From positions 471,945 through 535,944 of the forward strand of contig NZ_JACIBY010000004.1 in the NCBI RefSeq assembly GCF_014195535.1: a stretch of DNA of 64,000 nt, written 5' to 3'. The DNA is from Runella defluvii. Lineage in GTDB: Bacteria > Bacteroidota > Bacteroidia > Cytophagales > Spirosomataceae. Below, in pieces: positions 1 through 64,000 of the stretch; position 1 is the stretch's first letter; every line of letters starts with the position of its first letter. The notes under the pieces are model-generated. The model was not told where the DNA came from. It ran no database searches and saw only the letters and a program-made list of their open reading frames with translations. A program made the position numbers and the translations under genes.

Positions 1-2
1 TT

Positions 3-887
3 TACCCGTCGCACGATATTGAATCTGACACCAAACGTGACGACGACGGTGGGCATTTTGACATGAAAGACTACCACGTTTTTTCCATGGGTGCCATCGA
101 CGGAAAAGTAACAGACCACGGCGTGGCGCTTGATATAAAAGACGTTCCGTGGGTGAGTCGTCAGCTTTGGGCGCCTGATGCAGAGTTTAAAAACGGGACG
201 TATTACCTTTATTTTCCTGCCAAAGACAAAGAAGATATTTTTCGTATCGGTGTAGCGACGAGCAAAAAACCAGAAGGGCCTTTCGTGGCTGAAAAAGAAC
301 CAATCAAGGGCAGTTATAGTATCGACCCGTCGGTTTTTAAGGATACAAACGGCAGTTATTACCTCTATTTTGGTGGAATTTGGGGTGGACAACTGCAACG
401 TTGGAAAGGGAATACGTATTTGGGAAAAACAGATTATCCCAAAAAAGGTGAGACGGCCTTGCTACCACGGGTAGCGAAATTGTCGGCCGACATGAAGAGT
501 TTTGCTGAAGAAGTAAAAGAGGTGAAAATTTTGGACGAAAATGGCAAACTGCTCATGGAAGACGATAAAGATAAACGTTTTTTTGAGGCAGCATGGGTAC
601 ACAAGTACAACGGTAAATACTATTTCTCGTATTCAACGGGCGACACGCACAACATAGCTTATGCCGTCGGGGATACGCCTTATGGCCCTTTTACGTACAA
701 AGGAATTGTCTTAAAACCCGTGCAAGGCTGGACAAATCACCATTCGATTGTGGAATTTAAAGGAAAGTGGTACTTGTTTTATCACGACGTACAACTTACA
801 GGAAAAACGCACCTGCGCAACATCAAAGTCACTGAATTAAAGCACAACTCTGACGGTTCTATTCAGACAATTGAGCCTTATAAATAA
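3..887 (+). CDS. Glycoside hydrolase family 43 protein (5' end outside window)
   Basis: The reading frame is already open at the first bases, and the residues before the first ATG (YPSHDIESD...) read as GH43 sequence, so the true start lies upstream. GH43 enzymes are five-bladed propellers that release arabinose or xylose from plant glycans. Visible motifs are WAPDAEFKNGTYYLYF, SIDPSVFKDTNGSYYLYFGG (Asp that modulates the acid pKa), and FFEAAWVHKYNGKYYF with the likely general-acid Glu. The C-terminal HHSIVEFKGKWYLFYHD block is typical. The next genes are a sialate O-acetylesterase and a polysaccharide deacetylase, which fits a glycan-deconstruction cluster. Exact specificity (xylosidase or arabinofuranosidase) cannot be read from this portion. 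Confidence 0.88.
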   Translation, partial: YPSHDIESDTKRDDDGGHFDMKDYHVFSMGAIDGKVTDHGVALDIKDVPWVSRQLWAPDAEFKNGTYYLYFPAKDKEDIFRIGVATSKKPEGPFVAEKEPIKGSYSIDPSVFKDTNGSYYLYFGGIWGGQLQRWKGNTYLGKTDYPKKGETALLPRVAKLSADMKSFAEEVKEVKILDENGKLLMEDDKDKRFFEAAWVHKYNGKYYFSYSTGDTHNIAYAVGDTPYGPFTYKGIVLKPVQGWTNHHSIVEFKGKWYLFYHDVQLTGKTHLRNIKVTELKHNSDGSIQTIEPYK

Positions 888-969
888 CCTTGCTTTCGTT
901 TCTTTAACCTATCGTTAACGGCCTTTGGAAAGTTATCCACTTGAGGGAGGCTATTGTACTATTCAAACC

Positions 970-2910
970 ATGAGGATTCTAAAAATCGTCCTTGGAATTT
1001 TGTTGTTGAGCCATGCCCTGTGTGTGGCTCAACTTCGTTTGCCGCGCCTCATTAGCGACGGCATGGTGCTTCAGCGTGATCAATCGCTGCGGCTGTGGGG
1101 GTGGGCATCTCCCCAAGAAAAAGTGAGCCTTTTGTTTAAAAACAAACAGTACAAAACCCAAGCCGATGCCACGGGCAAATGGGAAATTAAGCTGCCAGCT
1201 CAACCCGCAGGAGGTCCTTTTGACTTGTTCTTTCGGGGAAAAAATGAAGTGAAGGTCAGCAATGTACTTTTTGGTGATGTTTGGATTTGTGCGGGGCAGT
1301 CGAACATGGTGATACCGATGGAACGCGTAAAGGAAAAATACCCCGAAGACATTGCGTCGGCCAATTACCCCGAAATTCGATTGTTTTTTGTGGCTACTTT
1401 GACTGATTTGCAACAAAAACGAGACGATTTTCCGTCGGGAAGTTGGAAAGTCGCCAATCCCAAAGATGTGCTTCAATTTTCGGCGATTGCGTATTTTTTT
1501 GCAAGAAATCTGTACGAAAAATACCACGTTCCCATTGGTTTGATAAACTCCAGCGTAGGCGGAACGCCCATCGAAGCGTGGATTGGTGAGGAGGGATTGA
1601 CGAAGTTTCCAGAGTTGACAGCCACATTACAGAAAAATAAAGATAGCCTTTACGTAAAGTCGTTGCTGAAACAAATGGCAGCGGCCAATACCCCCCGAAA
1701 ATCGCAAGACAAAGGCATGAGCGAAACAATTCCTTGGTATTCAGTAGACTACGTTCCGAAAGGGTGGCGGCGAATGAACGTGCCTGGCTACTGGGAAGAC
1801 CAAGGCATCAAAGACCTTAATGGGGTAGTGTGGTACCGCAAAGAAATCGACGTCCCTGCCTCCATGACGGGAGTTTCGGCTAAATTGTTTTTGGGACGAA
1901 TTGTGGATGCTGATATTGCCTACGTCAACGGCAAACAGGTGGGAAACATTACCTACCAATACCCGCCCCGCCGTTACGAAATTCCTGCGGGAGTACTGAA
2001 AGAAGGCAAAAATACCCTCGTCGTGCGGGTGGTCAACCAAGCGGGTAAAGGAGGATTTGTTCCTGACAAAAACTATTCATTGGTAGCCAACGGGCAAGTG
2101 GTTGACATTAAGGGAGATTGGTGGTGTAAAGTGGGCGAAGCTTTTCCTCCTGCGAAAGACAATGGAGTGAATTTTTCGGCTCAAAACCAACCTTCCGCCT
2201 TATTTAATGCCATGATTGCGCCGCTGGTATCGACCGCCGCCAAGGGTTTTTTGTGGTATCAAGGGGAGTCTAATACTGGAAATCCCGAGCCTTACCGTGC
2301 CTTACTTCCTACCTTGGTTCAGGATTGGCGCAGCCGCTGGGGGCAGGGTGATTTGCCTTTCTTTGGGGTACAATTGGCCAATTTTATGGAGGTCGATTAT
2401 TTGCCGTCCGAAAGCCAATGGGCGGTGTTGCGCGAAGGGCAGTTGAACCTATTATCCGTTCCCAATACCGCTTTGGCCGTCACGATTGACCTCGGCGAGT
2501 GGAATGACATTCACCCGTTGAACAAGAAAGACATTGGGTATCGCTTATCATTAGCCGCCCAAAAACTAGCCTACGGCGACCAAAATGTAGTGCATTCTGG
2601 GCCGCTTTTGACCTCAGCCACGTCCGAAAATGGTAAAATTCGACTACGTTTTGACCAAACAGGCAGTGGCATTGTTTCCAAAGACGACGACGAACTGCGC
2701 TGGTTTGCCGTAGCGGGAGCTGATAAAAAGTTTGTGTGGGCGCAAGCACGCATTGAAGGAAAAAATGAAATTGTTGTTTGGAACGACACTGTTTCTGCAC
2801 CTTTGTACGTGCGTTATGCGTGGGCAGATAACCCCGAAAATGTCAATTTTTACAACAAAGAAGGATTGCCAGCGTCGCCCTTCCGAACGGACGAACCTGC
2901 AAAGCGCTAA
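970..2910 (+). CDS. Sialate O-acetylesterase family SGNH hydrolase
   Basis: Secreted carbohydrate esterase that removes acetyl groups from sugars. The chosen ATG opens a clear signal peptide (MRILKIVLGILLLSHALCVAQ); an upstream in-frame ATG at 925 would precede it with polar residues. Catalytic blocks are visible: GQSNM with Ser111, WYQGESN in the middle, and DIHP with Asp513/His515. Between blocks lies a galactose-binding-like jelly roll (WYRKEIDVPASM..., AYVNGKQVG, NTLVVRVVN), as is common in this family. The 646-residue length is normal. It follows the GH43 gene by about 80 bp and probably belongs to the same transcript. Acetylated plant glycan is as likely a substrate as sialic acid. Confidence 0.9.
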   Translation: MRILKIVLGILLLSHALCVAQLRLPRLISDGMVLQRDQSLRLWGWASPQEKVSLLFKNKQYKTQADATGKWEIKLPAQPAGGPFDLFFRGKNEVKVSNVLFGDVWICAGQSNMVIPMERVKEKYPEDIASANYPEIRLFFVATLTDLQQKRDDFPSGSWKVANPKDVLQFSAIAYFFARNLYEKYHVPIGLINSSVGGTPIEAWIGEEGLTKFPELTATLQKNKDSLYVKSLLKQMAAANTPRKSQDKGMSETIPWYSVDYVPKGWRRMNVPGYWEDQGIKDLNGVVWYRKEIDVPASMTGVSAKLFLGRIVDADIAYVNGKQVGNITYQYPPRRYEIPAGVLKEGKNTLVVRVVNQAGKGGFVPDKNYSLVANGQVVDIKGDWWCKVGEAFPPAKDNGVNFSAQNQPSALFNAMIAPLVSTAAKGFLWYQGESNTGNPEPYRALLPTLVQDWRSRWGQGDLPFFGVQLANFMEVDYLPSESQWAVLREGQLNLLSVPNTALAVTIDLGEWNDIHPLNKKDIGYRLSLAAQKLAYGDQNVVHSGPLLTSATSENGKIRLRFDQTGSGIVSKDDDELRWFAVAGADKKFVWAQARIEGKNEIVVWNDTVSAPLYVRYAWADNPENVNFYNKEGLPASPFRTDEPAKR

Positions 2911-2922
2911 TGTGGGCGAGAT

Positions 2923-2955
2923 AGACTTAGTAAGTTTTGGAAACTTACTAAGTCT
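2923..2955. terminator. Perfect 15-bp hairpin after the esterase gene
   Basis: AGACTTAGTAAGTTT, loop TGG, then the exact reverse complement. It starts 12 bp after the esterase stop codon. There is no strong T tract, so it may act as a 3' mRNA stabiliser or partial terminator. It has the same layout as the hairpin at 59431-59467, and the two arms differ by paired changes. Confidence 0.65.
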
Positions 2956-3038
2956 TCACGATGCGACGAAGCGGGTTTTGAGAAACCCTTTGCACAGTCT
3001 CCTCATCACTTAAATCTCATAACTCATCACTAACAATC

Positions 3039-3821
3039 ATGAATTCAATCCGCTTACTTTGTCTTTTTTTAGGCGTATCACTTGCGAGTTTTGCTCAACA
3101 ACCTTGGAACGGGAAAAAATGCGCCGTCGTACTTACCTACGACGATGCCCTGAATGTTCACCTCAACAATGCCATTCCCGCTTTAGATTCGGCGGGGTTT
3201 AAAGGAACGTTTTACATTTCAGGCTCTTTTCCAGGCTTTACCCAGCGCTTGCAAGATTGGCGAAAGGCGGCCCAACGCGGCCACGAGCTTGGGAATCACA
3301 CCCTATTTCATCCTTGCGATGCGTCCTTGCCTGGGCGTCAGTGGGTTAATCCTGAAAATGATTTGAGTAAATACACCCTCAAACGCATCACCGAAGAAAT
3401 CAAAGTGACCAATGTACTTTTAGAAGCCATTGACGGTAAAAAAAGTCGGACGTTTGCCTATACCTGCGGCGATGCCAAAGTGGGAACGCAGTTTTTTATG
3501 GATGGCCTCAAGGGGGAATTGATGGCGGCGCGTGGCGTACGGGGCGAAATGCACCCAGTAGATCAGATTGATTTATACTACACCGATGGGTATATTGTCA
3601 ACAACGACTCAGGGGAGAAAATGACCTCTTTGGTAAAAAAGGCAATGCAAACCAATACGCTCTTAGTTTTTGTGTTTCACGGCGTAGGAGGGGAGCATTC
3701 GCTGGATGTTTCGTTGGCGGCGCACCGCGAATTGGTACATTTCCTCAAACAACACGAAAAAGACATTTGGGTAGCACCTTTGGTGGATGTTGCCGATTTT
3801 CTTAAACAGCAGAAGCGTTAA
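3039..3821 (+). CDS. Secreted polysaccharide deacetylase (NodB domain)
   Basis: A 260-residue protein with signal peptide MNSIRLLCLFLGVSLASFAQ. The NodB fold is shown by LTYDDALNVHL (Asp35/Asp36, base and metal ligand), then GHELGNHTLFH with metal ligands His87 and His91. Members remove N- or O-acetyl groups from chitin, peptidoglycan or xylan using a divalent metal. The later VFVFHGVGGEH segment fits the C-terminal His motif. It is co-directional with the GH43 and esterase genes, about 130 bp after the esterase, with a hairpin between them. This context suggests plant glycan rather than peptidoglycan, but that is inference. Confidence 0.88.
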   Translation: MNSIRLLCLFLGVSLASFAQQPWNGKKCAVVLTYDDALNVHLNNAIPALDSAGFKGTFYISGSFPGFTQRLQDWRKAAQRGHELGNHTLFHPCDASLPGRQWVNPENDLSKYTLKRITEEIKVTNVLLEAIDGKKSRTFAYTCGDAKVGTQFFMDGLKGELMAARGVRGEMHPVDQIDLYYTDGYIVNNDSGEKMTSLVKKAMQTNTLLVFVFHGVGGEHSLDVSLAAHRELVHFLKQHEKDIWVAPLVDVADFLKQQKR

Positions 3822-3868
3822 ATCAATTTCGTTTGTAATGTTTTCCCGCAGATAAACGCAGATTAAAT

Positions 3869-4053
3869 CCACGCAGATGTGCGCAGACAGGGAGCACAAA
3901 CCGCCGATTTTCTGCGAAAGTCTGCGTTTTTTTTAAATCTGCGTGTTCTGCGGGGAGAAAATGCCATCCACGCAGACGGGAAGCGCAAAGCGCCGATTTT
4001 CTGCGAAAGTCAGCGTTTTTAAATCTGCGTGTTCTGCGGGGAAAAAATGCCAT
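3869..4053. repeat. Two tandem copies of a CTGCG-rich intergenic repeat
   Basis: Copy 1 spans about 3869-3967 and copy 2 about 3968-4053. Each runs from CCACGCAGA through GCCGATTTTCTGCGAAAGT and AAATCTGCGTGTTCTGCGGGG to ATGCCAT. Copy 1 carries a short insertion near its start. A related CCGCAGATAAACGCAGATTAAAT half unit lies just before. The array sits between the convergent deacetylase and cupin genes and has no convincing reading frame. Confidence 0.75.
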
Positions 4054-4056
4054 TCA

Positions 4057-4842
4057 TTACTCAAATTGAAAAGCAAAGTAAGTGCAGCTGCCTTTACTGG
4101 TATTTCGTAGGGCGTGGGGGACGTTTGATTGTAAGAAAATAATGTCACCTACGTCCGAACTCAACCACTTCCCATCAATACTTTCTTCGGCTTGTTGGTG
4201 AGTGAGCAATAAAATCTCAGCAGCTTTGTGGGTATGGGGCGGATGACTCATCAAGCCCTCGTTGAGCGTCGTTACGTGCATTTCAAAACGCTTGGCGTGT
4301 GCGGTAGCTCGATCAAAAAAATTACGACGCCCTCCTTTATCATGTGGTTTGAATTCTACTTGGTTCCAGTGCACCACAAACGAACCTCCAGCCTTTTTGC
4401 CACGCTCCAAATCGACTCCTTCTACGGCCTCGTAGCGCATGATATAATAGGTGACAGGAGCATTGGTTTTGTTTTCAAATCCGTGCTCGTCGCCAGGCAT
4501 AATGAGCGCGATGCTACCCGCTTCGAGCGTCTCGGTTTTTCCTTCAATCATCACCGTCAGTTCTCCTTCTTTTACAATGACAAGTTCTTCGTCGCTGTGT
4601 TTGTGGCTAGGGTGGGGTGCTTGGTGAGGTTTCAGGGTTGTTGCATGCACTTTGAGGTGTTTGAAAGCGGGCGTCGTTCCTTCTAAAATTTGCCGTTGTT
4701 CTACTGAAGCCTTTTTTGACACAGGCAGGTCTTTCCATACATATACCCCCGAGGCTATGGGCTGGTGCTGGGCGGAGAGGGAAAAGCTCAAAGCCAAGCC
4801 AACAATTAGTTTGAAAGCGAATGAAAAAGGTTGGAAAGCCAT
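4057..4842 (-). CDS. Secreted bicupin protein
   Basis: A 261-residue exported protein with signal sequence MAFQPFSFAFKLIVGLALSFSLSAQ. It has two cupin barrels. The first has HPSHKHSDEELVIVKEGELT followed by GSIALIMPGDEHGF. The second has SHPPHTHKAAEILLL followed by GDIIFLQSNVPHALRNT. Both keep His/Glu metal-ligand patterns, so the protein may be a metal-dependent isomerase, dioxygenase or sugar-binding protein; the reaction is not recognisable. Its 5' part and upstream region (4544-4868) are duplicated at 6327-6651, about 1.8 kb to the right, where only a truncated copy remains. Confidence 0.8.
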   Translation of the reverse strand: MAFQPFSFAFKLIVGLALSFSLSAQHQPIASGVYVWKDLPVSKKASVEQRQILEGTTPAFKHLKVHATTLKPHQAPHPSHKHSDEELVIVKEGELTVMIEGKTETLEAGSIALIMPGDEHGFENKTNAPVTYYIMRYEAVEGVDLERGKKAGGSFVVHWNQVEFKPHDKGGRRNFFDRATAHAKRFEMHVTTLNEGLMSHPPHTHKAAEILLLTHQQAEESIDGKWLSSDVGDIIFLQSNVPHALRNTSKGSCTYFAFQFE

Positions 4843-4868
4843 ACAACAAAAGATAAAATGGATGAAAG
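4544..4868. repeat. 325-bp direct repeat, copy 1 (5' part of intact cupin gene)
   Basis: This segment matches 6327-6651 at a constant offset of 1783 bp, with only a handful of substitutions by eye. It covers the signal peptide, the first part of cupin domain 1 and about 25 bp upstream of the start. Sequence on both sides of the two copies differs, so the boundaries are sharp. Confidence 0.9.
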
Positions 4869-5115
4869 AGCTTCAATAGGAGAAAACTTTGAGCATACCA
4901 ACAAAAGAAAAAAGAGCATTGGTTTTAATGTTTTAGGGGGCGTATAATTAAATTAGATAAATTTCTTACACTAGAAGTGCTTATTTTTTCAATATACGCT
5001 ATGAAAAATTGATTGAAGAAATTTTATACAAATTATTGTCAATTTAATTTGTATAATTAGATATATTTACGATTCATTATTCACCAAATAATCCATCAGT
5101 AAATAAAAATTATTT

Positions 5116-5490
5116 ATGAAAGGTAAAAGACTGAAACAGCTTATTCAGGCGCTGGGCTTAAAACCCGCCAATTTTGAAAAAAAGTGTCTTGGAGAATCAA
5201 GAGCTAAAAATATATACAACTGGATTAATGATGAATTTGGAATGAAAGAGGCGGTACTAGAAAAAATTATAGAATCTGTCAAAAAGATTCGGCCTGATTT
5301 CAATGGAGATTGGTTACGTTATGGAACTGGCGAAATGTTTTTTGGAAGTGATTCTGAAGCCGTAAAATTACCAGTTGAGTATGAATTACAGATGCTAAAG
5401 CATGAGGTTGAGGCATTAAGAAGGGAAAATGGTATTCTTAAAATATTTTTAGCCGAAAAAGGGGTTGACTTGAGGAATCTAGGAGGATAA
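5116..5490 (+). CDS. Small HTH (XRE/phage-repressor-like) DNA-binding protein A
   Basis: A 124-residue protein. Residues about 1-70 look like a helix-turn-helix domain of the Bacteroidota repressor type, ending in the characteristic GDWLRYGTGEMF segment. The C-terminal third is a predicted coiled coil (YELQMLKHEVEALRRENG) that ends in LKIFLAEKGVDL. The same architecture and tail occur in the protein at 5943-6266. Base composition is much more AT-rich than the neighbours, and the gene lies between the two halves of a cupin-gene duplication, both signs of acquisition. Target DNA is unknown; it is likely a dimeric regulator. Confidence 0.7.
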   Translation: MKGKRLKQLIQALGLKPANFEKKCLGESRAKNIYNWINDEFGMKEAVLEKIIESVKKIRPDFNGDWLRYGTGEMFFGSDSEAVKLPVEYELQMLKHEVEALRRENGILKIFLAEKGVDLRNLGG

Positions 5491-5942
5491 GTGCTTTTGC
5501 TCCTAAAATTTCGATTTAGAATGTATAGGTGGGTAATAAGGGGGGGACTTGGAAGTTATACTACGATGTTCCTAATCCAGTAGTGTATATTGTCTATTGA
5601 TGGATAGGCATCAAAACGCGGTTAAAAAACTGAAACAATTAGGAGTTTCGGTATAAATTTTTGTATTAATCGTGGTCTATATATTTAACAAGAGAAAATA
5701 AGTATTTTGAATATAATTTGTATTTTTCATTATTGCATAGAGCCATTAAATAGAATTGTATTTATGGTGTTCTTTTAATTAATGTACTGATATACAATGG
5801 TTTTGTTTTTGGTTTTGATTTTTTTAAATAAAATTACCTTTTGTAGATAAAAATTTTTATGTTTAAAGAAGCGTTTTTATAATCTCAAATTTGAAGCTTC
5901 TAGTTTTGAAGTTACTTCTTTAGCTTTATATTACAATTTATT
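5491..5942. other. AT-rich intergenic stretch between two HTH genes
   Basis: About 450 bp with no credible ORF on either strand. It is strongly AT-rich with runs of T and A. No clear hairpin, tRNA or repeat was found. It probably contains the promoter of the second HTH gene and perhaps remnants of an acquired element. Confidence 0.5.
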
Positions 5943-6266
5943 ATGAACAAGACTTTGGACGAAAGAGTACTACGAATACTCACATTTATTGAAAGCAAGG
6001 GAGGAGCTGCTGTTGTTTCTCGTACAATTGGAAAACATCCACAGGCGATCTATAACATTGAACAAGGTAAAGGAAAGCCAAATTTTGAAACACTAAGCTT
6101 ACTGAAAGAAGCCTACTATGATTTAGATTTAAACTGGGTTTTTACTGGTGAGAAATCTTTACAAGCAAAAAGTGCAACAAATGAGAGAGATATTGAATAT
6201 TTGAAGCAAGAAAATAAACTTTTGAGAATTTTTTTGAGAGAAAAAGGGGTAGATTTAGATATTTAA
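5943..6266 (+). CDS. Small HTH (XRE/phage-repressor-like) DNA-binding protein B
   Basis: A 107-residue relative of the protein at 5116-5490. The N-terminal half contains a helix-turn-helix (SRTIGKHPQAIYNIEQGKGK, then FETLSLLKEAYYDLDLNWVFTGE). The C-terminal half is a short coiled coil (DIEYLKQENKLLRIFLREKGVDL), and its tail matches that of protein A almost residue for residue. The shared tail suggests homo- or hetero-oligomerisation. The gene is AT-rich, with a long AT-rich leader. No phage structural gene or integrase is nearby, so a prophage is not supported. Confidence 0.7.
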   Translation: MNKTLDERVLRILTFIESKGGAAVVSRTIGKHPQAIYNIEQGKGKPNFETLSLLKEAYYDLDLNWVFTGEKSLQAKSATNERDIEYLKQENKLLRIFLREKGVDLDI

Positions 6267-6280
6267 AAGCGGGGAAAGGC

Positions 6281-6625
6281 TTAGTTCAATTTACAACGTG
6301 TTGGTGACTTTTTTATCTTGAATCCCTCAATCGTCACCGTCAGTTCTCCTTCTTTTACAATGACAAGTTCTTCGTCGCTGTGTTTGTGGCTAGGGTGGGG
6401 TGCTTGGTGAGGTTTCAGGGTTGTTGCATGCACTTTGAGGTGTTTGAAAGCAGGCGTCGTTCCTTCTAAAATTTGTCGTTGTTCTACTGAAGCCTTTTTT
6501 GATACAGGCAGGCCTTTCCATACATATACCCCCGAGGCTATGGGCTGGTGCTGGGCGGAGAGGGAAAAGCTCAAAGCCAAGCCAACAAGTAGTTTGAAAG
6601 CGAAAGAAAAAGGTTGGAAAGCCAT
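6281..6625 (-). pseudogene. Truncated duplicate of the bicupin gene
   Basis: The first 101 residues (signal peptide plus the start of cupin 1, to GELTVTIEG) are nearly identical to the protein at 4057-4842. The frame then runs into unrelated sequence (FKIKKSPTRCKLN) and stops. It lacks the rest of barrel 1 and all of barrel 2, so it cannot fold as a cupin. The break coincides with the left end of the 325-bp repeat (6327). It is probably a non-functional scar of a duplication or integration event, although the promoter and signal peptide remain intact. Confidence 0.85.
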
Positions 6626-6651
6626 ACAACAAAAGATAAAATGGATGAAAG
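6327..6651. repeat. 325-bp direct repeat, copy 2 (truncated cupin copy)
   Basis: Second copy of 4544-4868. The few differences include a His-neutral change near the 3' edge and substitutions in the signal-peptide codons. The pair brackets the two HTH genes. Confidence 0.9.
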
Positions 6652-6901
6652 GAAAATCGCCCGAAGGATTAGAGGGTGCATGTCGCGTATTACCAAAAGA
6701 AAAAAAAGGATTTTTTTAACTGCATTAAAAAGCCGTAGATAGCAGCAAATCAAGCAAATGCGCTCAAATTCAAAACTTTAATACCGTAGATGTATATGGG
6801 TTTGGAGAAAAAACCGTTTGTTATGCGTAAAAATTGTACATTTCATATGTAATTTTACACCTGCCCAATAATTAAACGTGTAACAACTAACCTTAAAAAC
6901 T

Positions 6902-7534
6902 ATGATGAATCGCAGAGACGCAATCGCGCGGGTGGCCCTTCTCATGGGAGGAACTCTTTCGGCGCCTTCGTTGATGGCTTTTGGCGAAGGAACCCCCGCA
7001 AAACAGGCGGTAGGCGCTGCTTTTAGCCTAACGAGTGCGCAGAAAACCCTCGTTGCTGAGATCGCAGAGCACATTATTCCTAAAACCAGTACTCCAGGTG
7101 CCAAGGAAGCGGGCGTAGGGCCGTTTATTGAAATGATGTTGGCGGATTGTTACAAACCGCAAGAGCAACAAAACTTTTTGGACGGCTTGGCAGACCTCGA
7201 CGAAAGAGCAACCACAGCCCACAGCAAGAAATTTTTGGAAACCTCGTCGGCTGAGCAAGTCGCTATTTTGAAGCAAGTCGAAAAAGATACGATTGAATTG
7301 ATGAAGAGCGCCAATGTACAGCAAGTAAAAGTAGGCGACAACGTGGACAAAGAAGTGGTAAGTTCTAAAAAGCTCAAAGGAACACCGTTCTGGCGTTTGT
7401 TGAAAGAATTGACGCTATTTGGCTACTTTACATCCGAACAAGGTGCGACTCAAGCCCTTGAATATGTGCCTATTCCTGGGCGTTATGATGCGTGTATTCC
7501 GCTCAAACCAGGCCAAAAAGCCTACGCGCTTTAA
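6902..7534 (+). CDS. Gluconate 2-dehydrogenase subunit 3 family protein
   Basis: A 210-residue protein that begins MMNRRDAIARVALLMGGTLS, a Tat-like signal with an RR pair typical of the Bacteroidota versions. The body (LTSAQKTLVAEIAEHIIPKTSTPGAKEAGVGPFIEMML) matches the small subunit of periplasmic GMC-type sugar/polyol dehydrogenases. It is 35 bp upstream of the GMC flavoprotein gene and should form a complex with it. In the best known relatives (gluconate dehydrogenase, glucoside 3-dehydrogenase) this subunit carries the export signal and helps mature or export the catalytic subunit, which has none here. No cytochrome subunit is adjacent. Confidence 0.88.
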   Translation: MMNRRDAIARVALLMGGTLSAPSLMAFGEGTPAKQAVGAAFSLTSAQKTLVAEIAEHIIPKTSTPGAKEAGVGPFIEMMLADCYKPQEQQNFLDGLADLDERATTAHSKKFLETSSAEQVAILKQVEKDTIELMKSANVQQVKVGDNVDKEVVSSKKLKGTPFWRLLKELTLFGYFTSEQGATQALEYVPIPGRYDACIPLKPGQKAYAL

Positions 7535-7569
7535 TTTTCACATTCTCCAAATTTCAATTCAAGAGTCCA

Positions 7570-9285
7570 ATGTATTTGAATATAGATGCACAAAAAGAAA
7601 TGACGTACGATGCTATCGTCGTAGGGTCAGGAATAAGTGGCGGCTGGGCTGCCAAAGAATTAACTGAGCGTGGCTTGCGCGTGCTTTGTATTGAGCGTGG
7701 TCGCGACATCAAGCACGTTGAAGGGTACGAAACAGCCATGAAAGCGCCGTGGGAGTTTGCTCACCGTGGTCGCCCCGACAACATGGCTGCCGAAGAATAT
7801 TGGGCAGGGATGCGCACGGGCTATACAGCCAATGAAGAACACCGCTACTTGTTTGAAAACGATAGCAAAAACCCGTACCTCGAAACCCGTCCGTTTGACT
7901 GGATTCGTGCCTACCACACGGGAGGCCGTTCGTTGTTGTGGGGACGTCAAAGCTACCGTTTCAACGAAGAAGATTTCATGGCTAACGGCAAAGAAGGTGT
8001 TGGGGTGGATTGGCCAGTACGTTACAACGAAATTGCGCCTTGGTATGACTACGCCGAGCGTTTTGCAGGAATCAGTGGGTCGAAAGATGGTTTGTCGGTA
8101 CTTCCTGATGGGCAATTTTTGCCAGCCATGGAGCTAAACTGCCTCGAAAAACACGTGAAGTCGGAAGTAATGAAAAAGATGGGCCGTACGATTACCATCG
8201 GTCGGGTTGCTCACCTTTCAAAACCACAAAGCTGGCATACTGCCCTCGGACGCGCTGCTTGCCAGTACCGCAACATGTGTATGCGTGGCTGTCCGTTTGG
8301 AGCTTATTTCAGTACGCAGTCGGCGACGTTGCCAGCGGCGATGAAAACCAAGCGCTTGACATTGGTCAATAATAAGATTGTATCGGAAGTAATTTATGAC
8401 GAGAAAAAAGGCCGTGCTACGGGCGTTCGGACCATCGACCAAAATACCCTCGAAGTAAAAGAATACTACGCAAAAATTATCTTCTTGAACGCTTCGGCGA
8501 TTCCGTCGGCGTCTATTTTACTTAATTCAAAATCGAGCCGTTTCCCCAACGGATTGGGCAACGACAGCGATCAAGTAGGCCGCAACATCATGGATCACCA
8601 CCTTGGGGTAGGTGCTTCGGGCGAGTTTGATGGTTTCCAAGACCAATACTACTTCGGACGTCGTCCAAACGGAGTTTATATCCCTCGCTACCGCAACTGG
8701 GGCAACGACAAGCGCGATTACTTGCGCGGGTTCGGTTACCAAGGTGGTGCAAGCCGCAGCGGTTGGGGACGTGGTGTAGGTATGGAAGGCTTCGGTGCTT
8801 CGTTCAAAGACGATTTGAGCAAAGTCGGTGGCTGGTCGATGGGTATTGGTGGTTTTGGTGAAGTATTGCCAAACGAAAACAACCGCTTTACGTTACACCC
8901 AACCAAAAAAGACAAATGGGGAATGCCAATTGTGGTATTTGATGCTGCTTACGGCGAAAACGAACGCAAGATGCGTAAAGACATGGCCAACGACGCCGCC
9001 GAAATGCTCGAAGCGGCAGGTCTTAAAAACGTTCGTTCGTACGATGATACCAGCAAAAACCTCGGTATCGGTATCCACGAAATGGGAACGGCACGTATGG
9101 GTAAAGATCCTAAGACGTCGGTGTTGAATAAAAATAACCAGTTGCACGATTGCAAAAACGTCTTCATGACCGACGGTGCCTTTATGACTTCTGCGTCTTG
9201 TGTGAACCCTTCGTTGACCTACATGGCATTTACGGCACGCGCTTCTAAGTTTGCGGTAGATGAGTTGAAGAAGAAAAACCTCTAG
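7570..9285 (+). CDS. GMC family FAD-dependent oxidoreductase
   Basis: Catalytic subunit of a membrane-linked sugar or polyol dehydrogenase, 571 residues. The N-terminal FAD-binding Rossmann motif is VVGSGISGGWAAKEL, followed by RVLCIERGR. The C-terminal GMC block includes GIHEMGTARMGKDP and SCVNPSLTYMAFTARAS. A Cys-rich segment (CQYRNMCMRGCPFGAYFS) may bind an Fe-S cluster, as proposed for related dehydrogenases. The ATG at 7570 was chosen because the longer frame from 7492 overlaps the preceding gene and adds non-homologous residues. With the subunit 3 gene upstream it resembles glucoside 3-dehydrogenase pairs that oxidise disaccharides at C3. Confidence 0.88.
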   Translation: MYLNIDAQKEMTYDAIVVGSGISGGWAAKELTERGLRVLCIERGRDIKHVEGYETAMKAPWEFAHRGRPDNMAAEEYWAGMRTGYTANEEHRYLFENDSKNPYLETRPFDWIRAYHTGGRSLLWGRQSYRFNEEDFMANGKEGVGVDWPVRYNEIAPWYDYAERFAGISGSKDGLSVLPDGQFLPAMELNCLEKHVKSEVMKKMGRTITIGRVAHLSKPQSWHTALGRAACQYRNMCMRGCPFGAYFSTQSATLPAAMKTKRLTLVNNKIVSEVIYDEKKGRATGVRTIDQNTLEVKEYYAKIIFLNASAIPSASILLNSKSSRFPNGLGNDSDQVGRNIMDHHLGVGASGEFDGFQDQYYFGRRPNGVYIPRYRNWGNDKRDYLRGFGYQGGASRSGWGRGVGMEGFGASFKDDLSKVGGWSMGIGGFGEVLPNENNRFTLHPTKKDKWGMPIVVFDAAYGENERKMRKDMANDAAEMLEAAGLKNVRSYDDTSKNLGIGIHEMGTARMGKDPKTSVLNKNNQLHDCKNVFMTDGAFMTSASCVNPSLTYMAFTARASKFAVDELKKKNL

Positions 9286-9312
9286 TTTTCGAGCGTTTTA
9301 TCGCCTTTGGAG

Positions 9313-9342
9313 GCCCAGTTACTTCGGTAGCTGGGCTTTTTT
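9313..9342 (+). terminator. Rho-independent terminator with UUCG tetraloop
   Basis: GCCCAGTTAC, loop TTCG, GTAGCTGGGC (one G-T pair), then a T tract. It lies 27 bp after the GMC oxidoreductase stop and ends the two-gene operon. Confidence 0.9.
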
Positions 9343-9661
9343 GTGTTTTGGTATATCTATCTCTTATGTGTTTAGTATGGTTAAAATATAACTATTTGAA
9401 TGTTTTGTTGATTTTATGGTTGTGGTATTGAGAAAGAAAATTTTGATAAAGTGATTAAAAACAGAATAAAATAAAAAATATAATAATTTTGATATATTCT
9501 TAAATATTTCAACGTAAATAAACTTAAAAATCGAAAATTTGCAGTTTTTTACTAATAAATACTCAAAAATTATACTAAAAATTTGGATGTTTACAAAAAT
9601 AGCTCCATGTTTGTATCGGAAAACAAAACCACGTATTGCCCACCTTAAACAAAATAATATT
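9343..9661. other. AT-rich leader upstream of the porin gene
   Basis: About 320 bp, markedly AT-rich, with no gene. The in-frame extension of the porin from 9539 has no signal-like sequence and was rejected. The region presumably holds the promoter for the porin/ammonium transporter pair. No unambiguous promoter or operator was found. Confidence 0.5.
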
Positions 9662-10909
9662 ATGCAAAAGCTACAATTACTTGTTTTATGTTTGTTTTCG
9701 ACGTTTTTGGCTTTTCCTAAGGGGATTGAGGAGAAAAAGTCAGACGCCAAAACAGAAACTAAGACCGAAGCTAAAGTAGAAGCTAAGACCGAAGCTAAAA
9801 CGGAAGGAGAAGAAGAGAAGAAAGGGTCGTTTACATTTTCGGGATATATCGATTCTTACTATAGTGCCAATTTCAACAAACCAGCTTCACGTTCTAACTT
9901 GGGTGCATATTATGCTCGCGTATTTGACCAGAGATCAGGACAAATTTCGTTGGGTTTGGTACAAACTAAAATGCAATACAGCAACGAAAAGTCAGATGTA
10001 GTGATTGATTTGGCTTTCGGTCCAAACGCTGACCTTGGTAACTACGGAAACTTGCTCGGGCCACTTGGTTCAGGAGGTACATCATTGGCTATCAAACAAG
10101 CGTACTTTAACTGGAAAGCATCTAGCAAATTGACGTTCACGGCGGGTCAGTTTGGTACCCACATCGGTTATGAAGTAATTGATGCTCCAGTAAACTTCAA
10201 CTATTCATTGTCAAACCTTTTCAACAACGGTCCATTCTATCACGTTGGGGTGAAAGGTACGTACGCTTTCTCTGACAAAGTGTCTTTGATGCTTGGTTTG
10301 GTCAACAACGTAGATAACTTGAACGATAACAACCGCAAAAAAGGCTTTGTATCTCAGTTGTTTGTGAATCCTGCTAAAGGCTGGAATGTATATCTTAACT
10401 TTATCAACAGCAACGAAGCAAGCACTGACGACCAAGGAAATACCCCAGATGCACACTACCGCGTTCTTGATTTTGTAACAACGCTTCAAGCGACTGACAA
10501 GCTTTTGATTGGCGCAAACGCAGCATTTGGTTCACAAAAAGGCTCTTACCAAGGCGGCGCTGTTTTGACAGAGTCAACACCTTGGGGTGGTGCAGCAGGT
10601 TATTTGAGCTACGCAGCTTCTGATTTGTTCAGCATTGGTGCGCGTTACGAATACTTCGACAACACGGCAGGTGCTCGTGCGCTTCTTAACCGTCTTGGAA
10701 ATGGAACATCGGTAAATTCATTGACCCTTACTGGAAACTTTACCGTAGCAGATGGTCACTTGTTGATCAAGCCTGAGTTCCGCATGGATTCATACAAAAA
10801 ATTGACAGGCGCTGGCGAAAGCGGACAACAACAATTTGAAGATTCAAAAGGTGCTTTCACTAAAAACGCACAGTCAACGCTTGGTCTAGCACTCATTTAC
10901 AAGTTCTAA
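9662..10909 (+). CDS. Outer-membrane beta-barrel porin
   Basis: A 415-residue protein. The signal peptide is MQKLQLLVLCLFSTFLAFPKG. It is followed by a low-complexity Lys/Glu/Thr/Ala linker (KTETKTEAKVEAKTEAKTE), then alternating amphipathic strands beginning FTFSGYIDSYYSANFNKP and ending in an aromatic-terminated strand (LGLALIYKF), the usual signal for outer-membrane insertion. The pattern fits the putative beta-barrel porin-2/OmpL-like family. It lies directly upstream of the ammonium transporter gene, so it may provide outer-membrane passage for ammonium or small nitrogen compounds. The ATG at 9662 is preferred because it opens the signal peptide. Confidence 0.82.
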   Translation: MQKLQLLVLCLFSTFLAFPKGIEEKKSDAKTETKTEAKVEAKTEAKTEGEEEKKGSFTFSGYIDSYYSANFNKPASRSNLGAYYARVFDQRSGQISLGLVQTKMQYSNEKSDVVIDLAFGPNADLGNYGNLLGPLGSGGTSLAIKQAYFNWKASSKLTFTAGQFGTHIGYEVIDAPVNFNYSLSNLFNNGPFYHVGVKGTYAFSDKVSLMLGLVNNVDNLNDNNRKKGFVSQLFVNPAKGWNVYLNFINSNEASTDDQGNTPDAHYRVLDFVTTLQATDKLLIGANAAFGSQKGSYQGGAVLTESTPWGGAAGYLSYAASDLFSIGARYEYFDNTAGARALLNRLGNGTSVNSLTLTGNFTVADGHLLIKPEFRMDSYKKLTGAGESGQQQFEDSKGAFTKNAQSTLGLALIYKF

Positions 10910-10922
10910 TAATTGATTCCTA

Positions 10923-10956
10923 TTTTAAGTGGAGCCTTCAACGCCTCCACTTAAAA
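10923..10956 (+). terminator. 12-bp hairpin between porin and ammonium transporter genes
   Basis: TTTTAAGTGGAG, ten-base loop, CTCCACTTAAAA. No long T tract follows, so it may be an attenuator or a mRNA-processing hairpin that sets unequal expression of the two genes, rather than a full stop. Confidence 0.65.
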
Positions 10957-11002
10957 TCCTTGATAACTATTAAAGTACAACCAAAACCAGTCAAGTAAAT
11001 CT

Positions 11003-12325
11003 ATGAAAAATTTAATCCCACTCGTGATTTTGCTGGTAGTTAGCCTCTTAGGAGTCTTAATGCCAGCTATCCCAACCCAAATTGTAACCGAAGGGTTAAA
11101 TTCAGGCGATATGGCCTGGATGCTTGTTGCTACGGCGTTCGTATTGTTGATGACACCTGGCTTGGCCTACTTCTACGGAGGAATGGTAAACCACAAAAAC
11201 GTTATCTCAACAATGCTTCAGAGCTTTATTGCAATGGGCGTAATCAGTATCGTTTGGGTTGTCGTTGGTTTTAGTTTGGCTTTCGGTGATTCAATCGGTG
11301 GCTGGGTAGGAAATCCTATGACATTCTTCATGTTCAATGGTGTATTAGACGGAAAGCCTTGGTCATTGGCTCCTACTATTCCATTGGCATTGTTTGCATT
11401 CTTCCAATTGAAATTTGCGGTAATCACGCCTGCGCTTGTGACAGGTTCGTTGGCAGAGCGTATCAAATTCCGTTCGTATATTTTGTTCATGGTGTTGTTC
11501 AGCATTTTCGTATATGCTCCTTTGGCACACTGGACATGGCACCCAGAAGGTTTCTTATTTAAGCTTGGTGTACTTGACTTTGCTGGTGGTACTGTAGTAC
11601 ACATGTCGGCAGGTTGGGCAGCGTTGGCGGGTGCGTTGTACTTGAAGCGTCGTCGTTCACACGAAGAAGCAAACTTTTTGCCACCAGCCAATATCCCCTA
11701 CGTATTGTTAGGAACAGGTTTGTTGTGGTTCGGATGGTTTGGATTTAACGCAGGTTCGGCCGTAGGTGCAGGTCCATTGGCAGTTTCAGCATTGGCTGCT
11801 ACCAACACCGCAGCTGCCGCAGCAGGTTTGGCGTGGGTATTGTTCGATACAGCAAAAGGCAAAAAGCCATCAGCCCTTGGGTTCTCAATCGGAGCCGTTG
11901 TAGGTTTGGTTGCGATTACACCAGCCTGCGGATTCGTTACGATTCCTCAGTCGATTTTCATCGGTACTATCTCATCAATGGTATCAAATTACTTGGCACA
12001 CCTTCGTACCAAAACTACGTTGGACGATACGCTTGACGTATTCCCTTGCCACGGTGTAGGTGGTATGATGGGTATGATCATGACGGGTATCTTTGCTTCA
12101 AAAGGCGTAAACGGAGCGGTGGTTGACGAAGGGTTGGCTTACGGTACATTTACCCTTTTCAAAAACCACATGATTGCTCTTGTGTTGGTGTCAGTATTCG
12201 CTTTTGTAATGTCGTACGTTATTTTAATGATTACAGACTTCATCGAGCCACTTCGTGTATCAGAAGAAGACGAAAAAGTTGGGTTGGATATTAGCCAACA
12301 CGATGAATTCTTGGTAGAAGCTTAA
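11003..12325 (+). CDS. amtB: Ammonium transporter (Amt/Mep/Rh family)
   Basis: Inner-membrane trimeric channel for ammonium uptake, 440 residues, with about 11-12 hydrophobic helices. Diagnostic parts are GLAYFYGGMVNHKN near the N-terminus, LDFAGGTVVHMSAG with Asp192 and pore His200, and CHGVGGMMGMIMTGIF with the second pore His350. The C-terminal cytoplasmic tail is present (DFIEPLRVSEEDEKVGLDISQHDE) and would normally bind a PII protein. No glnK/glnB lies next to it in this window; instead a porin gene precedes it. A strong terminator follows. Confidence 0.95.
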   Translation: MKNLIPLVILLVVSLLGVLMPAIPTQIVTEGLNSGDMAWMLVATAFVLLMTPGLAYFYGGMVNHKNVISTMLQSFIAMGVISIVWVVVGFSLAFGDSIGGWVGNPMTFFMFNGVLDGKPWSLAPTIPLALFAFFQLKFAVITPALVTGSLAERIKFRSYILFMVLFSIFVYAPLAHWTWHPEGFLFKLGVLDFAGGTVVHMSAGWAALAGALYLKRRRSHEEANFLPPANIPYVLLGTGLLWFGWFGFNAGSAVGAGPLAVSALAATNTAAAAAGLAWVLFDTAKGKKPSALGFSIGAVVGLVAITPACGFVTIPQSIFIGTISSMVSNYLAHLRTKTTLDDTLDVFPCHGVGGMMGMIMTGIFASKGVNGAVVDEGLAYGTFTLFKNHMIALVLVSVFAFVMSYVILMITDFIEPLRVSEEDEKVGLDISQHDEFLVEA

Positions 12326-12344
12326 AAACCAAATAGAAAAGTTA

Positions 12345-12433
12345 CAACGAGACCACAGAGGGCATGCCCTATTGACTGTGGTTTTGTTGTACTCGTTGAA
12401 GCTACTGGCATTGCTGGTAGCTTCATTTTTTTT
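12345..12433 (+). terminator. Nested hairpins ending in a terminator after amtB
   Basis: The main terminator is GAAGCTAC (12398), an 11-base loop, GTAGCTTC, then A and eight T. Just upstream are nested complementary arms: CAACGAG/CTCGTTG, ACCACAG/CTGTGGT and the palindrome AGGGCATGCCCT at 12359-12370. The two structures share a few bases, so they may compete. Confidence 0.8.
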
Positions 12434-12505
12434 GTAGCATCGAATACGGTGAAGCCAACAAGATAGTCTGCCGTTTAGAGGGCTATATTGTTTTTTGCGT
12501 GCAGT

Positions 12506-13444
12506 TTAAGAAGACAGAGAAGACAACGCTATTTGAGACTTAATTTGTATCAATTCGCCCAAAAGGCTTGTTTCCTTGGCCAGTCTCTTTTCTTGTAAGT
12601 TATCGGCAATAGTAGCAATGGCGACGTTTAATGTGTCAATCTCCGTTTTCCGTTTGTTAATGATGTCTTGGTAAGTAGAAATCAACTGGCCGTCAGAATG
12701 TTGACTGATTAGCAAGAGGCTATTTATGACCTCTTCGGAACTCAATAAGATGCCTTGGGTGGCTGCCACCGCAATACACTCGTTTATTACTGTCTTAGCG
12801 ATACTTAATGCCTCTGAGTTACGATAGAAAATCCCATTGTCAATTTCCAATAGTGGGCAAACGGAATTAAAGACACAATTAACAATGGTTTTTGACCATA
12901 TCTTAGCGTATATATTCGGCTCCGTTTTAAACTTGAAATGCTGCGTATTTATTTCATTAACTATGCTAAGTAACCCCTCGTTGGTTCCAGAAATAATGCC
13001 CACCGAAGAATCTGAAACTGGCATGAACTGTAATTTATTTTCTGACAGAAGCTGGGATGTTGCAAAAAGAACACAGCGGTAGATTTGTGGAAATTTATGT
13101 TCGATAAATGGTTTTTCCACATTTAGCCCATTCTGTAAAATTATGATTGGAGTAGCATTGATTTTTGCCTTCAGCCTTTGAGCAATAGCCGCATTTCCGT
13201 ACGACTTATTGGTTAAAACCACAAGGCCATTCAGTTCTGAGTAATTGCTTATCGTGCTTATGGGGACTTCTGCTTTTATCACTTCGCTGTTTTTTAATAC
13301 AACTTCAATTTGCTCAGTGTAAGCCGAATGGTCGTCGAGATGTCCGCGCAGTAAAACAACTTCTTTGCCCTCACTTTTTAAAAAAGCGGCCAGTGCTTTC
13401 CCAATGGCGCCAGCTCCAACGATGAAAATAGCCTTGCTGTTCAT
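12506..13444 (-). CDS. Ketopantoate reductase-like (ApbA/PanE family) oxidoreductase
   Basis: A 312-residue protein with an N-terminal NAD(P)-binding motif FIVGAGAIGKALAAFLKSEG. A family signature is visible in LVVLTNKSYGNAAIAQRL and IIILQNGLNVEKPF, corresponding to the K/N residues of ketopantoate reductases. The C-terminal helical domain contains KIWSKTIVNCVFNSVCPLLE, which matches the conserved 'K...NP' region in degenerate form. It is the last gene of a TetR-racemase-reductase operon with short gaps, which argues against housekeeping pantothenate synthesis and for a regulated, possibly detoxifying or catabolic, reductase. Confidence 0.8.
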   Translation of the reverse strand: MNSKAIFIVGAGAIGKALAAFLKSEGKEVVLLRGHLDDHSAYTEQIEVVLKNSEVIKAEVPISTISNYSELNGLVVLTNKSYGNAAIAQRLKAKINATPIIILQNGLNVEKPFIEHKFPQIYRCVLFATSQLLSENKLQFMPVSDSSVGIISGTNEGLLSIVNEINTQHFKFKTEPNIYAKIWSKTIVNCVFNSVCPLLEIDNGIFYRNSEALSIAKTVINECIAVAATQGILLSSEEVINSLLLISQHSDGQLISTYQDIINKRKTEIDTLNVAIATIADNLQEKRLAKETSLLGELIQIKSQIALSSLSS

Positions 13445-13481
13445 AGATTACTTAGGCTTTGTTTTTAGAAGATAAACCAAG

Positions 13482-14180
13482 CTAGGTGGTTGTTAAAGCA
13501 AACTCAACGGCTGCCTGTGCATGAATCAGGGTAGAGTTGAAAACAGGGACAGAAATGTCTTCTTGAGAAATGAGTAAGGGAATTTCGGTACAACCTAATA
13601 TGATACCTTCTGCGCCTTGTTCAATAAGCCTGTTTATGATGGAGATGTATTCTTGTTTTGTACGTTGAAGAAGAATACCCTTGCCCAATTCGTGCAGAAG
13701 GGTTTCTTCAATGAAATCTATTTCTGCTTTGGTAGCAGGTATGATTATTTCCAATCCTTCCTCGGAAAGTTTCTTTTTGTAGAAATCCAATTCCATGGTG
13801 TAAACCGTACCCAGCAAACCGACTTTCTTTAACTGTCTTTTATGAATGGCATTGGCAGTGGCTACTCGGATGTCGATAAGAGGTAAGCCCACTTTTTGGG
13901 CAACTCGTTCGGCAACAATATGGGCAGTATTTGCACCCAGTACGATCACTTCAGCACCCGCGTCTTTTAATCTTGATGCAGCGTTTGACAATAACTGGAA
14001 TGTACCCTCCCAGTTATAATCAGCATTGTATGTGCTGAAATTTTCGAAATTGACCGAGTAAATAATACATTCAGCAAAATTTAGATGGCCTAATCTTTTA
14101 TTGGTTTCTTCATTGATAAATCGGTAATAATCCAGCGTTGAAGTCCAACTGATACCGCCTACAAGTCCTATTTTTTTCAT
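13482..14180 (-). CDS. Aspartate/glutamate racemase family protein
   Basis: A 232-residue two-domain protein beginning MKKIGLVGGISWTSTLDYYR. PLP-independent racemases of this family use two Cys residues. The second is present in GIILGCTEIPLL (Cys197). At the first site the usual Cys-Asn-Thr or Cys-Thr-Asn-Thr is replaced by LGANTAH (Gly82-Ala83-Asn84), so one catalytic thiol is missing. The enzyme may therefore be one-sided, have another activity, or use a different base. It sits between the tetR and reductase genes with gaps of 59 and 37 bp. Confidence 0.82.
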   Translation of the reverse strand: MKKIGLVGGISWTSTLDYYRFINEETNKRLGHLNFAECIIYSVNFENFSTYNADYNWEGTFQLLSNAASRLKDAGAEVIVLGANTAHIVAERVAQKVGLPLIDIRVATANAIHKRQLKKVGLLGTVYTMELDFYKKKLSEEGLEIIIPATKAEIDFIEETLLHELGKGILLQRTKQEYISIINRLIEQGAEGIILGCTEIPLLISQEDISVPVFNSTLIHAQAAVEFALTTT

Positions 14181-14239
14181 CTTTTTGGTCAGAAAGTGTT
14201 ATGATAAATCCAGTGAGGCTACTCGTTTGGCTAAAAAAA

Positions 14240-14842
14240 TTAATCTTTCAAACTCACTATTATTTTTTCTAAAAAATTCATCGCAATCTTAAGTTCTGTT
14301 AAACTATCAGTTACTTTCGCTTGCATAAATGCCCCTTCAATCAATGATATAAGAATAACCGCAATTTCTGTAGGGTCGGTGTCTGGTTTTATTTCACCTC
14401 GGTTTATTCCTCGCTTAACCTGATTTTCTACCGATACTTTCCAAAAAGAAAGGGCATTGGTAACTTTTTCTTTCAAAAGGGGATGAGTGTCGTCTGCTTC
14501 AGTGGCGGTATTCAAAATAGGACAACCAGCCCGTAAAAAAGGTATTTTTAAATAATTACGGTATATAGCTGGATAAACAAGTAATCGTTCAATGGAATTT
14601 TCGGTTGCCATCAATTTTTCTTTGATGTAGTCATTGACTTTCGTATGGTTATAATCAAAAACAGCCAGTGCAACCTCATCTTTATTTTCAAAATTTCCAT
14701 AAATGCTACCCTTCGTTAGTCCTGTCGCTTGGATAAGGTCATTGATGGATGTCCCAGCGTACCCTTTTTCATTGAAAATAGGGGCCGTTTTTTCAATAAT
14801 AAATTGTCTAGTCCTTTCTGCTTTGGATAGTGTCTCATTCAT
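14240..14842 (-). CDS. TetR/AcrR family transcriptional regulator
   Basis: A 200-residue protein. The N-terminal HTH reads TRQFIIEKTAPIFNEKGYAGTSINDLIQATGLTKGSIYGNF, a textbook TetR domain with recognition helix TKGSIYGNF. The rest is a ligand-binding helical domain with the TetR_C-like FLRAGCPILNTATEADDTHP segment, which contains a Cys that could sense electrophiles. It is the first gene of its operon, and its own promoter overlaps a 28-bp palindrome (14862-14889), so autoregulation is very likely. The divergent neighbour is a serine hydrolase. Confidence 0.9.
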   Translation of the reverse strand: MNETLSKAERTRQFIIEKTAPIFNEKGYAGTSINDLIQATGLTKGSIYGNFENKDEVALAVFDYNHTKVNDYIKEKLMATENSIERLLVYPAIYRNYLKIPFLRAGCPILNTATEADDTHPLLKEKVTNALSFWKVSVENQVKRGINRGEIKPDTDPTEIAVILISLIEGAFMQAKVTDSLTELKIAMNFLEKIIVSLKD

Positions 14843-14849
14843 GATGATG

Positions 14850-14889
14850 CAAATATAATGGACAAAAAATACCGAACGGTATTTTTTGT
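14850..14889 (-). promoter_or_regulatory. TetR operon promoter box and operator palindrome
   Basis: On the minus strand a TATATTTG box (14850-14857) lies 7 bp before the tetR start codon. Directly upstream is a perfect 13-bp inverted repeat with a 2-bp centre: ACAAAAAATACCG, AA, CGGTATTTTTTGT (14862-14889). The core ACCG..CGGT is the usual TetR-family operator shape. It covers the spacer and -33 region, so a bound repressor would block polymerase. Confidence 0.85.
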
Positions 14890-15008
14890 GTAAAAATTTA
14901 TTTTGAGCACAGATTTAAAGTAAAACCAGTAGCGGCAGTCAGCTATTTGGGCAATATTACCTATGAAATTGACTATTTCTGCCTATGTTTTAGGGTTTTG
15001 CCATCAAG

Positions 15009-15016
15009 TAATTTTG
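15009..15016 (+). promoter_or_regulatory. Candidate -7 box for the serine hydrolase gene
   Basis: TAATTTTG fits the Bacteroidota TAnnTTTG box and lies 28 bp before the start codon at 15045. No perfect TTTG -33 box is seen at the ideal spacing. The tetR operator is about 120 bp further upstream. Confidence 0.4.
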
Positions 15017-15044
15017 CGTTCATAATTTTTACAGCAATACAAAT

Positions 15045-16211
15045 ATGAAACGCTATTTGATGATTATCCTACCAGTTTTGATTTTTACTGGTTGCAAAAA
15101 CAACAATGTAGATCCTAATCCGACTACGACATGTCTGGCGGAAAATGCGATTAATGAGGGAATCATTCCTGCTTCGGAGGTGAAAGCCATTATTGATTCT
15201 TATACGTCTGACAAACTCCCAGGGATTACATTTCTGGCACGCAAGGGAGATAACTATTGGCAGTACAACAGTGGAGTACTCAACAAAGATTCAAAGAAGT
15301 CAATGAGACCGTGTCTAGTATGGCCTGGCTACAGCATCACTAAAATGTACACCGCCACCGCTATTTTAAAGCTCGCTGAACTTGGGAAAATCTCGCTTGA
15401 TCAAAAAATCAATACTTGCTTACCAGCCAATTTGCTCTCCAAAATTCCTGATGCTAACAAAATAACCATCCGAATGCTGCTGAATCACAGCTCTGGTATT
15501 GAAGACTATTGGCATAATTCTGAGTATGTTGAGGGGTACGTCGAAAACCCCGCCCGTACCTACGAGGTGAGCGATTACTTGGAGGCAGCTAAGAGACGAT
15601 TTTTTGAGCCAGGGACAGATGTCTATTATTCCAACACCAATTACCTTATTTTGTCGCTCATTATCGACCACATTACCAATCAGAGGCACGAAATATCTTT
15701 TCTTAAATACATTTATAATCCACTCGAACTTTCGGATACTTTCTATAAAGAATTGCCTACTAACCTGCTCATAGATACACCACGTTTGTATGCCGATGTC
15801 GAAGGGGCGGGTAGGCTAATTGACTTTACGGATTTGTCATACGTACAATTTCGCAACGAATCAGGTAGCAATAGCATCTTTGCAAAACCAAAAGATTTTG
15901 TGGATTTTATTCATGGTCTTTCGCATGGTAAGTTACTCAACGCCCACTATTTTTCAGAGATGAGAAAGGAATATACTGGAAACGCCAGTCCAGATGTATA
16001 TGGCTTAGGATTAGAGTTTTATGAAAAAAATGGCGCCAAAATGTACGGTTATGCTGGTAGCAGTTTTGGGGGAAGAACGCTCTTACTCTATAATCCTAAA
16101 ACCGACGTAAGCTTTTTTATAGGTGTCAATGCGGGTGCGGAACTCGGAGGGCCTGTGTTGGAAAACATTGCGGAGATGATGGAAGAAATTGCGACTAAGC
16201 TGGCAAATTAA
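15045..16211 (+). CDS. Serine hydrolase lipoprotein (class C beta-lactamase/DD-peptidase fold)
   Basis: A 388-residue lipoprotein (lipobox LIFTGC after MKRYLMIILPV). The penicillin-binding-type active site is seen as Ser97-Ile-Thr-Lys100 in WPGYSITKMYTATAILKLAE, and Tyr195-Ser-Asn197 in YYSNTNYLILSLI. A C-terminal GYAGSSFGGRTLLLYNP stands in for the KTG-like strand. Members include esterases, D-amino-acid peptidases and unspecific serine hydrolases; resistance to beta-lactams is not implied. It is divergent from the tetR operon and could share its operator region. Confidence 0.87.
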   Translation: MKRYLMIILPVLIFTGCKNNNVDPNPTTTCLAENAINEGIIPASEVKAIIDSYTSDKLPGITFLARKGDNYWQYNSGVLNKDSKKSMRPCLVWPGYSITKMYTATAILKLAELGKISLDQKINTCLPANLLSKIPDANKITIRMLLNHSSGIEDYWHNSEYVEGYVENPARTYEVSDYLEAAKRRFFEPGTDVYYSNTNYLILSLIIDHITNQRHEISFLKYIYNPLELSDTFYKELPTNLLIDTPRLYADVEGAGRLIDFTDLSYVQFRNESGSNSIFAKPKDFVDFIHGLSHGKLLNAHYFSEMRKEYTGNASPDVYGLGLEFYEKNGAKMYGYAGSSFGGRTLLLYNPKTDVSFFIGVNAGAELGGPVLENIAEMMEEIATKLAN

Positions 16212-16247
16212 TCGCTCTCAGGTACAATACTTGTTATATTTGAAACC

Positions 16248-18080
16248 ATGAGAGTATCCGCTTTATTTATATTGTTTCTGGTAAGTAGCCTGCGCCTTGT
16301 TGCGCAGGTGATTACGTTATCGGATACCATTCAAAAATATGCCATCTCGTATCCTTCTTACCTCGAAGATACTCATGCTTCTTTTACGCTTGGACAGGTT
16401 GAAAAAGAAGCATTTGTGAAGTCCAATGACAAAGTCCCCGATTTTCTCGGGAATTTTTCAAAAGCCATTTGGTACCGATTTGATGTAATAAATAAAAGCA
16501 AGACCGACGATTGGTACCTTGAAATCAAGGGAGGGTTTATGCACCATCTGACCGTCTATCAGCAACATGAAACGGGTGCTTTTCAGGCACTAAAGCTAAG
16601 CGGGGATGGCGATTTTCGGTCGAGGCCCGTGTTTTCAAATAACCTCGTTTTCCCGATTCCCGTGGCTTCTGGCGAAAAATTGAAAATCTACGTTCGGGCC
16701 ACCAGTAAAACGCTGATTCGGACCTCCATGAGTTTGAATACAATGCAGAAGTTGTACGAAGACAATATCCGCATTTCTTACGGAGATGGCTTTTTTACGG
16801 CGGTAGCAGTTGCCTTGTTGTTGTACAATTTGTTTGTTTATTTTTCTTTGCGAGAAAAAGTCTATCTCTACTACATTGGGTATATATCCACGGCTATTTT
16901 ACATACCAACTTAGTGGCGGGCCATGTACAATTGTTTTTACCTTGGCTCGATGTGTTGAATACCACGACGATACTTCCCATTGTTTCCTTTTTTAGCATT
17001 TTGTTTACCAACTCATTTTTACAAACCCAAACGTACGCCCCTTTCATTTACAAAATCCGATGGCCGATGATTGCTATCTGCCTGCTACCGCTGGTATTTT
17101 ATGCCGTTGGGAGCTACAAAGTGGCAATCCTGTTGGTTGCTATTTTTGTTTTTACCCTCTTTATCTACTGGCTTGTTGCGGGTATTTGGGTGTATAGAAA
17201 GGGCTTTGCGCCCGCCATTTTCTACATCATTGGATTTGGCGCGTTGGCACTGATGAGTGTGGTTTTTGAATTAAAAATGAAAGGTTGGCTGGAGGAAAGC
17301 TACTGGACGGACTCTTCCCTCTTTATAGGCGCAGCCATAGAGGCGGTTATTCTTTCTTTTGCGCTTGCCGACAAATTCAATTTTTACAAAAAAGAAAAGG
17401 AGCGCTTGCAGGAAGATGCCTATCGCCAAACGACCCGTTTTGCTCGGGAACTGATAAGTATGCAGGAAGCTGAACGCAAACGAATCGCTTCTGAACTGCA
17501 CGATGGACTGGGGCAAAAACTGATTCTGATTAAGAATAAAATACTACGAGCAGCGCAGCCTGGGGCAGCAGCTTCTATTCACCTGTCGGGCGAGGCATTG
17601 TCGCAGAATGTCGCGGAGGCAATACAGGAAGTGAGGGATATTTCATACGGATTGCGACCTTACCAGCTTGATTTGCTGGGGCTTAGTAGTTCTATAAAAA
17701 GCCTGGTTGAAGAGACGCTTGACGCTGCGCAAATAGACTATGAAATTTATTTAGACAATGTGGATCAGCTTTTTGATAACAATGCGCAGATTAACATCTA
17801 CAGAATTATTCAGGAATGTGTCAACAACATTGTGAAACATGCGGCTGCCTCTCAGGTAAGTATTCACATAAAACACCAAAGCGACCAAGTAAAAATCACG
17901 ATTAGTGATGATGGGGTTGGTTTTAATCATCATCTCAATCACGCAGGTTTTGGATTAAAAGGGATGAAAGAACGCTTACAAATTTTAGAAGGAAAAATGA
18001 CCGTGACTACCAAGCAGCCGAAAGGCACGCTGTTTGAATTTGTCATTCCACTGCTAACTGATACTTCTTATGGACAATGA
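16248..18080 (+). CDS. 7TMR-DISM sensor histidine kinase (NarL-type partner)
   Basis: A 610-residue membrane sensor. The order is signal peptide, extracytoplasmic 7TMR-DISMED2 sugar-binding-like domain (about 30-165; AIWYRFDVINKS), seven transmembrane helices (about 175-380), short coiled coil, HisKA_3 with phospho-acceptor His418 in ELHDGLGQK, and an HATPase domain (RIIQECVNNIVKHA, ISDDGVGF, GFGLKGMKERL). Its stop overlaps the start of the response regulator gene by 11 bp. TATATTTG at 16235-16242 ends only 5 bp before the ATG, so a leaderless or very short-leader transcript is possible. The signal sensed is unknown, probably a carbohydrate. Confidence 0.92.
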   Translation: MRVSALFILFLVSSLRLVAQVITLSDTIQKYAISYPSYLEDTHASFTLGQVEKEAFVKSNDKVPDFLGNFSKAIWYRFDVINKSKTDDWYLEIKGGFMHHLTVYQQHETGAFQALKLSGDGDFRSRPVFSNNLVFPIPVASGEKLKIYVRATSKTLIRTSMSLNTMQKLYEDNIRISYGDGFFTAVAVALLLYNLFVYFSLREKVYLYYIGYISTAILHTNLVAGHVQLFLPWLDVLNTTTILPIVSFFSILFTNSFLQTQTYAPFIYKIRWPMIAICLLPLVFYAVGSYKVAILLVAIFVFTLFIYWLVAGIWVYRKGFAPAIFYIIGFGALALMSVVFELKMKGWLEESYWTDSSLFIGAAIEAVILSFALADKFNFYKKEKERLQEDAYRQTTRFARELISMQEAERKRIASELHDGLGQKLILIKNKILRAAQPGAAASIHLSGEALSQNVAEAIQEVRDISYGLRPYQLDLLGLSSSIKSLVEETLDAAQIDYEIYLDNVDQLFDNNAQINIYRIIQECVNNIVKHAAASQVSIHIKHQSDQVKITISDDGVGFNHHLNHAGFGLKGMKERLQILEGKMTVTTKQPKGTLFEFVIPLLTDTSYGQ

Positions 18081-18717
18081 AAAAATCAAAATTCTGATAG
18101 CTGACGATCACCCGATTTTTCTGAAAGGGTTGCAGGAAGTAATCGAAGACAAACCACACTTGGAGGTAGTTTGTAAAGCAGACAATGGCACAGAGGCTAT
18201 TCGTTTGGCACTGATTTATGATATTGACATGGCTATTTTAGATATAGATATGCCTGGGGCTAATGGATTGCAAGTAGCTGAGCAGATTCTGGCCAAGAAA
18301 CCTGGGGTAGCTATTATTTTGCTTACCATGCACAAAGCAAGGGACGGTTTTTTGAAGGCATTGGAAATAGGAGTGTCGGGCTATGTGTTGAAAGAAAACG
18401 CAGTGGTGGACATCATCAATGCCATTGCTGCCGTCAACCGTTATCAGTCGTACATCAGTCCAGAAATGTCGTCTTTTTTGTTGAAACACAAAAACCGAAA
18501 CCGAAACGATGTTTCTTTCCGACTCGAATCACTCACGCCTTCCGAAATGAATATCTTGGAAAAAGTGGCTCAGTATAAGTCCACCAAAGAAATAGCCGAA
18601 GAGTTGTTTATCAGTGAAAAGACAGTTTCCAACCACCGAATGAATATTGCCAAAAAATTGGATCTCAGCGGCAAAAATAGCCTACTTCGCTTTGCCATTG
18701 AGCACATAAGTGCCTAA
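18070..18717 (+). CDS. LuxR/NarL-type response regulator
   Basis: A 215-residue partner of the preceding kinase. Receiver domain: ILIADDHPIFLKGLQEVI, phospho-acceptor Asp in MAILDIDMPGANGL, and IILLTMHKARD. The C-terminal GerE-type HTH reads LTPSEMNILEKVAQYKSTKEIAEELFISEKTVSNHRMNI. The overlap of 11 bp with the kinase gene indicates co-translation. The likely targets include the secreted protein genes just downstream, as these genes lie in the same direction, but a hairpin separates them. Confidence 0.93.
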   Translation: MDNEKIKILIADDHPIFLKGLQEVIEDKPHLEVVCKADNGTEAIRLALIYDIDMAILDIDMPGANGLQVAEQILAKKPGVAIILLTMHKARDGFLKALEIGVSGYVLKENAVVDIINAIAAVNRYQSYISPEMSSFLLKHKNRNRNDVSFRLESLTPSEMNILEKVAQYKSTKEIAEELFISEKTVSNHRMNIAKKLDLSGKNSLLRFAIEHISA

Positions 18718-18750
18718 TTATAAGCATTACTACCTATGAATTTGAGGGGA

Positions 18751-18789
18751 TATGCCCATTGCTGCTGAGTGGCAATGGGCATAATTTTG
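18751..18789 (+). promoter_or_regulatory. Hairpin overlapping a candidate promoter
   Basis: TATGCCCATTGC (18751-18762) pairs perfectly with GCAATGGGCATA (18772-18783), followed by a short T run. It looks like the terminator of the two-component operon. The same bases hold TTG (18759-18761), 20 bp, then TAATTTTG (18782-18789), a good Bacteroidota promoter for the gene at 18807. Confidence 0.6.
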
Positions 18790-18806
18790 TACAAAAAAAA
18801 ATAGGT

Positions 18807-20153
18807 ATGAAATCCAAGAAAACAACCCCCCGAAAGCCCAGTTTATGGCGCGCTTTCTCCCTTTCGTTCAGTGCATTATGTGTACTGTTGATTTGTTTTT
18901 CGTGCGAGAGAAACAATATCAATTCCCAAAACCCAGACACGCCTAGCCCTCCTTTGAGGTTGCCACATGGTCAACCTATCGGTGAAATTGCCACGGCACA
19001 GATAGGTAAAGAGGGTGGCATACTGACCAGCAAAGATGGAACCATAACGATGGAGATCCCCGCTGGTGCTGTCGATGCCGCCACGACTTTTAGCGTACAA
19101 GAAGTTGAAAATGTCCTAAAATCGAGAAGCAAGTCTTTTAGGCTGCTGCCCGAGAATGTGGACTTCAAAAAACCTGTTACCCTCATCTATCATTACGATA
19201 AAATCTCGATGGAGGGCACCAATCCTGATATGTTATTTTTGGCTTACCAAGATAAGGGTGGGAATTTTTATTGGGCCAATAAAACCAAAGGCAACCGCCA
19301 AAATAAAACGTTGACGGTACAAACGTCTCACTTCAGCGATTGGACTTTTTATTCGCAATATGATTTGTACTCAGAAAACAAACTCCTGAACGGCGAAATA
19401 AGCCTTGTGCAGGGAGAGGAAATCGCCATCGAATTGAAAGCAACTCCTCAAGATAACTTTGAAGGGGAATACAGTCAGATACAGCTTCCAGAGGTAAATT
19501 ATGGCAACGTAATCAAGAAAACAGTCTGGGATTATAGTCCCAAAATAGGCAAATTGATTGTTAATGCAGGGGAGGGCTCTATTGTTTATGAGGCTCCCGC
19601 AAAAGTAGATAAGGTGGAACGGGTTTATATCAACGTCACTATCAATGGCAATCTTGGGAAAGATAACCTCGGAAATGTCGTGCAGCAAATGCAGATAAGA
19701 CAGCCCGTGGTTATTAATCCAGAGGGGTATTTTATAATAAGTGAAAACGGGAGTGAAATGTCAGCGCTTGATTTTTCGGGCGAATTTATACAGCTAGTTG
19801 GCTCTCAGCTTGTCGCTCACTTTCCTAATGGTTATATTCTTTCTTTATATACCTATGACGGAAGCGTGGGAGGGTTTAAATACAATCTTCACGGTACGCC
19901 AGGGGCTGCGGTCATTGAGTTGACACAAAGTGAGGGAAAAGGTGGCATGATAGTAATGCGCCCCAAAGACTGTAGCGGTAAAGACCCAGAACTCTATTTT
20001 TCACCTGGAGCTCTAAACATGAAAGCGGTTCCGAACAGAAAAGGAGAGTATTTTGAGGGGGAGTTTACGGTCACACTGTTTAGTTTTGGGTATTGCCAAA
20101 AACCTTCAAGTAAAAATCTTTCTGGCAAATTTAGATTTAAAAATACCATTTAA
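18807..20153 (+). CDS. Exported lipoprotein with ZU5-like domain
   Basis: A 448-residue protein. The ATG at 18807 opens a basic N-terminus, a hydrophobic helix (AFSLSFSALCVLLICFSC) and a lipobox Cys. Residues about 65-170 (GKEGGILTSKDGTITMEIP, AGAVDAATTFSVQEVE, ENVDFKKPVTLIYHYD) resemble ZU5-type domains found in bacterial surface lipoproteins. The remainder is beta-rich and unrecognised (TVQTSHFSDWTFYSQYDLYSENKLL). It is 10 bp from the S41 peptidase gene, so they are co-transcribed. Function unknown; a surface-binding or peptidase-accessory role is possible. Confidence 0.75.
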   Translation: MKSKKTTPRKPSLWRAFSLSFSALCVLLICFSCERNNINSQNPDTPSPPLRLPHGQPIGEIATAQIGKEGGILTSKDGTITMEIPAGAVDAATTFSVQEVENVLKSRSKSFRLLPENVDFKKPVTLIYHYDKISMEGTNPDMLFLAYQDKGGNFYWANKTKGNRQNKTLTVQTSHFSDWTFYSQYDLYSENKLLNGEISLVQGEEIAIELKATPQDNFEGEYSQIQLPEVNYGNVIKKTVWDYSPKIGKLIVNAGEGSIVYEAPAKVDKVERVYINVTINGNLGKDNLGNVVQQMQIRQPVVINPEGYFIISENGSEMSALDFSGEFIQLVGSQLVAHFPNGYILSLYTYDGSVGGFKYNLHGTPGAAVIELTQSEGKGGMIVMRPKDCSGKDPELYFSPGALNMKAVPNRKGEYFEGEFTVTLFSFGYCQKPSSKNLSGKFRFKNTI

Positions 20154-20162
20154 TCAGCTGGT

Positions 20163-21173
20163 ATGCGAAGCAAATATAACTGCTTGACGACGGTAGTATT
20201 GCTGATTGTCCTTGCCTACCAAGGAAAAGCCCAGATGCCTGACTCAGTCCAAACGTACCTTGATACCTGCCTGATTGTATTGAAAAACAACGCCTTGTAT
20301 GCCAATCGTGTCAATTGGAAGGAAAAAGAAGCAGAAGTACGAGAAAAAGCCAAAACAAAGGCAGAAACCTTTGAAGCGCTGAAAGTAGTTTTTACATCAC
20401 TCGGTGACATGCACGCGGCTTTCTACCATGAGGATAACTCGTTTAGGCTAGATAATACAGCACTGGTTGAAAGGTATTCGGATTCGCTCAAAGCAGCATG
20501 GAAGCGCGGCCCGCAGATTGCCCCCCGAATGATTGATGGGTTTGCCTATTTTGTAGTACCCTATATGGGGGCAAAAGGACAAAAACAGATTGACTGGTAC
20601 GCCAACTGGCTGTATAATGAAGTGGTCAAACTTCACAAACAACACCCCAAAGGATGGATAATAGACCTACGTCTGAATAGCGGCGGGAATATTCGACCTA
20701 TGTTGGCAGGCTTGGCTCCGTTTTTTAGCGAGGGGGGCGTCAGTTATTATATCGGCCAAAATGGGGAAGCGAGTGACGAAGCATCATTTAAAAATGGTGA
20801 TTTTGTGATAGATGGTCAAGTGCAGGCGACTATAAACGACAAAATTGCCCAATTTCCAGCTGCCAAAGTAGCCGTGTTGATAGGGCCAGGCACTGCCAGT
20901 TCTGGTGAGATAACTGCTGCCGTTTTCAGCAAACGCAGCAACACCGTACTCATTGGAGCACCTACAGCGGGCTTAGCGAATGCCACCAATGGATTTGTTT
21001 TTAATGATAACAAGACCTATTTCCTTTTTTCTACCGCCCGTATTGCAGATGCGTCGAAGGTTTGTTTCCCAGAGACCATCCAACCCAATATACCCATCCA
21101 TGGTCAAGAGTCTTTTCAGGAATTGATGCAGGATGAAATAGTTAAAGCAGCCATCAATTGGTTGAGACACTGA
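20163..21173 (+). CDS. S41 family peptidase
   Basis: A 336-residue exported protein (signal peptide ending LAYQGKAQ). The tail-specific protease core is visible: WIIDLRLNSGGNIRPMLAGLAP, then VAVLIGPGTASSGEITAAVFSK with the nucleophile at Ser246/Ser247, and TVLIGAPTAGLANATNGF. The CtpA-type general-base Lys expected in a GKG.VQ motif is absent, which fits the IRBP/tricorn-like subgroup or a changed active site. There is no PDZ domain. It lies between two lipoprotein genes in one operon. Confidence 0.85.
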   Translation: MRSKYNCLTTVVLLIVLAYQGKAQMPDSVQTYLDTCLIVLKNNALYANRVNWKEKEAEVREKAKTKAETFEALKVVFTSLGDMHAAFYHEDNSFRLDNTALVERYSDSLKAAWKRGPQIAPRMIDGFAYFVVPYMGAKGQKQIDWYANWLYNEVVKLHKQHPKGWIIDLRLNSGGNIRPMLAGLAPFFSEGGVSYYIGQNGEASDEASFKNGDFVIDGQVQATINDKIAQFPAAKVAVLIGPGTASSGEITAAVFSKRSNTVLIGAPTAGLANATNGFVFNDNKTYFLFSTARIADASKVCFPETIQPNIPIHGQESFQELMQDEIVKAAINWLRH

Positions 21174-21219
21174 ATAATCGCTCAACCGTATTTACAAAAT
21201 TTTAAAACATTAATGTACG

Positions 21220-22050
21220 ATGACAACGTCAAGATTAACAGCATTCTTTTTTTTATTAGCAGGTTTATTGGTAATGTCCTGCGAGGTTACCCCCATGAAT
21301 CCCAACAATGCACAACCTTACACCATTAGCGGTACGGTGAAGGATGCCGCTGGCAACCCACTAAGAGGAGCGAGGATTAGAGTCGAAAACCCAAACGGAA
21401 ACAATATACATTATACAGCCACTACCAACGAGGCGGGCAAGTATAGTGTGACAGTGAGCGCTATTGGAGGGTACAAGATATACGCTTGGAAAGAATCAGT
21501 GTTTGAAGACCAACTCTACCAAATCAGGTTAGGGATGGAAAAAGAAAGCGATTACGACGCGTTTAATGTGCCAGCAAGCGGTACAACGAAAGATTTTGTT
21601 TGGAAATTGAGCGGACGAATTCCTGACAGGGTCGCAAGCAAAGAAAACGGTACAGGATATTTTGGTGGTACCATAAAATTCATCAATTACAATGCCTTTA
21701 CCGACGAGATGCCCGCAGGAACTGAAGTTTCGGTCTTATTTACCCCCGTCGCAGAAGCTAAATACCTTGACGGAACATCGGCTGTTGGTAAAACGATTGA
21801 ACGCAAATTTACGATTGCTTCAGGGGTTGGTCAGGCGTATTATCTAAATGATATTCCCGCCACAAAATATAAAATCACGGTTTCAAGCCTTAAAAACGGG
21901 GTAAAAAAAGCAGTACACGTCGCGAGTGGTAGTTCGGATGAGTTTTTGGCCAATGCAGAGTATTACTTTAAGCCTGAAGGTGGGTCGGGTTCTTATGAAA
22001 ACGGCTTAATCTCCCCCAATGAATATTATTATTACCTGATGAGTAAATAA
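21220..22050 (+). CDS. Lipoprotein with carboxypeptidase-regulatory-like domain
   Basis: A 276-residue lipoprotein (lipobox LLVMSC). Residues about 35-100 form a CarboxypepD_reg-type beta sandwich: YTISGTVKDAAGNPLRGARIRV, then TTNEAGKYSVTVSAIGGYKIYAW. The C-terminal part is beta-rich and unrecognised. It closes the group of exported proteins that follows the kinase/regulator pair and is terminated by a hairpin at 22077. Such proteins are usually surface or periplasmic binding modules. Confidence 0.72.
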   Translation: MTTSRLTAFFFLLAGLLVMSCEVTPMNPNNAQPYTISGTVKDAAGNPLRGARIRVENPNGNNIHYTATTNEAGKYSVTVSAIGGYKIYAWKESVFEDQLYQIRLGMEKESDYDAFNVPASGTTKDFVWKLSGRIPDRVASKENGTGYFGGTIKFINYNAFTDEMPAGTEVSVLFTPVAEAKYLDGTSAVGKTIERKFTIASGVGQAYYLNDIPATKYKITVSSLKNGVKKAVHVASGSSDEFLANAEYYFKPEGGSGSYENGLISPNEYYYYLMSK

Positions 22051-22076
22051 TGCTTCTTGAAGATAGGGAAAGTAGG

Positions 22077-22109
22077 AATAGAACCTTCTGAAAAGGGGGT
22101 TCTATTTTT
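22077..22109 (+). terminator. Rho-independent terminator
   Basis: AATAGAACC, loop containing a CCTT/AAGG minor stem, GGTTCTATT, then T run. It ends the 18.8-22.0 kb operon. Confidence 0.88.
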
Positions 22110-22255
22110 ATTGAAAAGATATGAAGATGAATAGTCTAAGAGGGTAAAAAATGAAATTAAAACATGAAAATTTAATTAAAATGTGTTTATTTTGGAATAC
22201 AAATGTCGAAAAACTGAGTTATTTTTATATCCAAAATAGCTGATGCTACACAGAA

Positions 22256-23344
22256 ATGGAAGCAAACATCATCAATATCGGACTGTGCTTGTGGGCGAGC
22301 GTGCTTTGCTTTCGCTTTAAAAAAGAAAGCTACCCTTACTATTTAGGGGCTATTTTTGTGATTTTAGGCATTCACCAAGCGTTTTCGTTGCTCCCAATCG
22401 GTATGATGAAAGGCTTCATGCGCTGGATTCCCGAAACGTTGTTATTATTGATTCCCGTAGCCCTTGTACAGTCGGTTCGGACTGCTTTGGGGCACACAGA
22501 GGCGTTTTCGGCCAAGTGGCTGCTGGTGCCAGCGGGTTTGTATGTGAAGGCATTTTCTTACATGTATGCTGCTGGAATGGTTCAACATGATAATTTTTAC
22601 CAAAGCACGTTTTTCTTTACGGCACTCGGAGGCGCTTTCCTGTTTAATGTCGGTACGGCCATATACCTTGAAACTTTGGTATTTAAACATTACGAAATAG
22701 CTACCAAAGATAAACTTTTCTATAGTATTCAGGGATTGATAGGTGGTATATTGACATGTATTTTAATGATGGGAGTTGAGGTATTTTTCGTTGTACCCCA
22801 ATATGTCTCTTTAACGGTAGTAGGTTTGATCAGCGCACTGACTATTTTGGCCGTGACAATGGAATGGTTTCAAGCGGGTGTTCCTGCCGTTTCGCTTCCT
22901 ATTAAAGTCAAAGACGAGCGTTTACAAGCCGTTCGCATCGCAAGTGCGACCAATACCCTTAGTCCGAAAAAAGAATTAGCGCCAGAGTTGCGAGAAGAAT
23001 ACGTACAACGCGTAAAAGAAGCCCTTGAAACCAAAGAATTATATCTAAATGTTAAGTTGTCCCTTAGCGAGTTTGCCAAAGAAATTGGCATGAATCCGCA
23101 CCACTTATCCTACATCATTAACCGCGAATGGGAGCTTAATTTTAATGAACTTCTCAATGTATATCGCATCAACCGTGCCAAGCAGTTGTTGCTGGAACCT
23201 GGCAACGAAACAGCCACTATGTTTGCCATTGCGATTGACTCAGGCTTTAATTCGGAGTCGTCGTTCTACACAGTTTTCAAAAGAAACACGGGTCTTTCTC
23301 CCAAAAAATTCAAAGATTCCATAAAATCTACTTCAGAATTATAA
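22256..23344 (+). CDS. AraC family regulator with membrane-embedded N-terminus
   Basis: A 362-residue protein. The N-terminal about 210 residues contain several transmembrane helices (IINIGLCLWASVLCFRF, YYLGAIFVILGIHQAFSLL, ILTCILMMGVEVFFVV). The C-terminal HTH_18 domain includes KLSLSEFAKEIGMNPHHLSY and AIAIDSGFNSESSFYTVFKR, NTGLSPKKFK. This architecture is common in Bacteroidota and implies direct coupling of a membrane signal to DNA binding. It is preceded by a 205-bp AT-rich leader. Targets are unknown. Confidence 0.88.
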   Translation: MEANIINIGLCLWASVLCFRFKKESYPYYLGAIFVILGIHQAFSLLPIGMMKGFMRWIPETLLLLIPVALVQSVRTALGHTEAFSAKWLLVPAGLYVKAFSYMYAAGMVQHDNFYQSTFFFTALGGAFLFNVGTAIYLETLVFKHYEIATKDKLFYSIQGLIGGILTCILMMGVEVFFVVPQYVSLTVVGLISALTILAVTMEWFQAGVPAVSLPIKVKDERLQAVRIASATNTLSPKKELAPELREEYVQRVKEALETKELYLNVKLSLSEFAKEIGMNPHHLSYIINREWELNFNELLNVYRINRAKQLLLEPGNETATMFAIAIDSGFNSESSFYTVFKRNTGLSPKKFKDSIKSTSEL

Positions 23345-23463
23345 TTTTAGAGTGTTTGTTGCGCATTTGTATGTTCATTTGTACTACATGCTTTACCCGA
23401 ACTTTGGTCGAAAATTTATGCCCTAAAGCACATTTGTTTCACACGCCATAAGTATGTACTAAA

Positions 23464-24447
23464 ATGAAAATCAATTTTAATATCCAACCATCTGAAAAAT
23501 GGCTGGATGATCTTGCGAGGCAGTTAGGTACAACTCCCGAAACTGCGACAACATTTACAATGCGTTATGAAGACTCTTTTTTGAGGGTCAACACGGTGCC
23601 TTATAACAAAAACTTCATTCCATTTGTTGGAAAATTGGTGACTCAGCAACCATTGGGTTTTTGTAAGGAGAATTTTGGGACAAATGAGTATTGGACGCTC
23701 CAATTAATCAAGTCGTCTCGAAAACACAAGTTGGAATTAAGAAACGACTCAGGAGATGTAAGATTATTTGAATCATATACCTCTGGCGTGTTTTTTAGTT
23801 CAAGTATGATAGTCGATTTGGAGTTAGAAGCTAACCAAGAAACTACTGTACTGTCGGTAAACTTACACAGAGATTGGCTGTGCGAGCAACTAGGCATTAA
23901 CGAGTCGGGTGACCCTGATGAAGTTAAGTTACGGGAGTTATTGATGTCAGAATCGGCGAGTTTTTTGTGCATCAGTACTTACCCCGACTGGATTGACGAT
24001 TTGGTTGAACACGTAGAGGCATTCAACTGGAAATTGATGTTGCAGGCAAAGTGTTTGCAGTTAATTGCGGATTTAAGCTCGCAGTTGAAAGGAAAAAAGT
24101 CGGTTGCCTGCCAGTTGAATGGGCAGGATTTACAGAAAATTGAGGCTATTGAAGCCCAATTTTTTGGAATAAACATGATTTTGCCGTCCATTGATTTCTT
24201 GGCAAAAGAGGCGGGTATGAGTGTCTCAAAATTCAAGAAATGTTTCAAAGTTCGTTTTGGTACTTCCCCGTATGAGTACTACTTGAACCTGAAACTAGAC
24301 GAAGCAAAAAATCAATTGTTGGAAAAAAAGTGGACAATTTCAGAAATAGCGTCGCAGTTGGGCTATACCAGTACGGCCAATTTTGACAAGGCTTTCAAAA
24401 AAAGGTTTATGGTCAACCCGTCAACGATGTTACGAAACGCAAGCTAA
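23464..24447 (+). CDS. AraC family transcriptional regulator
   Basis: A 327-residue soluble regulator. The last about 90 residues form an AraC HTH pair: SIDFLAKEAGMSVSKFKKCF, KVRFGTSPYEYYLNLKLDEA, then WTISEIASQLGYTSTANFDK, AFKKRF. The N-terminal 230 residues have no clear cupin signature but look like the PchR/siderophore-type sensor half (the body contains VLSVNLHRDWL). In other bacteria such regulators control iron or metabolite uptake. No adjacent receptor gene is present. Confidence 0.85.
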   Translation: MKINFNIQPSEKWLDDLARQLGTTPETATTFTMRYEDSFLRVNTVPYNKNFIPFVGKLVTQQPLGFCKENFGTNEYWTLQLIKSSRKHKLELRNDSGDVRLFESYTSGVFFSSSMIVDLELEANQETTVLSVNLHRDWLCEQLGINESGDPDEVKLRELLMSESASFLCISTYPDWIDDLVEHVEAFNWKLMLQAKCLQLIADLSSQLKGKKSVACQLNGQDLQKIEAIEAQFFGINMILPSIDFLAKEAGMSVSKFKKCFKVRFGTSPYEYYLNLKLDEAKNQLLEKKWTISEIASQLGYTSTANFDKAFKKRFMVNPSTMLRNAS

Positions 24448-24516
24448 CCTATATTTCATAATCAACCCATTTTCAAAAGTTAATTAAACACACCCATTCT
24501 CAATTTTTATATCATC

Positions 24517-24972
24517 ATGACAATGAACTTTATGCCAGTAAGGCGCTACAACGAGCTTGAGGCCGACGAACAAGGTCTTAGGAGACTAACAGGGCTTAAA
24601 AACGAAGAGTTTTTGGCTTTGTACTATGCTTTTCGCGAAGAATGGCAATTGTATTTCTACTTTTTCACATTTACGGGGCAGCAGCGCCAAAGAAAGCAAA
24701 TTTCTGTCCGTAAAAACAGTATTTTCAGTGATTCGAGAGATGCACTTTTGTTCGTGTTGACGTACCTCAAAGGAGGTGTTTTGCAAGAGGAATTGGCCGA
24801 AACCTTTGGGATGGACCAACCAAAAGTGAGCCGATATTTGACAATTACGCAAAAATTATTGTTGCAAGTGATTTTCAAAAACCCGAACATTATTCCTAAA
24901 TGGAAGCAAAAGAAACTAAGAGATGCTATATTTTCACGCACAAGTACCTACGAAGAAGGAATGGAAGAGTAG
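24517..24972 (+). CDS. Orphan HTH_Tnp_4-like protein (transposase N-terminal half)
   Basis: A 151-residue protein resembling the DNA-binding half of IS5-type transposases: GLKNEEFLALYYAFREEW, DSRDALLFVLTYLKGGVLQE, ELAETFGMDQPKVSRYL. No DDE catalytic domain follows; only a 25-bp gap and a terminator separate it from sdaA, and no terminal inverted repeats were noticed. It is either a truncated IS remnant or a domesticated DNA-binding protein. It ends at its own stop with a dedicated terminator, which favours an expressed gene. Confidence 0.6.
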   Translation: MTMNFMPVRRYNELEADEQGLRRLTGLKNEEFLALYYAFREEWQLYFYFFTFTGQQRQRKQISVRKNSIFSDSRDALLFVLTYLKGGVLQEELAETFGMDQPKVSRYLTITQKLLLQVIFKNPNIIPKWKQKKLRDAIFSRTSTYEEGMEE

Positions 24973-24996
24973 AAAAATAGGGCATCTAATACTTTA

Positions 24997-25035
24997 AAAC
25001 GCGAACGAATCTAGCTGATTTGTTCGCGTTTTTTC
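24997..25035 (+). terminator. Rho-independent terminator upstream of sdaA
   Basis: AAAACGCGAAC (24997-25007) pairs with GTTCGCGTTTT (25022-25032), with an inner AAT/ATT pairing and a T tract. A TATTTTTG box at 25039-25046 directly behind it could serve sdaA. Confidence 0.88.
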
Positions 25036-25081
25036 TTGTATTTTTGGCAACAATCTCGCACTTCATTTTACAAACTACTAT

Positions 25082-26464
25082 ATGTCTTCCAAAAATACCA
25101 TCACCACCTCGCTGTTCGATTTATTTAAAGTGGGCCCTGGGCCATCGAGCTCACACACCATTGGCCCAATGAAAGCGGCGTATCGTTTTTTACAAGACCT
25201 CGCCTCGCTGCCCACTGAAATAGCGATGCGTGCTACCACGCTCGAAATCCATTTGTACGGCTCCCTAAGCGCCACGGGTAAAGGCCACGGCACCGACCGA
25301 GCCATTGTAGGCGGGCTTTTGGGCTGGCAACCGCATACCTGCGACCCAAAGAACCTGAGCGGTCTGATGAAAAATGAAGCCGAACAGTACTACGTCACTT
25401 TTCAGGGAGTGGAAGTGCCCATTTCGGGACAGAGCATCATTTATCATAAAGGTAAAGCCAACTTTCCGCACCCAAATACGATGATTTTGCGGTTGTGTAA
25501 CGCCCAAGGAGAGGTGTTGCTGGAAGGAGAGTATTACTCGGTAGGAGGGGGATTTATCCAACAAAAAGGGCAATTGCCCGAAGGAACCTCACAAGGCGAA
25601 CCCAAGTACCCCTACAGTACGATGGACGAATTAAAAAAACATTTGAAAACACACCAACTGACGCTGGCGCAGTTGATGATTCAAAACGAGCAAGCCATTA
25701 CGGGAGTACCAGAAAAAGAAATAGTACGAAAAATTGACCAGATTTTAGAGTTTATGCACAAGGCTGTCAAGCGGGGAATTCGGGCCAAAGGGCTGTTGCC
25801 TGGCAGTATTCGCTTGCAGCGGAAAGCAGCTTTATTGTACGAAAAAGCCAAACTCCATGCCGCTACAACCGATAGCTTTTTGATGTTTTTAAACGCCTAT
25901 TGTTTGGCAGCTTCGGAAGAAAACGCCGCTGGAAGTATTGTCGTGACGGCGCCGACTTCGGGGGCGTCTGGGGTATTTCCAGGGTTGACGTATTTGATGA
26001 AGAACCATTTTCATTACTCGCCTCAAAAAATGCGAGAAGGAATGCTGGCGGCGGCGGCTATTGGTTTTTTGGTTAAACACAATGCCAGTATTTCGGGAGC
26101 AGAAATGGGGTGTATGGGAGAAATCGGGACGGCATCGGCCATGGGAGCGGCGATGTTGATGTATGCGTATGGCGGAACGATGGGCCAAGTAGAAGCAGCG
26201 GCGGAGATTGGCATCGAGCACCACCTCGGAATGACTTGTGACCCCATTGGTGGTTATGTCCAAATCCCGTGTATTGAGCGCAACGCCATGGGGGCTGCCA
26301 AAGCCTACAATGCCTATTTATTGGCCATGACGATTGACCCCGAAATGCAGAAAATTTCGTTTGATAGTGTCATTAAAGTCATGCGTGCCACGGGGCGTGA
26401 TATGTCCAAAAAATACAAAGAGACTTCAGAAGCGGGCTTGGCCCTGAGTATGACGGAGTGTTAA
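25082..26464 (+). CDS. sdaA: L-serine ammonia-lyase (iron-sulfur dependent, single chain)
   Basis: Cytoplasmic enzyme that converts L-serine to pyruvate and ammonia. It is the single-chain form of 460 residues: beta domain first (FDLFKVGPGPSSSHTIGPMK, YGSLSATGKGHGTDRAIVGG) and alpha domain second. The [4Fe-4S] ligands are likely among the Cys in AEMGCMGEIGTASAMGAAM, MTCDPIGGYVQIPCIERNA and the preceding NAYCLAASEENAAG. A candidate TATTTTTG promoter box lies at 25039-25046. The convergent downstream gene is separated by a repeat block. Confidence 0.95.
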   Translation: MSSKNTITTSLFDLFKVGPGPSSSHTIGPMKAAYRFLQDLASLPTEIAMRATTLEIHLYGSLSATGKGHGTDRAIVGGLLGWQPHTCDPKNLSGLMKNEAEQYYVTFQGVEVPISGQSIIYHKGKANFPHPNTMILRLCNAQGEVLLEGEYYSVGGGFIQQKGQLPEGTSQGEPKYPYSTMDELKKHLKTHQLTLAQLMIQNEQAITGVPEKEIVRKIDQILEFMHKAVKRGIRAKGLLPGSIRLQRKAALLYEKAKLHAATTDSFLMFLNAYCLAASEENAAGSIVVTAPTSGASGVFPGLTYLMKNHFHYSPQKMREGMLAAAAIGFLVKHNASISGAEMGCMGEIGTASAMGAAMLMYAYGGTMGQVEAAAEIGIEHHLGMTCDPIGGYVQIPCIERNAMGAAKAYNAYLLAMTIDPEMQKISFDSVIKVMRATGRDMSKKYKETSEAGLALSMTEC

Positions 26465-26465
26465 T

Positions 26466-26664
26466 GTGAGTCAGGTTCTTACGCCGTGAGTCAGGTTGCT
26501 TACGCCGTGAGTCAGGTTGCTCACAACCTGACGTTTCTGCGAAAGAGGACTAGTACTGAGGTTGTGAGCAACCTTAGGCACATGGTGGTCAGGTTGCTTA
26601 CAACCTGACGCTGCTGCGAATGAGGACGAGTACTGAGATGATGAGCAACCTCAGGCACGTGGTG
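26466..26664. repeat. Tandem repeats between convergent genes (21-bp and 77-bp units)
   Basis: First come short units of GTGAGTCAGGTTGCTTACGCC (26466-26511, the first one slightly shorter). Then two imperfect 77-bp units (about 26512-26588 and 26589-26664) each run TCAGGTTGCT.ACAACCTGACG, CTGCGAA.GAGGAC, AGTACTGAG, TGAGCAACCT and AGGCAC. Each unit contains the inverted repeat CAGGTTGC..ACAACCTG. No coding potential; it may serve as a bidirectional transcription stop. Confidence 0.75.
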
Positions 26665-26680
26665 AGGCACGCCGTGCGTT

Positions 26681-28111
26681 TTATTTCGAGAGATTAGAAG
26701 ATTTGCGCTGATAAATTCCCTTCCATTGGGTGGGTTGGTACAACTCGCCCAACTCAGGAAGGCGTTTGAATAAAACGGGCAATAGTTTTTCTTTGTCGAT
26801 GACGTAGGTGGGTGGGTCGGCTTGGAAATTATCAAAAATGCTAATAACGCTTTCGTAACTGTCTAAGTTATCAAAATCGTAGCGGGCAAGCTCCCAGTTG
26901 AGGTACGCCGTTGCGGGAAAATTGTCTTTGTATTCACCTTCATCTTCACCAATCACCAAAATCTTTTGCTGACGAATTTGTTCAGGCAACAATGACGGCT
27001 GAATTTTTAGATTTTCCAAACGCGTAGATTCGTTGATACTGAATGCGTTATCAAGGAATGTTGACTGATAGCGAAAGAAAAATAGGATGACAAAAAGACT
27101 AAAAAAAAGAACCTCTGCCATCCAGCGACGTTTCATCAGCATAAAAAAGTTGACCGAAAACATGACCAACGGCGGTATAAACACACAAAACTGCATCGGA
27201 GCGATAAACGGCATCAAGCCAATCGAAATCACGGCAGTGATGGTCCACAACATCATGATTTGGTGAATACGCGTCTGATAGTTGATGAACCGAGGATAGC
27301 TTAATGTTTGAAAAAAGCCCAAGCCAGCTATCAAAAACACGCCTCCCAACACGCCAAGTACACCAATAAAATCGTTGAAATTATAACGCCGTGTCCGAAA
27401 AGCTGAGGTAAGCAGATTCTGACTTAAATCATCCAGTGCATTACGGAAAAAGTAGAAGAGCAATAGGAGTGCTAAAGGAAAAATATACCCAAAAAATGCC
27501 AACGTATGCCGACGAAAAGTAGCGCCCGTGTACAAAAGCATGGAAGCAAATGTCCAAAGGGCAAAAAGCCCCATAGGCAAATAAAATAGGGTAGCGACAC
27601 TCAGGTAAAAGCCCATTTCAAAAACCTCGTCGGTTACCCCTTCGCGCTGCATTTGACGAATGAGTGTGCCGAAAGCCAGCAAAATGAAGGTCGTACCCAT
27701 CAGGGCAGGCGACAATGTACTACAATCGAAAGAGACGTTTAAAAATAAAATGTAAAGAACGCCTGGGACGTAGTTGCGTTCGGTAAAAAGCTGCCGTTCG
27801 CTGGAAATGTAATTGAAGTAGATGGCCTGAAAAAGAATGAGGATATTGGCAACCGTTCGATGTGCCAAAGGAGAGCGGCCAAAGAGCTCATCCATTCCCC
27901 AATAAACGGCTGCCGACAACGGACTCAAATTGTCCCACACATCGCGATAAAGCATAAATCCTTGTGACATTTTTTCGCCGACAAGCATCCATTGGAGTTC
28001 TGGAATCAGCAAATCGGGCGAACTGATGTACAAAGGCACTTGTAGTATCATCAACACAACGATGAAACTCAAGATTTGATAAGGAGCATTAACGCGGAAG
28101 AAACTTAACAT
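26681..28111 (-). CDS. DUF6427-like multi-pass membrane protein
   Basis: A 476-residue integral membrane protein starting MLSFFRVNAPYQILSFIVVL, with about 12 predicted transmembrane helices (for example VPGVLYILFLNVSF and LLTLLFYFF-type stretches) and a short soluble C-terminus. It resembles a Bacteroidota-specific family linked in some species to surface or glycan functions; no activity is assigned. The ATG at 28111 was chosen: the longer frame from 28135 begins inside the inverted repeat at 28116-28187 and adds only repeat-encoded residues (MDYRPSTP). It is downstream of guaA on the same strand. Confidence 0.72.
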   Translation of the reverse strand: MLSFFRVNAPYQILSFIVVLMILQVPLYISSPDLLIPELQWMLVGEKMSQGFMLYRDVWDNLSPLSAAVYWGMDELFGRSPLAHRTVANILILFQAIYFNYISSERQLFTERNYVPGVLYILFLNVSFDCSTLSPALMGTTFILLAFGTLIRQMQREGVTDEVFEMGFYLSVATLFYLPMGLFALWTFASMLLYTGATFRRHTLAFFGYIFPLALLLLFYFFRNALDDLSQNLLTSAFRTRRYNFNDFIGVLGVLGGVFLIAGLGFFQTLSYPRFINYQTRIHQIMMLWTITAVISIGLMPFIAPMQFCVFIPPLVMFSVNFFMLMKRRWMAEVLFFSLFVILFFFRYQSTFLDNAFSINESTRLENLKIQPSLLPEQIRQQKILVIGEDEGEYKDNFPATAYLNWELARYDFDNLDSYESVISIFDNFQADPPTYVIDKEKLLPVLFKRLPELGELYQPTQWKGIYQRKSSNLSK

Positions 28112-28115
28112 TGGA

Positions 28116-28187
28116 GTCGATGGTCGATAGTCCACAGTCTATAGTCAATCCTCTACGGTTTAAAACCATGGACTATCGACCATCGAC
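28116..28187. repeat. 19-bp perfect inverted repeat between guaA and the membrane protein gene
   Basis: GTCGATGGTCGATAGTCCA (28116-28134) pairs exactly with 28169-28187, with a 34-nt loop. The arms are themselves built from ATCGACC-like units, and further partial copies flank them. There is no T tract. It could limit read-through or protect the guaA mRNA end. Confidence 0.8.
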
Positions 28188-28202
28188 CGTGGACTTCATA
28201 CT

Positions 28203-29729
28203 TTATTCCCACTCAATCGTTGCGGGTGGTTTTGACGAAATATCGTAAACAACGCGGTTAACGCCTTTGACACGATTGATGATTTCGTTGGAAATATCGG
28301 CCAAGAAATCGTACGGCAAATGTGCCCAGTCGGCGGTCATGCCATCGACTGACGTAACGGCCCGCAGCGCTACCACGCGCTCGTAGGTACGTTCGTCGCC
28401 CATAACACCCACGCTTTGTACGGGTAGGAGCATGGCGCCTGCTTGCCAAACTTGGTCATAAAGGCCGCGCGTTTTGAGACCATTGATAAAGATGGCATCG
28501 ACTTCTTGCAAAATGGCTACTTTTTCGGGAGTAATATCCCCCAAAATACGAATCGCAAGCCCTGGGCCAGGGAATGGGTGGCGCTTGAGAATATTGTCGG
28601 AAATTCCAAGGGCACGCCCAACGTTACGAACTTCGTCTTTGAAGAGCGTATTGAGCGGTTCCACGATTTTAAGTTTCATAAAATCGGGCAAACCACCCAC
28701 GTTGTGGTGCGACTTGATGGTCGCCGAAGGGCCTTTGACCGAAACCGACTCAATGACGTCGGGATAAATCGTTCCTTGACCAAGCCATTTTACATCTTCG
28801 ATGAGGTGGGCTTCTTGGTCAAAAATATCAATGAATGCTTTTCCAATCGCTTTACGCTTGGCTTCTGGGTCGGTCAAACCTTCTAATAGGCCGTAAAAAT
28901 GGTCTTTCGAGTTAACCCCCTTGATGTTGAGGCCCATGTCTTGGTACGAGTGCAATACACTTTCAAACTCGTCTTTACGCAAAAGTCCGTTGTCAACAAA
29001 AATACAGTAGAGGTTTTTGCCAATGGCATGGTGAACCAACGACGCTGCCACCGTAGAGTCAACCCCGCCCGACAAAGCCATCACCACTTTATCGTCGCCA
29101 AGTTTTTCTTTTAGGTCACGGATGGTGCTTTCCACAAACGACTCCGACGTCCAGTTTTGCGTACATCCGCAGATGTCCACCACGAAGTTTTTCAAAATCG
29201 TTTTGCCTTCCGTAGAGTGCGTTACTTCTGGGTGAAACTGAATGCCGTAGGTTTGTTCGCCCGTCAATTTGAACGCGGCTACTTTTACCGAATCGGTGGA
29301 GCCAATCAATTCAAAATTATCAGGGATTTTGGTGATGGTGTCCCCGTGCGACATCCAAACTTGGGTAGTCGGTGATACCGAATCCAACAAAAGCGAGTGT
29401 TCGGGATGGTTGAGAATGGCACGGCCGTATTCGCGGTGCTTAGAGGCATTTACTTCACCTCCAAGGGTATGCGCCATGAGCTGGGCACCGTAGCAAACGC
29501 CCAACAACGGGAGTTTATTCCGAAATAAATCCAAGTCAACGCGTGGCGAATCGACGTCGCGCACGGAGCAAGGACTACCAGAAAGAATGACTCCCTTGAT
29601 AGCAGGCGTAATTTCGGGAATTTTGTTGAAGGGGTGAATTTCACAGTAAATGTTTAGTTCGCGGACGCGTCGAGCGATGAGTTGGGTATATTGCGAACCA
29701 AAATCAAGAATTAGGATTTGTTCGGTCAT
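28203..29729 (-). CDS. guaA: GMP synthase (glutamine-hydrolysing)
   Basis: Last step of guanine nucleotide synthesis: XMP + Gln + ATP to GMP. Residues about 1-190 are the class I amidotransferase domain: [20 protein letters not shown], nucleophile Cys in [17 protein letters not shown], and His/Glu in [11 protein letters not shown]. The ATP pyrophosphatase domain has the PP-loop [20 protein letters not shown]. The C-terminal dimerisation domain ends [18 protein letters not shown], the standard end for this enzyme. The ATG at 29729 (MTEQILIL) gives the normal 508-residue length; the longer frame from 29750 adds seven unlikely residues. Confidence 0.97.
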
Positions 29730-29747
29730 AGACGTATTTCTAAGGTG

Positions 29748-29755
29748 CAAAGGTA
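29748..29755 (-). promoter_or_regulatory. Promoter -7 box for guaA
   Basis: TACCTTTG on the minus strand, 18 bp before the guaA start, fits the TAnnTTTG consensus. A good TTTG -33 partner is not clear. A divergent promoter for the small membrane protein lies about 70 bp away. Confidence 0.6.
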
Positions 29756-29826
29756 CAAAACCCTTCTGAAATACCGTATTCGTTGCGAAAAAACGTTTGA
29801 GTTGAAAAATAAAATATAAAAAGTAC

Positions 29827-29858
29827 TTTGAAAAACAAAGTTAATTAATTTACCTTTG
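29827..29858 (+). promoter_or_regulatory. Consensus Bacteroidota promoter
   Basis: TTTG (29827-29830), a 20-bp spacer, and TACCTTTG (29851-29858) match the sigma-ABfr type promoter, 27 bp before the ATG at 29886. Confidence 0.8.
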
Positions 29859-29885
29859 TTCATCAACCACAAAACAACAACAGCC

Positions 29886-30092
29886 ATGAAAAAGAACATA
29901 GTCAAAATCATCGGATTTGCCCTTGGATTAGTAGGTTTCCTTTTGGCATTCAAAGTATTTGTACTTCCCACCATCCCACCCAACGACGAAATAGCGCCAG
30001 GGATGGTGTTAATTGCTGCCATTTTAAACGGGTTTTTGTTTGCATTTATCGGGTCGCTTATCCAGAAGTATTTAAGGCATAAAAATGTTTAA
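29886..30092 (+). CDS. Small two-helix membrane protein
   Basis: A 68-residue protein with two hydrophobic helices (IVKIIGFALGLVGFLLAFKVFV and GMVLIAAILNGFLFAFIGSLI) joined by a Pro-rich turn (PTIPPNDEIAPG). A strong consensus promoter lies just upstream, which supports it as a real gene. It is divergent from guaA. No family recognised. Confidence 0.65.
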   Translation: MKKNIVKIIGFALGLVGFLLAFKVFVLPTIPPNDEIAPGMVLIAAILNGFLFAFIGSLIQKYLRHKNV

Positions 30093-30155
30093 TACATTAT
30101 CAGTCAATCAATACGGTTAACTGATAACGATTAACAGATAACAAAGCCAAAGTGC

Positions 30156-30911
30156 TTAACTTCGACTTAGGCCGTGAAATTGCTCTATCAACCAATCCCG
30201 CTTTTGTTTGGTAACAGGCACTTGCGCCCCATCGGACATCAGCAAGTAGCCGCCCTCTTGTTTGACAATTTTCTTTAAAAACTGAGGGTTAATCAGGTGC
30301 GACTGGTGTACCCGCACAAAGCCATTGGGGTCGAGGGCCTGTTCTACTTCTTTGAGCGTGCGGCAAATCATTACTTTTTGGCCATCGTTCATGTAAAAAT
30401 GCGTGTAACTGGCGTCGGCCATGCAGCGAACGATGTTGACAATCTCAATGATTTCGTGCCCTTCGTTGGTTGGTAGGGCTATTTTTTGCGGTGCTTGTTT
30501 GGGCGATGAATGTTCGTGAAAAAGTTGAATTTGAGGGGTTTGTAGTTGCTTGATGCGTTTCTGTTGCCACCGTCCAAGGGCTTCGCGGAGGTCATGTTCT
30601 TCAATGGGTTTTAGCAAATAACTCAAAGCACTCACGCGAAAAGCCCGAATGGCGTATTGGTCATAGGCCGTCGTAAAAATGACATCAAAGTGAAAATCAG
30701 CAAATTGTGCGAGCAAGTCGAAGCCGTTGAGGCGGGGCATTTCAATGTCTAAAAAAAGCACATCAAACGGCGTCATTCGGATAAATTCCACGGCCGCTTC
30801 GGGCTGGTTAAATTTGGCAACGACTTGCACACCCATGTTGAGTCGTTTGAGCTTGAGCTCCAACAACTCCGTGGCGGGTTTTTCGTCGTCAATGAGAATA
30901 GCGCGTATCAT
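30156..30911 (-). CDS. LytTR family response regulator
   Basis: A 251-residue regulator. Receiver domain: AILIDDEKPATELLELKL, phospho-acceptor Asp in DVLFLDIEMPRLNGF, VIFTTAYDQYAIRAF and LLKPIE. The LytTR DNA-binding domain runs IVRCMADASYTHFYMNDG, FVRVHQSHLINPQFLKKI. Its ATG overlaps the stop of the upstream ATPase gene (ATGA), so translation is coupled to that gene. The likely partner is the LytS-type kinase at 32534-34501, on the far side of the ATPase gene. Confidence 0.93.
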   Translation of the reverse strand: MIRAILIDDEKPATELLELKLKRLNMGVQVVAKFNQPEAAVEFIRMTPFDVLFLDIEMPRLNGFDLLAQFADFHFDVIFTTAYDQYAIRAFRVSALSYLLKPIEEHDLREALGRWQQKRIKQLQTPQIQLFHEHSSPKQAPQKIALPTNEGHEIIEIVNIVRCMADASYTHFYMNDGQKVMICRTLKEVEQALDPNGFVRVHQSHLINPQFLKKIVKQEGGYLLMSDGAQVPVTKQKRDWLIEQFHGLSRS

Positions 30912-32239
30912 GTTTGAGGGACTTGAGTGTGCATTGCATTTTTGACCGCATAGAGCGGAAAAACCATGATAGAAGGGAGGCTGGAAAAGTTTTCGAGCGA
31001 AAACCGAATACCATAGCGACTTTGTTTTTCTTTCAGGAAAATATACATGCTTTGCATACTTCCTCGTGAGCCAGCCTTCACTTCGACAGGAATGATGTCG
31101 CTGTGTTTTTGTACTACAAAATCTATCTCGGCTTGGCTACTTTTGGCATCTCTGTGCCAATAATAGAGCTGTACTTGCTGGTAAGGTGATTGGCTTTTAA
31201 TGAGTTCGAGTGCGACGTGTTGTTCGGCAATGGCCCCTTTATTAATGACTTCCAACGTATCTTCAAGCAACAAATCCCCGATGGATAGGCCCAAAATACG
31301 TTGCATTATACCTGTATCGAAAAGCATCCATTTGCGTTTTTTGGAGTTGATTTCAGCACCGATGGGAAGTCCGTTTGCGGCGGAGTGGGTAACAGAGTGC
31401 GCCAATCCTGCCCTTTGAAGTAGGTCGAGCGCCTCTTTAATTTGAACATTCGTGAGGGTGGCTTGTGGATATGAATAGGTAAATTGTGCACCTGTTTGTC
31501 GAACAACGGCGTTGAAAACTTCTCGAATTCGTGCAACAGGGACGCGATTTTTGTATTTGGCAAAATCACTTTCAAACGATACTATCAAGTCATCTATTAC
31601 CCGTTGTGTTTCAAGAATATCGTTGTTTTGGGCGTAATTTCGTACAACTTCGGGCATTCCGCCTACCACCAAAAAGCGCTTAAAATAGTATTTAAGCTTG
31701 TCGTGTAAAAGGTCGGGGAGTGGCTTTTCAGGCGATGCGTTGCGGAGTGTTTTTAGTAAAATTTGTTCATTAAATGCACCCAAAAATTCTTCAAAATCAA
31801 GTGGGTACATAAAAAGTGAACGGATGCGCCCTACCCCAAATGAGGGAATTTCAGATAGCACAAACTCCAATAATGACCCTGCGGCGATTACATGTAAGTC
31901 AGGCGCTTTTTCGTAAAAATACCGTAATGACGAAATAGCAGGAATACAGGTTTGAATTTCGTCTAAGAACAACAGTGTTTTACCTGGTACAAGTGGCGTA
32001 TTTGTCGCTGCTTGTATTAATTCAATAATTTCATCAATGCCAAGGTTTTGTTCAAAAATACCCTTGTAACGCGGGTTTTCATCAAAATTAAGTTCAATAA
32101 AAAAGTCAAATTTTTGCGCACATTGTCGTACTGCCGCCGATTTTCCAACCTGTCGCGCGCCGCGTAAAAGTAATGGCTTTCGTAGTTTCGCTACTCGCCA
32201 ATTTTCAAGTTCAGAATCTATGTTACGGGGAATGTACAT
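30908..32239 (-). CDS. AAA ATPase with DUF4143-type C-terminus
   Basis: A 443-residue protein. Walker A is LLRGARQVGKSAAVRQCAQK and Walker B is LLFLDEIQTCIPAISSLRYF; sensor region HVIAAGSLLEF. The C-terminal part (IDFVVQKHSDIIPVEVKAGS) resembles the nuclease-like fold of DUF4143 proteins, with the D..EVK pattern. These ATPases are abundant in Bacteroidota and archaea, and their role is not settled. Here it lies between a sensor kinase and its response regulator and overlaps the latter by 4 bp. Four 33-bp repeats lie directly upstream, a likely site of autoregulation. Confidence 0.88.
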   Translation of the reverse strand: MYIPRNIDSELENWRVAKLRKPLLLRGARQVGKSAAVRQCAQKFDFFIELNFDENPRYKGIFEQNLGIDEIIELIQAATNTPLVPGKTLLFLDEIQTCIPAISSLRYFYEKAPDLHVIAAGSLLEFVLSEIPSFGVGRIRSLFMYPLDFEEFLGAFNEQILLKTLRNASPEKPLPDLLHDKLKYYFKRFLVVGGMPEVVRNYAQNNDILETQRVIDDLIVSFESDFAKYKNRVPVARIREVFNAVVRQTGAQFTYSYPQATLTNVQIKEALDLLQRAGLAHSVTHSAANGLPIGAEINSKKRKWMLFDTGIMQRILGLSIGDLLLEDTLEVINKGAIAEQHVALELIKSQSPYQQVQLYYWHRDAKSSQAEIDFVVQKHSDIIPVEVKAGSRGSMQSMYIFLKEKQSRYGIRFSLENFSSLPSIMVFPLYAVKNAMHTQVPQT

Positions 32240-32245
32240 TTGTTA

Positions 32246-32377
32246 TTTGATAAAATTACAAATCAAATATTGGTAGTTTTTGGTAAAATTGCAAATCGAA
32301 CAAGTGGCTTATTTGATAAAATTACAAACCAAATGATTGTGGGTTATGATAAAATCGGGCTCTATGTGAAATTTGTG
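32246..32377. repeat. Four 33-bp tandem repeats upstream of the ATPase gene
   Basis: Units start at 32246, 32279, 32312 and 32345 at an exact 33-bp period. Core TTTGATAAAATTACAAA in units 1 and 3, TTTGGTAAAATTGCAAA in unit 2, and a decayed TATGATAAAATC in unit 4. The core has ATTTG/CAAAT arms. They lie immediately before the start codon at 32239 on the minus strand. The spacing is near three helical turns, as expected for cooperative binding on one face of the DNA. Confidence 0.85.
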
Positions 32378-32486
32378 GGACTCTAACCCACCCCGTCGCT
32401 ACGCGACACCCCTCCCAGGAGGGGATTTGAGTATTATTCTCCTCTTGGGAGGGGTGCGGCTTCAGCCGCGGGGTGGGTTAGTCCCA
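32376..32486. repeat. Long REP-like palindrome
   Basis: A roughly 110-bp inverted repeat. The outer arms are TGGGACTCTAACCCACCCC and GGGGTGGGTTAGTCCCA (one bulge). Inner hairpins are GTCGCTACGCGAC, CCCCTCCCAGGAGGGG and GCGGCTTCAGCCGC. It separates the kinase gene from the ATPase repeats. Similar GC-rich palindromes are often dispersed in Bacteroidota genomes. Confidence 0.85.
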
Positions 32487-32533
32487 GACAAATCATACAG
32501 AACCCAAAATCTGCTGTTGTGCCTCGGATTTGA

Positions 32534-34501
32534 TTACAAATTATACCCAATTTTTACCAACGTTCCTGTGTGGTTACTTTTTTTCAAATCGAATACTTCG
32601 ATGGCGAGTTGGTTGGGATAATTTCGGTTAAATAACTCAATGCGTCGTTGGGTAATTTCCATCCCGTGTGACTTCCGACGCATCGTAGAACGGTTTCGGA
32701 TTTCGGTCGCTTTTTTTAAGCCAATGCCGTTGTCTTCAATTTCAAACTCAAGCAGTTGCTCGCTTTTTTGGGTAATCCGAATCGCTAATTTTTTCTCGGG
32801 TTCGTCGCTGGGCATGAGTCCGTGCCAAATGGCATTTTCGACAAATGGCTGCAACAACAACGGGGGAATCATCACCGAAGCCGTGTCGATGCTGGAGGCA
32901 ACTTCTAAGCGGTAAGCAAAATCCTCGCCCAGTCGAGTGGCTTCAATCTCTAAATAATAATTGAGTGCGTTTAATTCCTCTTCGAGCGAAATGGCTTCTT
33001 CCCGCGAGTGCGATAAAATCATTCGAAGCAGTTTGGAGAATTTAGAAAGGTACTGGGTCGCTTTTTGTTCGTCGTTGGCAACAATCAGGTATTCTAAGGA
33101 ATTGAGGCTATTGAACAAAAAATGCGGGTTCATTTGCGACCGCAAGGCCAGCATTTCGGTTTCGGCAATGCGTTTTTCGTTGGCGACTTTGTTTTGAAGT
33201 TCTTGAAAGTAAGCGCGTTGACTTTCGGTTTTTTCTTTTTCGTTTAACCTGAAACGATGCGCAATGGCCAACGATAATACCAAGATTTCCATCACTACGG
33301 CAAACGAAAGTGTCAACAAATCATCGACGTTGGCGGGAAGTTTGACCCCTTCCAAAATAACCCGCCCCGCCCGCAACCACGCCAATAATCCAAAAAATCC
33401 CAAGACGACATTGGCCCAAATGACATACGGCACCATCGGAGAACGAACGCTGCGACGAATCCAAAAAAGGGTAAGGATGTAAATCGGGAAAGCCACAAAA
33501 CGCCCGCCCCAAAACGAAAATTGCTGAAAACCAAGGTCGTTGGTAAGCAACATCACCGTCAAATATAACCCTCCGTAGCCCATCAAGACAAAAGCCAGTC
33601 GTAAAAACCACTTTTTCATGTTGGGGTGGTTTTTGGACAAGTCGAGCAACTCCGTCATGAAAAAAAGGTACGCCCCAATTCCCCACCACAGCAATGATTC
33701 CATTAAGTGGGTTTTCAGCAATGGCCACTCGCCAAGTGTCTGACCCAGTGGGGTATAAGCGCGTGTTTTGAGCAAAGAAAATACGAAACTACACAAGACA
33801 TAGGCCCCGTAGTATGCATAAATTCGGTGGCGGTATTGATAGTAAAGCAAGGCTAAAAAAAGCGTAACCAACGCCAAAGCCCCTTGAATCCAGCTTCGGT
33901 ACTGAAACTCAGGCATATTGCGGCGATACTCATCGAGGATGCGCTCGGCATGGTATTCTGGTTTTTGGAATTGTAGCCCCCACGAGGGTTTGGGATTGGT
34001 AAAATGCGTCCAAAAAGGCAGTGCACCTTTTTCGTGGGCGATTCGGCTCACTATTGTAAAGGTAGCGCGAGCAGGAATGTTGAACGAGACATAGTTGTCC
34101 GAATAAGGCACCGCCCAAGCCGAAGTGGGAACCATAGTACCATTGGTCGTAGAATGCCACTGGCCGTGGTGGGCGTAAAAGAGCGTTACCCGTTGGTTGG
34201 CGTTGGTGAGATAAACGTAAAACGTCTGCGTCGTGTCGGTATCGTTGGTCAAGAAAAAGCGAAGCCAGTGCGAACGCTGGGCGAAACTGGGAGTTTTAGC
34301 CGTAAGCCGTTGCCAACGTTGAGGCTGTTGGAGCAAATGCTGAAGAGAATCTTTGTCGCTGTTGAGCAAACTGGTTGTGCAGTAGGCGATGTCATACAGC
34401 ATCGTACGGCCATTGATGTGGCTGACATAGAGGGTGTCGGATTTGCCCCAAAGTGGCAAGCCCACAACAAACAACACCCAAAACACAAACCGACGATACA
34501 T
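32534..34501 (-). CDS. LytS-type sensor histidine kinase with 7TMR-DISM region
   Basis: A 655-residue kinase. It has a signal peptide (MYRRFVFWVLFVVGLPLWG), an extracytoplasmic 7TMR-DISMED2-like domain (about 25-180; HWLRFFLTNDTDTTQTFYV), about seven transmembrane helices (210-420), a coiled coil, and a His_kinase domain with MNPHFLFNSLNSLEYLIVAN. The HATPase motif is VENAIWHGL with EIEDNGIGLK. The ATG at 34501 is preferred as it opens the signal peptide. It is the probable partner of the LytTR regulator at 30156-30911. No promoter was clearly recognised; the gene is divergent from the OmpA-like gene. Confidence 0.92.
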   Translation of the reverse strand: MYRRFVFWVLFVVGLPLWGKSDTLYVSHINGRTMLYDIAYCTTSLLNSDKDSLQHLLQQPQRWQRLTAKTPSFAQRSHWLRFFLTNDTDTTQTFYVYLTNANQRVTLFYAHHGQWHSTTNGTMVPTSAWAVPYSDNYVSFNIPARATFTIVSRIAHEKGALPFWTHFTNPKPSWGLQFQKPEYHAERILDEYRRNMPEFQYRSWIQGALALVTLFLALLYYQYRHRIYAYYGAYVLCSFVFSLLKTRAYTPLGQTLGEWPLLKTHLMESLLWWGIGAYLFFMTELLDLSKNHPNMKKWFLRLAFVLMGYGGLYLTVMLLTNDLGFQQFSFWGGRFVAFPIYILTLFWIRRSVRSPMVPYVIWANVVLGFFGLLAWLRAGRVILEGVKLPANVDDLLTLSFAVVMEILVLSLAIAHRFRLNEKEKTESQRAYFQELQNKVANEKRIAETEMLALRSQMNPHFLFNSLNSLEYLIVANDEQKATQYLSKFSKLLRMILSHSREEAISLEEELNALNYYLEIEATRLGEDFAYRLEVASSIDTASVMIPPLLLQPFVENAIWHGLMPSDEPEKKLAIRITQKSEQLLEFEIEDNGIGLKKATEIRNRSTMRRKSHGMEITQRRIELFNRNYPNQLAIEVFDLKKSNHTGTLVKIGYNL

Positions 34502-34754
34502 AGTGGCAGAGCGAATCAAATTATACCCTCAAAGAAAGACAAATTTTTTCCAATCTCCTTTTATCACTCTATGTAGGTAGGTTTTGAATTGATTAAGCCT
34601 CGGTCTGAATCAATGGGCGTTGAAAATTGAAATTATTGATTGAAATGGCGGTTTGATGGAGCGAAAATCGTGATGTATGAAATGAAGCCAAATGGTATAA
34701 AAGAGATTGCCCAACTTTGGTCTCATCAGATTTTTATTCAAACACATACACACT

Positions 34755-36161
34755 ATGGTAATCAACGTAGCTTTCAAGGTTCGAGGAATTGGCCTAAGTA
34801 GTTTTTTTGGAGCCATGTTGGCGGTTTCGGCCACGGCGCAAATTCGGGTAGAAGATCCCAAAAAAACAGCTGAACGAAGCGTAGAAGGACGGGTAAATAG
34901 CCGTATTGACCAAGGTATTAACAAAGGTCTTGATAAAGTTGAAGAGGGAATTGGGAATATCTTCAAAAAGAAAAATAAAGGAGAAAAAGACCAAAAAACG
35001 AATGGAAAGACCACAAAAGGCAACGACGAGCAGCCGCAGGAAGACACCAACGATGCGCAAGTAAACGAAACGTCGTCGAGTAGTAAATCAAGTTCTACAA
35101 AAGCCAATTCGCAAGGGGGAGCGGCGGCGGCTAAAGACGAACCCAAGAGCTTGAAGTCCTACTCCAAATTTGATTTTGTAGCGGGCGAAAAGATACTGGC
35201 CGTTGAGGATTTCTCCCAAGATGCCGTGGGCGATTTTCCTGCCAAATGGAACACCAATGCAGGAGGAGAAGTAGTAAATATTGATGGACAAGCAAACAAA
35301 TGGCTGAAAGCCAGCGATAAAGGTCTATTCTTTCCTGAGTTTGTCAAAGAACTCCCTGAAAACTTCACGGTGGAGTTTGACATGATGATTAGCGAAGATG
35401 TGTCTAATAATATGTCGGGTTTGATGATTTTTTTCCCCGAAATCAGTAAAAGGAAACCTACTTTCGATACGTATTTGAGTACAGACCCCCAAGTAGCATT
35501 TGATATTCATCCAGTGGCCAACGATGGAGGTAGTACGAGCCACGCATGGGTTTTTGATAAAAACAATGAGAAAGTTTTAGAAAATAATCTGCCTATTTCT
35601 TGGAAGCAAGGTGTAGCAAATAGAATCTCTATTTGGCGACAGAAAAATCGCATTAGATTGTATATCAATGAAGCCAAAGTCTGGGACTTACCCCGTGCTT
35701 TTGACCCCAGTTTGAAGTATTCGATGTTATTTGCCAACAACCTATTCGCAGGAGCTAACTTCATTACCAACCTCCGCGTAGCCGTGGGCGCTCCTGATAC
35801 CCGCTCCAAGCTCATCACCGAAGGAAAATTTAGCACGACGGGCATTTTGTTTGACGTCAATTCGGATAAAATCAAGCCCGAATCGTACGGTGTTTTAAAA
35901 GAACTTGGAACGGTATTGAAAGAAAATGCCACGGTCAAAGTCCGCATCATTGGTCATACTGATTCTGATGGCGAAGATGCCAAAAACTTAGACCTGTCGA
36001 AACGCCGAGCCGCATCGGTAAAAAATGCCCTTCAAACGGAGTTTGGAATTGAAGCCGCTCGCATGGAAACGGATGGCAAAGGCGAGTCGCAGCCCGTTGC
36101 GCCGAATACGACTTCCGAAGGAAAAGCGAATAACCGCCGCGTGGAGTTTGTCAAACTATAA
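34755..36161 (+). CDS. OmpA-like peptidoglycan-binding outer-membrane protein
   Basis: A 468-residue exported protein (signal peptide ending MLAVSATAQ). After a charged, Ser-rich linker (residues about 60-130, KKKNKGEKDQKTNGKTTKGN, SSSSKSSSTK), the middle section is a beta-sandwich (about 140-350; VEFDMMISEDVSNNMSGLMI). The C-terminal OmpA domain contains GILFDVNSDKIKPESYGVL, then GHTDSDGEDAKNLDLSKRRA with the peptidoglycan-contact Asp and Arg. It starts a run of eight co-directional genes for exported proteins and is probably their anchor in the cell wall. Confidence 0.85.
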   Translation: MVINVAFKVRGIGLSSFFGAMLAVSATAQIRVEDPKKTAERSVEGRVNSRIDQGINKGLDKVEEGIGNIFKKKNKGEKDQKTNGKTTKGNDEQPQEDTNDAQVNETSSSSKSSSTKANSQGGAAAAKDEPKSLKSYSKFDFVAGEKILAVEDFSQDAVGDFPAKWNTNAGGEVVNIDGQANKWLKASDKGLFFPEFVKELPENFTVEFDMMISEDVSNNMSGLMIFFPEISKRKPTFDTYLSTDPQVAFDIHPVANDGGSTSHAWVFDKNNEKVLENNLPISWKQGVANRISIWRQKNRIRLYINEAKVWDLPRAFDPSLKYSMLFANNLFAGANFITNLRVAVGAPDTRSKLITEGKFSTTGILFDVNSDKIKPESYGVLKELGTVLKENATVKVRIIGHTDSDGEDAKNLDLSKRRAASVKNALQTEFGIEAARMETDGKGESQPVAPNTTSEGKANNRRVEFVKL

Positions 36162-36173
36162 CCATTCAGCGCC

Positions 36174-36863
36174 ATGAAAACACGCAACAAAATAGCTCTA
36201 CTACTTACCGTTACTTTAGCGTTAGGGATGCAGCTTCGTGCCCAAGTGACGATTGCGTACTGTAAGTTGGGGGGAGGTTGTAAGTTTTACCAAACCCAAT
36301 ACACCTACGCCCAGCTCGATGGAATGTTTAATTACTTGGGAACTTTTGAGAAGGACAAAGGCACGTTGGTTTTTTTCAAAAATAAGCAAAATCAGGATGT
36401 ACATTATCCCGATACAAAACGTAATTTGAAGGAGTTGCACGCGTATTTTGGAGGAAAAGGAGAGCCTCCTGTGGCCAAGGGTGGAACCGTTCCGTTTGAG
36501 GCTGTGATTCAGCCCGAAGATGGGAATTGGGTGGCCATTACCGAACCCGCTGTTACTAAGAACTGCTCCCCTCAACTCGCGACCCAGCTAAAAAGTACCG
36601 TAGGACTAAAAAGTGGGAATAAAACATTTAAAAAACCTTTTACGCCCGAGGACTTATTGCCACCCAAAACACCTTGGGTTACTAATGCCCCTAATAGCTA
36701 CAAGGCAATTATTTTGCCCGAAACGAAGCCAACGATTAAAAGTGTTTATGATTTTGAGGTAGTCACTACCAAAGAAATCAAAGGAGCACTCCACGTATCG
36801 TTTCAGATACCGACCCAAGCTGCCTGCGAAGTAACAACGAACTTTACGTTTAAGCGTAAGTAA
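36174..36863 (+). CDS. Exported protein of unknown family
   Basis: A 229-residue protein with signal peptide MKTRNKIALLLTVTLALGMQLRAQ. The mature part contains Cys residues in YCKLGGGCKFY and near CSPQLATQL and ACEVTTNFTFKRK. No domain was recognised. It is 13 bp after the OmpA-like gene and 15 bp before the next, so it belongs to the same operon. Function unknown. Confidence 0.65.
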   Translation: MKTRNKIALLLTVTLALGMQLRAQVTIAYCKLGGGCKFYQTQYTYAQLDGMFNYLGTFEKDKGTLVFFKNKQNQDVHYPDTKRNLKELHAYFGGKGEPPVAKGGTVPFEAVIQPEDGNWVAITEPAVTKNCSPQLATQLKSTVGLKSGNKTFKKPFTPEDLLPPKTPWVTNAPNSYKAIILPETKPTIKSVYDFEVVTTKEIKGALHVSFQIPTQAACEVTTNFTFKRK

Positions 36864-36877
36864 ACGGCTTATAGTCA

Positions 36878-37819
36878 ATGAAAAATAGAAACAAAAGTGT
36901 TGGCATTTTTGCGGTAGTTCGTTGTTTTTGGGTGGGGTGTTTTTTCTTTTTTTTAGGAGAAATTGGCTACGCCCAAAGCGTCGTCATTAGCCCCTCTAAA
37001 AGCACATTTCTTCACAATAGCACGTCGGATTCCGTTGTCATTCGCGGAAAAAGCTCCGTGCCTTTGACCCTACAAAGTGATCAGAGTTTCATCATGTTAC
37101 CACTATATACCAAAAACAACACGTTTGTCGGCGGGATGTATGGGTTAGATAAGCAATTGAAAATTTGGGGGTATGAAGGGTTGGAGTTTCAGATTGACGA
37201 TATTCCAGCGGCTCACTTTGAATTTGGGAGCTTCTTTGTGGGAGAATCTGGGAAGTCGAAAGCGGCATTGGACGTAGAAGGAACCAATGGAATAGGAACC
37301 ATCCGCTCCAGAGAGCTTGATTTTAACCAAGTGTCTGATAGCGAACGGCGTCCTGTGTTTGCCGACAAAGATGGGATTCTGCGCGTCTCCAATACGTCAA
37401 ACTACTACCAGAGTTACAATTTTAGCAGCGTACAAGCACAGGACTGGGACGACCAACTCCGCAAAGGAAGTGGCTACGCGTGGTTTAATTCGACAAACGC
37501 TGGAAAAACCATGTATTTGCCTGTAAACCTGCCTGATGGCGTCGTGATTACCAACGTAAGAATGTACGTGCTGGACAATTCAGCCTCCAATATCTCTTTT
37601 GTGTTTAGTAAAAACACGCACACGACCAATGCGTTTACAACCATCGCAACGGCACAGACTTCTACGAACGTAGCCGCGATAGGAAGTGTGGCCGCGTCGG
37701 TGACAGAAACGGTGGACAATCAGAACAACTCGTATTATGTCAATATCTCGTCGGTTGGAAACTGGACGGGAGACACACTCAGATTTCACAGCCTTGTCAT
37801 TACGTATCAGCACCGATAA
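36878..37819 (+). CDS. Secreted beta-rich protein of unknown family
   Basis: A 313-residue protein with a signal peptide (VGCFFFFLGEIGYAQ). It is rich in Ser, Thr and Asn and in beta-like segments (NSTSDSVVIRGKSSVPLTLQ; ALDVEGTNGIGTIRSREL). The C-terminal region (YAWFNSTNAGKTMYLPVNLP; NWTGDTLRFHSLVITYQHR) looks like a small beta-sandwich. It resembles short tail or adhesin-type surface proteins. It lies in the operon of exported proteins; no enzyme motif is seen. Confidence 0.62.
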   Translation: MKNRNKSVGIFAVVRCFWVGCFFFFLGEIGYAQSVVISPSKSTFLHNSTSDSVVIRGKSSVPLTLQSDQSFIMLPLYTKNNTFVGGMYGLDKQLKIWGYEGLEFQIDDIPAAHFEFGSFFVGESGKSKAALDVEGTNGIGTIRSRELDFNQVSDSERRPVFADKDGILRVSNTSNYYQSYNFSSVQAQDWDDQLRKGSGYAWFNSTNAGKTMYLPVNLPDGVVITNVRMYVLDNSASNISFVFSKNTHTTNAFTTIATAQTSTNVAAIGSVAASVTETVDNQNNSYYVNISSVGNWTGDTLRFHSLVITYQHR

Positions 37820-37851
37820 TCCATTTCTATACTAACATAATTCAAAATGCT

Positions 37852-38115
37852 ATGAAAAAACTCATTGTTTTCTTCTGTTTGTTGGCAGTGTTGTCCTGTA
37901 AAAAAGGGGCTTTAGACCCAACGGGTACTAGCTGCGAAAAAGCCTCTGCCGAGTATGAAAAGGTACTCACCGCCTGGTCGCAAGACATTAACAACAAAAC
38001 AAAATGCGAAGCTGTCAAAAAATCGTTGAGCGACATTATTCGGTCGTGTAGCGTTTACACAGCCGCCCAACGAAAAGTGTATGAAGACCAAATCAAAGAC
38101 ATTGACTGCGAATAA
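37852..38115 (+). CDS. Small lipoprotein
   Basis: An 87-residue lipoprotein: MKKLIVFFCLLAVLSC with a clean lipobox. The mature part holds three further Cys (TSCEKASAEYEKV, TKCEAVKKSL, IIRSCSVY) and ends DIDCE, so disulfides are likely. It is separated by 3 bp from the next gene. Function unknown. Confidence 0.65.
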   Translation: MKKLIVFFCLLAVLSCKKGALDPTGTSCEKASAEYEKVLTAWSQDINNKTKCEAVKKSLSDIIRSCSVYTAAQRKVYEDQIKDIDCE

Positions 38116-38118
38116 ACC

Positions 38119-38871
38119 ATGAAATCATTCATTCTTCTGCCTGCTATTGCAGCTTTTGCCATCACAGCGTGCAACAACACCACGGCCAACAGCACCGAAA
38201 AAAGTACCACTGAAGTAGAAAAAACGGAAGCTGTTTCAACTTCAGGAAATGCCGACTGCCTCAAATCACACGCTGATAAAGGGACGCTCGACCAACTGCT
38301 GCCGCTTGATGTTATTAAAAAACATTACGATGTTCCTGCGCAGGCCAAGAAAAATTATAGCTACCGCTCAGAGGCCAAAAAGCACGACAAAGACACCTAC
38401 GAATACACGTGGGATAGCGATAGGGTGCGGAAAATGACGATTTCGGGCCGTGAAATTGAATATCCTTCGTCCAATCGAATAGGACTCAGATGGGTAGGAA
38501 GTGACTTGTTTACAATCATGGGAAAACCGACTCCTTTGGAAAATTTCAAGGCTTTTTATCGAAACACCACTGCCGCCGAAAAAGAGGCCGCTTTCAAAAA
38601 AGCGGGAGAGTCGATGAAAGAAAAAGGCTACGATGCCAAAACCACCGAAACCGCCACGAAGATGGCCAAAGACTTATCGGGTGATGACATCACGTTTAAA
38701 GAAATTGCTGGGATAGGAGATGCGGCCTCGTGGCGCATCAAAGAAAAAGAACTGACGGTTTTGGTGGGTAAAATTACCTTTCAAGTGAGCGTGGAAATCA
38801 GTAATAATGACAACGAAAACATCGAATTGGCAAAAAAACTGGCCGCCGAAGTGCTGGCTAAGTGTAAATGA
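38119..38871 (+). CDS. Lipoprotein of unknown function
   Basis: A 250-residue protein with lipobox AFAITAC. A Ser/Thr/Glu linker leads to a mixed alpha/beta domain (DQLLPLDVIKKHYDVPAQ; YEYTWDSDRVRKMTI; GDDITFKEIAGIGDAASWRI; ITFQVSVEISNNDNENIELA, then KKLAAEVLAKC). No catalytic motif was seen. It is translationally close (3 bp) to the small lipoprotein before it. Confidence 0.65.
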   Translation: MKSFILLPAIAAFAITACNNTTANSTEKSTTEVEKTEAVSTSGNADCLKSHADKGTLDQLLPLDVIKKHYDVPAQAKKNYSYRSEAKKHDKDTYEYTWDSDRVRKMTISGREIEYPSSNRIGLRWVGSDLFTIMGKPTPLENFKAFYRNTTAAEKEAAFKKAGESMKEKGYDAKTTETATKMAKDLSGDDITFKEIAGIGDAASWRIKEKELTVLVGKITFQVSVEISNNDNENIELAKKLAAEVLAKCK

Positions 38872-38902
38872 TTTTTTTAACATTCTCCAAAAACCACACA
38901 AA

Positions 38903-39385
38903 ATGAAAACAAATCTTAAATCTATTGTCTCACTGGTAGCCTTAGTGGTGCTGGTAAGTGCTTGTAAATTAGGGACGTCGAAAGAAGATGACCCAACGCC
39001 ATCGGGCGGCTCCAACTCTTTTGCTGCGACAGTGGATGGCAAAAGCTGGAAAGCCAACGCTGCGAGTGGAGGCATTGCAGTCGTCGGAGGGTTGCTAACC
39101 ATCGCTGGAAAAATAGACGATGCCAACGAAATTTCCATTCAGATGGTGGGGAAAGACATCCAAACGGGAGTAGATTATTTGTTTGAAATTCCTGCCAATG
39201 AAACCAACAAAAACGCCAATCTGATTTACAAAAGACAGAATAGTCCGCTGTTTGCTAAAAGTGGGAAAGTACGCTTCTCGACGTTTACCAACAAAAAAAT
39301 TGAAGGAACATTTGACGCCCAAGTGACGGATTATATCAATGCAAATGCAGAAATACAGTCGGGCACGTTTGTAATCAATTTATAA
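38903..39385 (+). CDS. Small lipoprotein with beta-sandwich-like body
   Basis: A 160-residue lipoprotein starting MKTNLKSIVSLVALVVLVSAC. The body (SFAATVDGKSWKANAASG, then LTIAGKIDDANEISIQMVG) resembles DUF6252-type Bacteroidota proteins. The ATG at 38903 is used since the longer frame from 38807 overlaps the preceding gene and has no signal sequence. Confidence 0.68.
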   Translation: MKTNLKSIVSLVALVVLVSACKLGTSKEDDPTPSGGSNSFAATVDGKSWKANAASGGIAVVGGLLTIAGKIDDANEISIQMVGKDIQTGVDYLFEIPANETNKNANLIYKRQNSPLFAKSGKVRFSTFTNKKIEGTFDAQVTDYINANAEIQSGTFVINL

Positions 39386-39416
39386 ATAAAGGCTGCGAAA
39401 AACTCCGATAAAAGTC

Positions 39417-42119
39417 ATGAAATCAAAACAGCTCGCTTGGTTATTAATCGTGTTTTTGGGGCTTTCTGTTGAGGTTTTGGCGCAGCAAAAACCGTCGAAG
39501 CAACAACAGGCCGAACTTGATAAAGCGGTCAAAGAAGCCGAAGCCGAAATGGCTAAGCTCAAAGATCCTGCGTACATCAATAAAATGTTCGATGAGCAAA
39601 TCAAAGAACTCAAAGCCAAGGGACATGCCACGCCTGAGTTGTTGAGGGAATTGGAAAAAGCGCGGGCTGAAATGCTTAAAATGGCCAAGGGGGGCGGAGC
39701 ACCTGCACCCGCCCAACCCGAAGAACTAAGCGAACCAACCGAAACAGTTGCCCCCGCACCTAAGTCAGTAGAACAGCCCGTGCCAACCAATTTTGATGAA
39801 GTGGAAAGCCCGTATTCTAAAGTTCCTTCGTCGTTTCAGTTTTATCGGGAAAGCGAAGTGACGATTGAAACCTTTGCGGCTTTTATGCAGAAAAAATACG
39901 GAGTTCAAGTACGAAAACAAAAGACGGTTGTACTCCCAACGGGTTCAAAAATCACCACATTTCAGCAGTTTATCGAAGATTACCCCGTTTTTGGTGCTTA
40001 TTTTAAAGTAAGACACGAATCAAACGGCAAAGCCCTTTTTGCTTCGGGCGATGCTTTTGATAAAACGCGTTGGCCTGAGCTTACGGGAAAAATGATTAAT
40101 GAAAATCAAATTTTTCAAAAGCTACCCAAAGAGTCCAAAATTACGGCTCCTATTTACGAAAGTTTAATCATTGTCCCTGAGCGTCTGAACGTAGCTACCC
40201 AAAAGTTGCGCCTTGCGCACCAAATTATTGCAGGTAAAACGAGGTACTATTTGGATGCATATCGAGGGGATGTCGTACGGAGTGAGTCGCTCATTTTAGA
40301 ATGCCTTGATTCACACATTCCCGTTCGTAAAGAGGATAAAAAACCGACGATTACGACGATGCAAACGTTCCATTATGGGCCTCAAAACATCGAAATTCAC
40401 GTCAATAACGATTCTGCTAAATATATATTGGTATCACACAAGGAACCTTTTGTGTCAGTGTATGATACGGCCAAATGGGTTGTCAACTATCCTACTACCC
40501 AATGGACTGATCCGCGCCTCACCAAAGAAGGGCTTGCTGATGCGGCTTTTGCGGGGAAAAAAACAATAGATTACTACAAAACGCAACTAGGACGTAACAG
40601 TTTTGATGACCAAGGCTCTATGCTTGTATTACGTCGGGCTTACGATGAGGATGGCAATTTAAGGGAAGGTGCTTTTTGGGAAGTTGAGAAAAATCGTATC
40701 GGTTTTGGAAATTATGTAGATAAACCCTTGGTAACGTTGGAGGTGATTGGACATGAGTTTACCCATGGGGTTATACGCTCGGGAGTGGCCGATTTTATCA
40801 GTGAAGGAGAGTCTGGATCGCTCAATGAAGCCGTTGCTGATATGCTGGGGATTGCCATCAAACATTGGGGATATCCCGCTACGCCTGATTGGGTGATTGC
40901 GCCGTATGTCTTGCCCAATGGTATCCGAAACCTAAAATGGCCTAAAACAACCTTTCAAAGCAGAACATCTCTCCCGCACCCTGATACCTACGAAGGGAAG
41001 TATTGGCAAGATACGAATGGCTGTATAGCAGACAAAAAAAATGGTAATTGCTGGGTTCATAACAACAGCACGGTTGCGTCGCATTGGTTTTATCTGTTGT
41101 CGGAAGGGGGAAAAGGGACCAACGACCACAATCAAATGTATAACATTGAAAAAGGGATTGGTATCCAAAAAGCAGCCAAATTGGTGTATCAAACGCTTTT
41201 TAGCCTGACGCCCTACACCAACTTTGAACGTTTTGCAGAAGCCACCGTCAAAACGGCCGAACAGATGTTTGGGAAGTGCGCTACCGAAACCCACCGCGTC
41301 AAACACGCTTGGTATGCCGTGGGCGTATTTGAGGATGCCCCCGCCCGTTGCATGGATTTGACCTTTGACTGGACCTACGACCCCGAGCCCGACAAAGCCA
41401 TTCGGTTTTATGTCAAAGGCGATAGCATCGTGTCGGTAGTGCGAACGGAAGACGGCTGGGTGAAAACGTATGCGGAGCGAAATAGCGCGTTTATGCACGT
41501 TGTGTCGAAAGATGAGGAAGGGGTGAAAAACCTGACACTTCCTAAAAACTGGGCGGGAACGATTTATAACAAAATGGAAGAAATTGAGCCAGTGATGGAT
41601 CAAATGAATGAAGAGGCACTTGAAAAAGCAAAGGCCGAACTTCGTAATCCAGCCACACCGCCCGAACGGAAAGCGGAGTTAAAAGAAGTGATTCCCCAAG
41701 TGGAAAAATACCTAGCAGAAGGTCGCAAAGCAGCCAACGAAACCAAGAAAAACCTCAAAGAATTGAGCGATGGTACTCACCTGACTAGCGAAGCGGCATT
41801 TTGGGGAGGGCGAAAAGGAAAGCGAGAATTTGACAAAGAAAATATCAAAGGTTCTTACCTCTACCAAGGCAAGTATGTAGCAAAACGCTACGTGCTCAAA
41901 GGAGGAATCAGTTGGGAATCCACCACCGAGATTCCCTTACGGTATTCTGATTTAGGGCTGTTTGTGCCGCTCAACACGGGCCAATTGCGCATGGGCGTGG
42001 ACCATTTTATGAGGGGTTTTCCGCTCAAAATGTTTGGAGGAATAAGTGTCCGAAATATCAAAGAAACCATCCCCGCCAATTTTAACGCTTTGTTCTCCCC
42101 AAGCCCTGTATTTAACTGA
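39417..42119 (+). CDS. Large secreted M4-type metallopeptidase
   Basis: A 900-residue protein. After the signal peptide (MKSKQLAWLLIVFLGLSVEVLAQ) comes a coiled-coil, Ala/Glu/Lys-rich stretch (25-110), an FTP/PepSY-like propeptide (140-300), and an M4 catalytic domain. Zinc-site residues are visible as His446-Glu447-His450 (GHEFTHGV) and Glu471 (LNEAVADMLG); the catalytic His is in CWVHNNSTVASHWF (His548). The last about 250 residues form an extra charged domain (ETKKNLKELSDGTHLTSEA, NTGQLRMGVDHFMRGFPLK) not seen in thermolysins. Its stop overlaps the next start by one base. It is the one obvious enzyme in the exported-protein cassette. Confidence 0.85.
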   Translation: MKSKQLAWLLIVFLGLSVEVLAQQKPSKQQQAELDKAVKEAEAEMAKLKDPAYINKMFDEQIKELKAKGHATPELLRELEKARAEMLKMAKGGGAPAPAQPEELSEPTETVAPAPKSVEQPVPTNFDEVESPYSKVPSSFQFYRESEVTIETFAAFMQKKYGVQVRKQKTVVLPTGSKITTFQQFIEDYPVFGAYFKVRHESNGKALFASGDAFDKTRWPELTGKMINENQIFQKLPKESKITAPIYESLIIVPERLNVATQKLRLAHQIIAGKTRYYLDAYRGDVVRSESLILECLDSHIPVRKEDKKPTITTMQTFHYGPQNIEIHVNNDSAKYILVSHKEPFVSVYDTAKWVVNYPTTQWTDPRLTKEGLADAAFAGKKTIDYYKTQLGRNSFDDQGSMLVLRRAYDEDGNLREGAFWEVEKNRIGFGNYVDKPLVTLEVIGHEFTHGVIRSGVADFISEGESGSLNEAVADMLGIAIKHWGYPATPDWVIAPYVLPNGIRNLKWPKTTFQSRTSLPHPDTYEGKYWQDTNGCIADKKNGNCWVHNNSTVASHWFYLLSEGGKGTNDHNQMYNIEKGIGIQKAAKLVYQTLFSLTPYTNFERFAEATVKTAEQMFGKCATETHRVKHAWYAVGVFEDAPARCMDLTFDWTYDPEPDKAIRFYVKGDSIVSVVRTEDGWVKTYAERNSAFMHVVSKDEEGVKNLTLPKNWAGTIYNKMEEIEPVMDQMNEEALEKAKAELRNPATPPERKAELKEVIPQVEKYLAEGRKAANETKKNLKELSDGTHLTSEAAFWGGRKGKREFDKENIKGSYLYQGKYVAKRYVLKGGISWESTTEIPLRYSDLGLFVPLNTGQLRMGVDHFMRGFPLKMFGGISVRNIKETIPANFNALFSPSPVFN

Positions 42120-42781
42120 TGAAAACTATTCATGCTCCTTTTTTAATAGTGCTGCTTTTTGGCATTACTTGCGCTAGTTTTGCCCAAAAAACCTTGAAAT
42201 TTACCGAACAGCTTACTTTTTCGTACCAAAAAGATGGGCAAAAGAAGGAGTTTAGTGTGTACCTCGACCGTCGTAGTTCGATTTGGCTATTTACCAATGC
42301 CGATAGTTTTGAGGGTACAGCCGATGGTTTGGAGTTTGTGGTGGCCTATCCCAATGGGAAGTACTTGGTTGGTGGAATAGATGACGGTGACCACAAAATC
42401 TGTCAAACTTTTGACATGCCATTAGCGAGAAAAAATACGCCAAAAGTGAGTGGGAAAGCGTTGGGGAAAACCCAAGTTTTTGGCAAAAACAACTACGGCT
42501 GGCCTACGCTCAAAGCCCAATTGTTTGAAATAAACGCAGGTCGGATGACCCAAGAAGTATTTTTGTCAACCGTAGCGTTTGATTGTCGTCCGTTGTATGC
42601 TTACAATTTTTTGTTGGGAATTGAGCATTATTTGCCCATTTTCAATCAGATTGATTATTCAAGTTATTTGCCTAAAAACCAGTTGGTTGTCTCTGATGGT
42701 ACTTTTAAATTGGAAAGTCTTTCTCCCACAGAATACTTTATTGATTTGAGACCGTATAGAATGCTTCCCCCAAAAAAATAG
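42119..42781 (+). CDS. Exported protein of unknown family
   Basis: A 220-residue exported protein (signal peptide ending GITCASFAQ). The body is beta-rich with aromatic segments (KFTEQLTFSYQKDGQKKEFS, DRRSSIWLFTNADSFEGTAD, GLEFVVAYPNGKYLVGG). It starts at a TGATG overlap with the metallopeptidase gene, so the two are coupled and may act together, for instance as peptidase and partner or substrate. No homologous family recognised. Confidence 0.68.
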   Translation: MKTIHAPFLIVLLFGITCASFAQKTLKFTEQLTFSYQKDGQKKEFSVYLDRRSSIWLFTNADSFEGTADGLEFVVAYPNGKYLVGGIDDGDHKICQTFDMPLARKNTPKVSGKALGKTQVFGKNNYGWPTLKAQLFEINAGRMTQEVFLSTVAFDCRPLYAYNFLLGIEHYLPIFNQIDYSSYLPKNQLVVSDGTFKLESLSPTEYFIDLRPYRMLPPKK

Positions 42782-42815
42782 AAGCACTCATCGTTCATCA
42801 CTCCTCTCTCATCAC

Positions 42816-42847
42816 TTGGAATGTAGTACCAAAAAGGGTTAATTTTG
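42816..42847 (+). promoter_or_regulatory. Candidate promoter for the 42869 gene
   Basis: TTG at 42816-42818, a 21-bp spacer and TAATTTTG at 42840-42847, 21 bp before the ATG. This is consistent with the Bacteroidota consensus. Confidence 0.55.
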
Positions 42848-42868
42848 GGGCTTTATTTATCCAAGAAT

Positions 42869-43285
42869 ATGAAAAAAGACATTGATTTTACCCCTGTTGA
42901 GGGTGTTGTGGTGACCATTGCCCGCCGTTTCAACGAACTAAACGAAGCCGAGTGGGGCGTGTATTTGATAAATCAGAATGAAACGACCATCACCAACGTT
43001 TTTGTGACTTCCAGAGGGTATTCGGGCGATGATGCTAAATCGAAAGCCGATCAAGAACGCACCTCTACTTTACGCCACTTTTTTACTGAAATCGGGGCGG
43101 GGCAGTGGGTTCAAGTAGAAACCATCATGCCCGACGTTTTTCACCTCAACAACGAATATTGGGTGAGTTTTTACGTCGGCAGTAAGATTTTTGATAAGAA
43201 ATTTATCTTCGTTCCCGATAGCATCGTCGAGGAAAACCTCCAGCCAATTGCTGAATTGGGACTCGACGGGGTGTTGCACGTATAA
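42869..43285 (+). CDS. Conserved cytoplasmic protein of unknown function
   Basis: A 138-residue soluble protein without signal peptide. It reads DIDFTPVEGVVVTIARRFNE, EWGVYLINQNETTITNVFVT, and FTEIGAGQWVQVETIMP. Residues LNNEYWVSFYVGSKIFDKKF and an acidic C-terminus follow. I recognise the pattern as a small conserved Bacteroidota protein but cannot assign a function. It is convergent with a glycosyltransferase gene and followed by a strong palindromic hairpin. Confidence 0.68.
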   Translation: MKKDIDFTPVEGVVVTIARRFNELNEAEWGVYLINQNETTITNVFVTSRGYSGDDAKSKADQERTSTLRHFFTEIGAGQWVQVETIMPDVFHLNNEYWVSFYVGSKIFDKKFIFVPDSIVEENLQPIAELGLDGVLHV

Positions 43286-43318
43286 AACTTTCGGGAAGCT
43301 TCAAGCTTCCCGAAAGTT
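43286..43318. terminator. Bidirectional palindromic hairpin between convergent genes
   Basis: AACTTTCGGGAAGCTT, one base, then the exact reverse complement AAGCTTCCCGAAAGTT. It sits directly after the stop at 43285 and 4 bp before the end of the convergent glycosyltransferase gene, so it can serve both. It belongs to the same class of long perfect hairpins as those at 2923 and 59431. Confidence 0.85.
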
Positions 43319-43321
43319 GGC

Positions 43322-44470
43322 TTATTTTCGACGAATTTTCTCAAATTCCTTGGCCAAATTCCCCGCCACAATGTTGATGTCGTAAAGCTCCCAGACCATC
43401 TTTTTGGCGTTTTGGGCTAGTATTTGGCCATATTTAGGGTTTTGGAGCATTGTTCTTAATCCATCATAAACATCTTCGACGGTAAGTGGGGCTTCATGGG
43501 CGGCATTGTATTTTGCCACTGTTCCGTCAAATCCAATGCGGTCTGAAACGAGGGATGGCACGCCCGCCGTCATGGCTTCGAGGGCGGCAATGGAAAAGCC
43601 TTCGGAGTAGGAGGGAAGCGTAAAAATATCGGCATCGGCCAAAGCTGCTTTTTTGGCTTCACCCGTCAGCATCCCTACCATAATCATTTTATCCTGCAAT
43701 TGATGTTCGGCAATAAAACGCTCCGTTTCGGCTTGGTAGCCGTCGTCGGGACCCGCCAAAATCAGCAAGGCATCATTATGCTTTTCGGTATATTTTTTAA
43801 ACGCAGGTAACAACAAATCCAAGCCTTTTTTGATGTTCAAGCGTCCCATAAACAAAACCAGTTTTTTATCAGTGGGCAAGTTAAATTGGCTTCGGAATGT
43901 CCCTTTTGGAGGTAAGTGTGCCAATTCATCCAACTGCATACCGTTGGGGATAATGGCCACATTGGGATGCTGAAAACCTAAAAATTGGCGCAAGTCGTTG
44001 AGTTCGTCGTGGTTATTGATTTGAATCAATTGCGCTTTTTTCAAAAAACGTTTTTGGAACAAGATTCCAAACAACTTCTTTTTCCAATAACCGTGATTTA
44101 TCGCCCATTTGTCGAGCAAGCCGTGGATGGTGATGGCCTTTGGGGTGTTATTTTTAAACAAAAACGGCGCGACACTTCCAAAATGCCAAATTCCGTGGCA
44201 ATGCACCACGTCGTATTCGTGAATGTGTTGTCGAAGGTAATCCCACGCTTCGAGCGAGAATTCGGGAAAAAAGCGGCTTATGGGCGTCGTGCGCTTGCAC
44301 ACGATGACGCGAGCACCTTCGGGGGCAGGATACACCTTGTCGCCTGGTGTAATCGGGCTCAAAATATCAACTTCGTGCCCTAGCTTGAGCACCACCGTGG
44401 TATGGTCGTAAATGATTCGGGCGGGGCCACCAATGGCCCAGGTATAAGCGCAAATATTCAAGATTCTCAT
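43322..44470 (-). CDS. Glycosyltransferase family 4 protein
   Basis: A 382-residue GT-B glycosyltransferase. The N-terminal acceptor domain starts MRILNICAYTWAIGGPARII. The C-terminal Glycos_transf_1 domain shows LVLFMGRLNIKKGLDLLLPAF, ALLILAGPDDGYQAETERFI, and SEGFSIAALEAMTAGVPSLV (the donor-binding E-x7-E). It adds a sugar from a nucleotide donor, probably in surface glycan or exopolysaccharide synthesis. A TATCTTTG box lies at 44476-44483, only 5 bp before the start. It is the only minus-strand gene in the 34.7-64 kb stretch. Confidence 0.9.
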   Translation of the reverse strand: MRILNICAYTWAIGGPARIIYDHTTVVLKLGHEVDILSPITPGDKVYPAPEGARVIVCKRTTPISRFFPEFSLEAWDYLRQHIHEYDVVHCHGIWHFGSVAPFLFKNNTPKAITIHGLLDKWAINHGYWKKKLFGILFQKRFLKKAQLIQINNHDELNDLRQFLGFQHPNVAIIPNGMQLDELAHLPPKGTFRSQFNLPTDKKLVLFMGRLNIKKGLDLLLPAFKKYTEKHNDALLILAGPDDGYQAETERFIAEHQLQDKMIMVGMLTGEAKKAALADADIFTLPSYSEGFSIAALEAMTAGVPSLVSDRIGFDGTVAKYNAAHEAPLTVEDVYDGLRTMLQNPKYGQILAQNAKKMVWELYDINIVAGNLAKEFEKIRRK

Positions 44471-44556
44471 GGGGGCAAAGATACAAACGAATCGCGGAGT
44501 TTTTTGGCACGCTCTTTGTGAAGGGTTTTCTATACCATATTAAGACCCATTATTTG

Positions 44557-45321
44557 ATGAAAAAGCTACTTCTAGTGTTAGGGTGTGCATTGAGCATTGC
44601 TACTCAAGCCCAAGATTTAATGCTATACGGAATTTCACCCAGTTATTCCCAAGCAGGGAAATTCACCAAAAAGCTAGGGTACAATGTAAACGTCTCTTCG
44701 GTGATGAATGCCTTTAGCCAGACCGTCGATGGAAAACGTTTTCCAAGTGGGCACACGCACCTTGTTTTACACGGCTTGGCGACTTATCAGGTGTCAAAAC
44801 CGCTAACGATTGCCGCTGGGTACGCGTTTGGGAGACACAGTATTTTTGGACTCCGCGAAAACGAACATCGCCTGATAGCGCAAGCGACATACCAACACAA
44901 ACTTGGGAATTTTATCATAACCCACCGTGGCCGCTTCGAGTGGCGGCAACCCACTAACTTACAGACCCGTATCACTTCTCAGGCGTCCATTGGACGTTAT
45001 CAAGTATGGGCAACTTTGCCTTTGTACGATCCCAAAAAAGAAAAACAAGGCTTTTTCTTGTCGGCCTCTAACGAAGCATTTTTATACTTTAAAGGAGCAA
45101 CAAACGGTCCAGTGAGCTCACGCAATGGATCCTTGGTTTCGGAAAACTGGATGCACCTCGGCGGAGGATATAATTTTGGACTTACTCGGGCCGAATTGGG
45201 ATATTGTTTTCAGGCTTTGGTACGTAATAAAGCCCAAGACTATCGTTTCTTTAACCTGCTCCAACTTAATATTTATCACACAATTAATTGGAATGATATT
45301 CAATATTGGTGGTATTTGTGA
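44557..45321 (+). CDS. DUF2490-like outer-membrane barrel protein
   Basis: A 254-residue protein with signal peptide MKKLLLVLGCALSIATQAQ. The rest alternates amphipathic strands (SSVMNAFSQTVDGKRFPSGH; LVLHGLATYQVSKPLTIAAG; LGNFIITHRGRFEWRQP) and resembles DUF2490 proteins. A Tyr/Trp-rich end (NDIQYWWYL) is consistent with a barrel. The ATG at 44557 opens the signal peptide. Function unknown, possibly a surface or transport barrel. Confidence 0.72.
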   Translation: MKKLLLVLGCALSIATQAQDLMLYGISPSYSQAGKFTKKLGYNVNVSSVMNAFSQTVDGKRFPSGHTHLVLHGLATYQVSKPLTIAAGYAFGRHSIFGLRENEHRLIAQATYQHKLGNFIITHRGRFEWRQPTNLQTRITSQASIGRYQVWATLPLYDPKKEKQGFFLSASNEAFLYFKGATNGPVSSRNGSLVSENWMHLGGGYNFGLTRAELGYCFQALVRNKAQDYRFFNLLQLNIYHTINWNDIQYWWYL

Positions 45322-45404
45322 GAAGTTAGGCACGAAAATTGTTATTGTTTGTATGATAGTATTTTAAAGTTTTCAATACCTTTGGGGTAAAATTTCATTA
45401 TTCC

Positions 45405-45953
45405 TTGAAAAAATTAACTGCAATCGGTCTCCTACTACTGCTGCTCTACAATATGTTTGGGCTGACAGTAACCGTTTTGCTTTTTGACAAGGATTTTAGA
45501 ACAGCATCGCCGACCGCCGCAAACGACGAGTGGCAAACCCTCAAAATGCACCTCCCTACGCTTCCTTATAATACAACCTGGGAAAATGCGCAAGGGCAGG
45601 AAGGATTAATCAGACATGGGGATGAGTTTTATAACGTGACCGAACAACGTCACGAAAATGATACTTTGTACGTAACCATGAAAACCAACCAAACAGCGCG
45701 TGATCGCTTTTTTGAGTTGGCCGACCAAATTCAAGAGATGACTGACCAAACGGCGCAGTCGCCCGATAGCCCAATGGGGAAAGCGGTGAAACTCTTGTCC
45801 GATTTATTGAAAGTTTATCTTCCCACTTCTATCATGGAATGGCCTACTGCTCAGGTGATTAAAACTTTGAGCCAAGAGAACTATGCCACACCAACACATT
45901 CATTGCTTCAAGCTGTTTTATTGCTTCATTGTCCGCCTCCAGAGCACGTTTAA
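45405..45953 (+). CDS. Small membrane-anchored protein, PPPE family copy 1 (TTG start)
   Basis: A 182-residue protein that starts with TTG: there is no ATG in this frame between the upstream stop at 45357 and 45405. It has an N-terminal helix (GLLLLLLYNMFGLTVTVLLF), a soluble domain (QEGLIRHGDEFYNVTEQRHE; NDTLYVTMKTNQTARDRFFE; LADQIQEM) and a C-terminal tail ending CPPPEHV. Related copies lie at 50597 and 61371. Identical layout, length and non-ATG start in all three indicate a real family. It precedes an outer-membrane protein gene. I do not recognise the family. Confidence 0.72.
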   Translation: MKKLTAIGLLLLLLYNMFGLTVTVLLFDKDFRTASPTAANDEWQTLKMHLPTLPYNTTWENAQGQEGLIRHGDEFYNVTEQRHENDTLYVTMKTNQTARDRFFELADQIQEMTDQTAQSPDSPMGKAVKLLSDLLKVYLPTSIMEWPTAQVIKTLSQENYATPTHSLLQAVLLLHCPPPEHV

Positions 45954-46048
45954 TGAAAACTATGGGTGAAGACTGCCTCAAGGGTAGCTCATTCAAATAG
46001 GCTATTTATCGCCTATTGACAACCATTTTTCATTAACCCAAGCTCATA

Positions 46049-46273
46049 ATGAAGACACTTATAGGGGTACTATTACTATTGGCTACGGCTCTGCTTACCT
46101 GTAGAGATACGCAAGCAGCTAAAAAGTGGTCTAGTAAAAGCGCGCAATTATGTACTCGTCCGAACGAAGTTCGTACGTTTGACCTTTCAACAACTAGTGA
46201 AACATCGGTAAAAGACATACCGCCAGTGGGGTGTGCTTTGCCAATGGCGCAGCTAGAAAAGGTAGTACAATAA
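46049..46273 (+). CDS. Small exported Cys-containing peptide
   Basis: A 74-residue protein with signal sequence MKTLIGVLLLLATALLTC; the Cys could be lipidated. Two more Cys follow (AQLCTRPNEVRTFDLS; PPVGCALPMAQLEK). It lies between the first PPPE-family gene and the outer-membrane barrel gene, all on the + strand. It is short, so the call is tentative; the clear signal sequence and position support it. Confidence 0.5.
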   Translation: MKTLIGVLLLLATALLTCRDTQAAKKWSSKSAQLCTRPNEVRTFDLSTTSETSVKDIPPVGCALPMAQLEKVVQ

Positions 46274-46433
46274 CGCTCCTGTAACAAATTCATCTATGTT
46301 AATGCTGGGTTGAAAACAAATCATTTTCAACAACCCTCTTTCGTAAGCTGACGAAAGGCCGTCGTTATTGAGCAAATTGCTTACTGACGTAGCTCCTCGT
46401 TTGTACACGGAAGCCTAAGATTATCATAACCAG

Positions 46434-47537
46434 ATGAAAAAAATTATATACTCTCTAATCGGTTTATTTTTAGCCAATGAAAGCTTTTCGCAAGGTTGCG
46501 TAGCGGTTCGTCACATGAGTTGTGCAGCTACTAATTCGCTTACATCTTCCGAATATTTTAAACAAAAAAATGCCCAGTGGCAGGTCAACATGGGCTACCG
46601 CTATTTTCGTTCGTACAAACACTTTGTGGGCGATGAAGAGCAAAAACACCGCGTAGAACAGGGAACAGAAGTAATCAACTTGTCGCACGCACTAGATTTG
46701 GGGATTAGCTACCAACCCAACGCCCGCTTGTCTTTGGGGGTTAATTTGCCCATTCAATACAACGACCGTTCTTCGCTTTACGAACATTATGGCAATGCCG
46801 TCAGTGGCAATCCTGATCAAAAACGTTTTCACACAAAATCGCAGGGTATTGGCGACGTACGTATCTCGGCAACGTATTGGATGATAAATCCTTACAAACT
46901 ACCAAAGTTTAATTTTGCCATCGGTGGTGGTCTTAAATTGCCAACGGGCAACTACCACGTTACCGACGCGTTTCACAAACTCAATAAAGAAAAACAAGAT
47001 TATACCATCGTCAAACCCGTTGACCAGTCGATTCAGTTGGGGGATGGTGGCGTAGGTTTTAGCTTAGAAACCCAAGGTTACTGGCAAATTGCTAAAACAA
47101 CAACGGCTTATTTAAACGGATTTTATTTGTTTAACCCCAAAGAAACCAACGGTGTCGTACGTAGCCCAGAAGCTACTACCATTGATTTAGTCACGGGGAC
47201 ATTTTCAGTGGCTGACCAATTTGCAGCGCGTGCGGGCGTGAGCCAAACGTTTGCCAACTATTTCTCGGTGATGTTGGGTGGTCGTGCCGAAGGAGTTCCT
47301 GCCATTGATGCCATCGGTGGAAGCAGCGGTTTCCGCCGCCCAGGCTACATTATTTCGGTAGAACCTGGTGTTGCTTTTATGAAGGGTAAATTTTCGGCAA
47401 CCGCTACGGTGCCTTATGCACTTTACCGCAACCGTACTAGAAGCTATTCTGACCGCCTTGATCCGCTTGGCGTACGTCACGGAGATGCAGCATTTGCCGA
47501 CTACTTGGTTTCGGTAAACATTAGTCGCTGGTTCTAA
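46434..47537 (+). CDS. Outer-membrane beta-barrel protein (transporter-like)
   Basis: A 367-residue protein with signal peptide MKKIIYSLIGLFLANESFSQ. A short Cys-bearing N-terminus (GCVAVRHMSC) is followed by paired amphipathic strands (WQVNMGYRYFRSYKHFVGDE; RLSLGVNLPIQYNDRSSLYE; FNFAIGGGLKLPTGNYHV), reminiscent of phenol/meta-pathway transport barrels. The C-terminus ends VSVNISRWF, an aromatic outer-membrane insertion signal. It probably passes a small molecule. The Cys pair near the N-terminus is unusual for this class and could bind a metal. Confidence 0.75.
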   Translation: MKKIIYSLIGLFLANESFSQGCVAVRHMSCAATNSLTSSEYFKQKNAQWQVNMGYRYFRSYKHFVGDEEQKHRVEQGTEVINLSHALDLGISYQPNARLSLGVNLPIQYNDRSSLYEHYGNAVSGNPDQKRFHTKSQGIGDVRISATYWMINPYKLPKFNFAIGGGLKLPTGNYHVTDAFHKLNKEKQDYTIVKPVDQSIQLGDGGVGFSLETQGYWQIAKTTTAYLNGFYLFNPKETNGVVRSPEATTIDLVTGTFSVADQFAARAGVSQTFANYFSVMLGGRAEGVPAIDAIGGSSGFRRPGYIISVEPGVAFMKGKFSATATVPYALYRNRTRSYSDRLDPLGVRHGDAAFADYLVSVNISRWF

Positions 47538-47597
47538 CGTATAGGTGCAGCGTTATATTTTTTGATGAATTATAATTACGTATTAATAGATTATTGA

Positions 47598-48491
47598 ATG
47601 AAAAAGTTACCTCTTTTATCGACGATAGCAGCAATTTGCTTCTCATTGTCGGCCATGGCCCAGATGCCCAACGACGCGATTTATATGTCGAAAGGGCAGG
47701 TGTGTGTAGCTACCATGTACACCAATAGTTCTTGGAAAGAATACTGGGAAAATACCCTCAAGCGTGAAAACCTCAACATTGGGACACATACCACGCAGAG
47801 CGTGATGGTGATGCCTGCCATTGGGGTGAGCAATCGCCTAAACTTGATGTTGGCTTTGCCTTATGTTTGGACACAAACATCGGCAGGTAACTTGATGGGA
47901 CAGAAAGGTTTACAAGATTTGTCGGGATGGCTCAAGTGGAAAGCTGTTGATGTGAAAGGATTCTCCTTAAATGGTTTAATTGGAGCTTCTATCCCAGTGA
48001 GTAAGTACGTGCCCGACTTTTTACCGATGTCGATTGGGCTTCAGTGCCGTACGGTATCAGCACGTATTTTGCCTAGTTATCAGCACAAATCAGGTGCGTA
48101 TGTGACGGGGCATTGGACGTACTCATGGCGCAGCAACATTCACGTGGATCGTGATGCGTATCAGGCCGATGACCGTGTCTATAATACTAACGAAGTCAAT
48201 GTCCCTAATGCCACCGATTGGGGCGCAAGGGTAGGGATTTTGAAAAGAAAATGGCAAACAGAAGTGTTTGTGGAGAACTTCTCTTGTGTAAACGGGGATA
48301 ATATTCGCCGCAATGACATGCCTTTCCCAACCAACAACATGGAAGCCACTACCGTGGGCTGGTACGGAAAACTTCAGCCCAAAGCCTTGGGGATGAACGC
48401 CCGCGTAAGCTACGTAACCAACGGCCTTAACATGGGACAAAGTACGAGCATAATGGTAGGGGTATTGTATTTGTTTAATTTCAAAAAGTAA
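47598..48491 (+). CDS. Outer-membrane beta-barrel protein
   Basis: A 297-residue protein with signal peptide ending SAMAQ. The mature part has barrel-like strands (TTQSVMVMPAIGVSNRLNLM; SGWLKWKAVDVKGFSLNGLI; AYVTGHWTYSWRSNI) and a C-terminal strand (STSIMVGVLYLFNFKK). It begins with a Cys-bearing segment (YMSKGQVCVATMYTN) reminiscent of the preceding barrel. It ends 2 bp before the first vanadium-haloperoxidase-like gene, so the two are co-translated. Confidence 0.7.
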   Translation: MKKLPLLSTIAAICFSLSAMAQMPNDAIYMSKGQVCVATMYTNSSWKEYWENTLKRENLNIGTHTTQSVMVMPAIGVSNRLNLMLALPYVWTQTSAGNLMGQKGLQDLSGWLKWKAVDVKGFSLNGLIGASIPVSKYVPDFLPMSIGLQCRTVSARILPSYQHKSGAYVTGHWTYSWRSNIHVDRDAYQADDRVYNTNEVNVPNATDWGARVGILKRKWQTEVFVENFSCVNGDNIRRNDMPFPTNNMEATTVGWYGKLQPKALGMNARVSYVTNGLNMGQSTSIMVGVLYLFNFKK

Positions 48492-48493
48492 TA

Positions 48494-50047
48494 ATGGCCA
48501 TGAAAAAATATTTTCCATATTTGAAATATAGCGGCATTACGCTGGCAATTTTAGTGGGCGTGTTTGCCTGTGATAAAACCATTGAAGAACCACAACGAGT
48601 AGGCTATACCCCTGCCAGTGTCGATGAAAAAGCAGGGGCGTGGAAAACCTATTTGTTGGCTTCTGCTGAGGAAATCAGTGTACCTGCACCTACGGCCGTA
48701 ACGTCGTCGGATTATGTGGCCGAATTAAGCGCTTTGAAAGGTTTGGCCAGTAATCTGAGCCAAGAGCAAAAAGAAGCCGTGGTGTATTGGGGCGCTGGAG
48801 CGGTGTATCGTTGGAACGAAATCGCCCGTGAGTTAGCGGCGCGTTATAACATTCCTCCCGCATCTAATGCCGACGGAAAATATCCTGTACCCGATGCGGC
48901 AAATCCATTGGCTGACCCTAAGTTTCCGTTTGCTAACCCGCCTTATACGTCGCGTGCGTTGGCGTATTTGTCAGTAGCTCAGTACGATGCGTTGGTGTCG
49001 GCGTGGAATTTTAAGTACAAATTTAAGCGTTCTGCTCCCTCAAAAGTGGATGCAAGTATTCCCGCAGCGTTGCCTGTATCGGCTTTGCCAAGTTACCCTT
49101 CAGAAGATGCGGTGGTGGCGGCAGCTTCGGTGACGATTTTAAAGGCGATGTTTCCTGGTGAAGTACCCTATTTGGATGCAAAATTAAAGGAACATTTGGC
49201 GAGTCGTCAGTGGGCAGGGATGAACGTTACCTCTGATTTGACAGCGGGTACCAACCTTGGCAATGCGGTAGCGGCCAAAGTAATGGGACGTGCTAGAACC
49301 GACGGAATGGGAGTTGCTAACAACCAAGCGTTGACCGCAGGTATGATTGAGGCCGCCAAAAGCCGTGGCATCAAAGAGCCGTGGGTAAGCCAAGAAGCGC
49401 CTGCGCGTCCGCCGATGTTGCCTAACTTCGGAGCGGTACAAACGTGGAATTTTGACCGTAAAACGTTGGAGCAAATTCGTCCCGTGATGCCGTACGTGGT
49501 AGGTTCGGCAGAATGGCAGAAAGAGTTGGATGAGTTGAAAAGCATCCAAAATAAACAAACGCGCGAACAAGCGCGCATCGCCAACTACTGGGCCGACGGA
49601 GCTGGTAGCTACACGCCTCCAGGCCACTGGCACCGTGCCGCTGCCAATGCAGCGCACGAGGCTAAGTTCAGCGAAATCAAAATGGCTCGTACGTTGGCCT
49701 TGCTCGGAACAGCCGAAATGGATGCGGGTATTGCGTGTTGGGAAACCAAATACTATTACTATACGCCTCGCCCTCAGCAGTTTGGGGCAAAGACGTCGGT
49801 GGGTTTGCCTAACTTCCCGTCTTACACATCAGGCCACTCTACGTTCTCGGCCGCAGGAGCAACGGTATTGGGTTATATTTTTCCAGACCAAGCAGAGAAA
49901 TTTAACGCTCAAGCACAGGAAGCCTCGGTTTCACGTATTTACGGCTTGATTCACTACCGTATCGACTGCGACTTAGGTTTAAAGCACGGCAAAGTGATTG
50001 GAGAATACGCCATTGCTCGCGGAAAAGCCGACGGTTCTGGCTTGTAA
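48494..50047 (+). CDS. PAP2/vanadium-haloperoxidase-type lipoprotein 1
   Basis: A 517-residue lipoprotein (lipobox LVGVFAC; a second in-frame ATG at 48500). All parts of the vanadate/phosphate site are present with the spacing of vanadium chloroperoxidase: Lys419 to Arg426 (KYYYYTPRP), Ser446-Gly447-His448 (TSGHSTF), and Arg481 to His487 (SRIYGLIHYRID). The long helical N-terminus (about 400 residues before the SGH motif) fits vanadium haloperoxidases better than short PAP2 phosphatases. It could oxidise halide with peroxide or act as an acid phosphatase. Two related genes lie at 55908 and 57373. Confidence 0.88.
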   Translation: MAMKKYFPYLKYSGITLAILVGVFACDKTIEEPQRVGYTPASVDEKAGAWKTYLLASAEEISVPAPTAVTSSDYVAELSALKGLASNLSQEQKEAVVYWGAGAVYRWNEIARELAARYNIPPASNADGKYPVPDAANPLADPKFPFANPPYTSRALAYLSVAQYDALVSAWNFKYKFKRSAPSKVDASIPAALPVSALPSYPSEDAVVAAASVTILKAMFPGEVPYLDAKLKEHLASRQWAGMNVTSDLTAGTNLGNAVAAKVMGRARTDGMGVANNQALTAGMIEAAKSRGIKEPWVSQEAPARPPMLPNFGAVQTWNFDRKTLEQIRPVMPYVVGSAEWQKELDELKSIQNKQTREQARIANYWADGAGSYTPPGHWHRAAANAAHEAKFSEIKMARTLALLGTAEMDAGIACWETKYYYYTPRPQQFGAKTSVGLPNFPSYTSGHSTFSAAGATVLGYIFPDQAEKFNAQAQEASVSRIYGLIHYRIDCDLGLKHGKVIGEYAIARGKADGSGL

Positions 50048-50130
50048 AGACTTGCTTAACTTTAAATGAAAAACTCACCTTAATACTCATTTAAACAATC
50101 GCTTTATTGAGCGATGTCATATTAAAAACA

Positions 50131-50574
50131 ATGAAACTAATCGTTACTTTACTTTTGACAGTGGCTAGTTACACGTTTGTAGCAGCCCAAACCACACCCT
50201 CTGAAATTTCACAATTATTGACCAATTGGCACAATGGCTTGGTAAAAGGAGACTTAGAAGGAGTAAACGCAATGTATGCGAGCGACGCAGTCTTTTTTCC
50301 GACGTTTATCAATAGTGCCAATACCCCCGAAGCGCGTAAAGCATTCTTGACAACCTTGATTGCCAAAAAGCCCGTCGCGACTGTTAATAATGACCAACGG
50401 ATTCGCATTTTTGGGGATGTAGCCACAAGTTCAGGGACGTGGATGTTTGACGTAAATGCCGCCGATGGTAGCCGCGAAAAAAAGCCCGTCCGTTATTTAT
50501 TTGTGTATGAAAAAAGAGGAGGAAAATGGCTCATTATCGAACAACACGTTTCGGCCTTTCCTGAGAAAAAATAA
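50131..50574 (+). CDS. Exported SnoaL/DUF4440-like protein
   Basis: A 147-residue protein with signal peptide MKLIVTLLLTVASYTFVAAQ. The NTF2-like alpha+beta body includes LLTNWHNGLVKGDLEGVNAM, YASDAVFFPTFINSA, and SSGTWMFDVNAADGSREKKP. Such proteins act as small-molecule isomerases or binding partners. The ATG at 50131 is preferred over 50107. It lies between a haloperoxidase-type gene and the second PPPE-family gene. Confidence 0.8.
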   Translation: MKLIVTLLLTVASYTFVAAQTTPSEISQLLTNWHNGLVKGDLEGVNAMYASDAVFFPTFINSANTPEARKAFLTTLIAKKPVATVNNDQRIRIFGDVATSSGTWMFDVNAADGSREKKPVRYLFVYEKRGGKWLIIEQHVSAFPEKK

Positions 50575-50596
50575 GTAAAAACAAGGTACTGACAAC

Positions 50597-51145
50597 GTGA
50601 AAAGGTTCGTCTCTATACTACTTTTTGGGCTCTTGCTCTACAACATGGTAGGCTACTCGGTAGTCTATTGGTTGGGGGGCAATGTGGCGCTTGAAGTACA
50701 AAAGGACGAACCTCTTTCTGCTGTACAGGAAGGCGATTTTGTTACCGTAAAAGTGCCCGTTTCGCTGCCGTACCAAACCGATTGGACAGCACCCGAACCT
50801 GTCCAAGGCACCATCCAAGCAGGGAGTGAATTTTACGAAATGGTGGAGCAAATCATGCTCAATGATACACTTTTTATCAAATGTAAACCCAACCGCGACG
50901 CCCGCGCCAATTTTGAGGCGTTGTCAGAACACATTGATCAACACATTAAAAATCAGACTACTGAATTTCCGAAGCCGTCAAAGTCTTGGGCAGGGCAGTG
51001 GCTAAAAGAATACGTTTCGTTTCAACGTTTACACGTATTTTACGTAGTAGAATGGCTGACCGACTCCACACCGTTAACAACTTCTTTGTCTTCTTTCTTG
51101 TCTCGCACCACGCGAGTCGTTTCTCCGCCACCTGAGTTAGCGTGA
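50597..51145 (+). CDS. Small membrane-anchored protein, PPPE family copy 2 (GTG start)
   Basis: A 182-residue protein starting with GTG; the frame carries a stop at 50576 and no ATG before 50597. N-terminal helix RFVSILLFGLLLYNMVGYSV; soluble core with QGTIQAGSEFYEMVEQIMLN, DTLFIKCKPNRDARANFEAL, SEHIDQHI; tail ends SPPPELA. It aligns over its whole length with copies at 45405 and 61371, although it is more divergent. It is 22 bp after the SnoaL-like gene and about 95 bp before the first AhpD-like gene. Function unknown. Confidence 0.72.
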   Translation: MKRFVSILLFGLLLYNMVGYSVVYWLGGNVALEVQKDEPLSAVQEGDFVTVKVPVSLPYQTDWTAPEPVQGTIQAGSEFYEMVEQIMLNDTLFIKCKPNRDARANFEALSEHIDQHIKNQTTEFPKPSKSWAGQWLKEYVSFQRLHVFYVVEWLTDSTPLTTSLSSFLSRTTRVVSPPPELA

Positions 51146-51241
51146 TTTTTAGCTTTTATTGGTTTTGCTCGTTTCCTTTTGCCCTTTGTAGGGTATTGGG
51201 TGGAGTGTTGACTATTTCCTGAAAATCAATGACATTAACTC

Positions 51242-51799
51242 ATGCCACATATTCCTCTTCCTGAGCATCTGCCTGGTATTACAGGGCTGCTCGAATACCG
51301 TTTGGACACAGCGCTGCCGATTCGTGACCTTACGCAGATTTTACTGCGGGGAGAATCTTCCCTGACGCAAGGCGAACGCGAGCTGATTGCGACGCTGGTT
51401 TCTTCCCGAAACTGCACCAACTTTTGCGAAGCTGCACACACCAAAGCTGCTGATTTGCTGTTGGGCGAATCGGAAACGGCGCGTTTGGTAAAGCAAAATT
51501 TTGAAACCGCTCCCGTGAGCGACAAAATGAAAGCTTTACTGAACATCGCCGCCTTGGCTCAAATCAATGGGAAATCGGTAACAACCGAAGCGGTAGAGCG
51601 CGCTCGCTTGGCGGGTGCTACCGACCTTGAAATTCACGACACGGTGTTGATTACGGCGTTGTTTTGCCTTTACAACAAGTACGTGGATGGACTGGCAACG
51701 GTCGCGCCATCTGACCCAGCGTTTTACCAGACGTTGGGCGAACGCATCGTGGGACGCGGTTATACCCGCCCACCAGGTGGTTTTGTGGCTCCTAAATAA
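51242..51799 (+). CDS. AhpD-like peroxidase-related protein 1 (shifted Cys pair)
   Basis: A 185-residue carboxymuconolactone-decarboxylase-fold protein of the 'uncharacterised peroxidase-related' type. Hallmarks are GERELIATLVSS, DKMKALLNIAALAQ and GATDLEIHDTVLIT. The AhpD motif is C-x2-C-x3-H (Cys59, Cys62, His66 in the two later copies). Here the first Cys is at 58 (NCTNFCEAAH), making C-x3-C and breaking the usual redox pair, although Cys62 and His66 remain. There is no signal peptide, so it is cytoplasmic. It is 31 bp before a TonB receptor gene. Confidence 0.85.
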   Translation: MPHIPLPEHLPGITGLLEYRLDTALPIRDLTQILLRGESSLTQGERELIATLVSSRNCTNFCEAAHTKAADLLLGESETARLVKQNFETAPVSDKMKALLNIAALAQINGKSVTTEAVERARLAGATDLEIHDTVLITALFCLYNKYVDGLATVAPSDPAFYQTLGERIVGRGYTRPPGGFVAPK

Positions 51800-51830
51800 T
51801 GCACCCTCTTTGTCAAAATCGTTAAATTCA

Positions 51831-54605
51831 ATGAAAAAATATATATCATTTTTAGTCTTTCTGAGCTGTCTCGGATTGACTACCAATTTATTATTAGCCC
51901 AGCAAACGCGCCTGACAGGCACTGTCACTGACCCCGAAAATCAGCAGCCGTTGGTGGGAGTTTCGGTGGCGGTGAAAGGCAAAGTAATCGGGACAGTAAC
52001 CGACGCCAAAGGGCATTTTGAATTGGCTACGGCCACGCCAGCTACCTTGGTGATTTCGATGGTAGGCTACGAACGTCAAGAAGTGGTGGTGAAAGAAAAT
52101 CAGCCTTTGGCGATTGCCCTAAAATCGGACGTGGCCGAGCTGAATCAGGTGATTGTATCAGCGTCACGGGTGGAAGAAAGCAGTTTGAGGACGCCTGTAA
52201 CCATCGAAAAAATGGAAGCTCGTGCTATCCAACAAGCACCCGCTGCCACGGCTTTTGAAGCCTTAAACAGCTTGAAAGGTGTGGACATGGTAACGAGCGG
52301 GTTGACCTTGCGCCAAATCAACACCCGTGGGTTTAACAACATCGGAAATAGCCGTTTTTTGCAGCTTACCGACGGCGTCGATAACCAGTCGGCGGGTTTG
52401 GGTTTTGCAGCGGGGAGCTTTTTCGGGGTTTCGGACCTAGATGTGGAGTCGATTGAGCTAATTCCTGGAGCAGCATCGGCACTGTACGGCCCAACGGCGT
52501 TTAATGGTTTGTTGATGACAAAAACCAAGAGCCCGTTTGATTTTCAGGGACTTACGGTGCAGCAAAAAGTGGGTATCAATCACGTCAATGATCCAAATGG
52601 AGGCGGAGCGAAGCCATTTTCTGAAACGGCAATTCGTTATGCCAAAGCCTTTAACAACCGTTTGGCGTTTAAATTGAATGCTTCGTACATCAAAGGAACT
52701 GACTGGTACGCAACGGATTATAGCGATATTGACCCCAATACACCCGTTGAAAATAGAGGAAACAACAACCCAGGGAAGAACGGACTGAACATTTACGGAG
52801 ACGAAGTAGCTTCGACTTTGCCAGGCATCGGACGGGTGTCTCGTACGGGTTACTTGGAAAAAGACGTAACCACTTACGATGTATATAGCCTGAAAGCCAA
52901 TGCCGCGCTTCACTACCGCATTTCGGATAAAATTGAGGCCATTTACCAAATCAACGTCAACCAAGGAACGGCCAATTATACCAGTAGTAGCCGTAACATG
53001 TTGCGCGATTTTCGTTTTACGCAACAGCGTTTGGAGTTGAAAGGAGCCAACTTTTTTATCCGCGCGTATTCGGTGGCCGAAAACTCTCAAAATGCGTACA
53101 ATACCCGCTCGTTGGGGCAATTTATCAACCGTACTTGGGTAAAAGATTTGAGCGGAAACGTAGTGCCCATCGGGAAAGCAGATGCCACTTGGTTTGAGCG
53201 TTATGGCGCGGCTTACAACGGAAAAGTCAACGGAATTACTTCCCAAAACCACACGGCAGCACGGGCATTTGCCGACGAAGGGCGGATTTTGCCAGGAACA
53301 CCTGCTTTTGACGCAGCCAAAGACAAGTACAGTCACTTGTACGGTTTGGAAGGCGCAGGCGTATTGAGTTTATGCAAAATGTACCACGTCGAAGGTTTGT
53401 ACGATTTTACGCCGCACTTTGAGTGGGTGAGCATCCAAGCGGGAGGAAACTTGCGCTATTATGACATGAATACCAACGGTACATTGTTTGACGACAAAAC
53501 CAATAAAGTGCGGGTCAAAGAATACGGGGCGTTTGTACAAGCGTCGAAAACGCTTTTTGAAGACAAGTTAAAGTTGACCGTTTCAGGTCGTTACGATAAA
53601 AACCAAAGTTTTGCGGGTAATTTCACCCCCCGAGCTTCGGCCGTTTTTTCACCCAATACCAACCACAATTTTCGGGTAAGTTACCAAACGGGTTTTCGTA
53701 ACCCAACGGTCGTTGATCAATACATCAAACTGAACGTTGGTCCGTTGATTTTGTTGGGCGGTGCGCCTTCCAACTCGGCAGGGCTTAATGCCTACGAAAA
53801 CTCCTTCACGGCAGCTTCGGTGGGTGCTTTTGGGGCGGCTTTCGGACAAGAAACAGCCGCAGGAACGCCGTTTGCGCAGGCCGTTGCGAAGCACAAAGAC
53901 AAATTGGTCAAATCGGCTGTTCCCTACATTCGTCCTGAGCAAATGCAGGCGTTTGAAATTGGCTACAAAGGTGTGATTAACAATCGTTTGTTGTTTGATG
54001 TGAGTTATTACCACGGAAAATACACCAACTTCCTGATTAATCAAGTGGTGATTCGCCCCAACTCGGCGGCGGTGTTGGCGGCTGATGGAAGCATCAATCC
54101 TGCCGCAGCCCAAGAAATTTTGAGCACCACCACGCGTCAGACCTTCCAATTATATACCAATGCCGCCGATAAAGTATCGACCGACGGTGCCAGCGGAGGA
54201 GTGACGGTGTTGTTGGACAAAGGCTACCGCTTGGCCGCCAACGCCACGTGGGCGCAGTTCAATATTTTGGATGCCAACCCCAACAACGTTCCCGCTTTTA
54301 ATACTCCCAAGTGGAAAACCAACGTCACGTTTAGCAACGCTCGCCTGACGGAAAAAGTCGGTTTTAGCGTGTCCTGGCACTGGCAAGACGCCTTTTTGTG
54401 GTACGGTACGTTCACCGAAAACCGCCCAGGCCCCGTTCCTGCTTACAATTTGATTGACGCGCAGGTTTCGTACAAATTGACGAAGCTAAAAACGATGCTC
54501 AAGTTGGGTGCTTCTAATTTGGGGAACAACTACGTGGTGCAGGCGTTTGGCTCGCCAGCAGTAGGGGGCTTGTATTACGTGAGTTTGACGTTTGATACCC
54601 ACTAA
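51831..54605 (+). CDS. TonB-dependent outer-membrane receptor
   Basis: A 924-residue receptor. Signal peptide MKKYISFLVFLSCLGLTTNLLLAQ, then a carboxypeptidase-regulatory-like domain (TRLTGTVTDPENQQPLVGVS; DAKGHFELATATPATLVIS), then the plug (VIVSASRVEESSLRTPVTIE; RQINTRGFNNIGNSRFLQLT; ESIELIPGAASALYGPTAFN) and a 22-strand-type barrel ending GGLYYVSLTFDTH. It imports a substrate across the outer membrane using proton-motive energy. The substrate is not evident; no SusD partner follows. The next gene is an MFS carrier, 5 bp away, which may take the same compound across the inner membrane. Confidence 0.93.
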   Translation: MKKYISFLVFLSCLGLTTNLLLAQQTRLTGTVTDPENQQPLVGVSVAVKGKVIGTVTDAKGHFELATATPATLVISMVGYERQEVVVKENQPLAIALKSDVAELNQVIVSASRVEESSLRTPVTIEKMEARAIQQAPAATAFEALNSLKGVDMVTSGLTLRQINTRGFNNIGNSRFLQLTDGVDNQSAGLGFAAGSFFGVSDLDVESIELIPGAASALYGPTAFNGLLMTKTKSPFDFQGLTVQQKVGINHVNDPNGGGAKPFSETAIRYAKAFNNRLAFKLNASYIKGTDWYATDYSDIDPNTPVENRGNNNPGKNGLNIYGDEVASTLPGIGRVSRTGYLEKDVTTYDVYSLKANAALHYRISDKIEAIYQINVNQGTANYTSSSRNMLRDFRFTQQRLELKGANFFIRAYSVAENSQNAYNTRSLGQFINRTWVKDLSGNVVPIGKADATWFERYGAAYNGKVNGITSQNHTAARAFADEGRILPGTPAFDAAKDKYSHLYGLEGAGVLSLCKMYHVEGLYDFTPHFEWVSIQAGGNLRYYDMNTNGTLFDDKTNKVRVKEYGAFVQASKTLFEDKLKLTVSGRYDKNQSFAGNFTPRASAVFSPNTNHNFRVSYQTGFRNPTVVDQYIKLNVGPLILLGGAPSNSAGLNAYENSFTAASVGAFGAAFGQETAAGTPFAQAVAKHKDKLVKSAVPYIRPEQMQAFEIGYKGVINNRLLFDVSYYHGKYTNFLINQVVIRPNSAAVLAADGSINPAAAQEILSTTTRQTFQLYTNAADKVSTDGASGGVTVLLDKGYRLAANATWAQFNILDANPNNVPAFNTPKWKTNVTFSNARLTEKVGFSVSWHWQDAFLWYGTFTENRPGPVPAYNLIDAQVSYKLTKLKTMLKLGASNLGNNYVVQAFGSPAVGGLYYVSLTFDTH

Positions 54606-54610
54606 GCCAC

Positions 54611-55834
54611 ATGTATAAAGCGATTCATACAAGGGAGGTATCGTCAAAAATCCCCCTTTGGGCGTTTGGGTGCTGTTTTATTAGCTATTTATTTGGCGGA
54701 ACGGCGGCTACGCTCATGTCGGTCTATTTGCCCGTGGCCATTCCAGAACTATTGGGAGAAACCCGTATTTCGGAAGCTCGTTTGGGCGAAATTGGCGCAT
54801 TCGTGGGCGCGGCCTTTTTATACGGATGGGGGCTTGGAGGGCTACTTTTTGGCTGGGTAAGCGACCGCATCGGCCGCGCAAAATCATTGACCTTGGTGAC
54901 GGGGCTTTATGGCACGGCTACATTGCTAACGGCCTTTGTTCCAGACTGGTACTCACTGATGGTGTGTCGTTTTTTTGCGGGAATGGGCATTGGAGGAGTG
55001 TTGTTGATTTCAACGGTTTATATCTCAGAAATATGGCCCGTATCATCTCGCCCCATCGCATTGGGCATATTGGCGGTGGCTTTCCCGATTGGCATTGTAG
55101 CTACGGGTGGCCTAAACGTACTTTTTGAAGAATGGCGTCAAGCGTTTTGGCTAGGACTGATTCCCATCGGGACGGCGCTTGCCATGTCGCTGTGGCTTCC
55201 CGAATCATGGGCTTGGGGAGCGTCGAAAATGGCTTCAACAGCCTCGAAATCCCCCCTGTGGAGTACCTCAAATCGTTATAATCTGCTGATGGGTATGGTC
55301 ATTTTTGGGTCGGTATTGATTGGACTTTGGGGCATCTTTTCGTGGATTCCCACTTGGATTCAGTCATTGTTGCCCGAGGGGCAAAGCGGTCAGCAAGAAC
55401 GCGGTTTTACCATGATGTTGCTCGGTTCGGGAGGCATTGTTGGCGGAATTCTGTCGGGCTTTTTAATCAAAAAACTGGGCGTTCGTTCTACCTTGATTTT
55501 AACGTTTTTGGGATGCGCTATTCTGTCTTTGATATTGTTTTTGACCAATCAGCATTTTAGTCAATTGGTATATATCGAAATGGCCTGTTTGTCGCTCTTC
55601 TTTGGGATAAGTCAAGGCACGCTTTCGAGCTATATTCCCTTGCTTTTTCCCATTGCAGTACGCGCCACAGCCACGGGCTTTTGTTTCAACATTGGCCGAT
55701 TTTTCACGGCAACCTCCGTCTTTTTTGTAGGGGCGATGGTCTCCTTTTTGGGAGGTTTAGGCAATGCCCTACTGACATTCTCAGCGGCGTTTGTGGTCGC
55801 TTTGGTGGGGGCTATTCTCAATAAAAATAGATGA
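54611..55834 (+). CDS. MFS transporter (aromatic acid/sugar-type)
   Basis: A 407-residue, 12-helix carrier. The motif between TM2 and TM3 is GWVSDRIGRAKSLTLV. A further helix-linked motif is FAGMGIGGVLLISTVYISEI, followed by WPVSSRPIALGILA, as in sugar-porter and AAHS (aromatic acid/H+ symporter) members. It is 5 bp from the TonB receptor, forming a two-membrane uptake pair. Substrate unknown; the presence of AhpD-like proteins and a phenol-type barrel in the locus hints at aromatic or halogenated compounds, which is inference. Confidence 0.87.
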   Translation: MYKAIHTREVSSKIPLWAFGCCFISYLFGGTAATLMSVYLPVAIPELLGETRISEARLGEIGAFVGAAFLYGWGLGGLLFGWVSDRIGRAKSLTLVTGLYGTATLLTAFVPDWYSLMVCRFFAGMGIGGVLLISTVYISEIWPVSSRPIALGILAVAFPIGIVATGGLNVLFEEWRQAFWLGLIPIGTALAMSLWLPESWAWGASKMASTASKSPLWSTSNRYNLLMGMVIFGSVLIGLWGIFSWIPTWIQSLLPEGQSGQQERGFTMMLLGSGGIVGGILSGFLIKKLGVRSTLILTFLGCAILSLILFLTNQHFSQLVYIEMACLSLFFGISQGTLSSYIPLLFPIAVRATATGFCFNIGRFFTATSVFFVGAMVSFLGGLGNALLTFSAAFVVALVGAILNKNR

Positions 55835-55907
55835 CGAATAGGGGTTGCTTTATAACCCATAAATAATTGATACAGAATTTGATGACTCAAATCTAAAAGA
55901 ATCAATT

Positions 55908-57272
55908 ATGAACTCGTTGATAAAAAAATGGATCCCTTGGATGATGCTAATGGCGGTCGTGGCCGCCTGTAATCGCTCCCAAGACGTTACTCCCCAAAAA
56001 CAACTAAATGAATACGACGCGAAAGTCGTGCTGAAATGGGGGGAATTGTTTTTAGAACTTGATCGCTATGCACCAGGCTACCGTCCGCCCGTGGCGGCGA
56101 GGGCTTTTGCCTACATTGGTTTAGCGGCTTACGAAACGGTGGTGTCGGGTACAAAAGAATACCAATCGCTTGCACCTTATTACGCTGGAATAAGCATACC
56201 AAAAGCCGAAGCGGGAAAAGCGTACCATTGGCCAACGGCAGTGAATGCCTCGTACCTGTCGATGATGTTGAAGTTTTTTCCGCACGTGAGTACCGACCAA
56301 AAGGCAAAAATAAACCAGTTGGGCGAATCGCTCTTCAAGGAGTTTCAGGCAGAAACCGATGCGGAGACTTTTGCGCGTTCGCGGGCGTTGGGCGAAAGCG
56401 TGGCTTCGGTCATGTTTGAGTATTCAAAAACGGATAAAAATGGACACGAGGCGTATTTGAATCCGCATCCTATGGATTATGTACCGCCGACGGGGGTAGG
56501 AAAGTGGCAACCTACAAAACCTGATTTTACGAGGGCTTTGTTGCCTTACTGGGGGCGCACGCGCACTTTCGCCATTACGGTAGAAGACAAAGTGGCCAAG
56601 CCACCCATCGAATACAGTTCGCAAATCACGTCGCAGTTTTTTGCGCAAGCGCTGGAAGTGTGCTCGTTTCCAGATAATTACGAAAATAGGTGGATTGGCG
56701 AGTTTTGGAGCGACGATATTTTTGAACAGACGTTTGAGCCCGCCGCACGTTGGATTGCGATTGCTAACCAAGTAATGATACAAGAAAAAGCCCACCTCGA
56801 AACGGCCGTTTATACGTATGCCAAACTAGGAATGGGGCTGAGTGATGCGGGTGTGGCTTGTTGGAATTCTAAATACCTCTACAACGTAGAACGCCCGATT
56901 TCTTACATCAATCGCTCCATCAATCCGAAATGGATAACGTTGCTTGACAATACGGTAAGAAAAATGAAGGGAATTACGCCGCCCTTTCCCGCCTATCCGT
57001 CGGGGCATTCGACGTTTGGGGCCGTTGCCGCCGAGATATTGTCAAACATCTTTGGCTATAAGTACGAAATGACCGATAAAAGCCATGAGTTTCGGGTGGA
57101 GTTTATTGGGAAACCTCGAAGCTTCCACAACTTCAACGAGATGGCCTATGAAAATGCTATCTCACGGATTTTGCTCGGGGTGCATTACCGCATGGATTGC
57201 GACGAGGGGCTGAGAATGGGGTACAATGTAGGCCGAAAAGTGAATGCAATGAAGTGGAAACCAGTGAATTAG
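55908..57272 (+). CDS. PAP2/vanadium-haloperoxidase-type lipoprotein 2
   Basis: A 454-residue lipoprotein (MMLMAVVAAC lipobox). The complete site is present: Lys322 to Arg329 (KYLYNVERP), Ser365-Gly366-His367 (YPSGHSTFGA), Arg420 to His426 (SRILLGVHYRMDC). This matches the K-x6-RP, PSGH, SR-x5-H-x3-D motif set of the family. The 300-residue helical N-terminus suits a haloperoxidase-type fold. It is 74 bp after the MFS gene and followed by a related gene. Halogenating activity, or phosphatase activity, cannot be decided from sequence alone. Confidence 0.88.
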   Translation: MNSLIKKWIPWMMLMAVVAACNRSQDVTPQKQLNEYDAKVVLKWGELFLELDRYAPGYRPPVAARAFAYIGLAAYETVVSGTKEYQSLAPYYAGISIPKAEAGKAYHWPTAVNASYLSMMLKFFPHVSTDQKAKINQLGESLFKEFQAETDAETFARSRALGESVASVMFEYSKTDKNGHEAYLNPHPMDYVPPTGVGKWQPTKPDFTRALLPYWGRTRTFAITVEDKVAKPPIEYSSQITSQFFAQALEVCSFPDNYENRWIGEFWSDDIFEQTFEPAARWIAIANQVMIQEKAHLETAVYTYAKLGMGLSDAGVACWNSKYLYNVERPISYINRSINPKWITLLDNTVRKMKGITPPFPAYPSGHSTFGAVAAEILSNIFGYKYEMTDKSHEFRVEFIGKPRSFHNFNEMAYENAISRILLGVHYRMDCDEGLRMGYNVGRKVNAMKWKPVN

Positions 57273-57317
57273 TGTAAAAGACAATACAAAATAATTGATA
57301 GGTAATTGATGACTTAA

Positions 57318-57348
57318 ACAGGCTTATCGCCTGGTAAGCCTGTTTTTT
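57318..57348 (+). terminator. Rho-independent terminator between haloperoxidase-type genes 2 and 3
   Basis: ACAGGCTTA, loop of 8 bases, TAAGCCTGT, then T run. It separates two related genes, so the second has its own promoter in the following 25 bp or depends on read-through. Confidence 0.85.
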
Positions 57349-57372
57349 ATCAAAACCTAACAAGTAGAAGAT

Positions 57373-58836
57373 ATGGTGAAAATGGATAAAAAACGGAAGA
57401 CAATAGCGAAAGTAAGCAGTTGGTTGGGACTGGGAATCATCTTTTTAGTGACGCCATTGCTTCAGGCTCAAAACAGAGATAAAGGCAACCTAAAAGATGC
57501 CTCGCTGCCTACGGCTTGGGCTAAAATGACCGTGCAAGTAATGGCGCAAGCGCAAAACAACACCCCTACGTATGGCTCCAGGGCATTGGGGTACATTGGG
57601 CTTACGATGTACGAAACGTTGGTGCCTGCGTCTTCAACGCATCGTTCCATCGCGAAATCGCTTTGTGATACATTGTCGCTCGCGAAACCCAATAAGAACT
57701 ATTCGTGGGAATTGGCCATGAATGCAGGTCAAGCGCACATTGTGAAGGCGTTTTATGGTTATGCCCAAAAAACGAGCGGCATCGACTCGTTGGAAAATGC
57801 CATTTACCAACAGTATTCTTCCCACGTTTCGCCTGCGGTCGCCGCAGCCTCGGTTGCTTACGGTCGGGCGCTGGCGAATCGTATCTACGAATGGGCCAAA
57901 TTAGACGGTGGGCATGAGGGGCATTTGAGAAATTTCCCCAAAGACTATAAGCGACCAGAGGGACAAGGGAAGTGGGTGCCGCCTACTGTTGGTCAATCAA
58001 ATTCTAAAATTCCGATGCACCCAACGTGGGGGCAGAACCGTACTTTTTCGTCAAAAAATGCCCAATTGCCTTTGCCCGAGCCTTTGGTTTACTCAACAGA
58101 CACTACCAGTGAGTACTATAAACAATATACTGAAGTTGCAGAGCAAAAAAGAAAACTAACAGAAGAAGATCGAGCGATAGTCATGTGGTGGGGTGATGAC
58201 CCTACCGAAACGTGCTCGCCCCCAGGGCATTCGTACCATTTGGCAACCATCGCCATTCTGAATAGCAATGCCGATGCCATCAAAGCGGCCGAAACTTACG
58301 CCCGCGTCGGGATGGCCGTGGCAGATGCGTTCATTTGTTGTTGGAAAGCAAAGTTTGCCCACATGGTTCAGCGCCCGTCGTCGTTTATCAGGCAAACTCA
58401 TCGGAAAAAAGAGCGGTATCCAGGAGAAATGATTAATTGGTTGCCGTTCTTCTTAGAGCCGCCTTTCCCTGCATTTTATTCGGGTCATGCTGTGCAGTCG
58501 GCAGCTACGGCTACTGTGTTGACCGAAATGTACGGCGAAAACTTTTCATTCACCGACGCTACTCATGCGGGGCGCAGTCCCAAACGTTACTACGTAGTCA
58601 AACCGCTTCCTGCCAAATATGAAGAACTGTTAGCAATGGGAGACTACATCCCCGAGTACCTTGAAAAAGAAGTGAAATTTCAGCCACGTCACTATGGCTC
58701 ATTTTGGGAGGCGGCCAAAGAATGTGCGGAGTCGCGTTTGAAAGGGGGGATTCATACACGGCACGATAATGACGTTGGACTCGCAGAAGGGACTAAAATT
58801 GGCCAGAATATCAACGCATTACGCTGGCGGAAATAA
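57373..58836 (+). CDS. PAP2/vanadium-haloperoxidase-type exported protein 3
   Basis: A 487-residue protein with an N-terminal export signal (SWLGLGIIFLVTPLLQAQ) and no lipobox, unlike copies 1 and 2. The site is complete: Lys327 to Arg334 (KFAHMVQRPSSF), Ser370-Gly371-His372 (YSGHAVQSA), Arg455 to His461 (SRLKGGIHTRHDND). SGH is followed by Ala-Val instead of Ser-Thr, and the insert between the two elements is longer (WLPFFLEPPFPAF). It may have different substrate choice. AhpD-like genes follow directly. Confidence 0.87.
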   Translation: MVKMDKKRKTIAKVSSWLGLGIIFLVTPLLQAQNRDKGNLKDASLPTAWAKMTVQVMAQAQNNTPTYGSRALGYIGLTMYETLVPASSTHRSIAKSLCDTLSLAKPNKNYSWELAMNAGQAHIVKAFYGYAQKTSGIDSLENAIYQQYSSHVSPAVAAASVAYGRALANRIYEWAKLDGGHEGHLRNFPKDYKRPEGQGKWVPPTVGQSNSKIPMHPTWGQNRTFSSKNAQLPLPEPLVYSTDTTSEYYKQYTEVAEQKRKLTEEDRAIVMWWGDDPTETCSPPGHSYHLATIAILNSNADAIKAAETYARVGMAVADAFICCWKAKFAHMVQRPSSFIRQTHRKKERYPGEMINWLPFFLEPPFPAFYSGHAVQSAATATVLTEMYGENFSFTDATHAGRSPKRYYVVKPLPAKYEELLAMGDYIPEYLEKEVKFQPRHYGSFWEAAKECAESRLKGGIHTRHDNDVGLAEGTKIGQNINALRWRK

Positions 58837-58885
58837 GCGTAAAAAGTTATTCAAAAAACAACCCTTGTTAACTTAAAATACATCT

Positions 58886-59434
58886 ATGCCACATATTTCA
58901 TTACCCGAAGGTTTTCCTGGAATCCGTAGTTTGGCGGCTTATCGTCCTGATACGGGGGCGGCTTTGTATGCGCTGGCGGAAGCACTTTTGAGAGGCGATT
59001 CGTCTTTTTCGCAAGCTGACGCGGAGTTGATTGCCACCTTTACCTCGTCGCTCAATCAATGTACTTTTTGTACGTGTAGCCACGCCGCCGCTGCCCGTTT
59101 TCTGTTTGAAAGCAACCAAGACGTCGTCGATGCAGTCATGGCGGATTACCACACGGCACCGATTTCGGATAAAATGAAAGCGTTGTTGACCATTGCCAAA
59201 TGTGTTCAAGAAGACGCCCGCACTGTTTCGGAAGACATAGTGGCCAATGCTCGCTTACTCGGAGCCACCGACCGCGAAATCCATGACACAGTGCTGATTG
59301 CGGCCACGTTTTGTATGTTCAATCGCTACGTGGACGGCTTGGCCACCGTGACCCCTACCGATGTTGCTGATTATATCCCAATGGGTGAACGTATGGGTAC
59401 GCTGGGATATGTGCCGCCGAAGCCACAAGCCTAG
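58886..59434 (+). CDS. AhpD-like peroxidase-related protein 2
   Basis: A 182-residue relative of the proteins at 51242 and 59509. The redox motif is intact: Cys59-Thr-Phe-Cys62 with His66 (CTFCTCSH), plus an extra Cys64. Conserved segments are DKMKALLTIAKCVQ, GATDREIHDTVLIA and NRYVDGLATV. AhpD-type proteins use this CxxC pair to reduce peroxides with a thiol reductant. It lies 50 bp after the third haloperoxidase-type gene. Its TAG stop is part of the palindromic hairpin behind it. Confidence 0.88.
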   Translation: MPHISLPEGFPGIRSLAAYRPDTGAALYALAEALLRGDSSFSQADAELIATFTSSLNQCTFCTCSHAAAARFLFESNQDVVDAVMADYHTAPISDKMKALLTIAKCVQEDARTVSEDIVANARLLGATDREIHDTVLIAATFCMFNRYVDGLATVTPTDVADYIPMGERMGTLGYVPPKPQA

Positions 59435-59467
59435 ACCTTATAGGTTTTTGAAACCTATAAGGTCTAG
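59431..59467. terminator. Perfect 17-bp palindromic hairpin
   Basis: CTAGACCTTATAGGTTT, loop TTG, then its exact reverse complement. The stop codon of the AhpD-like gene lies within the left arm. No T tract follows. It resembles the hairpin at 2923 with coordinated changes in both arms. Confidence 0.8.
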
Positions 59468-59508
59468 AAAAATTCGACATTCTACACTCTAAAATTCGAC
59501 ATTTTACC

Positions 59509-60078
59509 ATGCCACATATACAATTTCAAAACGACTTACCAGGGATTTTGGGTCCGATGAATTTTAGCCCACATACGGCCGAACCAATGAATGCACTGGC
59601 CAATGCGCTTTTGCAAACCGACGAAGGACTGAGCCGTGGCGAACGTGAACTGATAGCCACCTACGTTTCATCCCAAAACGACTGCTTTTTCTGCCAAACC
59701 ATTCACGGAGCGGTGGCAAGTGAGTATTTGGGAGACGACGACTGGTCGTTGGTCAAAGCCGTAAAATGTGATTACGAACAAACCGCGCTTTCGGACAAAA
59801 TGAAGGCATTGTTGGCGATTGCGGGTAGCGTGCAAAAAGGTGGAAAGCACGTTACGACCGAACAAGTAGAGGCTGCAAAAGTACAAGGTGCTACCGACCG
59901 TGAAATTCACGACACGGTACTCATTGCAGCGGCTTTTTGCATGTTCAATCGGTACGTGGATGGGTTAGCGACGATTGCGCCTCAAAACCCTGAGGTATAT
60001 CGCGCTAGAGCTGCTAGGGTTGTTGAAAAAGGATATTCATCGGAAGGGAAATATACTTCTGAAAAGATTATATCATAG
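59509..60078 (+). CDS. AhpD-like peroxidase-related protein 3
   Basis: A 189-residue protein with a full redox motif: Cys59-Phe-Phe-Cys62 and His66 (CFFCQTIH). It also has GERELIATYVSS, DKMKALLAIAGSVQ, and GATDREIHDTVLIA. It is clearly a tandem duplicate of the previous gene. A 13-bp direct repeat (AAAATTCGACATT at 59469 and 59491) lies in its leader. A terminator follows. The physiological peroxide or lactone substrate is unknown. Confidence 0.88.
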   Translation: MPHIQFQNDLPGILGPMNFSPHTAEPMNALANALLQTDEGLSRGERELIATYVSSQNDCFFCQTIHGAVASEYLGDDDWSLVKAVKCDYEQTALSDKMKALLAIAGSVQKGGKHVTTEQVEAAKVQGATDREIHDTVLIAAAFCMFNRYVDGLATIAPQNPEVYRARAARVVEKGYSSEGKYTSEKIIS

Positions 60079-60091
60079 GTTGGAGTGATTG

Positions 60092-60122
60092 AAAACTCCC
60101 AGCAGTTTTGTTGGGAGTTTTT
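60092..60122 (+). terminator. Rho-independent terminator
   Basis: AAAACTCCCA, 10-base loop, TGGGAGTTTT then one more T. It ends the AhpD-like pair. Confidence 0.88.
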
Positions 60123-60157
60123 ACCAAAATTAACCCTATCAAAATGGATAGTTTTCT

Positions 60158-61315
60158 ATGAAAAAACTTTTTTACATCGGTATTATTGGCCTGATTCTTT
60201 TTGAAATCGCCAACGTGTATTTCATCATGCCCATGCCAGGCAGCCAACGCATGAACAGCATTGACGCGGCCTATTTTTTACACACGTGGCGGTGGGTGTT
60301 TCGCGCGGTGTTCGGGGCAATGGCTTTGGTTGGGGCTTTTGTAGCTTTCCGAGGAAAAAAATGGGAGCCGTACGTCGCTGGTATTTGCATCCTTGCGGTC
60401 GCAGCAGTTACCTACGCTGCCAATTTCAAAATGGCGGCCGATTCGATGTTTTACCAGCCTTCAGTACTGACGCTGAAAAATAGAATAGATAATAAAGTAG
60501 CCAAAGAACGTCTTGTGATTGGGGTGGAAGTCAATGGACAAACGCGGGCGTATCCGATTAAATACATTGGGTATCACCACCAAGTGCAAGATACGTTGGG
60601 AGGAAAACCGATTATTGTGACGTACTGTACCGTTTGCCGCACGGGTAGGGTGTTTGAGCCGCTGGTGGACGGGAAAAAGGAAATGTTCCGATTGGTCGGG
60701 ATGGATCATTTCAACGCCATGTTTGAAGATAAAACCACAGGTAGCTGGTGGCGGCAGGCCAACGGGGAGGCGATAGCGGGCGAGCTAAAAGGGAAATTTT
60801 TACCTGAAGTTCCTGTGATGCAACTTACTTTGGCGAAATGGATGGAGCTGCACCCAACGACGTTGGTGATGCAACCCGATGCAAAATTTCAAGAAAAATA
60901 TGATTCATTAAGTAAATACGAAACAGGAAAACGGACGGGAGAGCTGACCAAACGTGACTTCGGCTCGTGGAATGATAAATCGTGGGTGGTGGGTGTAGAG
61001 GTCAACGGAGGGGTCAAAGCGTATGATTGGAATCAATTGCAAAAAGAAAAAATCATCAATGACATGATTGGTTATTTGCCAGTAACGGTGGTGCTGACAT
61101 CTGATAAACAGAGTTTTGTGGCACTACAACGGGCCACGCCTGGGCAAAAACTCAGTATGAAAAACGATTCGCTGTATGATGAGGGAGGCTGCGTGTATGA
61201 TTTGCTGGGCAAGTCGCACCGAAAAGGTATCCCTGATTTGGAAAGAGCCAATGCGTATCAAGAGTATTGGCACAGTTGGAAAACGTTTCATCCCAATACA
61301 AAAAGGTATAAATAA
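60158..61315 (+). CDS. DUF3179 domain membrane-anchored protein
   Basis: A 385-residue protein with three predicted transmembrane helices at the N-terminus (LFYIGIIGLILFEIANVYFI; WVFRAVFGAMALVGAFVAF; GICILAVAAVTYAANF) and a large soluble domain. The DUF3179 signature is ERLVIGVEVNGQTRAYPIKY, then YCTVCRTG with a CxxC pair (Cys157, Cys160), and GMDHFNAMFEDKTTGSWWRQ. The CxxC suggests a redox or metal function outside the cytoplasm. It lies between the AhpD-like genes and the third PPPE-family gene. Confidence 0.88.
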   Translation: MKKLFYIGIIGLILFEIANVYFIMPMPGSQRMNSIDAAYFLHTWRWVFRAVFGAMALVGAFVAFRGKKWEPYVAGICILAVAAVTYAANFKMAADSMFYQPSVLTLKNRIDNKVAKERLVIGVEVNGQTRAYPIKYIGYHHQVQDTLGGKPIIVTYCTVCRTGRVFEPLVDGKKEMFRLVGMDHFNAMFEDKTTGSWWRQANGEAIAGELKGKFLPEVPVMQLTLAKWMELHPTTLVMQPDAKFQEKYDSLSKYETGKRTGELTKRDFGSWNDKSWVVGVEVNGGVKAYDWNQLQKEKIINDMIGYLPVTVVLTSDKQSFVALQRATPGQKLSMKNDSLYDEGGCVYDLLGKSHRKGIPDLERANAYQEYWHSWKTFHPNTKRYK

Positions 61316-61370
61316 TTTTTGGCATGATAATTGGTAGCTTAAATTTGTACCCGTTATTGTGCCAATTTCA

Positions 61371-61928
61371 TTGAAAAAACTACTCTCCACCGGTCTATTA
61401 ATCGTACTGCTCTACCACATGTTTGGGCTGTCGGTGGCATTGTTGTGTTTTGAAGATGAATACCAAAGCGCTTCTCCCGTTGCCAAAAATGACCAATGGG
61501 ATATAATTAAGATACCTCTTCAAGAATTGCCTTACGTTTCTTACCAAGAAATCCCTGCCGAACAGGAAGGGCTGATTCGAAAAGACGGCGATTTTTATAA
61601 TATTGTGAAGCAGTATCACAAAGACGATACACTTTACATTGTCCTGAAAACCAACCACGACGCCCGCGAGCGTTTTACCGAACTTTCCAATCAAATTCAG
61701 GAGTCGTTGGATGCTACGTCCAAAGCGCCACTGAATCCTGTGAAAAAAACGATTGCGCTATTTTTAGGGTTATCCAAGTCGTACGTATCCAATGCAGAGT
61801 TGGTTTGGCCTCCGTTGCTATTTGCAGGTTATTTGCCTAAATCCGTCTATTACCTTTCTTCTCAGATTCCTTCAGATTCCTTTTTTCATCTTTTGTCGCC
61901 CCCTCCCGAGTTCGGTAAACTTGCGTAA
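61371..61928 (+). CDS. Small membrane-anchored protein, PPPE family copy 3 (TTG or GTG start)
   Basis: A 185-residue protein if TTG at 61371 (MKKLLSTG) is used, by analogy with copy 1; GTG at 61359 is the alternative (189 residues). No ATG is available. N-terminal helix LLIVLLYHMFGLSVALLCF; core QEGLIRKDGDFYNIVKQYHK, DDTLYIVLKTNHDARERFTE, LSNQIQES; tail SPPPEFGKLA. It is closest to copy 1. It is followed, 58 bp on, by a TonB receptor gene. Confidence 0.72.
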   Translation: MKKLLSTGLLIVLLYHMFGLSVALLCFEDEYQSASPVAKNDQWDIIKIPLQELPYVSYQEIPAEQEGLIRKDGDFYNIVKQYHKDDTLYIVLKTNHDARERFTELSNQIQESLDATSKAPLNPVKKTIALFLGLSKSYVSNAELVWPPLLFAGYLPKSVYYLSSQIPSDSFFHLLSPPPEFGKLA

Positions 61929-61986
61929 TTTCTTGGCTTTGTGCCAGCTAAAAAAGTTTACTAACCAATTATTAGGGAGCTATTGA

Positions 61987-64000
61987 ATGATAAAAAATAC
62001 ATCATTCCTGTTGCTAGGGTTATGCCTTGGCCTACAGGGTTATTCTCAAAAAACGAAGCCAGACACCACTCGAAACTTGAAAGAAGTAGAGGTTGTTGGG
62101 CTGCGTGAACGAATCCAAATCGAACGCTTACCTGACGTGCATCAAATGCTGATTGCCGCAGGAAAAAAGAGCGAAGTGATTCATTTGTTGGGACTAAATG
62201 CGAACATCGCCGAACGCAATCCTCGTCAACTTTTTGCCAAAATTCCTGGCATATTCGTGTATGACATGGACGGTTCGGGCAACCAAATAAACATTGCCAC
62301 GAGGGGGCTTGACCCGCACCGTAGCTGGGAGTTTAATGTCCGTTACAATGGCGTCATTGGCAATACCGATATGTATGGTTACCCTGCCAGCCACTATAAT
62401 CCGCCCGCCGAATCGTTTGAGCGGATTGAGGTGGTGCGCGGCACGGGCTCGCTCCAGTACGGCGCGCAGTTTGGCGGAATGGTCAATTACGTGAGCAAAC
62501 AAGCGGACACTACCCGCAAATTTGGGTTTGAAAACATCAGTTCGTTGGGCTCTTTTGGCTTGCTAAGTTCCTACAACGCCATTGGCGGGAAAGTCGGAAA
62601 GCTGACGTATTATGCGTATTACCACCGCCGTAAGTCAGACGGATATCGTCAGAATAGCCGCTCGGAATCGGAGTCGCAGTACGTTGGTTTACAATACGAT
62701 TTTACGCCAAAATTGTCGTTAAAAGCGGAGGTAGGACATACCGATTATGTGTATCAAATTCCTGGGCCGCTGACCGACAGTATGTTTTTGGCCAATCCAC
62801 GAATGTCCACCCGTTCGCGCAATTATTACGAACCAGACATCTACCTGCCTTCGCTCACGCTGCGTTGGGAAATAACGCCTCGGACGCGTTTGCAATGGGT
62901 AAACTCAATGGTCCTTGGAGCGCGCAACAGCGTGATGATTGATGCTTTTGCCACGGTCAAAGACGCCATCGAAGCCAGTACGTTGCAGTACAAAAATCGC
63001 CAAGTGGATGTTGACAAATTCAACAGTTTTACGTCTGAACTTAAACTTTCGCATGATTACCAAATTGGGCAGATGAGCTCGGTATTGGTGGCAGGAGTGC
63101 AGGTGATGAACAACGATTTGAACCGCAGACAACTAGGCAAAGGCACCACAGGCAGTGATTACGACCTGACGCTCGTAGGAACCGACGGCTGGGGACGTGA
63201 CATGCACTTTAAAACCAAGAACGTGGCAGTATTTGCCGAAAACTTATTGTATTTGACCCGCCGCTGGACAGTCTCCCCAAGTTTCCGTTTGGAGAGTGGT
63301 CAAACCGATTTTTCGGGATACATCCGTTACCTCAAACCTGAGGTAGTTCCCAACAGTATTCCGCATCGCTTTCCGTTGTTTGGAGTCAGTACGCAGTACC
63401 GTCTGAACGAACAAAACCGAATCTATGCGGGCTGGTCGCAAGCGTATCGCCCCGTGATTTTGAAGGATATTATTCCTGCCTCAGTGTTGGAGCGGGCAGA
63501 TAAAAACCTGAAAGATGCGCATGGGTACAATCTTGAGGTAGGAATGAGCGGTCGTACTGGCAAGCTACATTACGACATCACTGGTTTTGTTCTAAGCTAC
63601 AAAAATCGCCTTGGTAGCCTGATTCTTGCGGACCCCGATGGCACGTCGTACATCTTCCGTACCAACATCGGCGACAACCTCAACAAAGGCGTTGAGATGT
63701 ACTTAGAATACGAGTTTTTGCGTAGCCGTCGTACTCGCTTGTCGGTATTTACCTCAACGGCCTACATTGATGCCCGTTACGTAAAAGGCAAAGTGAGCAA
63801 CGGAAAAGACAACCAAGACATTGTAGGCAACCGCGTGGAGTCAGTACCTGAGTGGACAAGCCGCAATGGGATTGAGTTTAACCACCGCTGGTTGAGCACA
63901 ACATTGTTGGGTAGTTATGTGTCAAAAACGTTTGCCGACGCCCTCAATACGGTGCAACCTTCGGCTAACGGAGCGAAAGGGGTGGTTCCAAGTTACACCA
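61987..64000 (+). CDS. TonB-dependent receptor (3' end outside window)
   Basis: The frame opens at ATG 61987 (signal peptide MIKNTSFLLLGLCLGLQGYSQ) and stays open to the window end, 671 residues so far. There is no carboxypeptidase-like domain, unlike the receptor at 51831. The plug is clear: LKEVEVVGLRERIQIERLPD, ATRGLDPHRSWEFNVRYNG, and ERIEVVRGTGSLQYGAQFGG, with the barrel following. This shape is close to FecA-type iron-citrate receptors, but the substrate is not shown. It follows a PPPE-family gene. Confidence 0.92.
   Translation, partial: MIKNTSFLLLGLCLGLQGYSQKTKPDTTRNLKEVEVVGLRERIQIERLPDVHQMLIAAGKKSEVIHLLGLNANIAERNPRQLFAKIPGIFVYDMDGSGNQINIATRGLDPHRSWEFNVRYNGVIGNTDMYGYPASHYNPPAESFERIEVVRGTGSLQYGAQFGGMVNYVSKQADTTRKFGFENISSLGSFGLLSSYNAIGGKVGKLTYYAYYHRRKSDGYRQNSRSESESQYVGLQYDFTPKLSLKAEVGHTDYVYQIPGPLTDSMFLANPRMSTRSRNYYEPDIYLPSLTLRWEITPRTRLQWVNSMVLGARNSVMIDAFATVKDAIEASTLQYKNRQVDVDKFNSFTSELKLSHDYQIGQMSSVLVAGVQVMNNDLNRRQLGKGTTGSDYDLTLVGTDGWGRDMHFKTKNVAVFAENLLYLTRRWTVSPSFRLESGQTDFSGYIRYLKPEVVPNSIPHRFPLFGVSTQYRLNEQNRIYAGWSQAYRPVILKDIIPASVLERADKNLKDAHGYNLEVGMSGRTGKLHYDITGFVLSYKNRLGSLILADPDGTSYIFRTNIGDNLNKGVEMYLEYEFLRSRRTRLSVFTSTAYIDARYVKGKVSNGKDNQDIVGNRVESVPEWTSRNGIEFNHRWLSTTLLGSYVSKTFADALNTVQPSANGAKGVVPSYT

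Follow-up and report, generated by a model that had tools for sequence, protein, structure and literature searches.

Which process, if a common one, do the haloperoxidase-type enzymes, AhpD-like proteins, receptors and carrier encoded in a single run of Runella defluvii DNA serve? Within the window, by which we mean the whole stretch of 64,000 nucleotides that was analysed, the gene block begins at 45405; it ends some 2.7 kb beyond the last base of the window, forming a run of about 20 kb on the + strand (Table 1).

Gene content of the block

The SnoaL-like protein, the DUF3179 protein, the two TonB receptors, the single MFS carrier and the three PPPE proteins listed in the initial annotation were all found on the + strand, and its three AhpD-like proteins are present, all scoring above the PF02627 cut-off. 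The genes of its two barrels are there as well, and their barrel nature is putative, as BAR1 barely reaches the Phenol_MetA_deg cut-off and BAR2 has no family. In the gene maps BAR2 is usually immediately upstream of VHPO A, the DUF2490 gene also adjoins in seven Runella-group maps and in one from another genus (L195), and the SnoaL-like gene is missing from the maps of two genomes (G168 and G176). Off-window, VHPO D is followed by a 152-codon ORF with an internal lipoprotein-like start and then by a LEA_2-like protein scoring below the cut-off. Pfam annotation of the block identified no gene for a halide carrier, an oxidase or a peroxide source, which was counted against the peroxide-driven system proposed below. 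For RNA elements, a search of 42000-64000 against Rfam was empty up to E 1.

Table 1. Features of the block and its flanks, with coordinates in the window unless another source is named.
Feature	Position	Strand	Evidence or remark
DUF2490 protein, just upstream of block; may belong	44554..45321	+	PF10677 80 bits
TACCTTTG, fits TAnnTTTG, before PPPE a	45377..45384	+	Sequence; enrichment count
PPPE a, TTG start; N-terminal hydrophobic helix, small soluble domain, C-terminal PPPE	45405..45953	+	
Small lipoprotein-like ORF	46049..46273	+	Among loci read, matches in Runella only
BAR1, putative outer-membrane channel	46434..47537	+	PF13557 (Phenol_MetA_deg) 22.6 bits, cut-off 22; recurring partner
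BAR2, putative outer-membrane barrel (by eye)	47598..48491	+	No Pfam family above cut-off
VHPO A, 517 aa, lipobox-like VFAC	48494..50047	+	PF01569 46.3 bits; top match of predicted fold 4cit; site intact
SnoaL/CaMKII_AD-like protein, ATG at 50131	50131..50574	+	PF08332 59.6 bits
PPPE b, GTG start	50597..51145	+	
AhpD-like a, CTNFC...H (C-x3-C)	51242..51799	+	PF02627 above cut-off
TonB-dependent receptor 1 (TBDR1)	51831..54605	+	Best NCBIfam TIGR04056 (SusC) 129 bits, below cut-off of 368
MFS carrier, nearest to aromatic acid/H+ symporters	54611..55834	+	PF07690 109 bits; TIGR00895 154 bits, below cut-off of 418.55
VHPO B, 454 aa, lipobox-like VAAC	55908..57272	+	PF01569 and VCPO_N below cut-off; 4cit E 4.7e-42
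VHPO C, 487 aa, signal peptide by eye, without lipobox	57373..58836	+	PF01569 21.9 bits, below cut-off of 27.2; alignment and site
AhpD-like b, CxxCxxxH (CTFC/CFFC pair with c)	58886..59434	+	PF02627 40.5 bits
AhpD-like c, CxxCxxxH	59509..60078	+	PF02627 56.9 bits; TIGR01926 89.5 bits (cut-off 81.8); 2oyo E 3.6e-15
DUF3179 protein, N-terminal hydrophobic stretches (by eye), TYCTVC	60158..61315	+	PF11376 191.8 bits, cut-off 27
TAAATTTG, fits TAnnTTTG, before PPPE c	61340..61347	+	
PPPE c, start TTG 61371 by alignment; GTG at 61359	61371..61928	+	
TonB-dependent receptor 2, FecA-like, 728 aa	61987..64000, past window end (L008:932-3118)	+	FecA E 9e-13
VHPO D, off-window, 3' of receptor 2	L008:3237-4601 = C4:536236-537600		Starts 292 bp past window end

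AhpD-type proteins handle peroxides. Three of the four AhpD matches in the genome lie in the block, the fourth being weak (21.7 bits). The motif of copy a is C-x3-C and not CxxC, a spacing kept in all seven Runella-group copies, and CxxCxxxH occurs in 59 of 67 AhpD sequences; copy a (73.2 bits) remains below the TIGR01926 cut-off that copy c exceeds. The match to this peroxidase-related family (TIGR01926, 2oyo) would suit an oxidative stress locus in which VHPOs and AhpD-like proteins form two layers removing H2O2 or organic peroxide. Also in favour of peroxide defence are the triggering in Zobellia of a CMD-family protein, especially on Laminaria digitata, and of one vIPO on Ascophyllum nodosum (PMC9296495), and the suggestion that haloperoxidases defend against plant ROS (PMC4926216). 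However, such a locus leaves the two receptors and the carrier unexplained, and no catalase, peroxiredoxin or regulator was found among the block's genes identified by Pfam annotation; we regard it as rather unlikely. In the DUF3179 proteins the motif TYCT[VM]C was found in 17 of 19 sequences, and PMC9312934 tabulates DUF3179 selenoproteins with UxxC.

For the MFS carrier TIGR00895 was the best of 26 families, with a score that places it outside that family. Since both the carrier and TBDR1 score under the curated NCBIfam cut-offs, their substrate class is a guess; the nearness of the carrier to aromatic acid symporters and of BAR1 to Phenol_MetA_deg were counted as hints of an organic or aromatic compound. 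FecA-type transducing receptors are defined by an N-terminal STN signalling domain. In receptor 2, of which the window covers 671 of 728 aa including the N-terminus, Pfam detected no such domain; besides Plug and barrel there was just one porin match below threshold, and the alignment of receptor 2 with FecA begins at residue 78.

The vanadium haloperoxidase homologues

The initial annotation had reported three enzymes with the full site; the site was confirmed, and the block holds four full-length VHPO homologues (A-D). Two more are encoded in the genome, on C9 (paralogue E) and C15, and all six (A-F) have intact K-x6-RP, SGH and SR-x5-H residues. Vanadium haloperoxidases and acid/PAP2 phosphatases have a common vanadate/phosphate site. 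A profile of five paralogues matched 4cit over 439 of 448 positions (E 5.3e-111) and fungal chloroperoxidase (1idq, 1vnc) at E 6e-23 to 1e-22. When the predicted fold of VHPO A was searched with Foldseek, 4cit was the top match (E 6.1e-14, TM 0.57 by query, rmsd 8.9), and acid phosphatases were also among the matches, more weakly (E 7.7e-5 and above) and with the core alone aligned. The seven-residue Lys, Arg, Ser-Gly-His, Arg, His site was intact in 85 of 86 distinct VHPO sequences and in 4cit, that is, in 110 of the 111 alignment rows once duplicates are included. All 111 rows, duplicates included, have a Trp three positions before the site Lys, and 110 of them have a Phe at the 397 position; we take these two positions to set VHPOs apart.

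Because of the near-full-length match to 4cit and the intact site, the enzymes differ in sequence and fold from ordinary PAP2 phosphatases. VHPOs came out on top in the sequence search with the profile of five and in the fold search with A alone, which places the enzymes outside the PAP2 phosphatases in the narrow sense, and the profile, predicted-fold and tree comparisons identify them as VHPO homologues and not as the generic phosphatases that had been named as the alternative. A system of vanadium-free acid phosphatases, releasing phosphate from organic esters for uptake, could invoke the common site, the Foldseek matches and an NCBIfam PhoC match of 19.7 bits, far under the cut-off of 430. 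But VIPO1 and the chloroperoxidase match over the full length where the acid phosphatases do not, the Trp and Phe are VHPO-type, and TBDR1 and the MFS carrier have no phosphate-specific look, all of which makes this system improbable.

Paralogue E shares 44.9% identity with 4cit and falls in the same tree group (support 1.0), and its relatives in Spirosoma and Fibrisoma sit directly 3' of a PPPE gene (L168, L172, L177, L182). The cluster copies A-D are 23-30% identical to 4cit, and therefore halide oxidation is not transferable to them from that enzyme. This distance, together with a carrier that resembles an organic acid symporter, argues against iodine handling, in which iodide would be oxidised for import or storage and receptors and barrels would carry iodine species; even with an iodoperoxidase as the nearest solved enzyme, we consider that explanation very improbable.

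Lipobox-like signals in VHPOs A, B, D, E and F point to an envelope location of these enzymes. Such a location would also favour chemical defence or signal quenching, where hypohalite made at the surface acts on competitors, biofilms or signals, and the transporters and AhpD-like proteins guard the producer. Quorum signals are among the known or proposed targets of VHPOs (PMC8407465), and AhpD-like genes are nearby in all 47 cases discussed below. Nevertheless, a Dyadobacter receptor and carrier module without a VHPO resembles uptake and not protection, and no biosynthetic genes were identified in the block by Pfam annotation, so that defence appears unlikely.

Recurrence of the modules and their PPPE leader

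VHPOs were present in 27 of 28 genomes searched. Six other Runella-group genomes preserve the gene order of the block, though with some genes lost: VHPO B and C are missing from the cluster in four of the six, and two have no more than a short piece of receptor 2. Other genera have the block split into PPPE-led operons (PPPE-BAR2-VHPO, PPPE-AhpD-receptor-MFS-DUF3179, PPPE-receptor and PPPE-VHPO), and a class-wide sample, in which core genes lay downstream in 12 of 20 PPPE-like loci read, includes PPPE-VHPO-BAR1-BAR2-VHPO and PPPE-AhpD-TBDR1-MFS-AhpD-AhpD. A partner gene was found within 5.5 kb downstream in 59 of 60 PPPE loci and upstream in 4 of 60, with all 139 downstream partner matches on the PPPE strand. 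The families are thus neighbours in other genomes, where their separation had been named as grounds for abandoning a joint system, and the uptake genes and AhpD-like genes share modules, which partly supports the oxidation and uptake system first suggested. As these gene sets recur in other genomes, chance adjacency is very unlikely and was ruled out; and because they recur as separate operons in related bacteria, the gene sets of the block probably work together in a process of oxidation and uptake. The repetition of families, previously ascribed to modular expansion, may be better read as adjoining modules: in Dyadobacter the modules are separate loci within one genome, each PPPE-led, and in Runella they lie next to one another and include up to three PPPE copies.

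All 47 strong AhpD matches in the 28 genomes have a VHPO or PPPE less than 10 kb away; a VHPO is within 10 kb in 29 of 47 overall and in 0 of 14 in the six Dyadobacter genomes searched. Of 138 VHPO places, 33 are within 10 kb of a listed PPPE, most VHPOs lying outside PPPE modules. The Dyadobacter AhpD genes without a nearby VHPO, the VHPOs outside PPPE modules, and the loss of B and C and the shortening of receptor 2 in some Runella-group clusters were counted against one joint system.

The three PPPE copies stand, but not the family by which they had been named: the label describes a C-terminal motif, and no Pfam match reached the cut-off for any copy. Searching the genome with the three copies returned these three alone (E <= 0.001), and no relative of solved structure was found by profile up to E 10. 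The PPPE model (pLDDT 61) was too weak for its fold search to be meaningful (best E 0.27). PPPE genes are usually promoter-proximal and mostly start with TTG or GTG. TAnnTTTG, which we take to be the Bacteroidetes -7 promoter element, precedes 59 of 97 PPPE genes, against 4 of 194 control windows and 7 of 297 partner genes; none was seen in the 75 bases before PPPE b. A consensus scan for promoters (27 sites against 23.7 in shuffles, with an E. coli-type sigma-70 consensus) and terminators (19 against 25.1, no excess) was set aside because it gave no more sites than shuffled sequence. That PPPE is VHPO-specific was ruled out, as weak relatives in more distant families precede TonB-type genes without a VHPO, an observation also counted against one joint system.

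A possible function and comparison with known systems

On the basis of the observed gene content, conserved order, intact VHPO sites and promoter-proximal PPPE, we tentatively propose that the block consists of envelope operons, mostly PPPE-headed and lying side by side in Runella, for peroxide-driven oxidation of a compound, followed by uptake and reductive clean-up. The VHPO lipoproteins would bind vanadate and use peroxide, in the periplasm or at the cell surface, to oxidise halide or the substrate directly, and the reactive product would attack an organic, perhaps aromatic, compound. Barrels and TonB receptors may then move the compound across the outer membrane and the MFS carrier across the inner one, while the AhpD-like CxxC proteins in the cytoplasm and DUF3179, a CxxC protein of the membrane, would handle oxidised products or peroxide. 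PPPE, which has a single N-terminal membrane helix and a small, probably periplasmic domain, may be an accessory to outer-membrane/VHPO operons, its level perhaps held low by the TTG start. In a bolder version, which we hold to be doubtful, PPPE would be the hallmark of an as yet undescribed Bacteroidota envelope system made up of several operons. As a scarce membrane protein translated from TTG, it would link channels of the outer membrane to VHPOs, and hypohalite would oxidise an organic compound on the outside, which is then imported and reduced. If true, this would amount to oxidative foraging by halogen chemistry in these bacteria.

What is new is the arrangement of known enzymes together with a small protein family for which no description was found in the literature. 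Open-licence papers yielded none on a VHPO role in Runella or relatives and no matches for VHPO with TonB-dependent and Bacteroidetes, with CRTAC1 or with UnbV; judged by titles, the few matches for Runella and for AhpD concern no such system. The conserved operons supply partners for the VHPO role (BAR2, AhpD, the receptor-carrier pair, DUF3179 and PPPE), and since these are concrete, the purpose of the VHPOs becomes approachable by knock-out and growth tests in Dyadobacter or Runella, which can be cultivated. PPPE, through its lead position and a start codon that is mostly not ATG, offers a handle on unexplained small membrane proteins before outer-membrane transport genes.

Among known systems, the FecA ferric citrate receptor (1kmo) resembles receptor 2 in barrel and plug (E 9e-13), whereas receptor 2 is without the N-terminal signalling domain by Pfam. 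The AhpD-like peroxidase-related proteins (TIGR01926; 2oyo, 2pfx, 3c1l) have CxxCxxxH in common with most of the sequences here, and copy c, unlike copy a with its C-x3-C, scores above the TIGR01926 cut-off. The Curvularia vanadium chloroperoxidase (1idq, 1vnc) matches the profile and has the same site, but the Runella enzymes are shorter and match VCPO_N in B only, below the cut-off. The vanadium iodoperoxidase VIPO1 of Zobellia galactanivorans (4cit, 4usz) is alike in whole-length homology, in the seven site residues and in the Trp and Phe positions; the Runella cluster copies differ from it in their low identity, and they are set in PPPE-led operons with barrels, receptors, MFS and AhpD genes.

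Gene block and its conservation within Runella

In the 8.0 Mb genome, 17 consecutive plus-strand genes run from 45405, and the block extends beyond the window end. Their order is PPPE a (a small protein with a C-terminal PPPE motif), a small lipoprotein, the putative outer-membrane barrels BAR1 and BAR2, the vanadium-haloperoxidase homologue (VHPO) A and SnoaL, followed by PPPE b, the peroxidase-related AhpD a, TonB receptor 1, the MFS carrier, VHPO B and VHPO C, and finally by AhpD b, AhpD c, DUF3179, PPPE c and TonB receptor 2. Off the window come VHPO D, a small lipoprotein-like ORF and a LEA_2-like protein, and then an opposite-strand gene.

The block order was retained, with losses, in all six other same-genus genomes examined (R. 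aurantiaca G010, Runella sp. CRIBMP G168, G176, G335, R. zeae G352 and R. limosa G361). PPPE c was missing in G010, G168, G176 and G352, and the cluster of the same four genomes lacked VHPO B and C. The SnoaL gene was not on the maps of G168 and G176, where TonB receptor 2 was reduced to a short piece. In R. zeae, a B-like VHPO stands at a separate site, where a DoxX-like gene and a PPPE of its own precede it. In R. limosa and G335, the interval from AhpD c to DUF3179 holds an unnamed protein of 432 aa together with a SusC/SusD-like pair. In both R. limosa and Emticicia, an FG-GAP/UnbV_ASPIC protein separates receptor 1 from MFS; at further loci such a protein adjoined PPPE or AhpD. A membrane protein resembling DoxX, with a score under the Pfam cut-off, recurred at four of the more distant loci and in Emticicia and R. 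zeae.

Coordinates of the window, of features within it and of features at related loci (L-numbers)
Feature	Coordinates	Strand	Remark
Window	C4:471945-535944		contig C4
PPPE a	45405	+	TTG/GTG-start operon leader gene
PPPE b	50597	+	TTG/GTG-start operon leader gene
PPPE c	61371	+	TTG/GTG-start operon leader gene
AhpD-like copy	51242-51799	+	CTNFC replaces CxxC
Likely transcript 1	45405-61315	+	
Likely transcript 2	61371 onwards	+	
Ferredoxin-type protein	L008:8855-10597		~6 kb past window; NuoI-like by eye; long tail of STVDSPQTTEEK-PAARPKPVFVPKKPI repeats
VHPO homologue	L175:12001-13362		Emticicia sp. C21; vanadate site lost (K A S D N Q Q); open frame, DUF3179 gene nearby
VHPO pair	L193:3296-15049		Dyadobacter; flanks 1128 aa FG-GAP/UnbV protein, SusD-like and SusC-like genes (by eye)
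FG-GAP/UnbV_ASPIC	L056:17450-19729; L071:6495-8840; L219:7439-9682		in or beside AhpD/receptor/MFS modules
DoxX-like protein	L071:5607-6461; L066:8007-8942; L217:2859-3701		near VHPO, several genera

PPPE genes, their starts and their neighbours

The three PPPE copies of the genome all lie inside the block. The protein had no Pfam match above cut-off and no relative in the PDB. It has a hydrophobic helix at the N-terminus and, in a low-confidence predicted model, a small beta domain (LPY, FYN, NDTLY) as well as helices; in 92 of 108 proteins, PPP lies within 16 residues of the C-terminus. Of 108 PPPE frames (107 distinct), 90 lacked an ATG at the hydrophobic core or upstream of it. The closest start codon was TTG in 84, GTG in 11, ATG in 11 and none in two, and a slightly stricter rule gave 80, 11, 11 and six, respectively. 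Among the partners, frames without ATG numbered 0/73 for VHPO, 0/26 for BAR1, 1/50 for BAR2, 0/23 for TonB receptor 1 and 1/22 for receptor 2. As operon leaders, the PPPE genes of the window and of related loci mostly use TTG or GTG, and an ATG is available in almost all partner genes.

The element TAnnTTTG was found 12-65 bases upstream of 59 of 97 PPPE genes (105 minus eight with a doubtful start). Of 194 control windows lying farther upstream, 4 contained it, shuffled sequences gave a mean of 5.1, and 7 of 297 partner genes had it. In the window it precedes PPPE a and c and is absent before PPPE b; the block is therefore likely to be read as two transcripts.

A search found PPPE in at least 144 of 390 genomes and at least 44 of 129 genera of the order; these are lower bounds, as at most eight candidates were scored per genome, and weak PPPE seen in G236 were absent from the search result. 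We then considered 60 further places taken from the score list with one stretch skipped, their surroundings not being known beforehand (13 genera, five families); they are not independent because 19 genomes are Dyadobacter, and 40 partly context-selected stretches were omitted from the count. A partner family lay within 5.5 kb downstream at 59 of the 60 places (exception L119) and upstream at four, and all 139 downstream matches were on the PPPE strand. The partner models drew on hits from the same loci, which favours detection, not one-sidedness. The first downstream partner was BAR2 (25), AhpD (15), BAR1 (9), TonB receptor 2 (8), DUF3179 (1) or TonB receptor 1 (1).

At class level, a profile from 47 PPPE sequences matched 40 of 395 genomes. 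Twelve of 20 inspected loci had core families downstream, for example PPPE-VHPO-BAR1-BAR2-VHPO (L213) and PPPE-AhpD-TonB receptor 1-MFS-AhpD-AhpD (L220), and 11 of these twelve were outside the order; five had a weak TonB-type match alone (60-63 bits) and three had none of the partner families. Thus, PPPE is a wider small-protein family, often ahead of outer-membrane transport genes, and its best conserved setting is the VHPO/AhpD modules.

Haloperoxidase homologues and AhpD-like proteins

The genome encodes six VHPO homologues, four of them in the block (A-D) and two elsewhere (E, F); a seventh hit of the genome search was another piece of A. With the Pfam PAP2 model, A and B scored above cut-off, C below, and D had no match. 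For a five-paralogue profile, the Zobellia galactanivorans iodoperoxidase structure 4cit was best (E 5.3e-111), fungal chloroperoxidase was next (6e-23), and acid phosphatases appeared at E 1.6e-4. The predicted structure of VHPO A (pLDDT 87) also had 4cit as its top fold match (E 6.1e-14). The TM-scores of this match were moderate (0.57 by query, rmsd 8.9), which means that domain placement differs or is uncertain. Identity to 4cit was 22.9% (A), 28.2% (B), 29.6% (C), 29.7% (D), 44.9% (E) and 31.6% (F). All seven vanadate/phosphate site residues were kept in 110 of the 111 rows of the alignment, the exception being the copy in Emticicia sp. C21. These rows represent 4cit and 86 distinct sequences, since certain genomes occurred twice under different names. 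W-x-D, taken here as equivalent to Asp292 of chloroperoxidase, was present in 110 rows, 4cit being the sole deviating one. Because of the sequence match and the intact site, A-F belong to the VHPO family, their activity being predicted. VHPO pairs about 10 kb apart occurred in eight of nine g4 genomes.

Linkage was assessed in 28 hand-chosen family members (20 with PPPE and eight without by the order-wide search). Of 61 AhpD rows, 47 exceeded 200 bits; the remaining 14 (at most 53 bits) were left out. All 47 lay within 10 kb of VHPO or PPPE (42 near PPPE, 29 near VHPO). Of 138 VHPO places, fragments and weakest rows excluded, 33 had a listed PPPE no more than 10 kb away. By our own arithmetic, with 2-5 zones of 20 kb in 6-8 Mb, about 1-2 per hundred would be expected there by chance. 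Hence the strong-scoring AhpD subfamily goes with the system, and the VHPO class as a whole does not. The CTNFC form was observed in the seven copies of the Runella group. None of 60 other AhpD sequences shared it: 59 had CxxC, and the motif was missing from one truncated piece.

A possible role of the block

The initial annotation proposed peroxide-driven oxidation and uptake of a compound. We regard oxidation followed by uptake as tentative, somewhat short of an even chance, our confidence being lowered slightly because sister genomes have lost B, C and receptor 2; the rival readings are defence, removal of peroxide, a phosphatase role and iodine handling. The logic of oxidation followed by uptake derives from likely protein locations. 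VHPO A, B, D, E and F carry lipobox-like signals, which may be a clue to their location; the barrels and receptors would lie in the outer membrane and the carrier in the inner membrane, the AhpD-like CxxC proteins appear by eye to have no signal peptide, and a further CxxC protein of the block would be membrane-located. Weak carrier and BAR1 matches hint at aromatic compounds.

The gene set was not described in the portions searched of the open-licence literature, including PMC11871015, PMC9296495, PMC8407465, PMC4926216 and PMC9312934. A redox role of DUF3179 would fit, since DUF3179 selenoproteins with UxxC are tabulated in PMC9312934.
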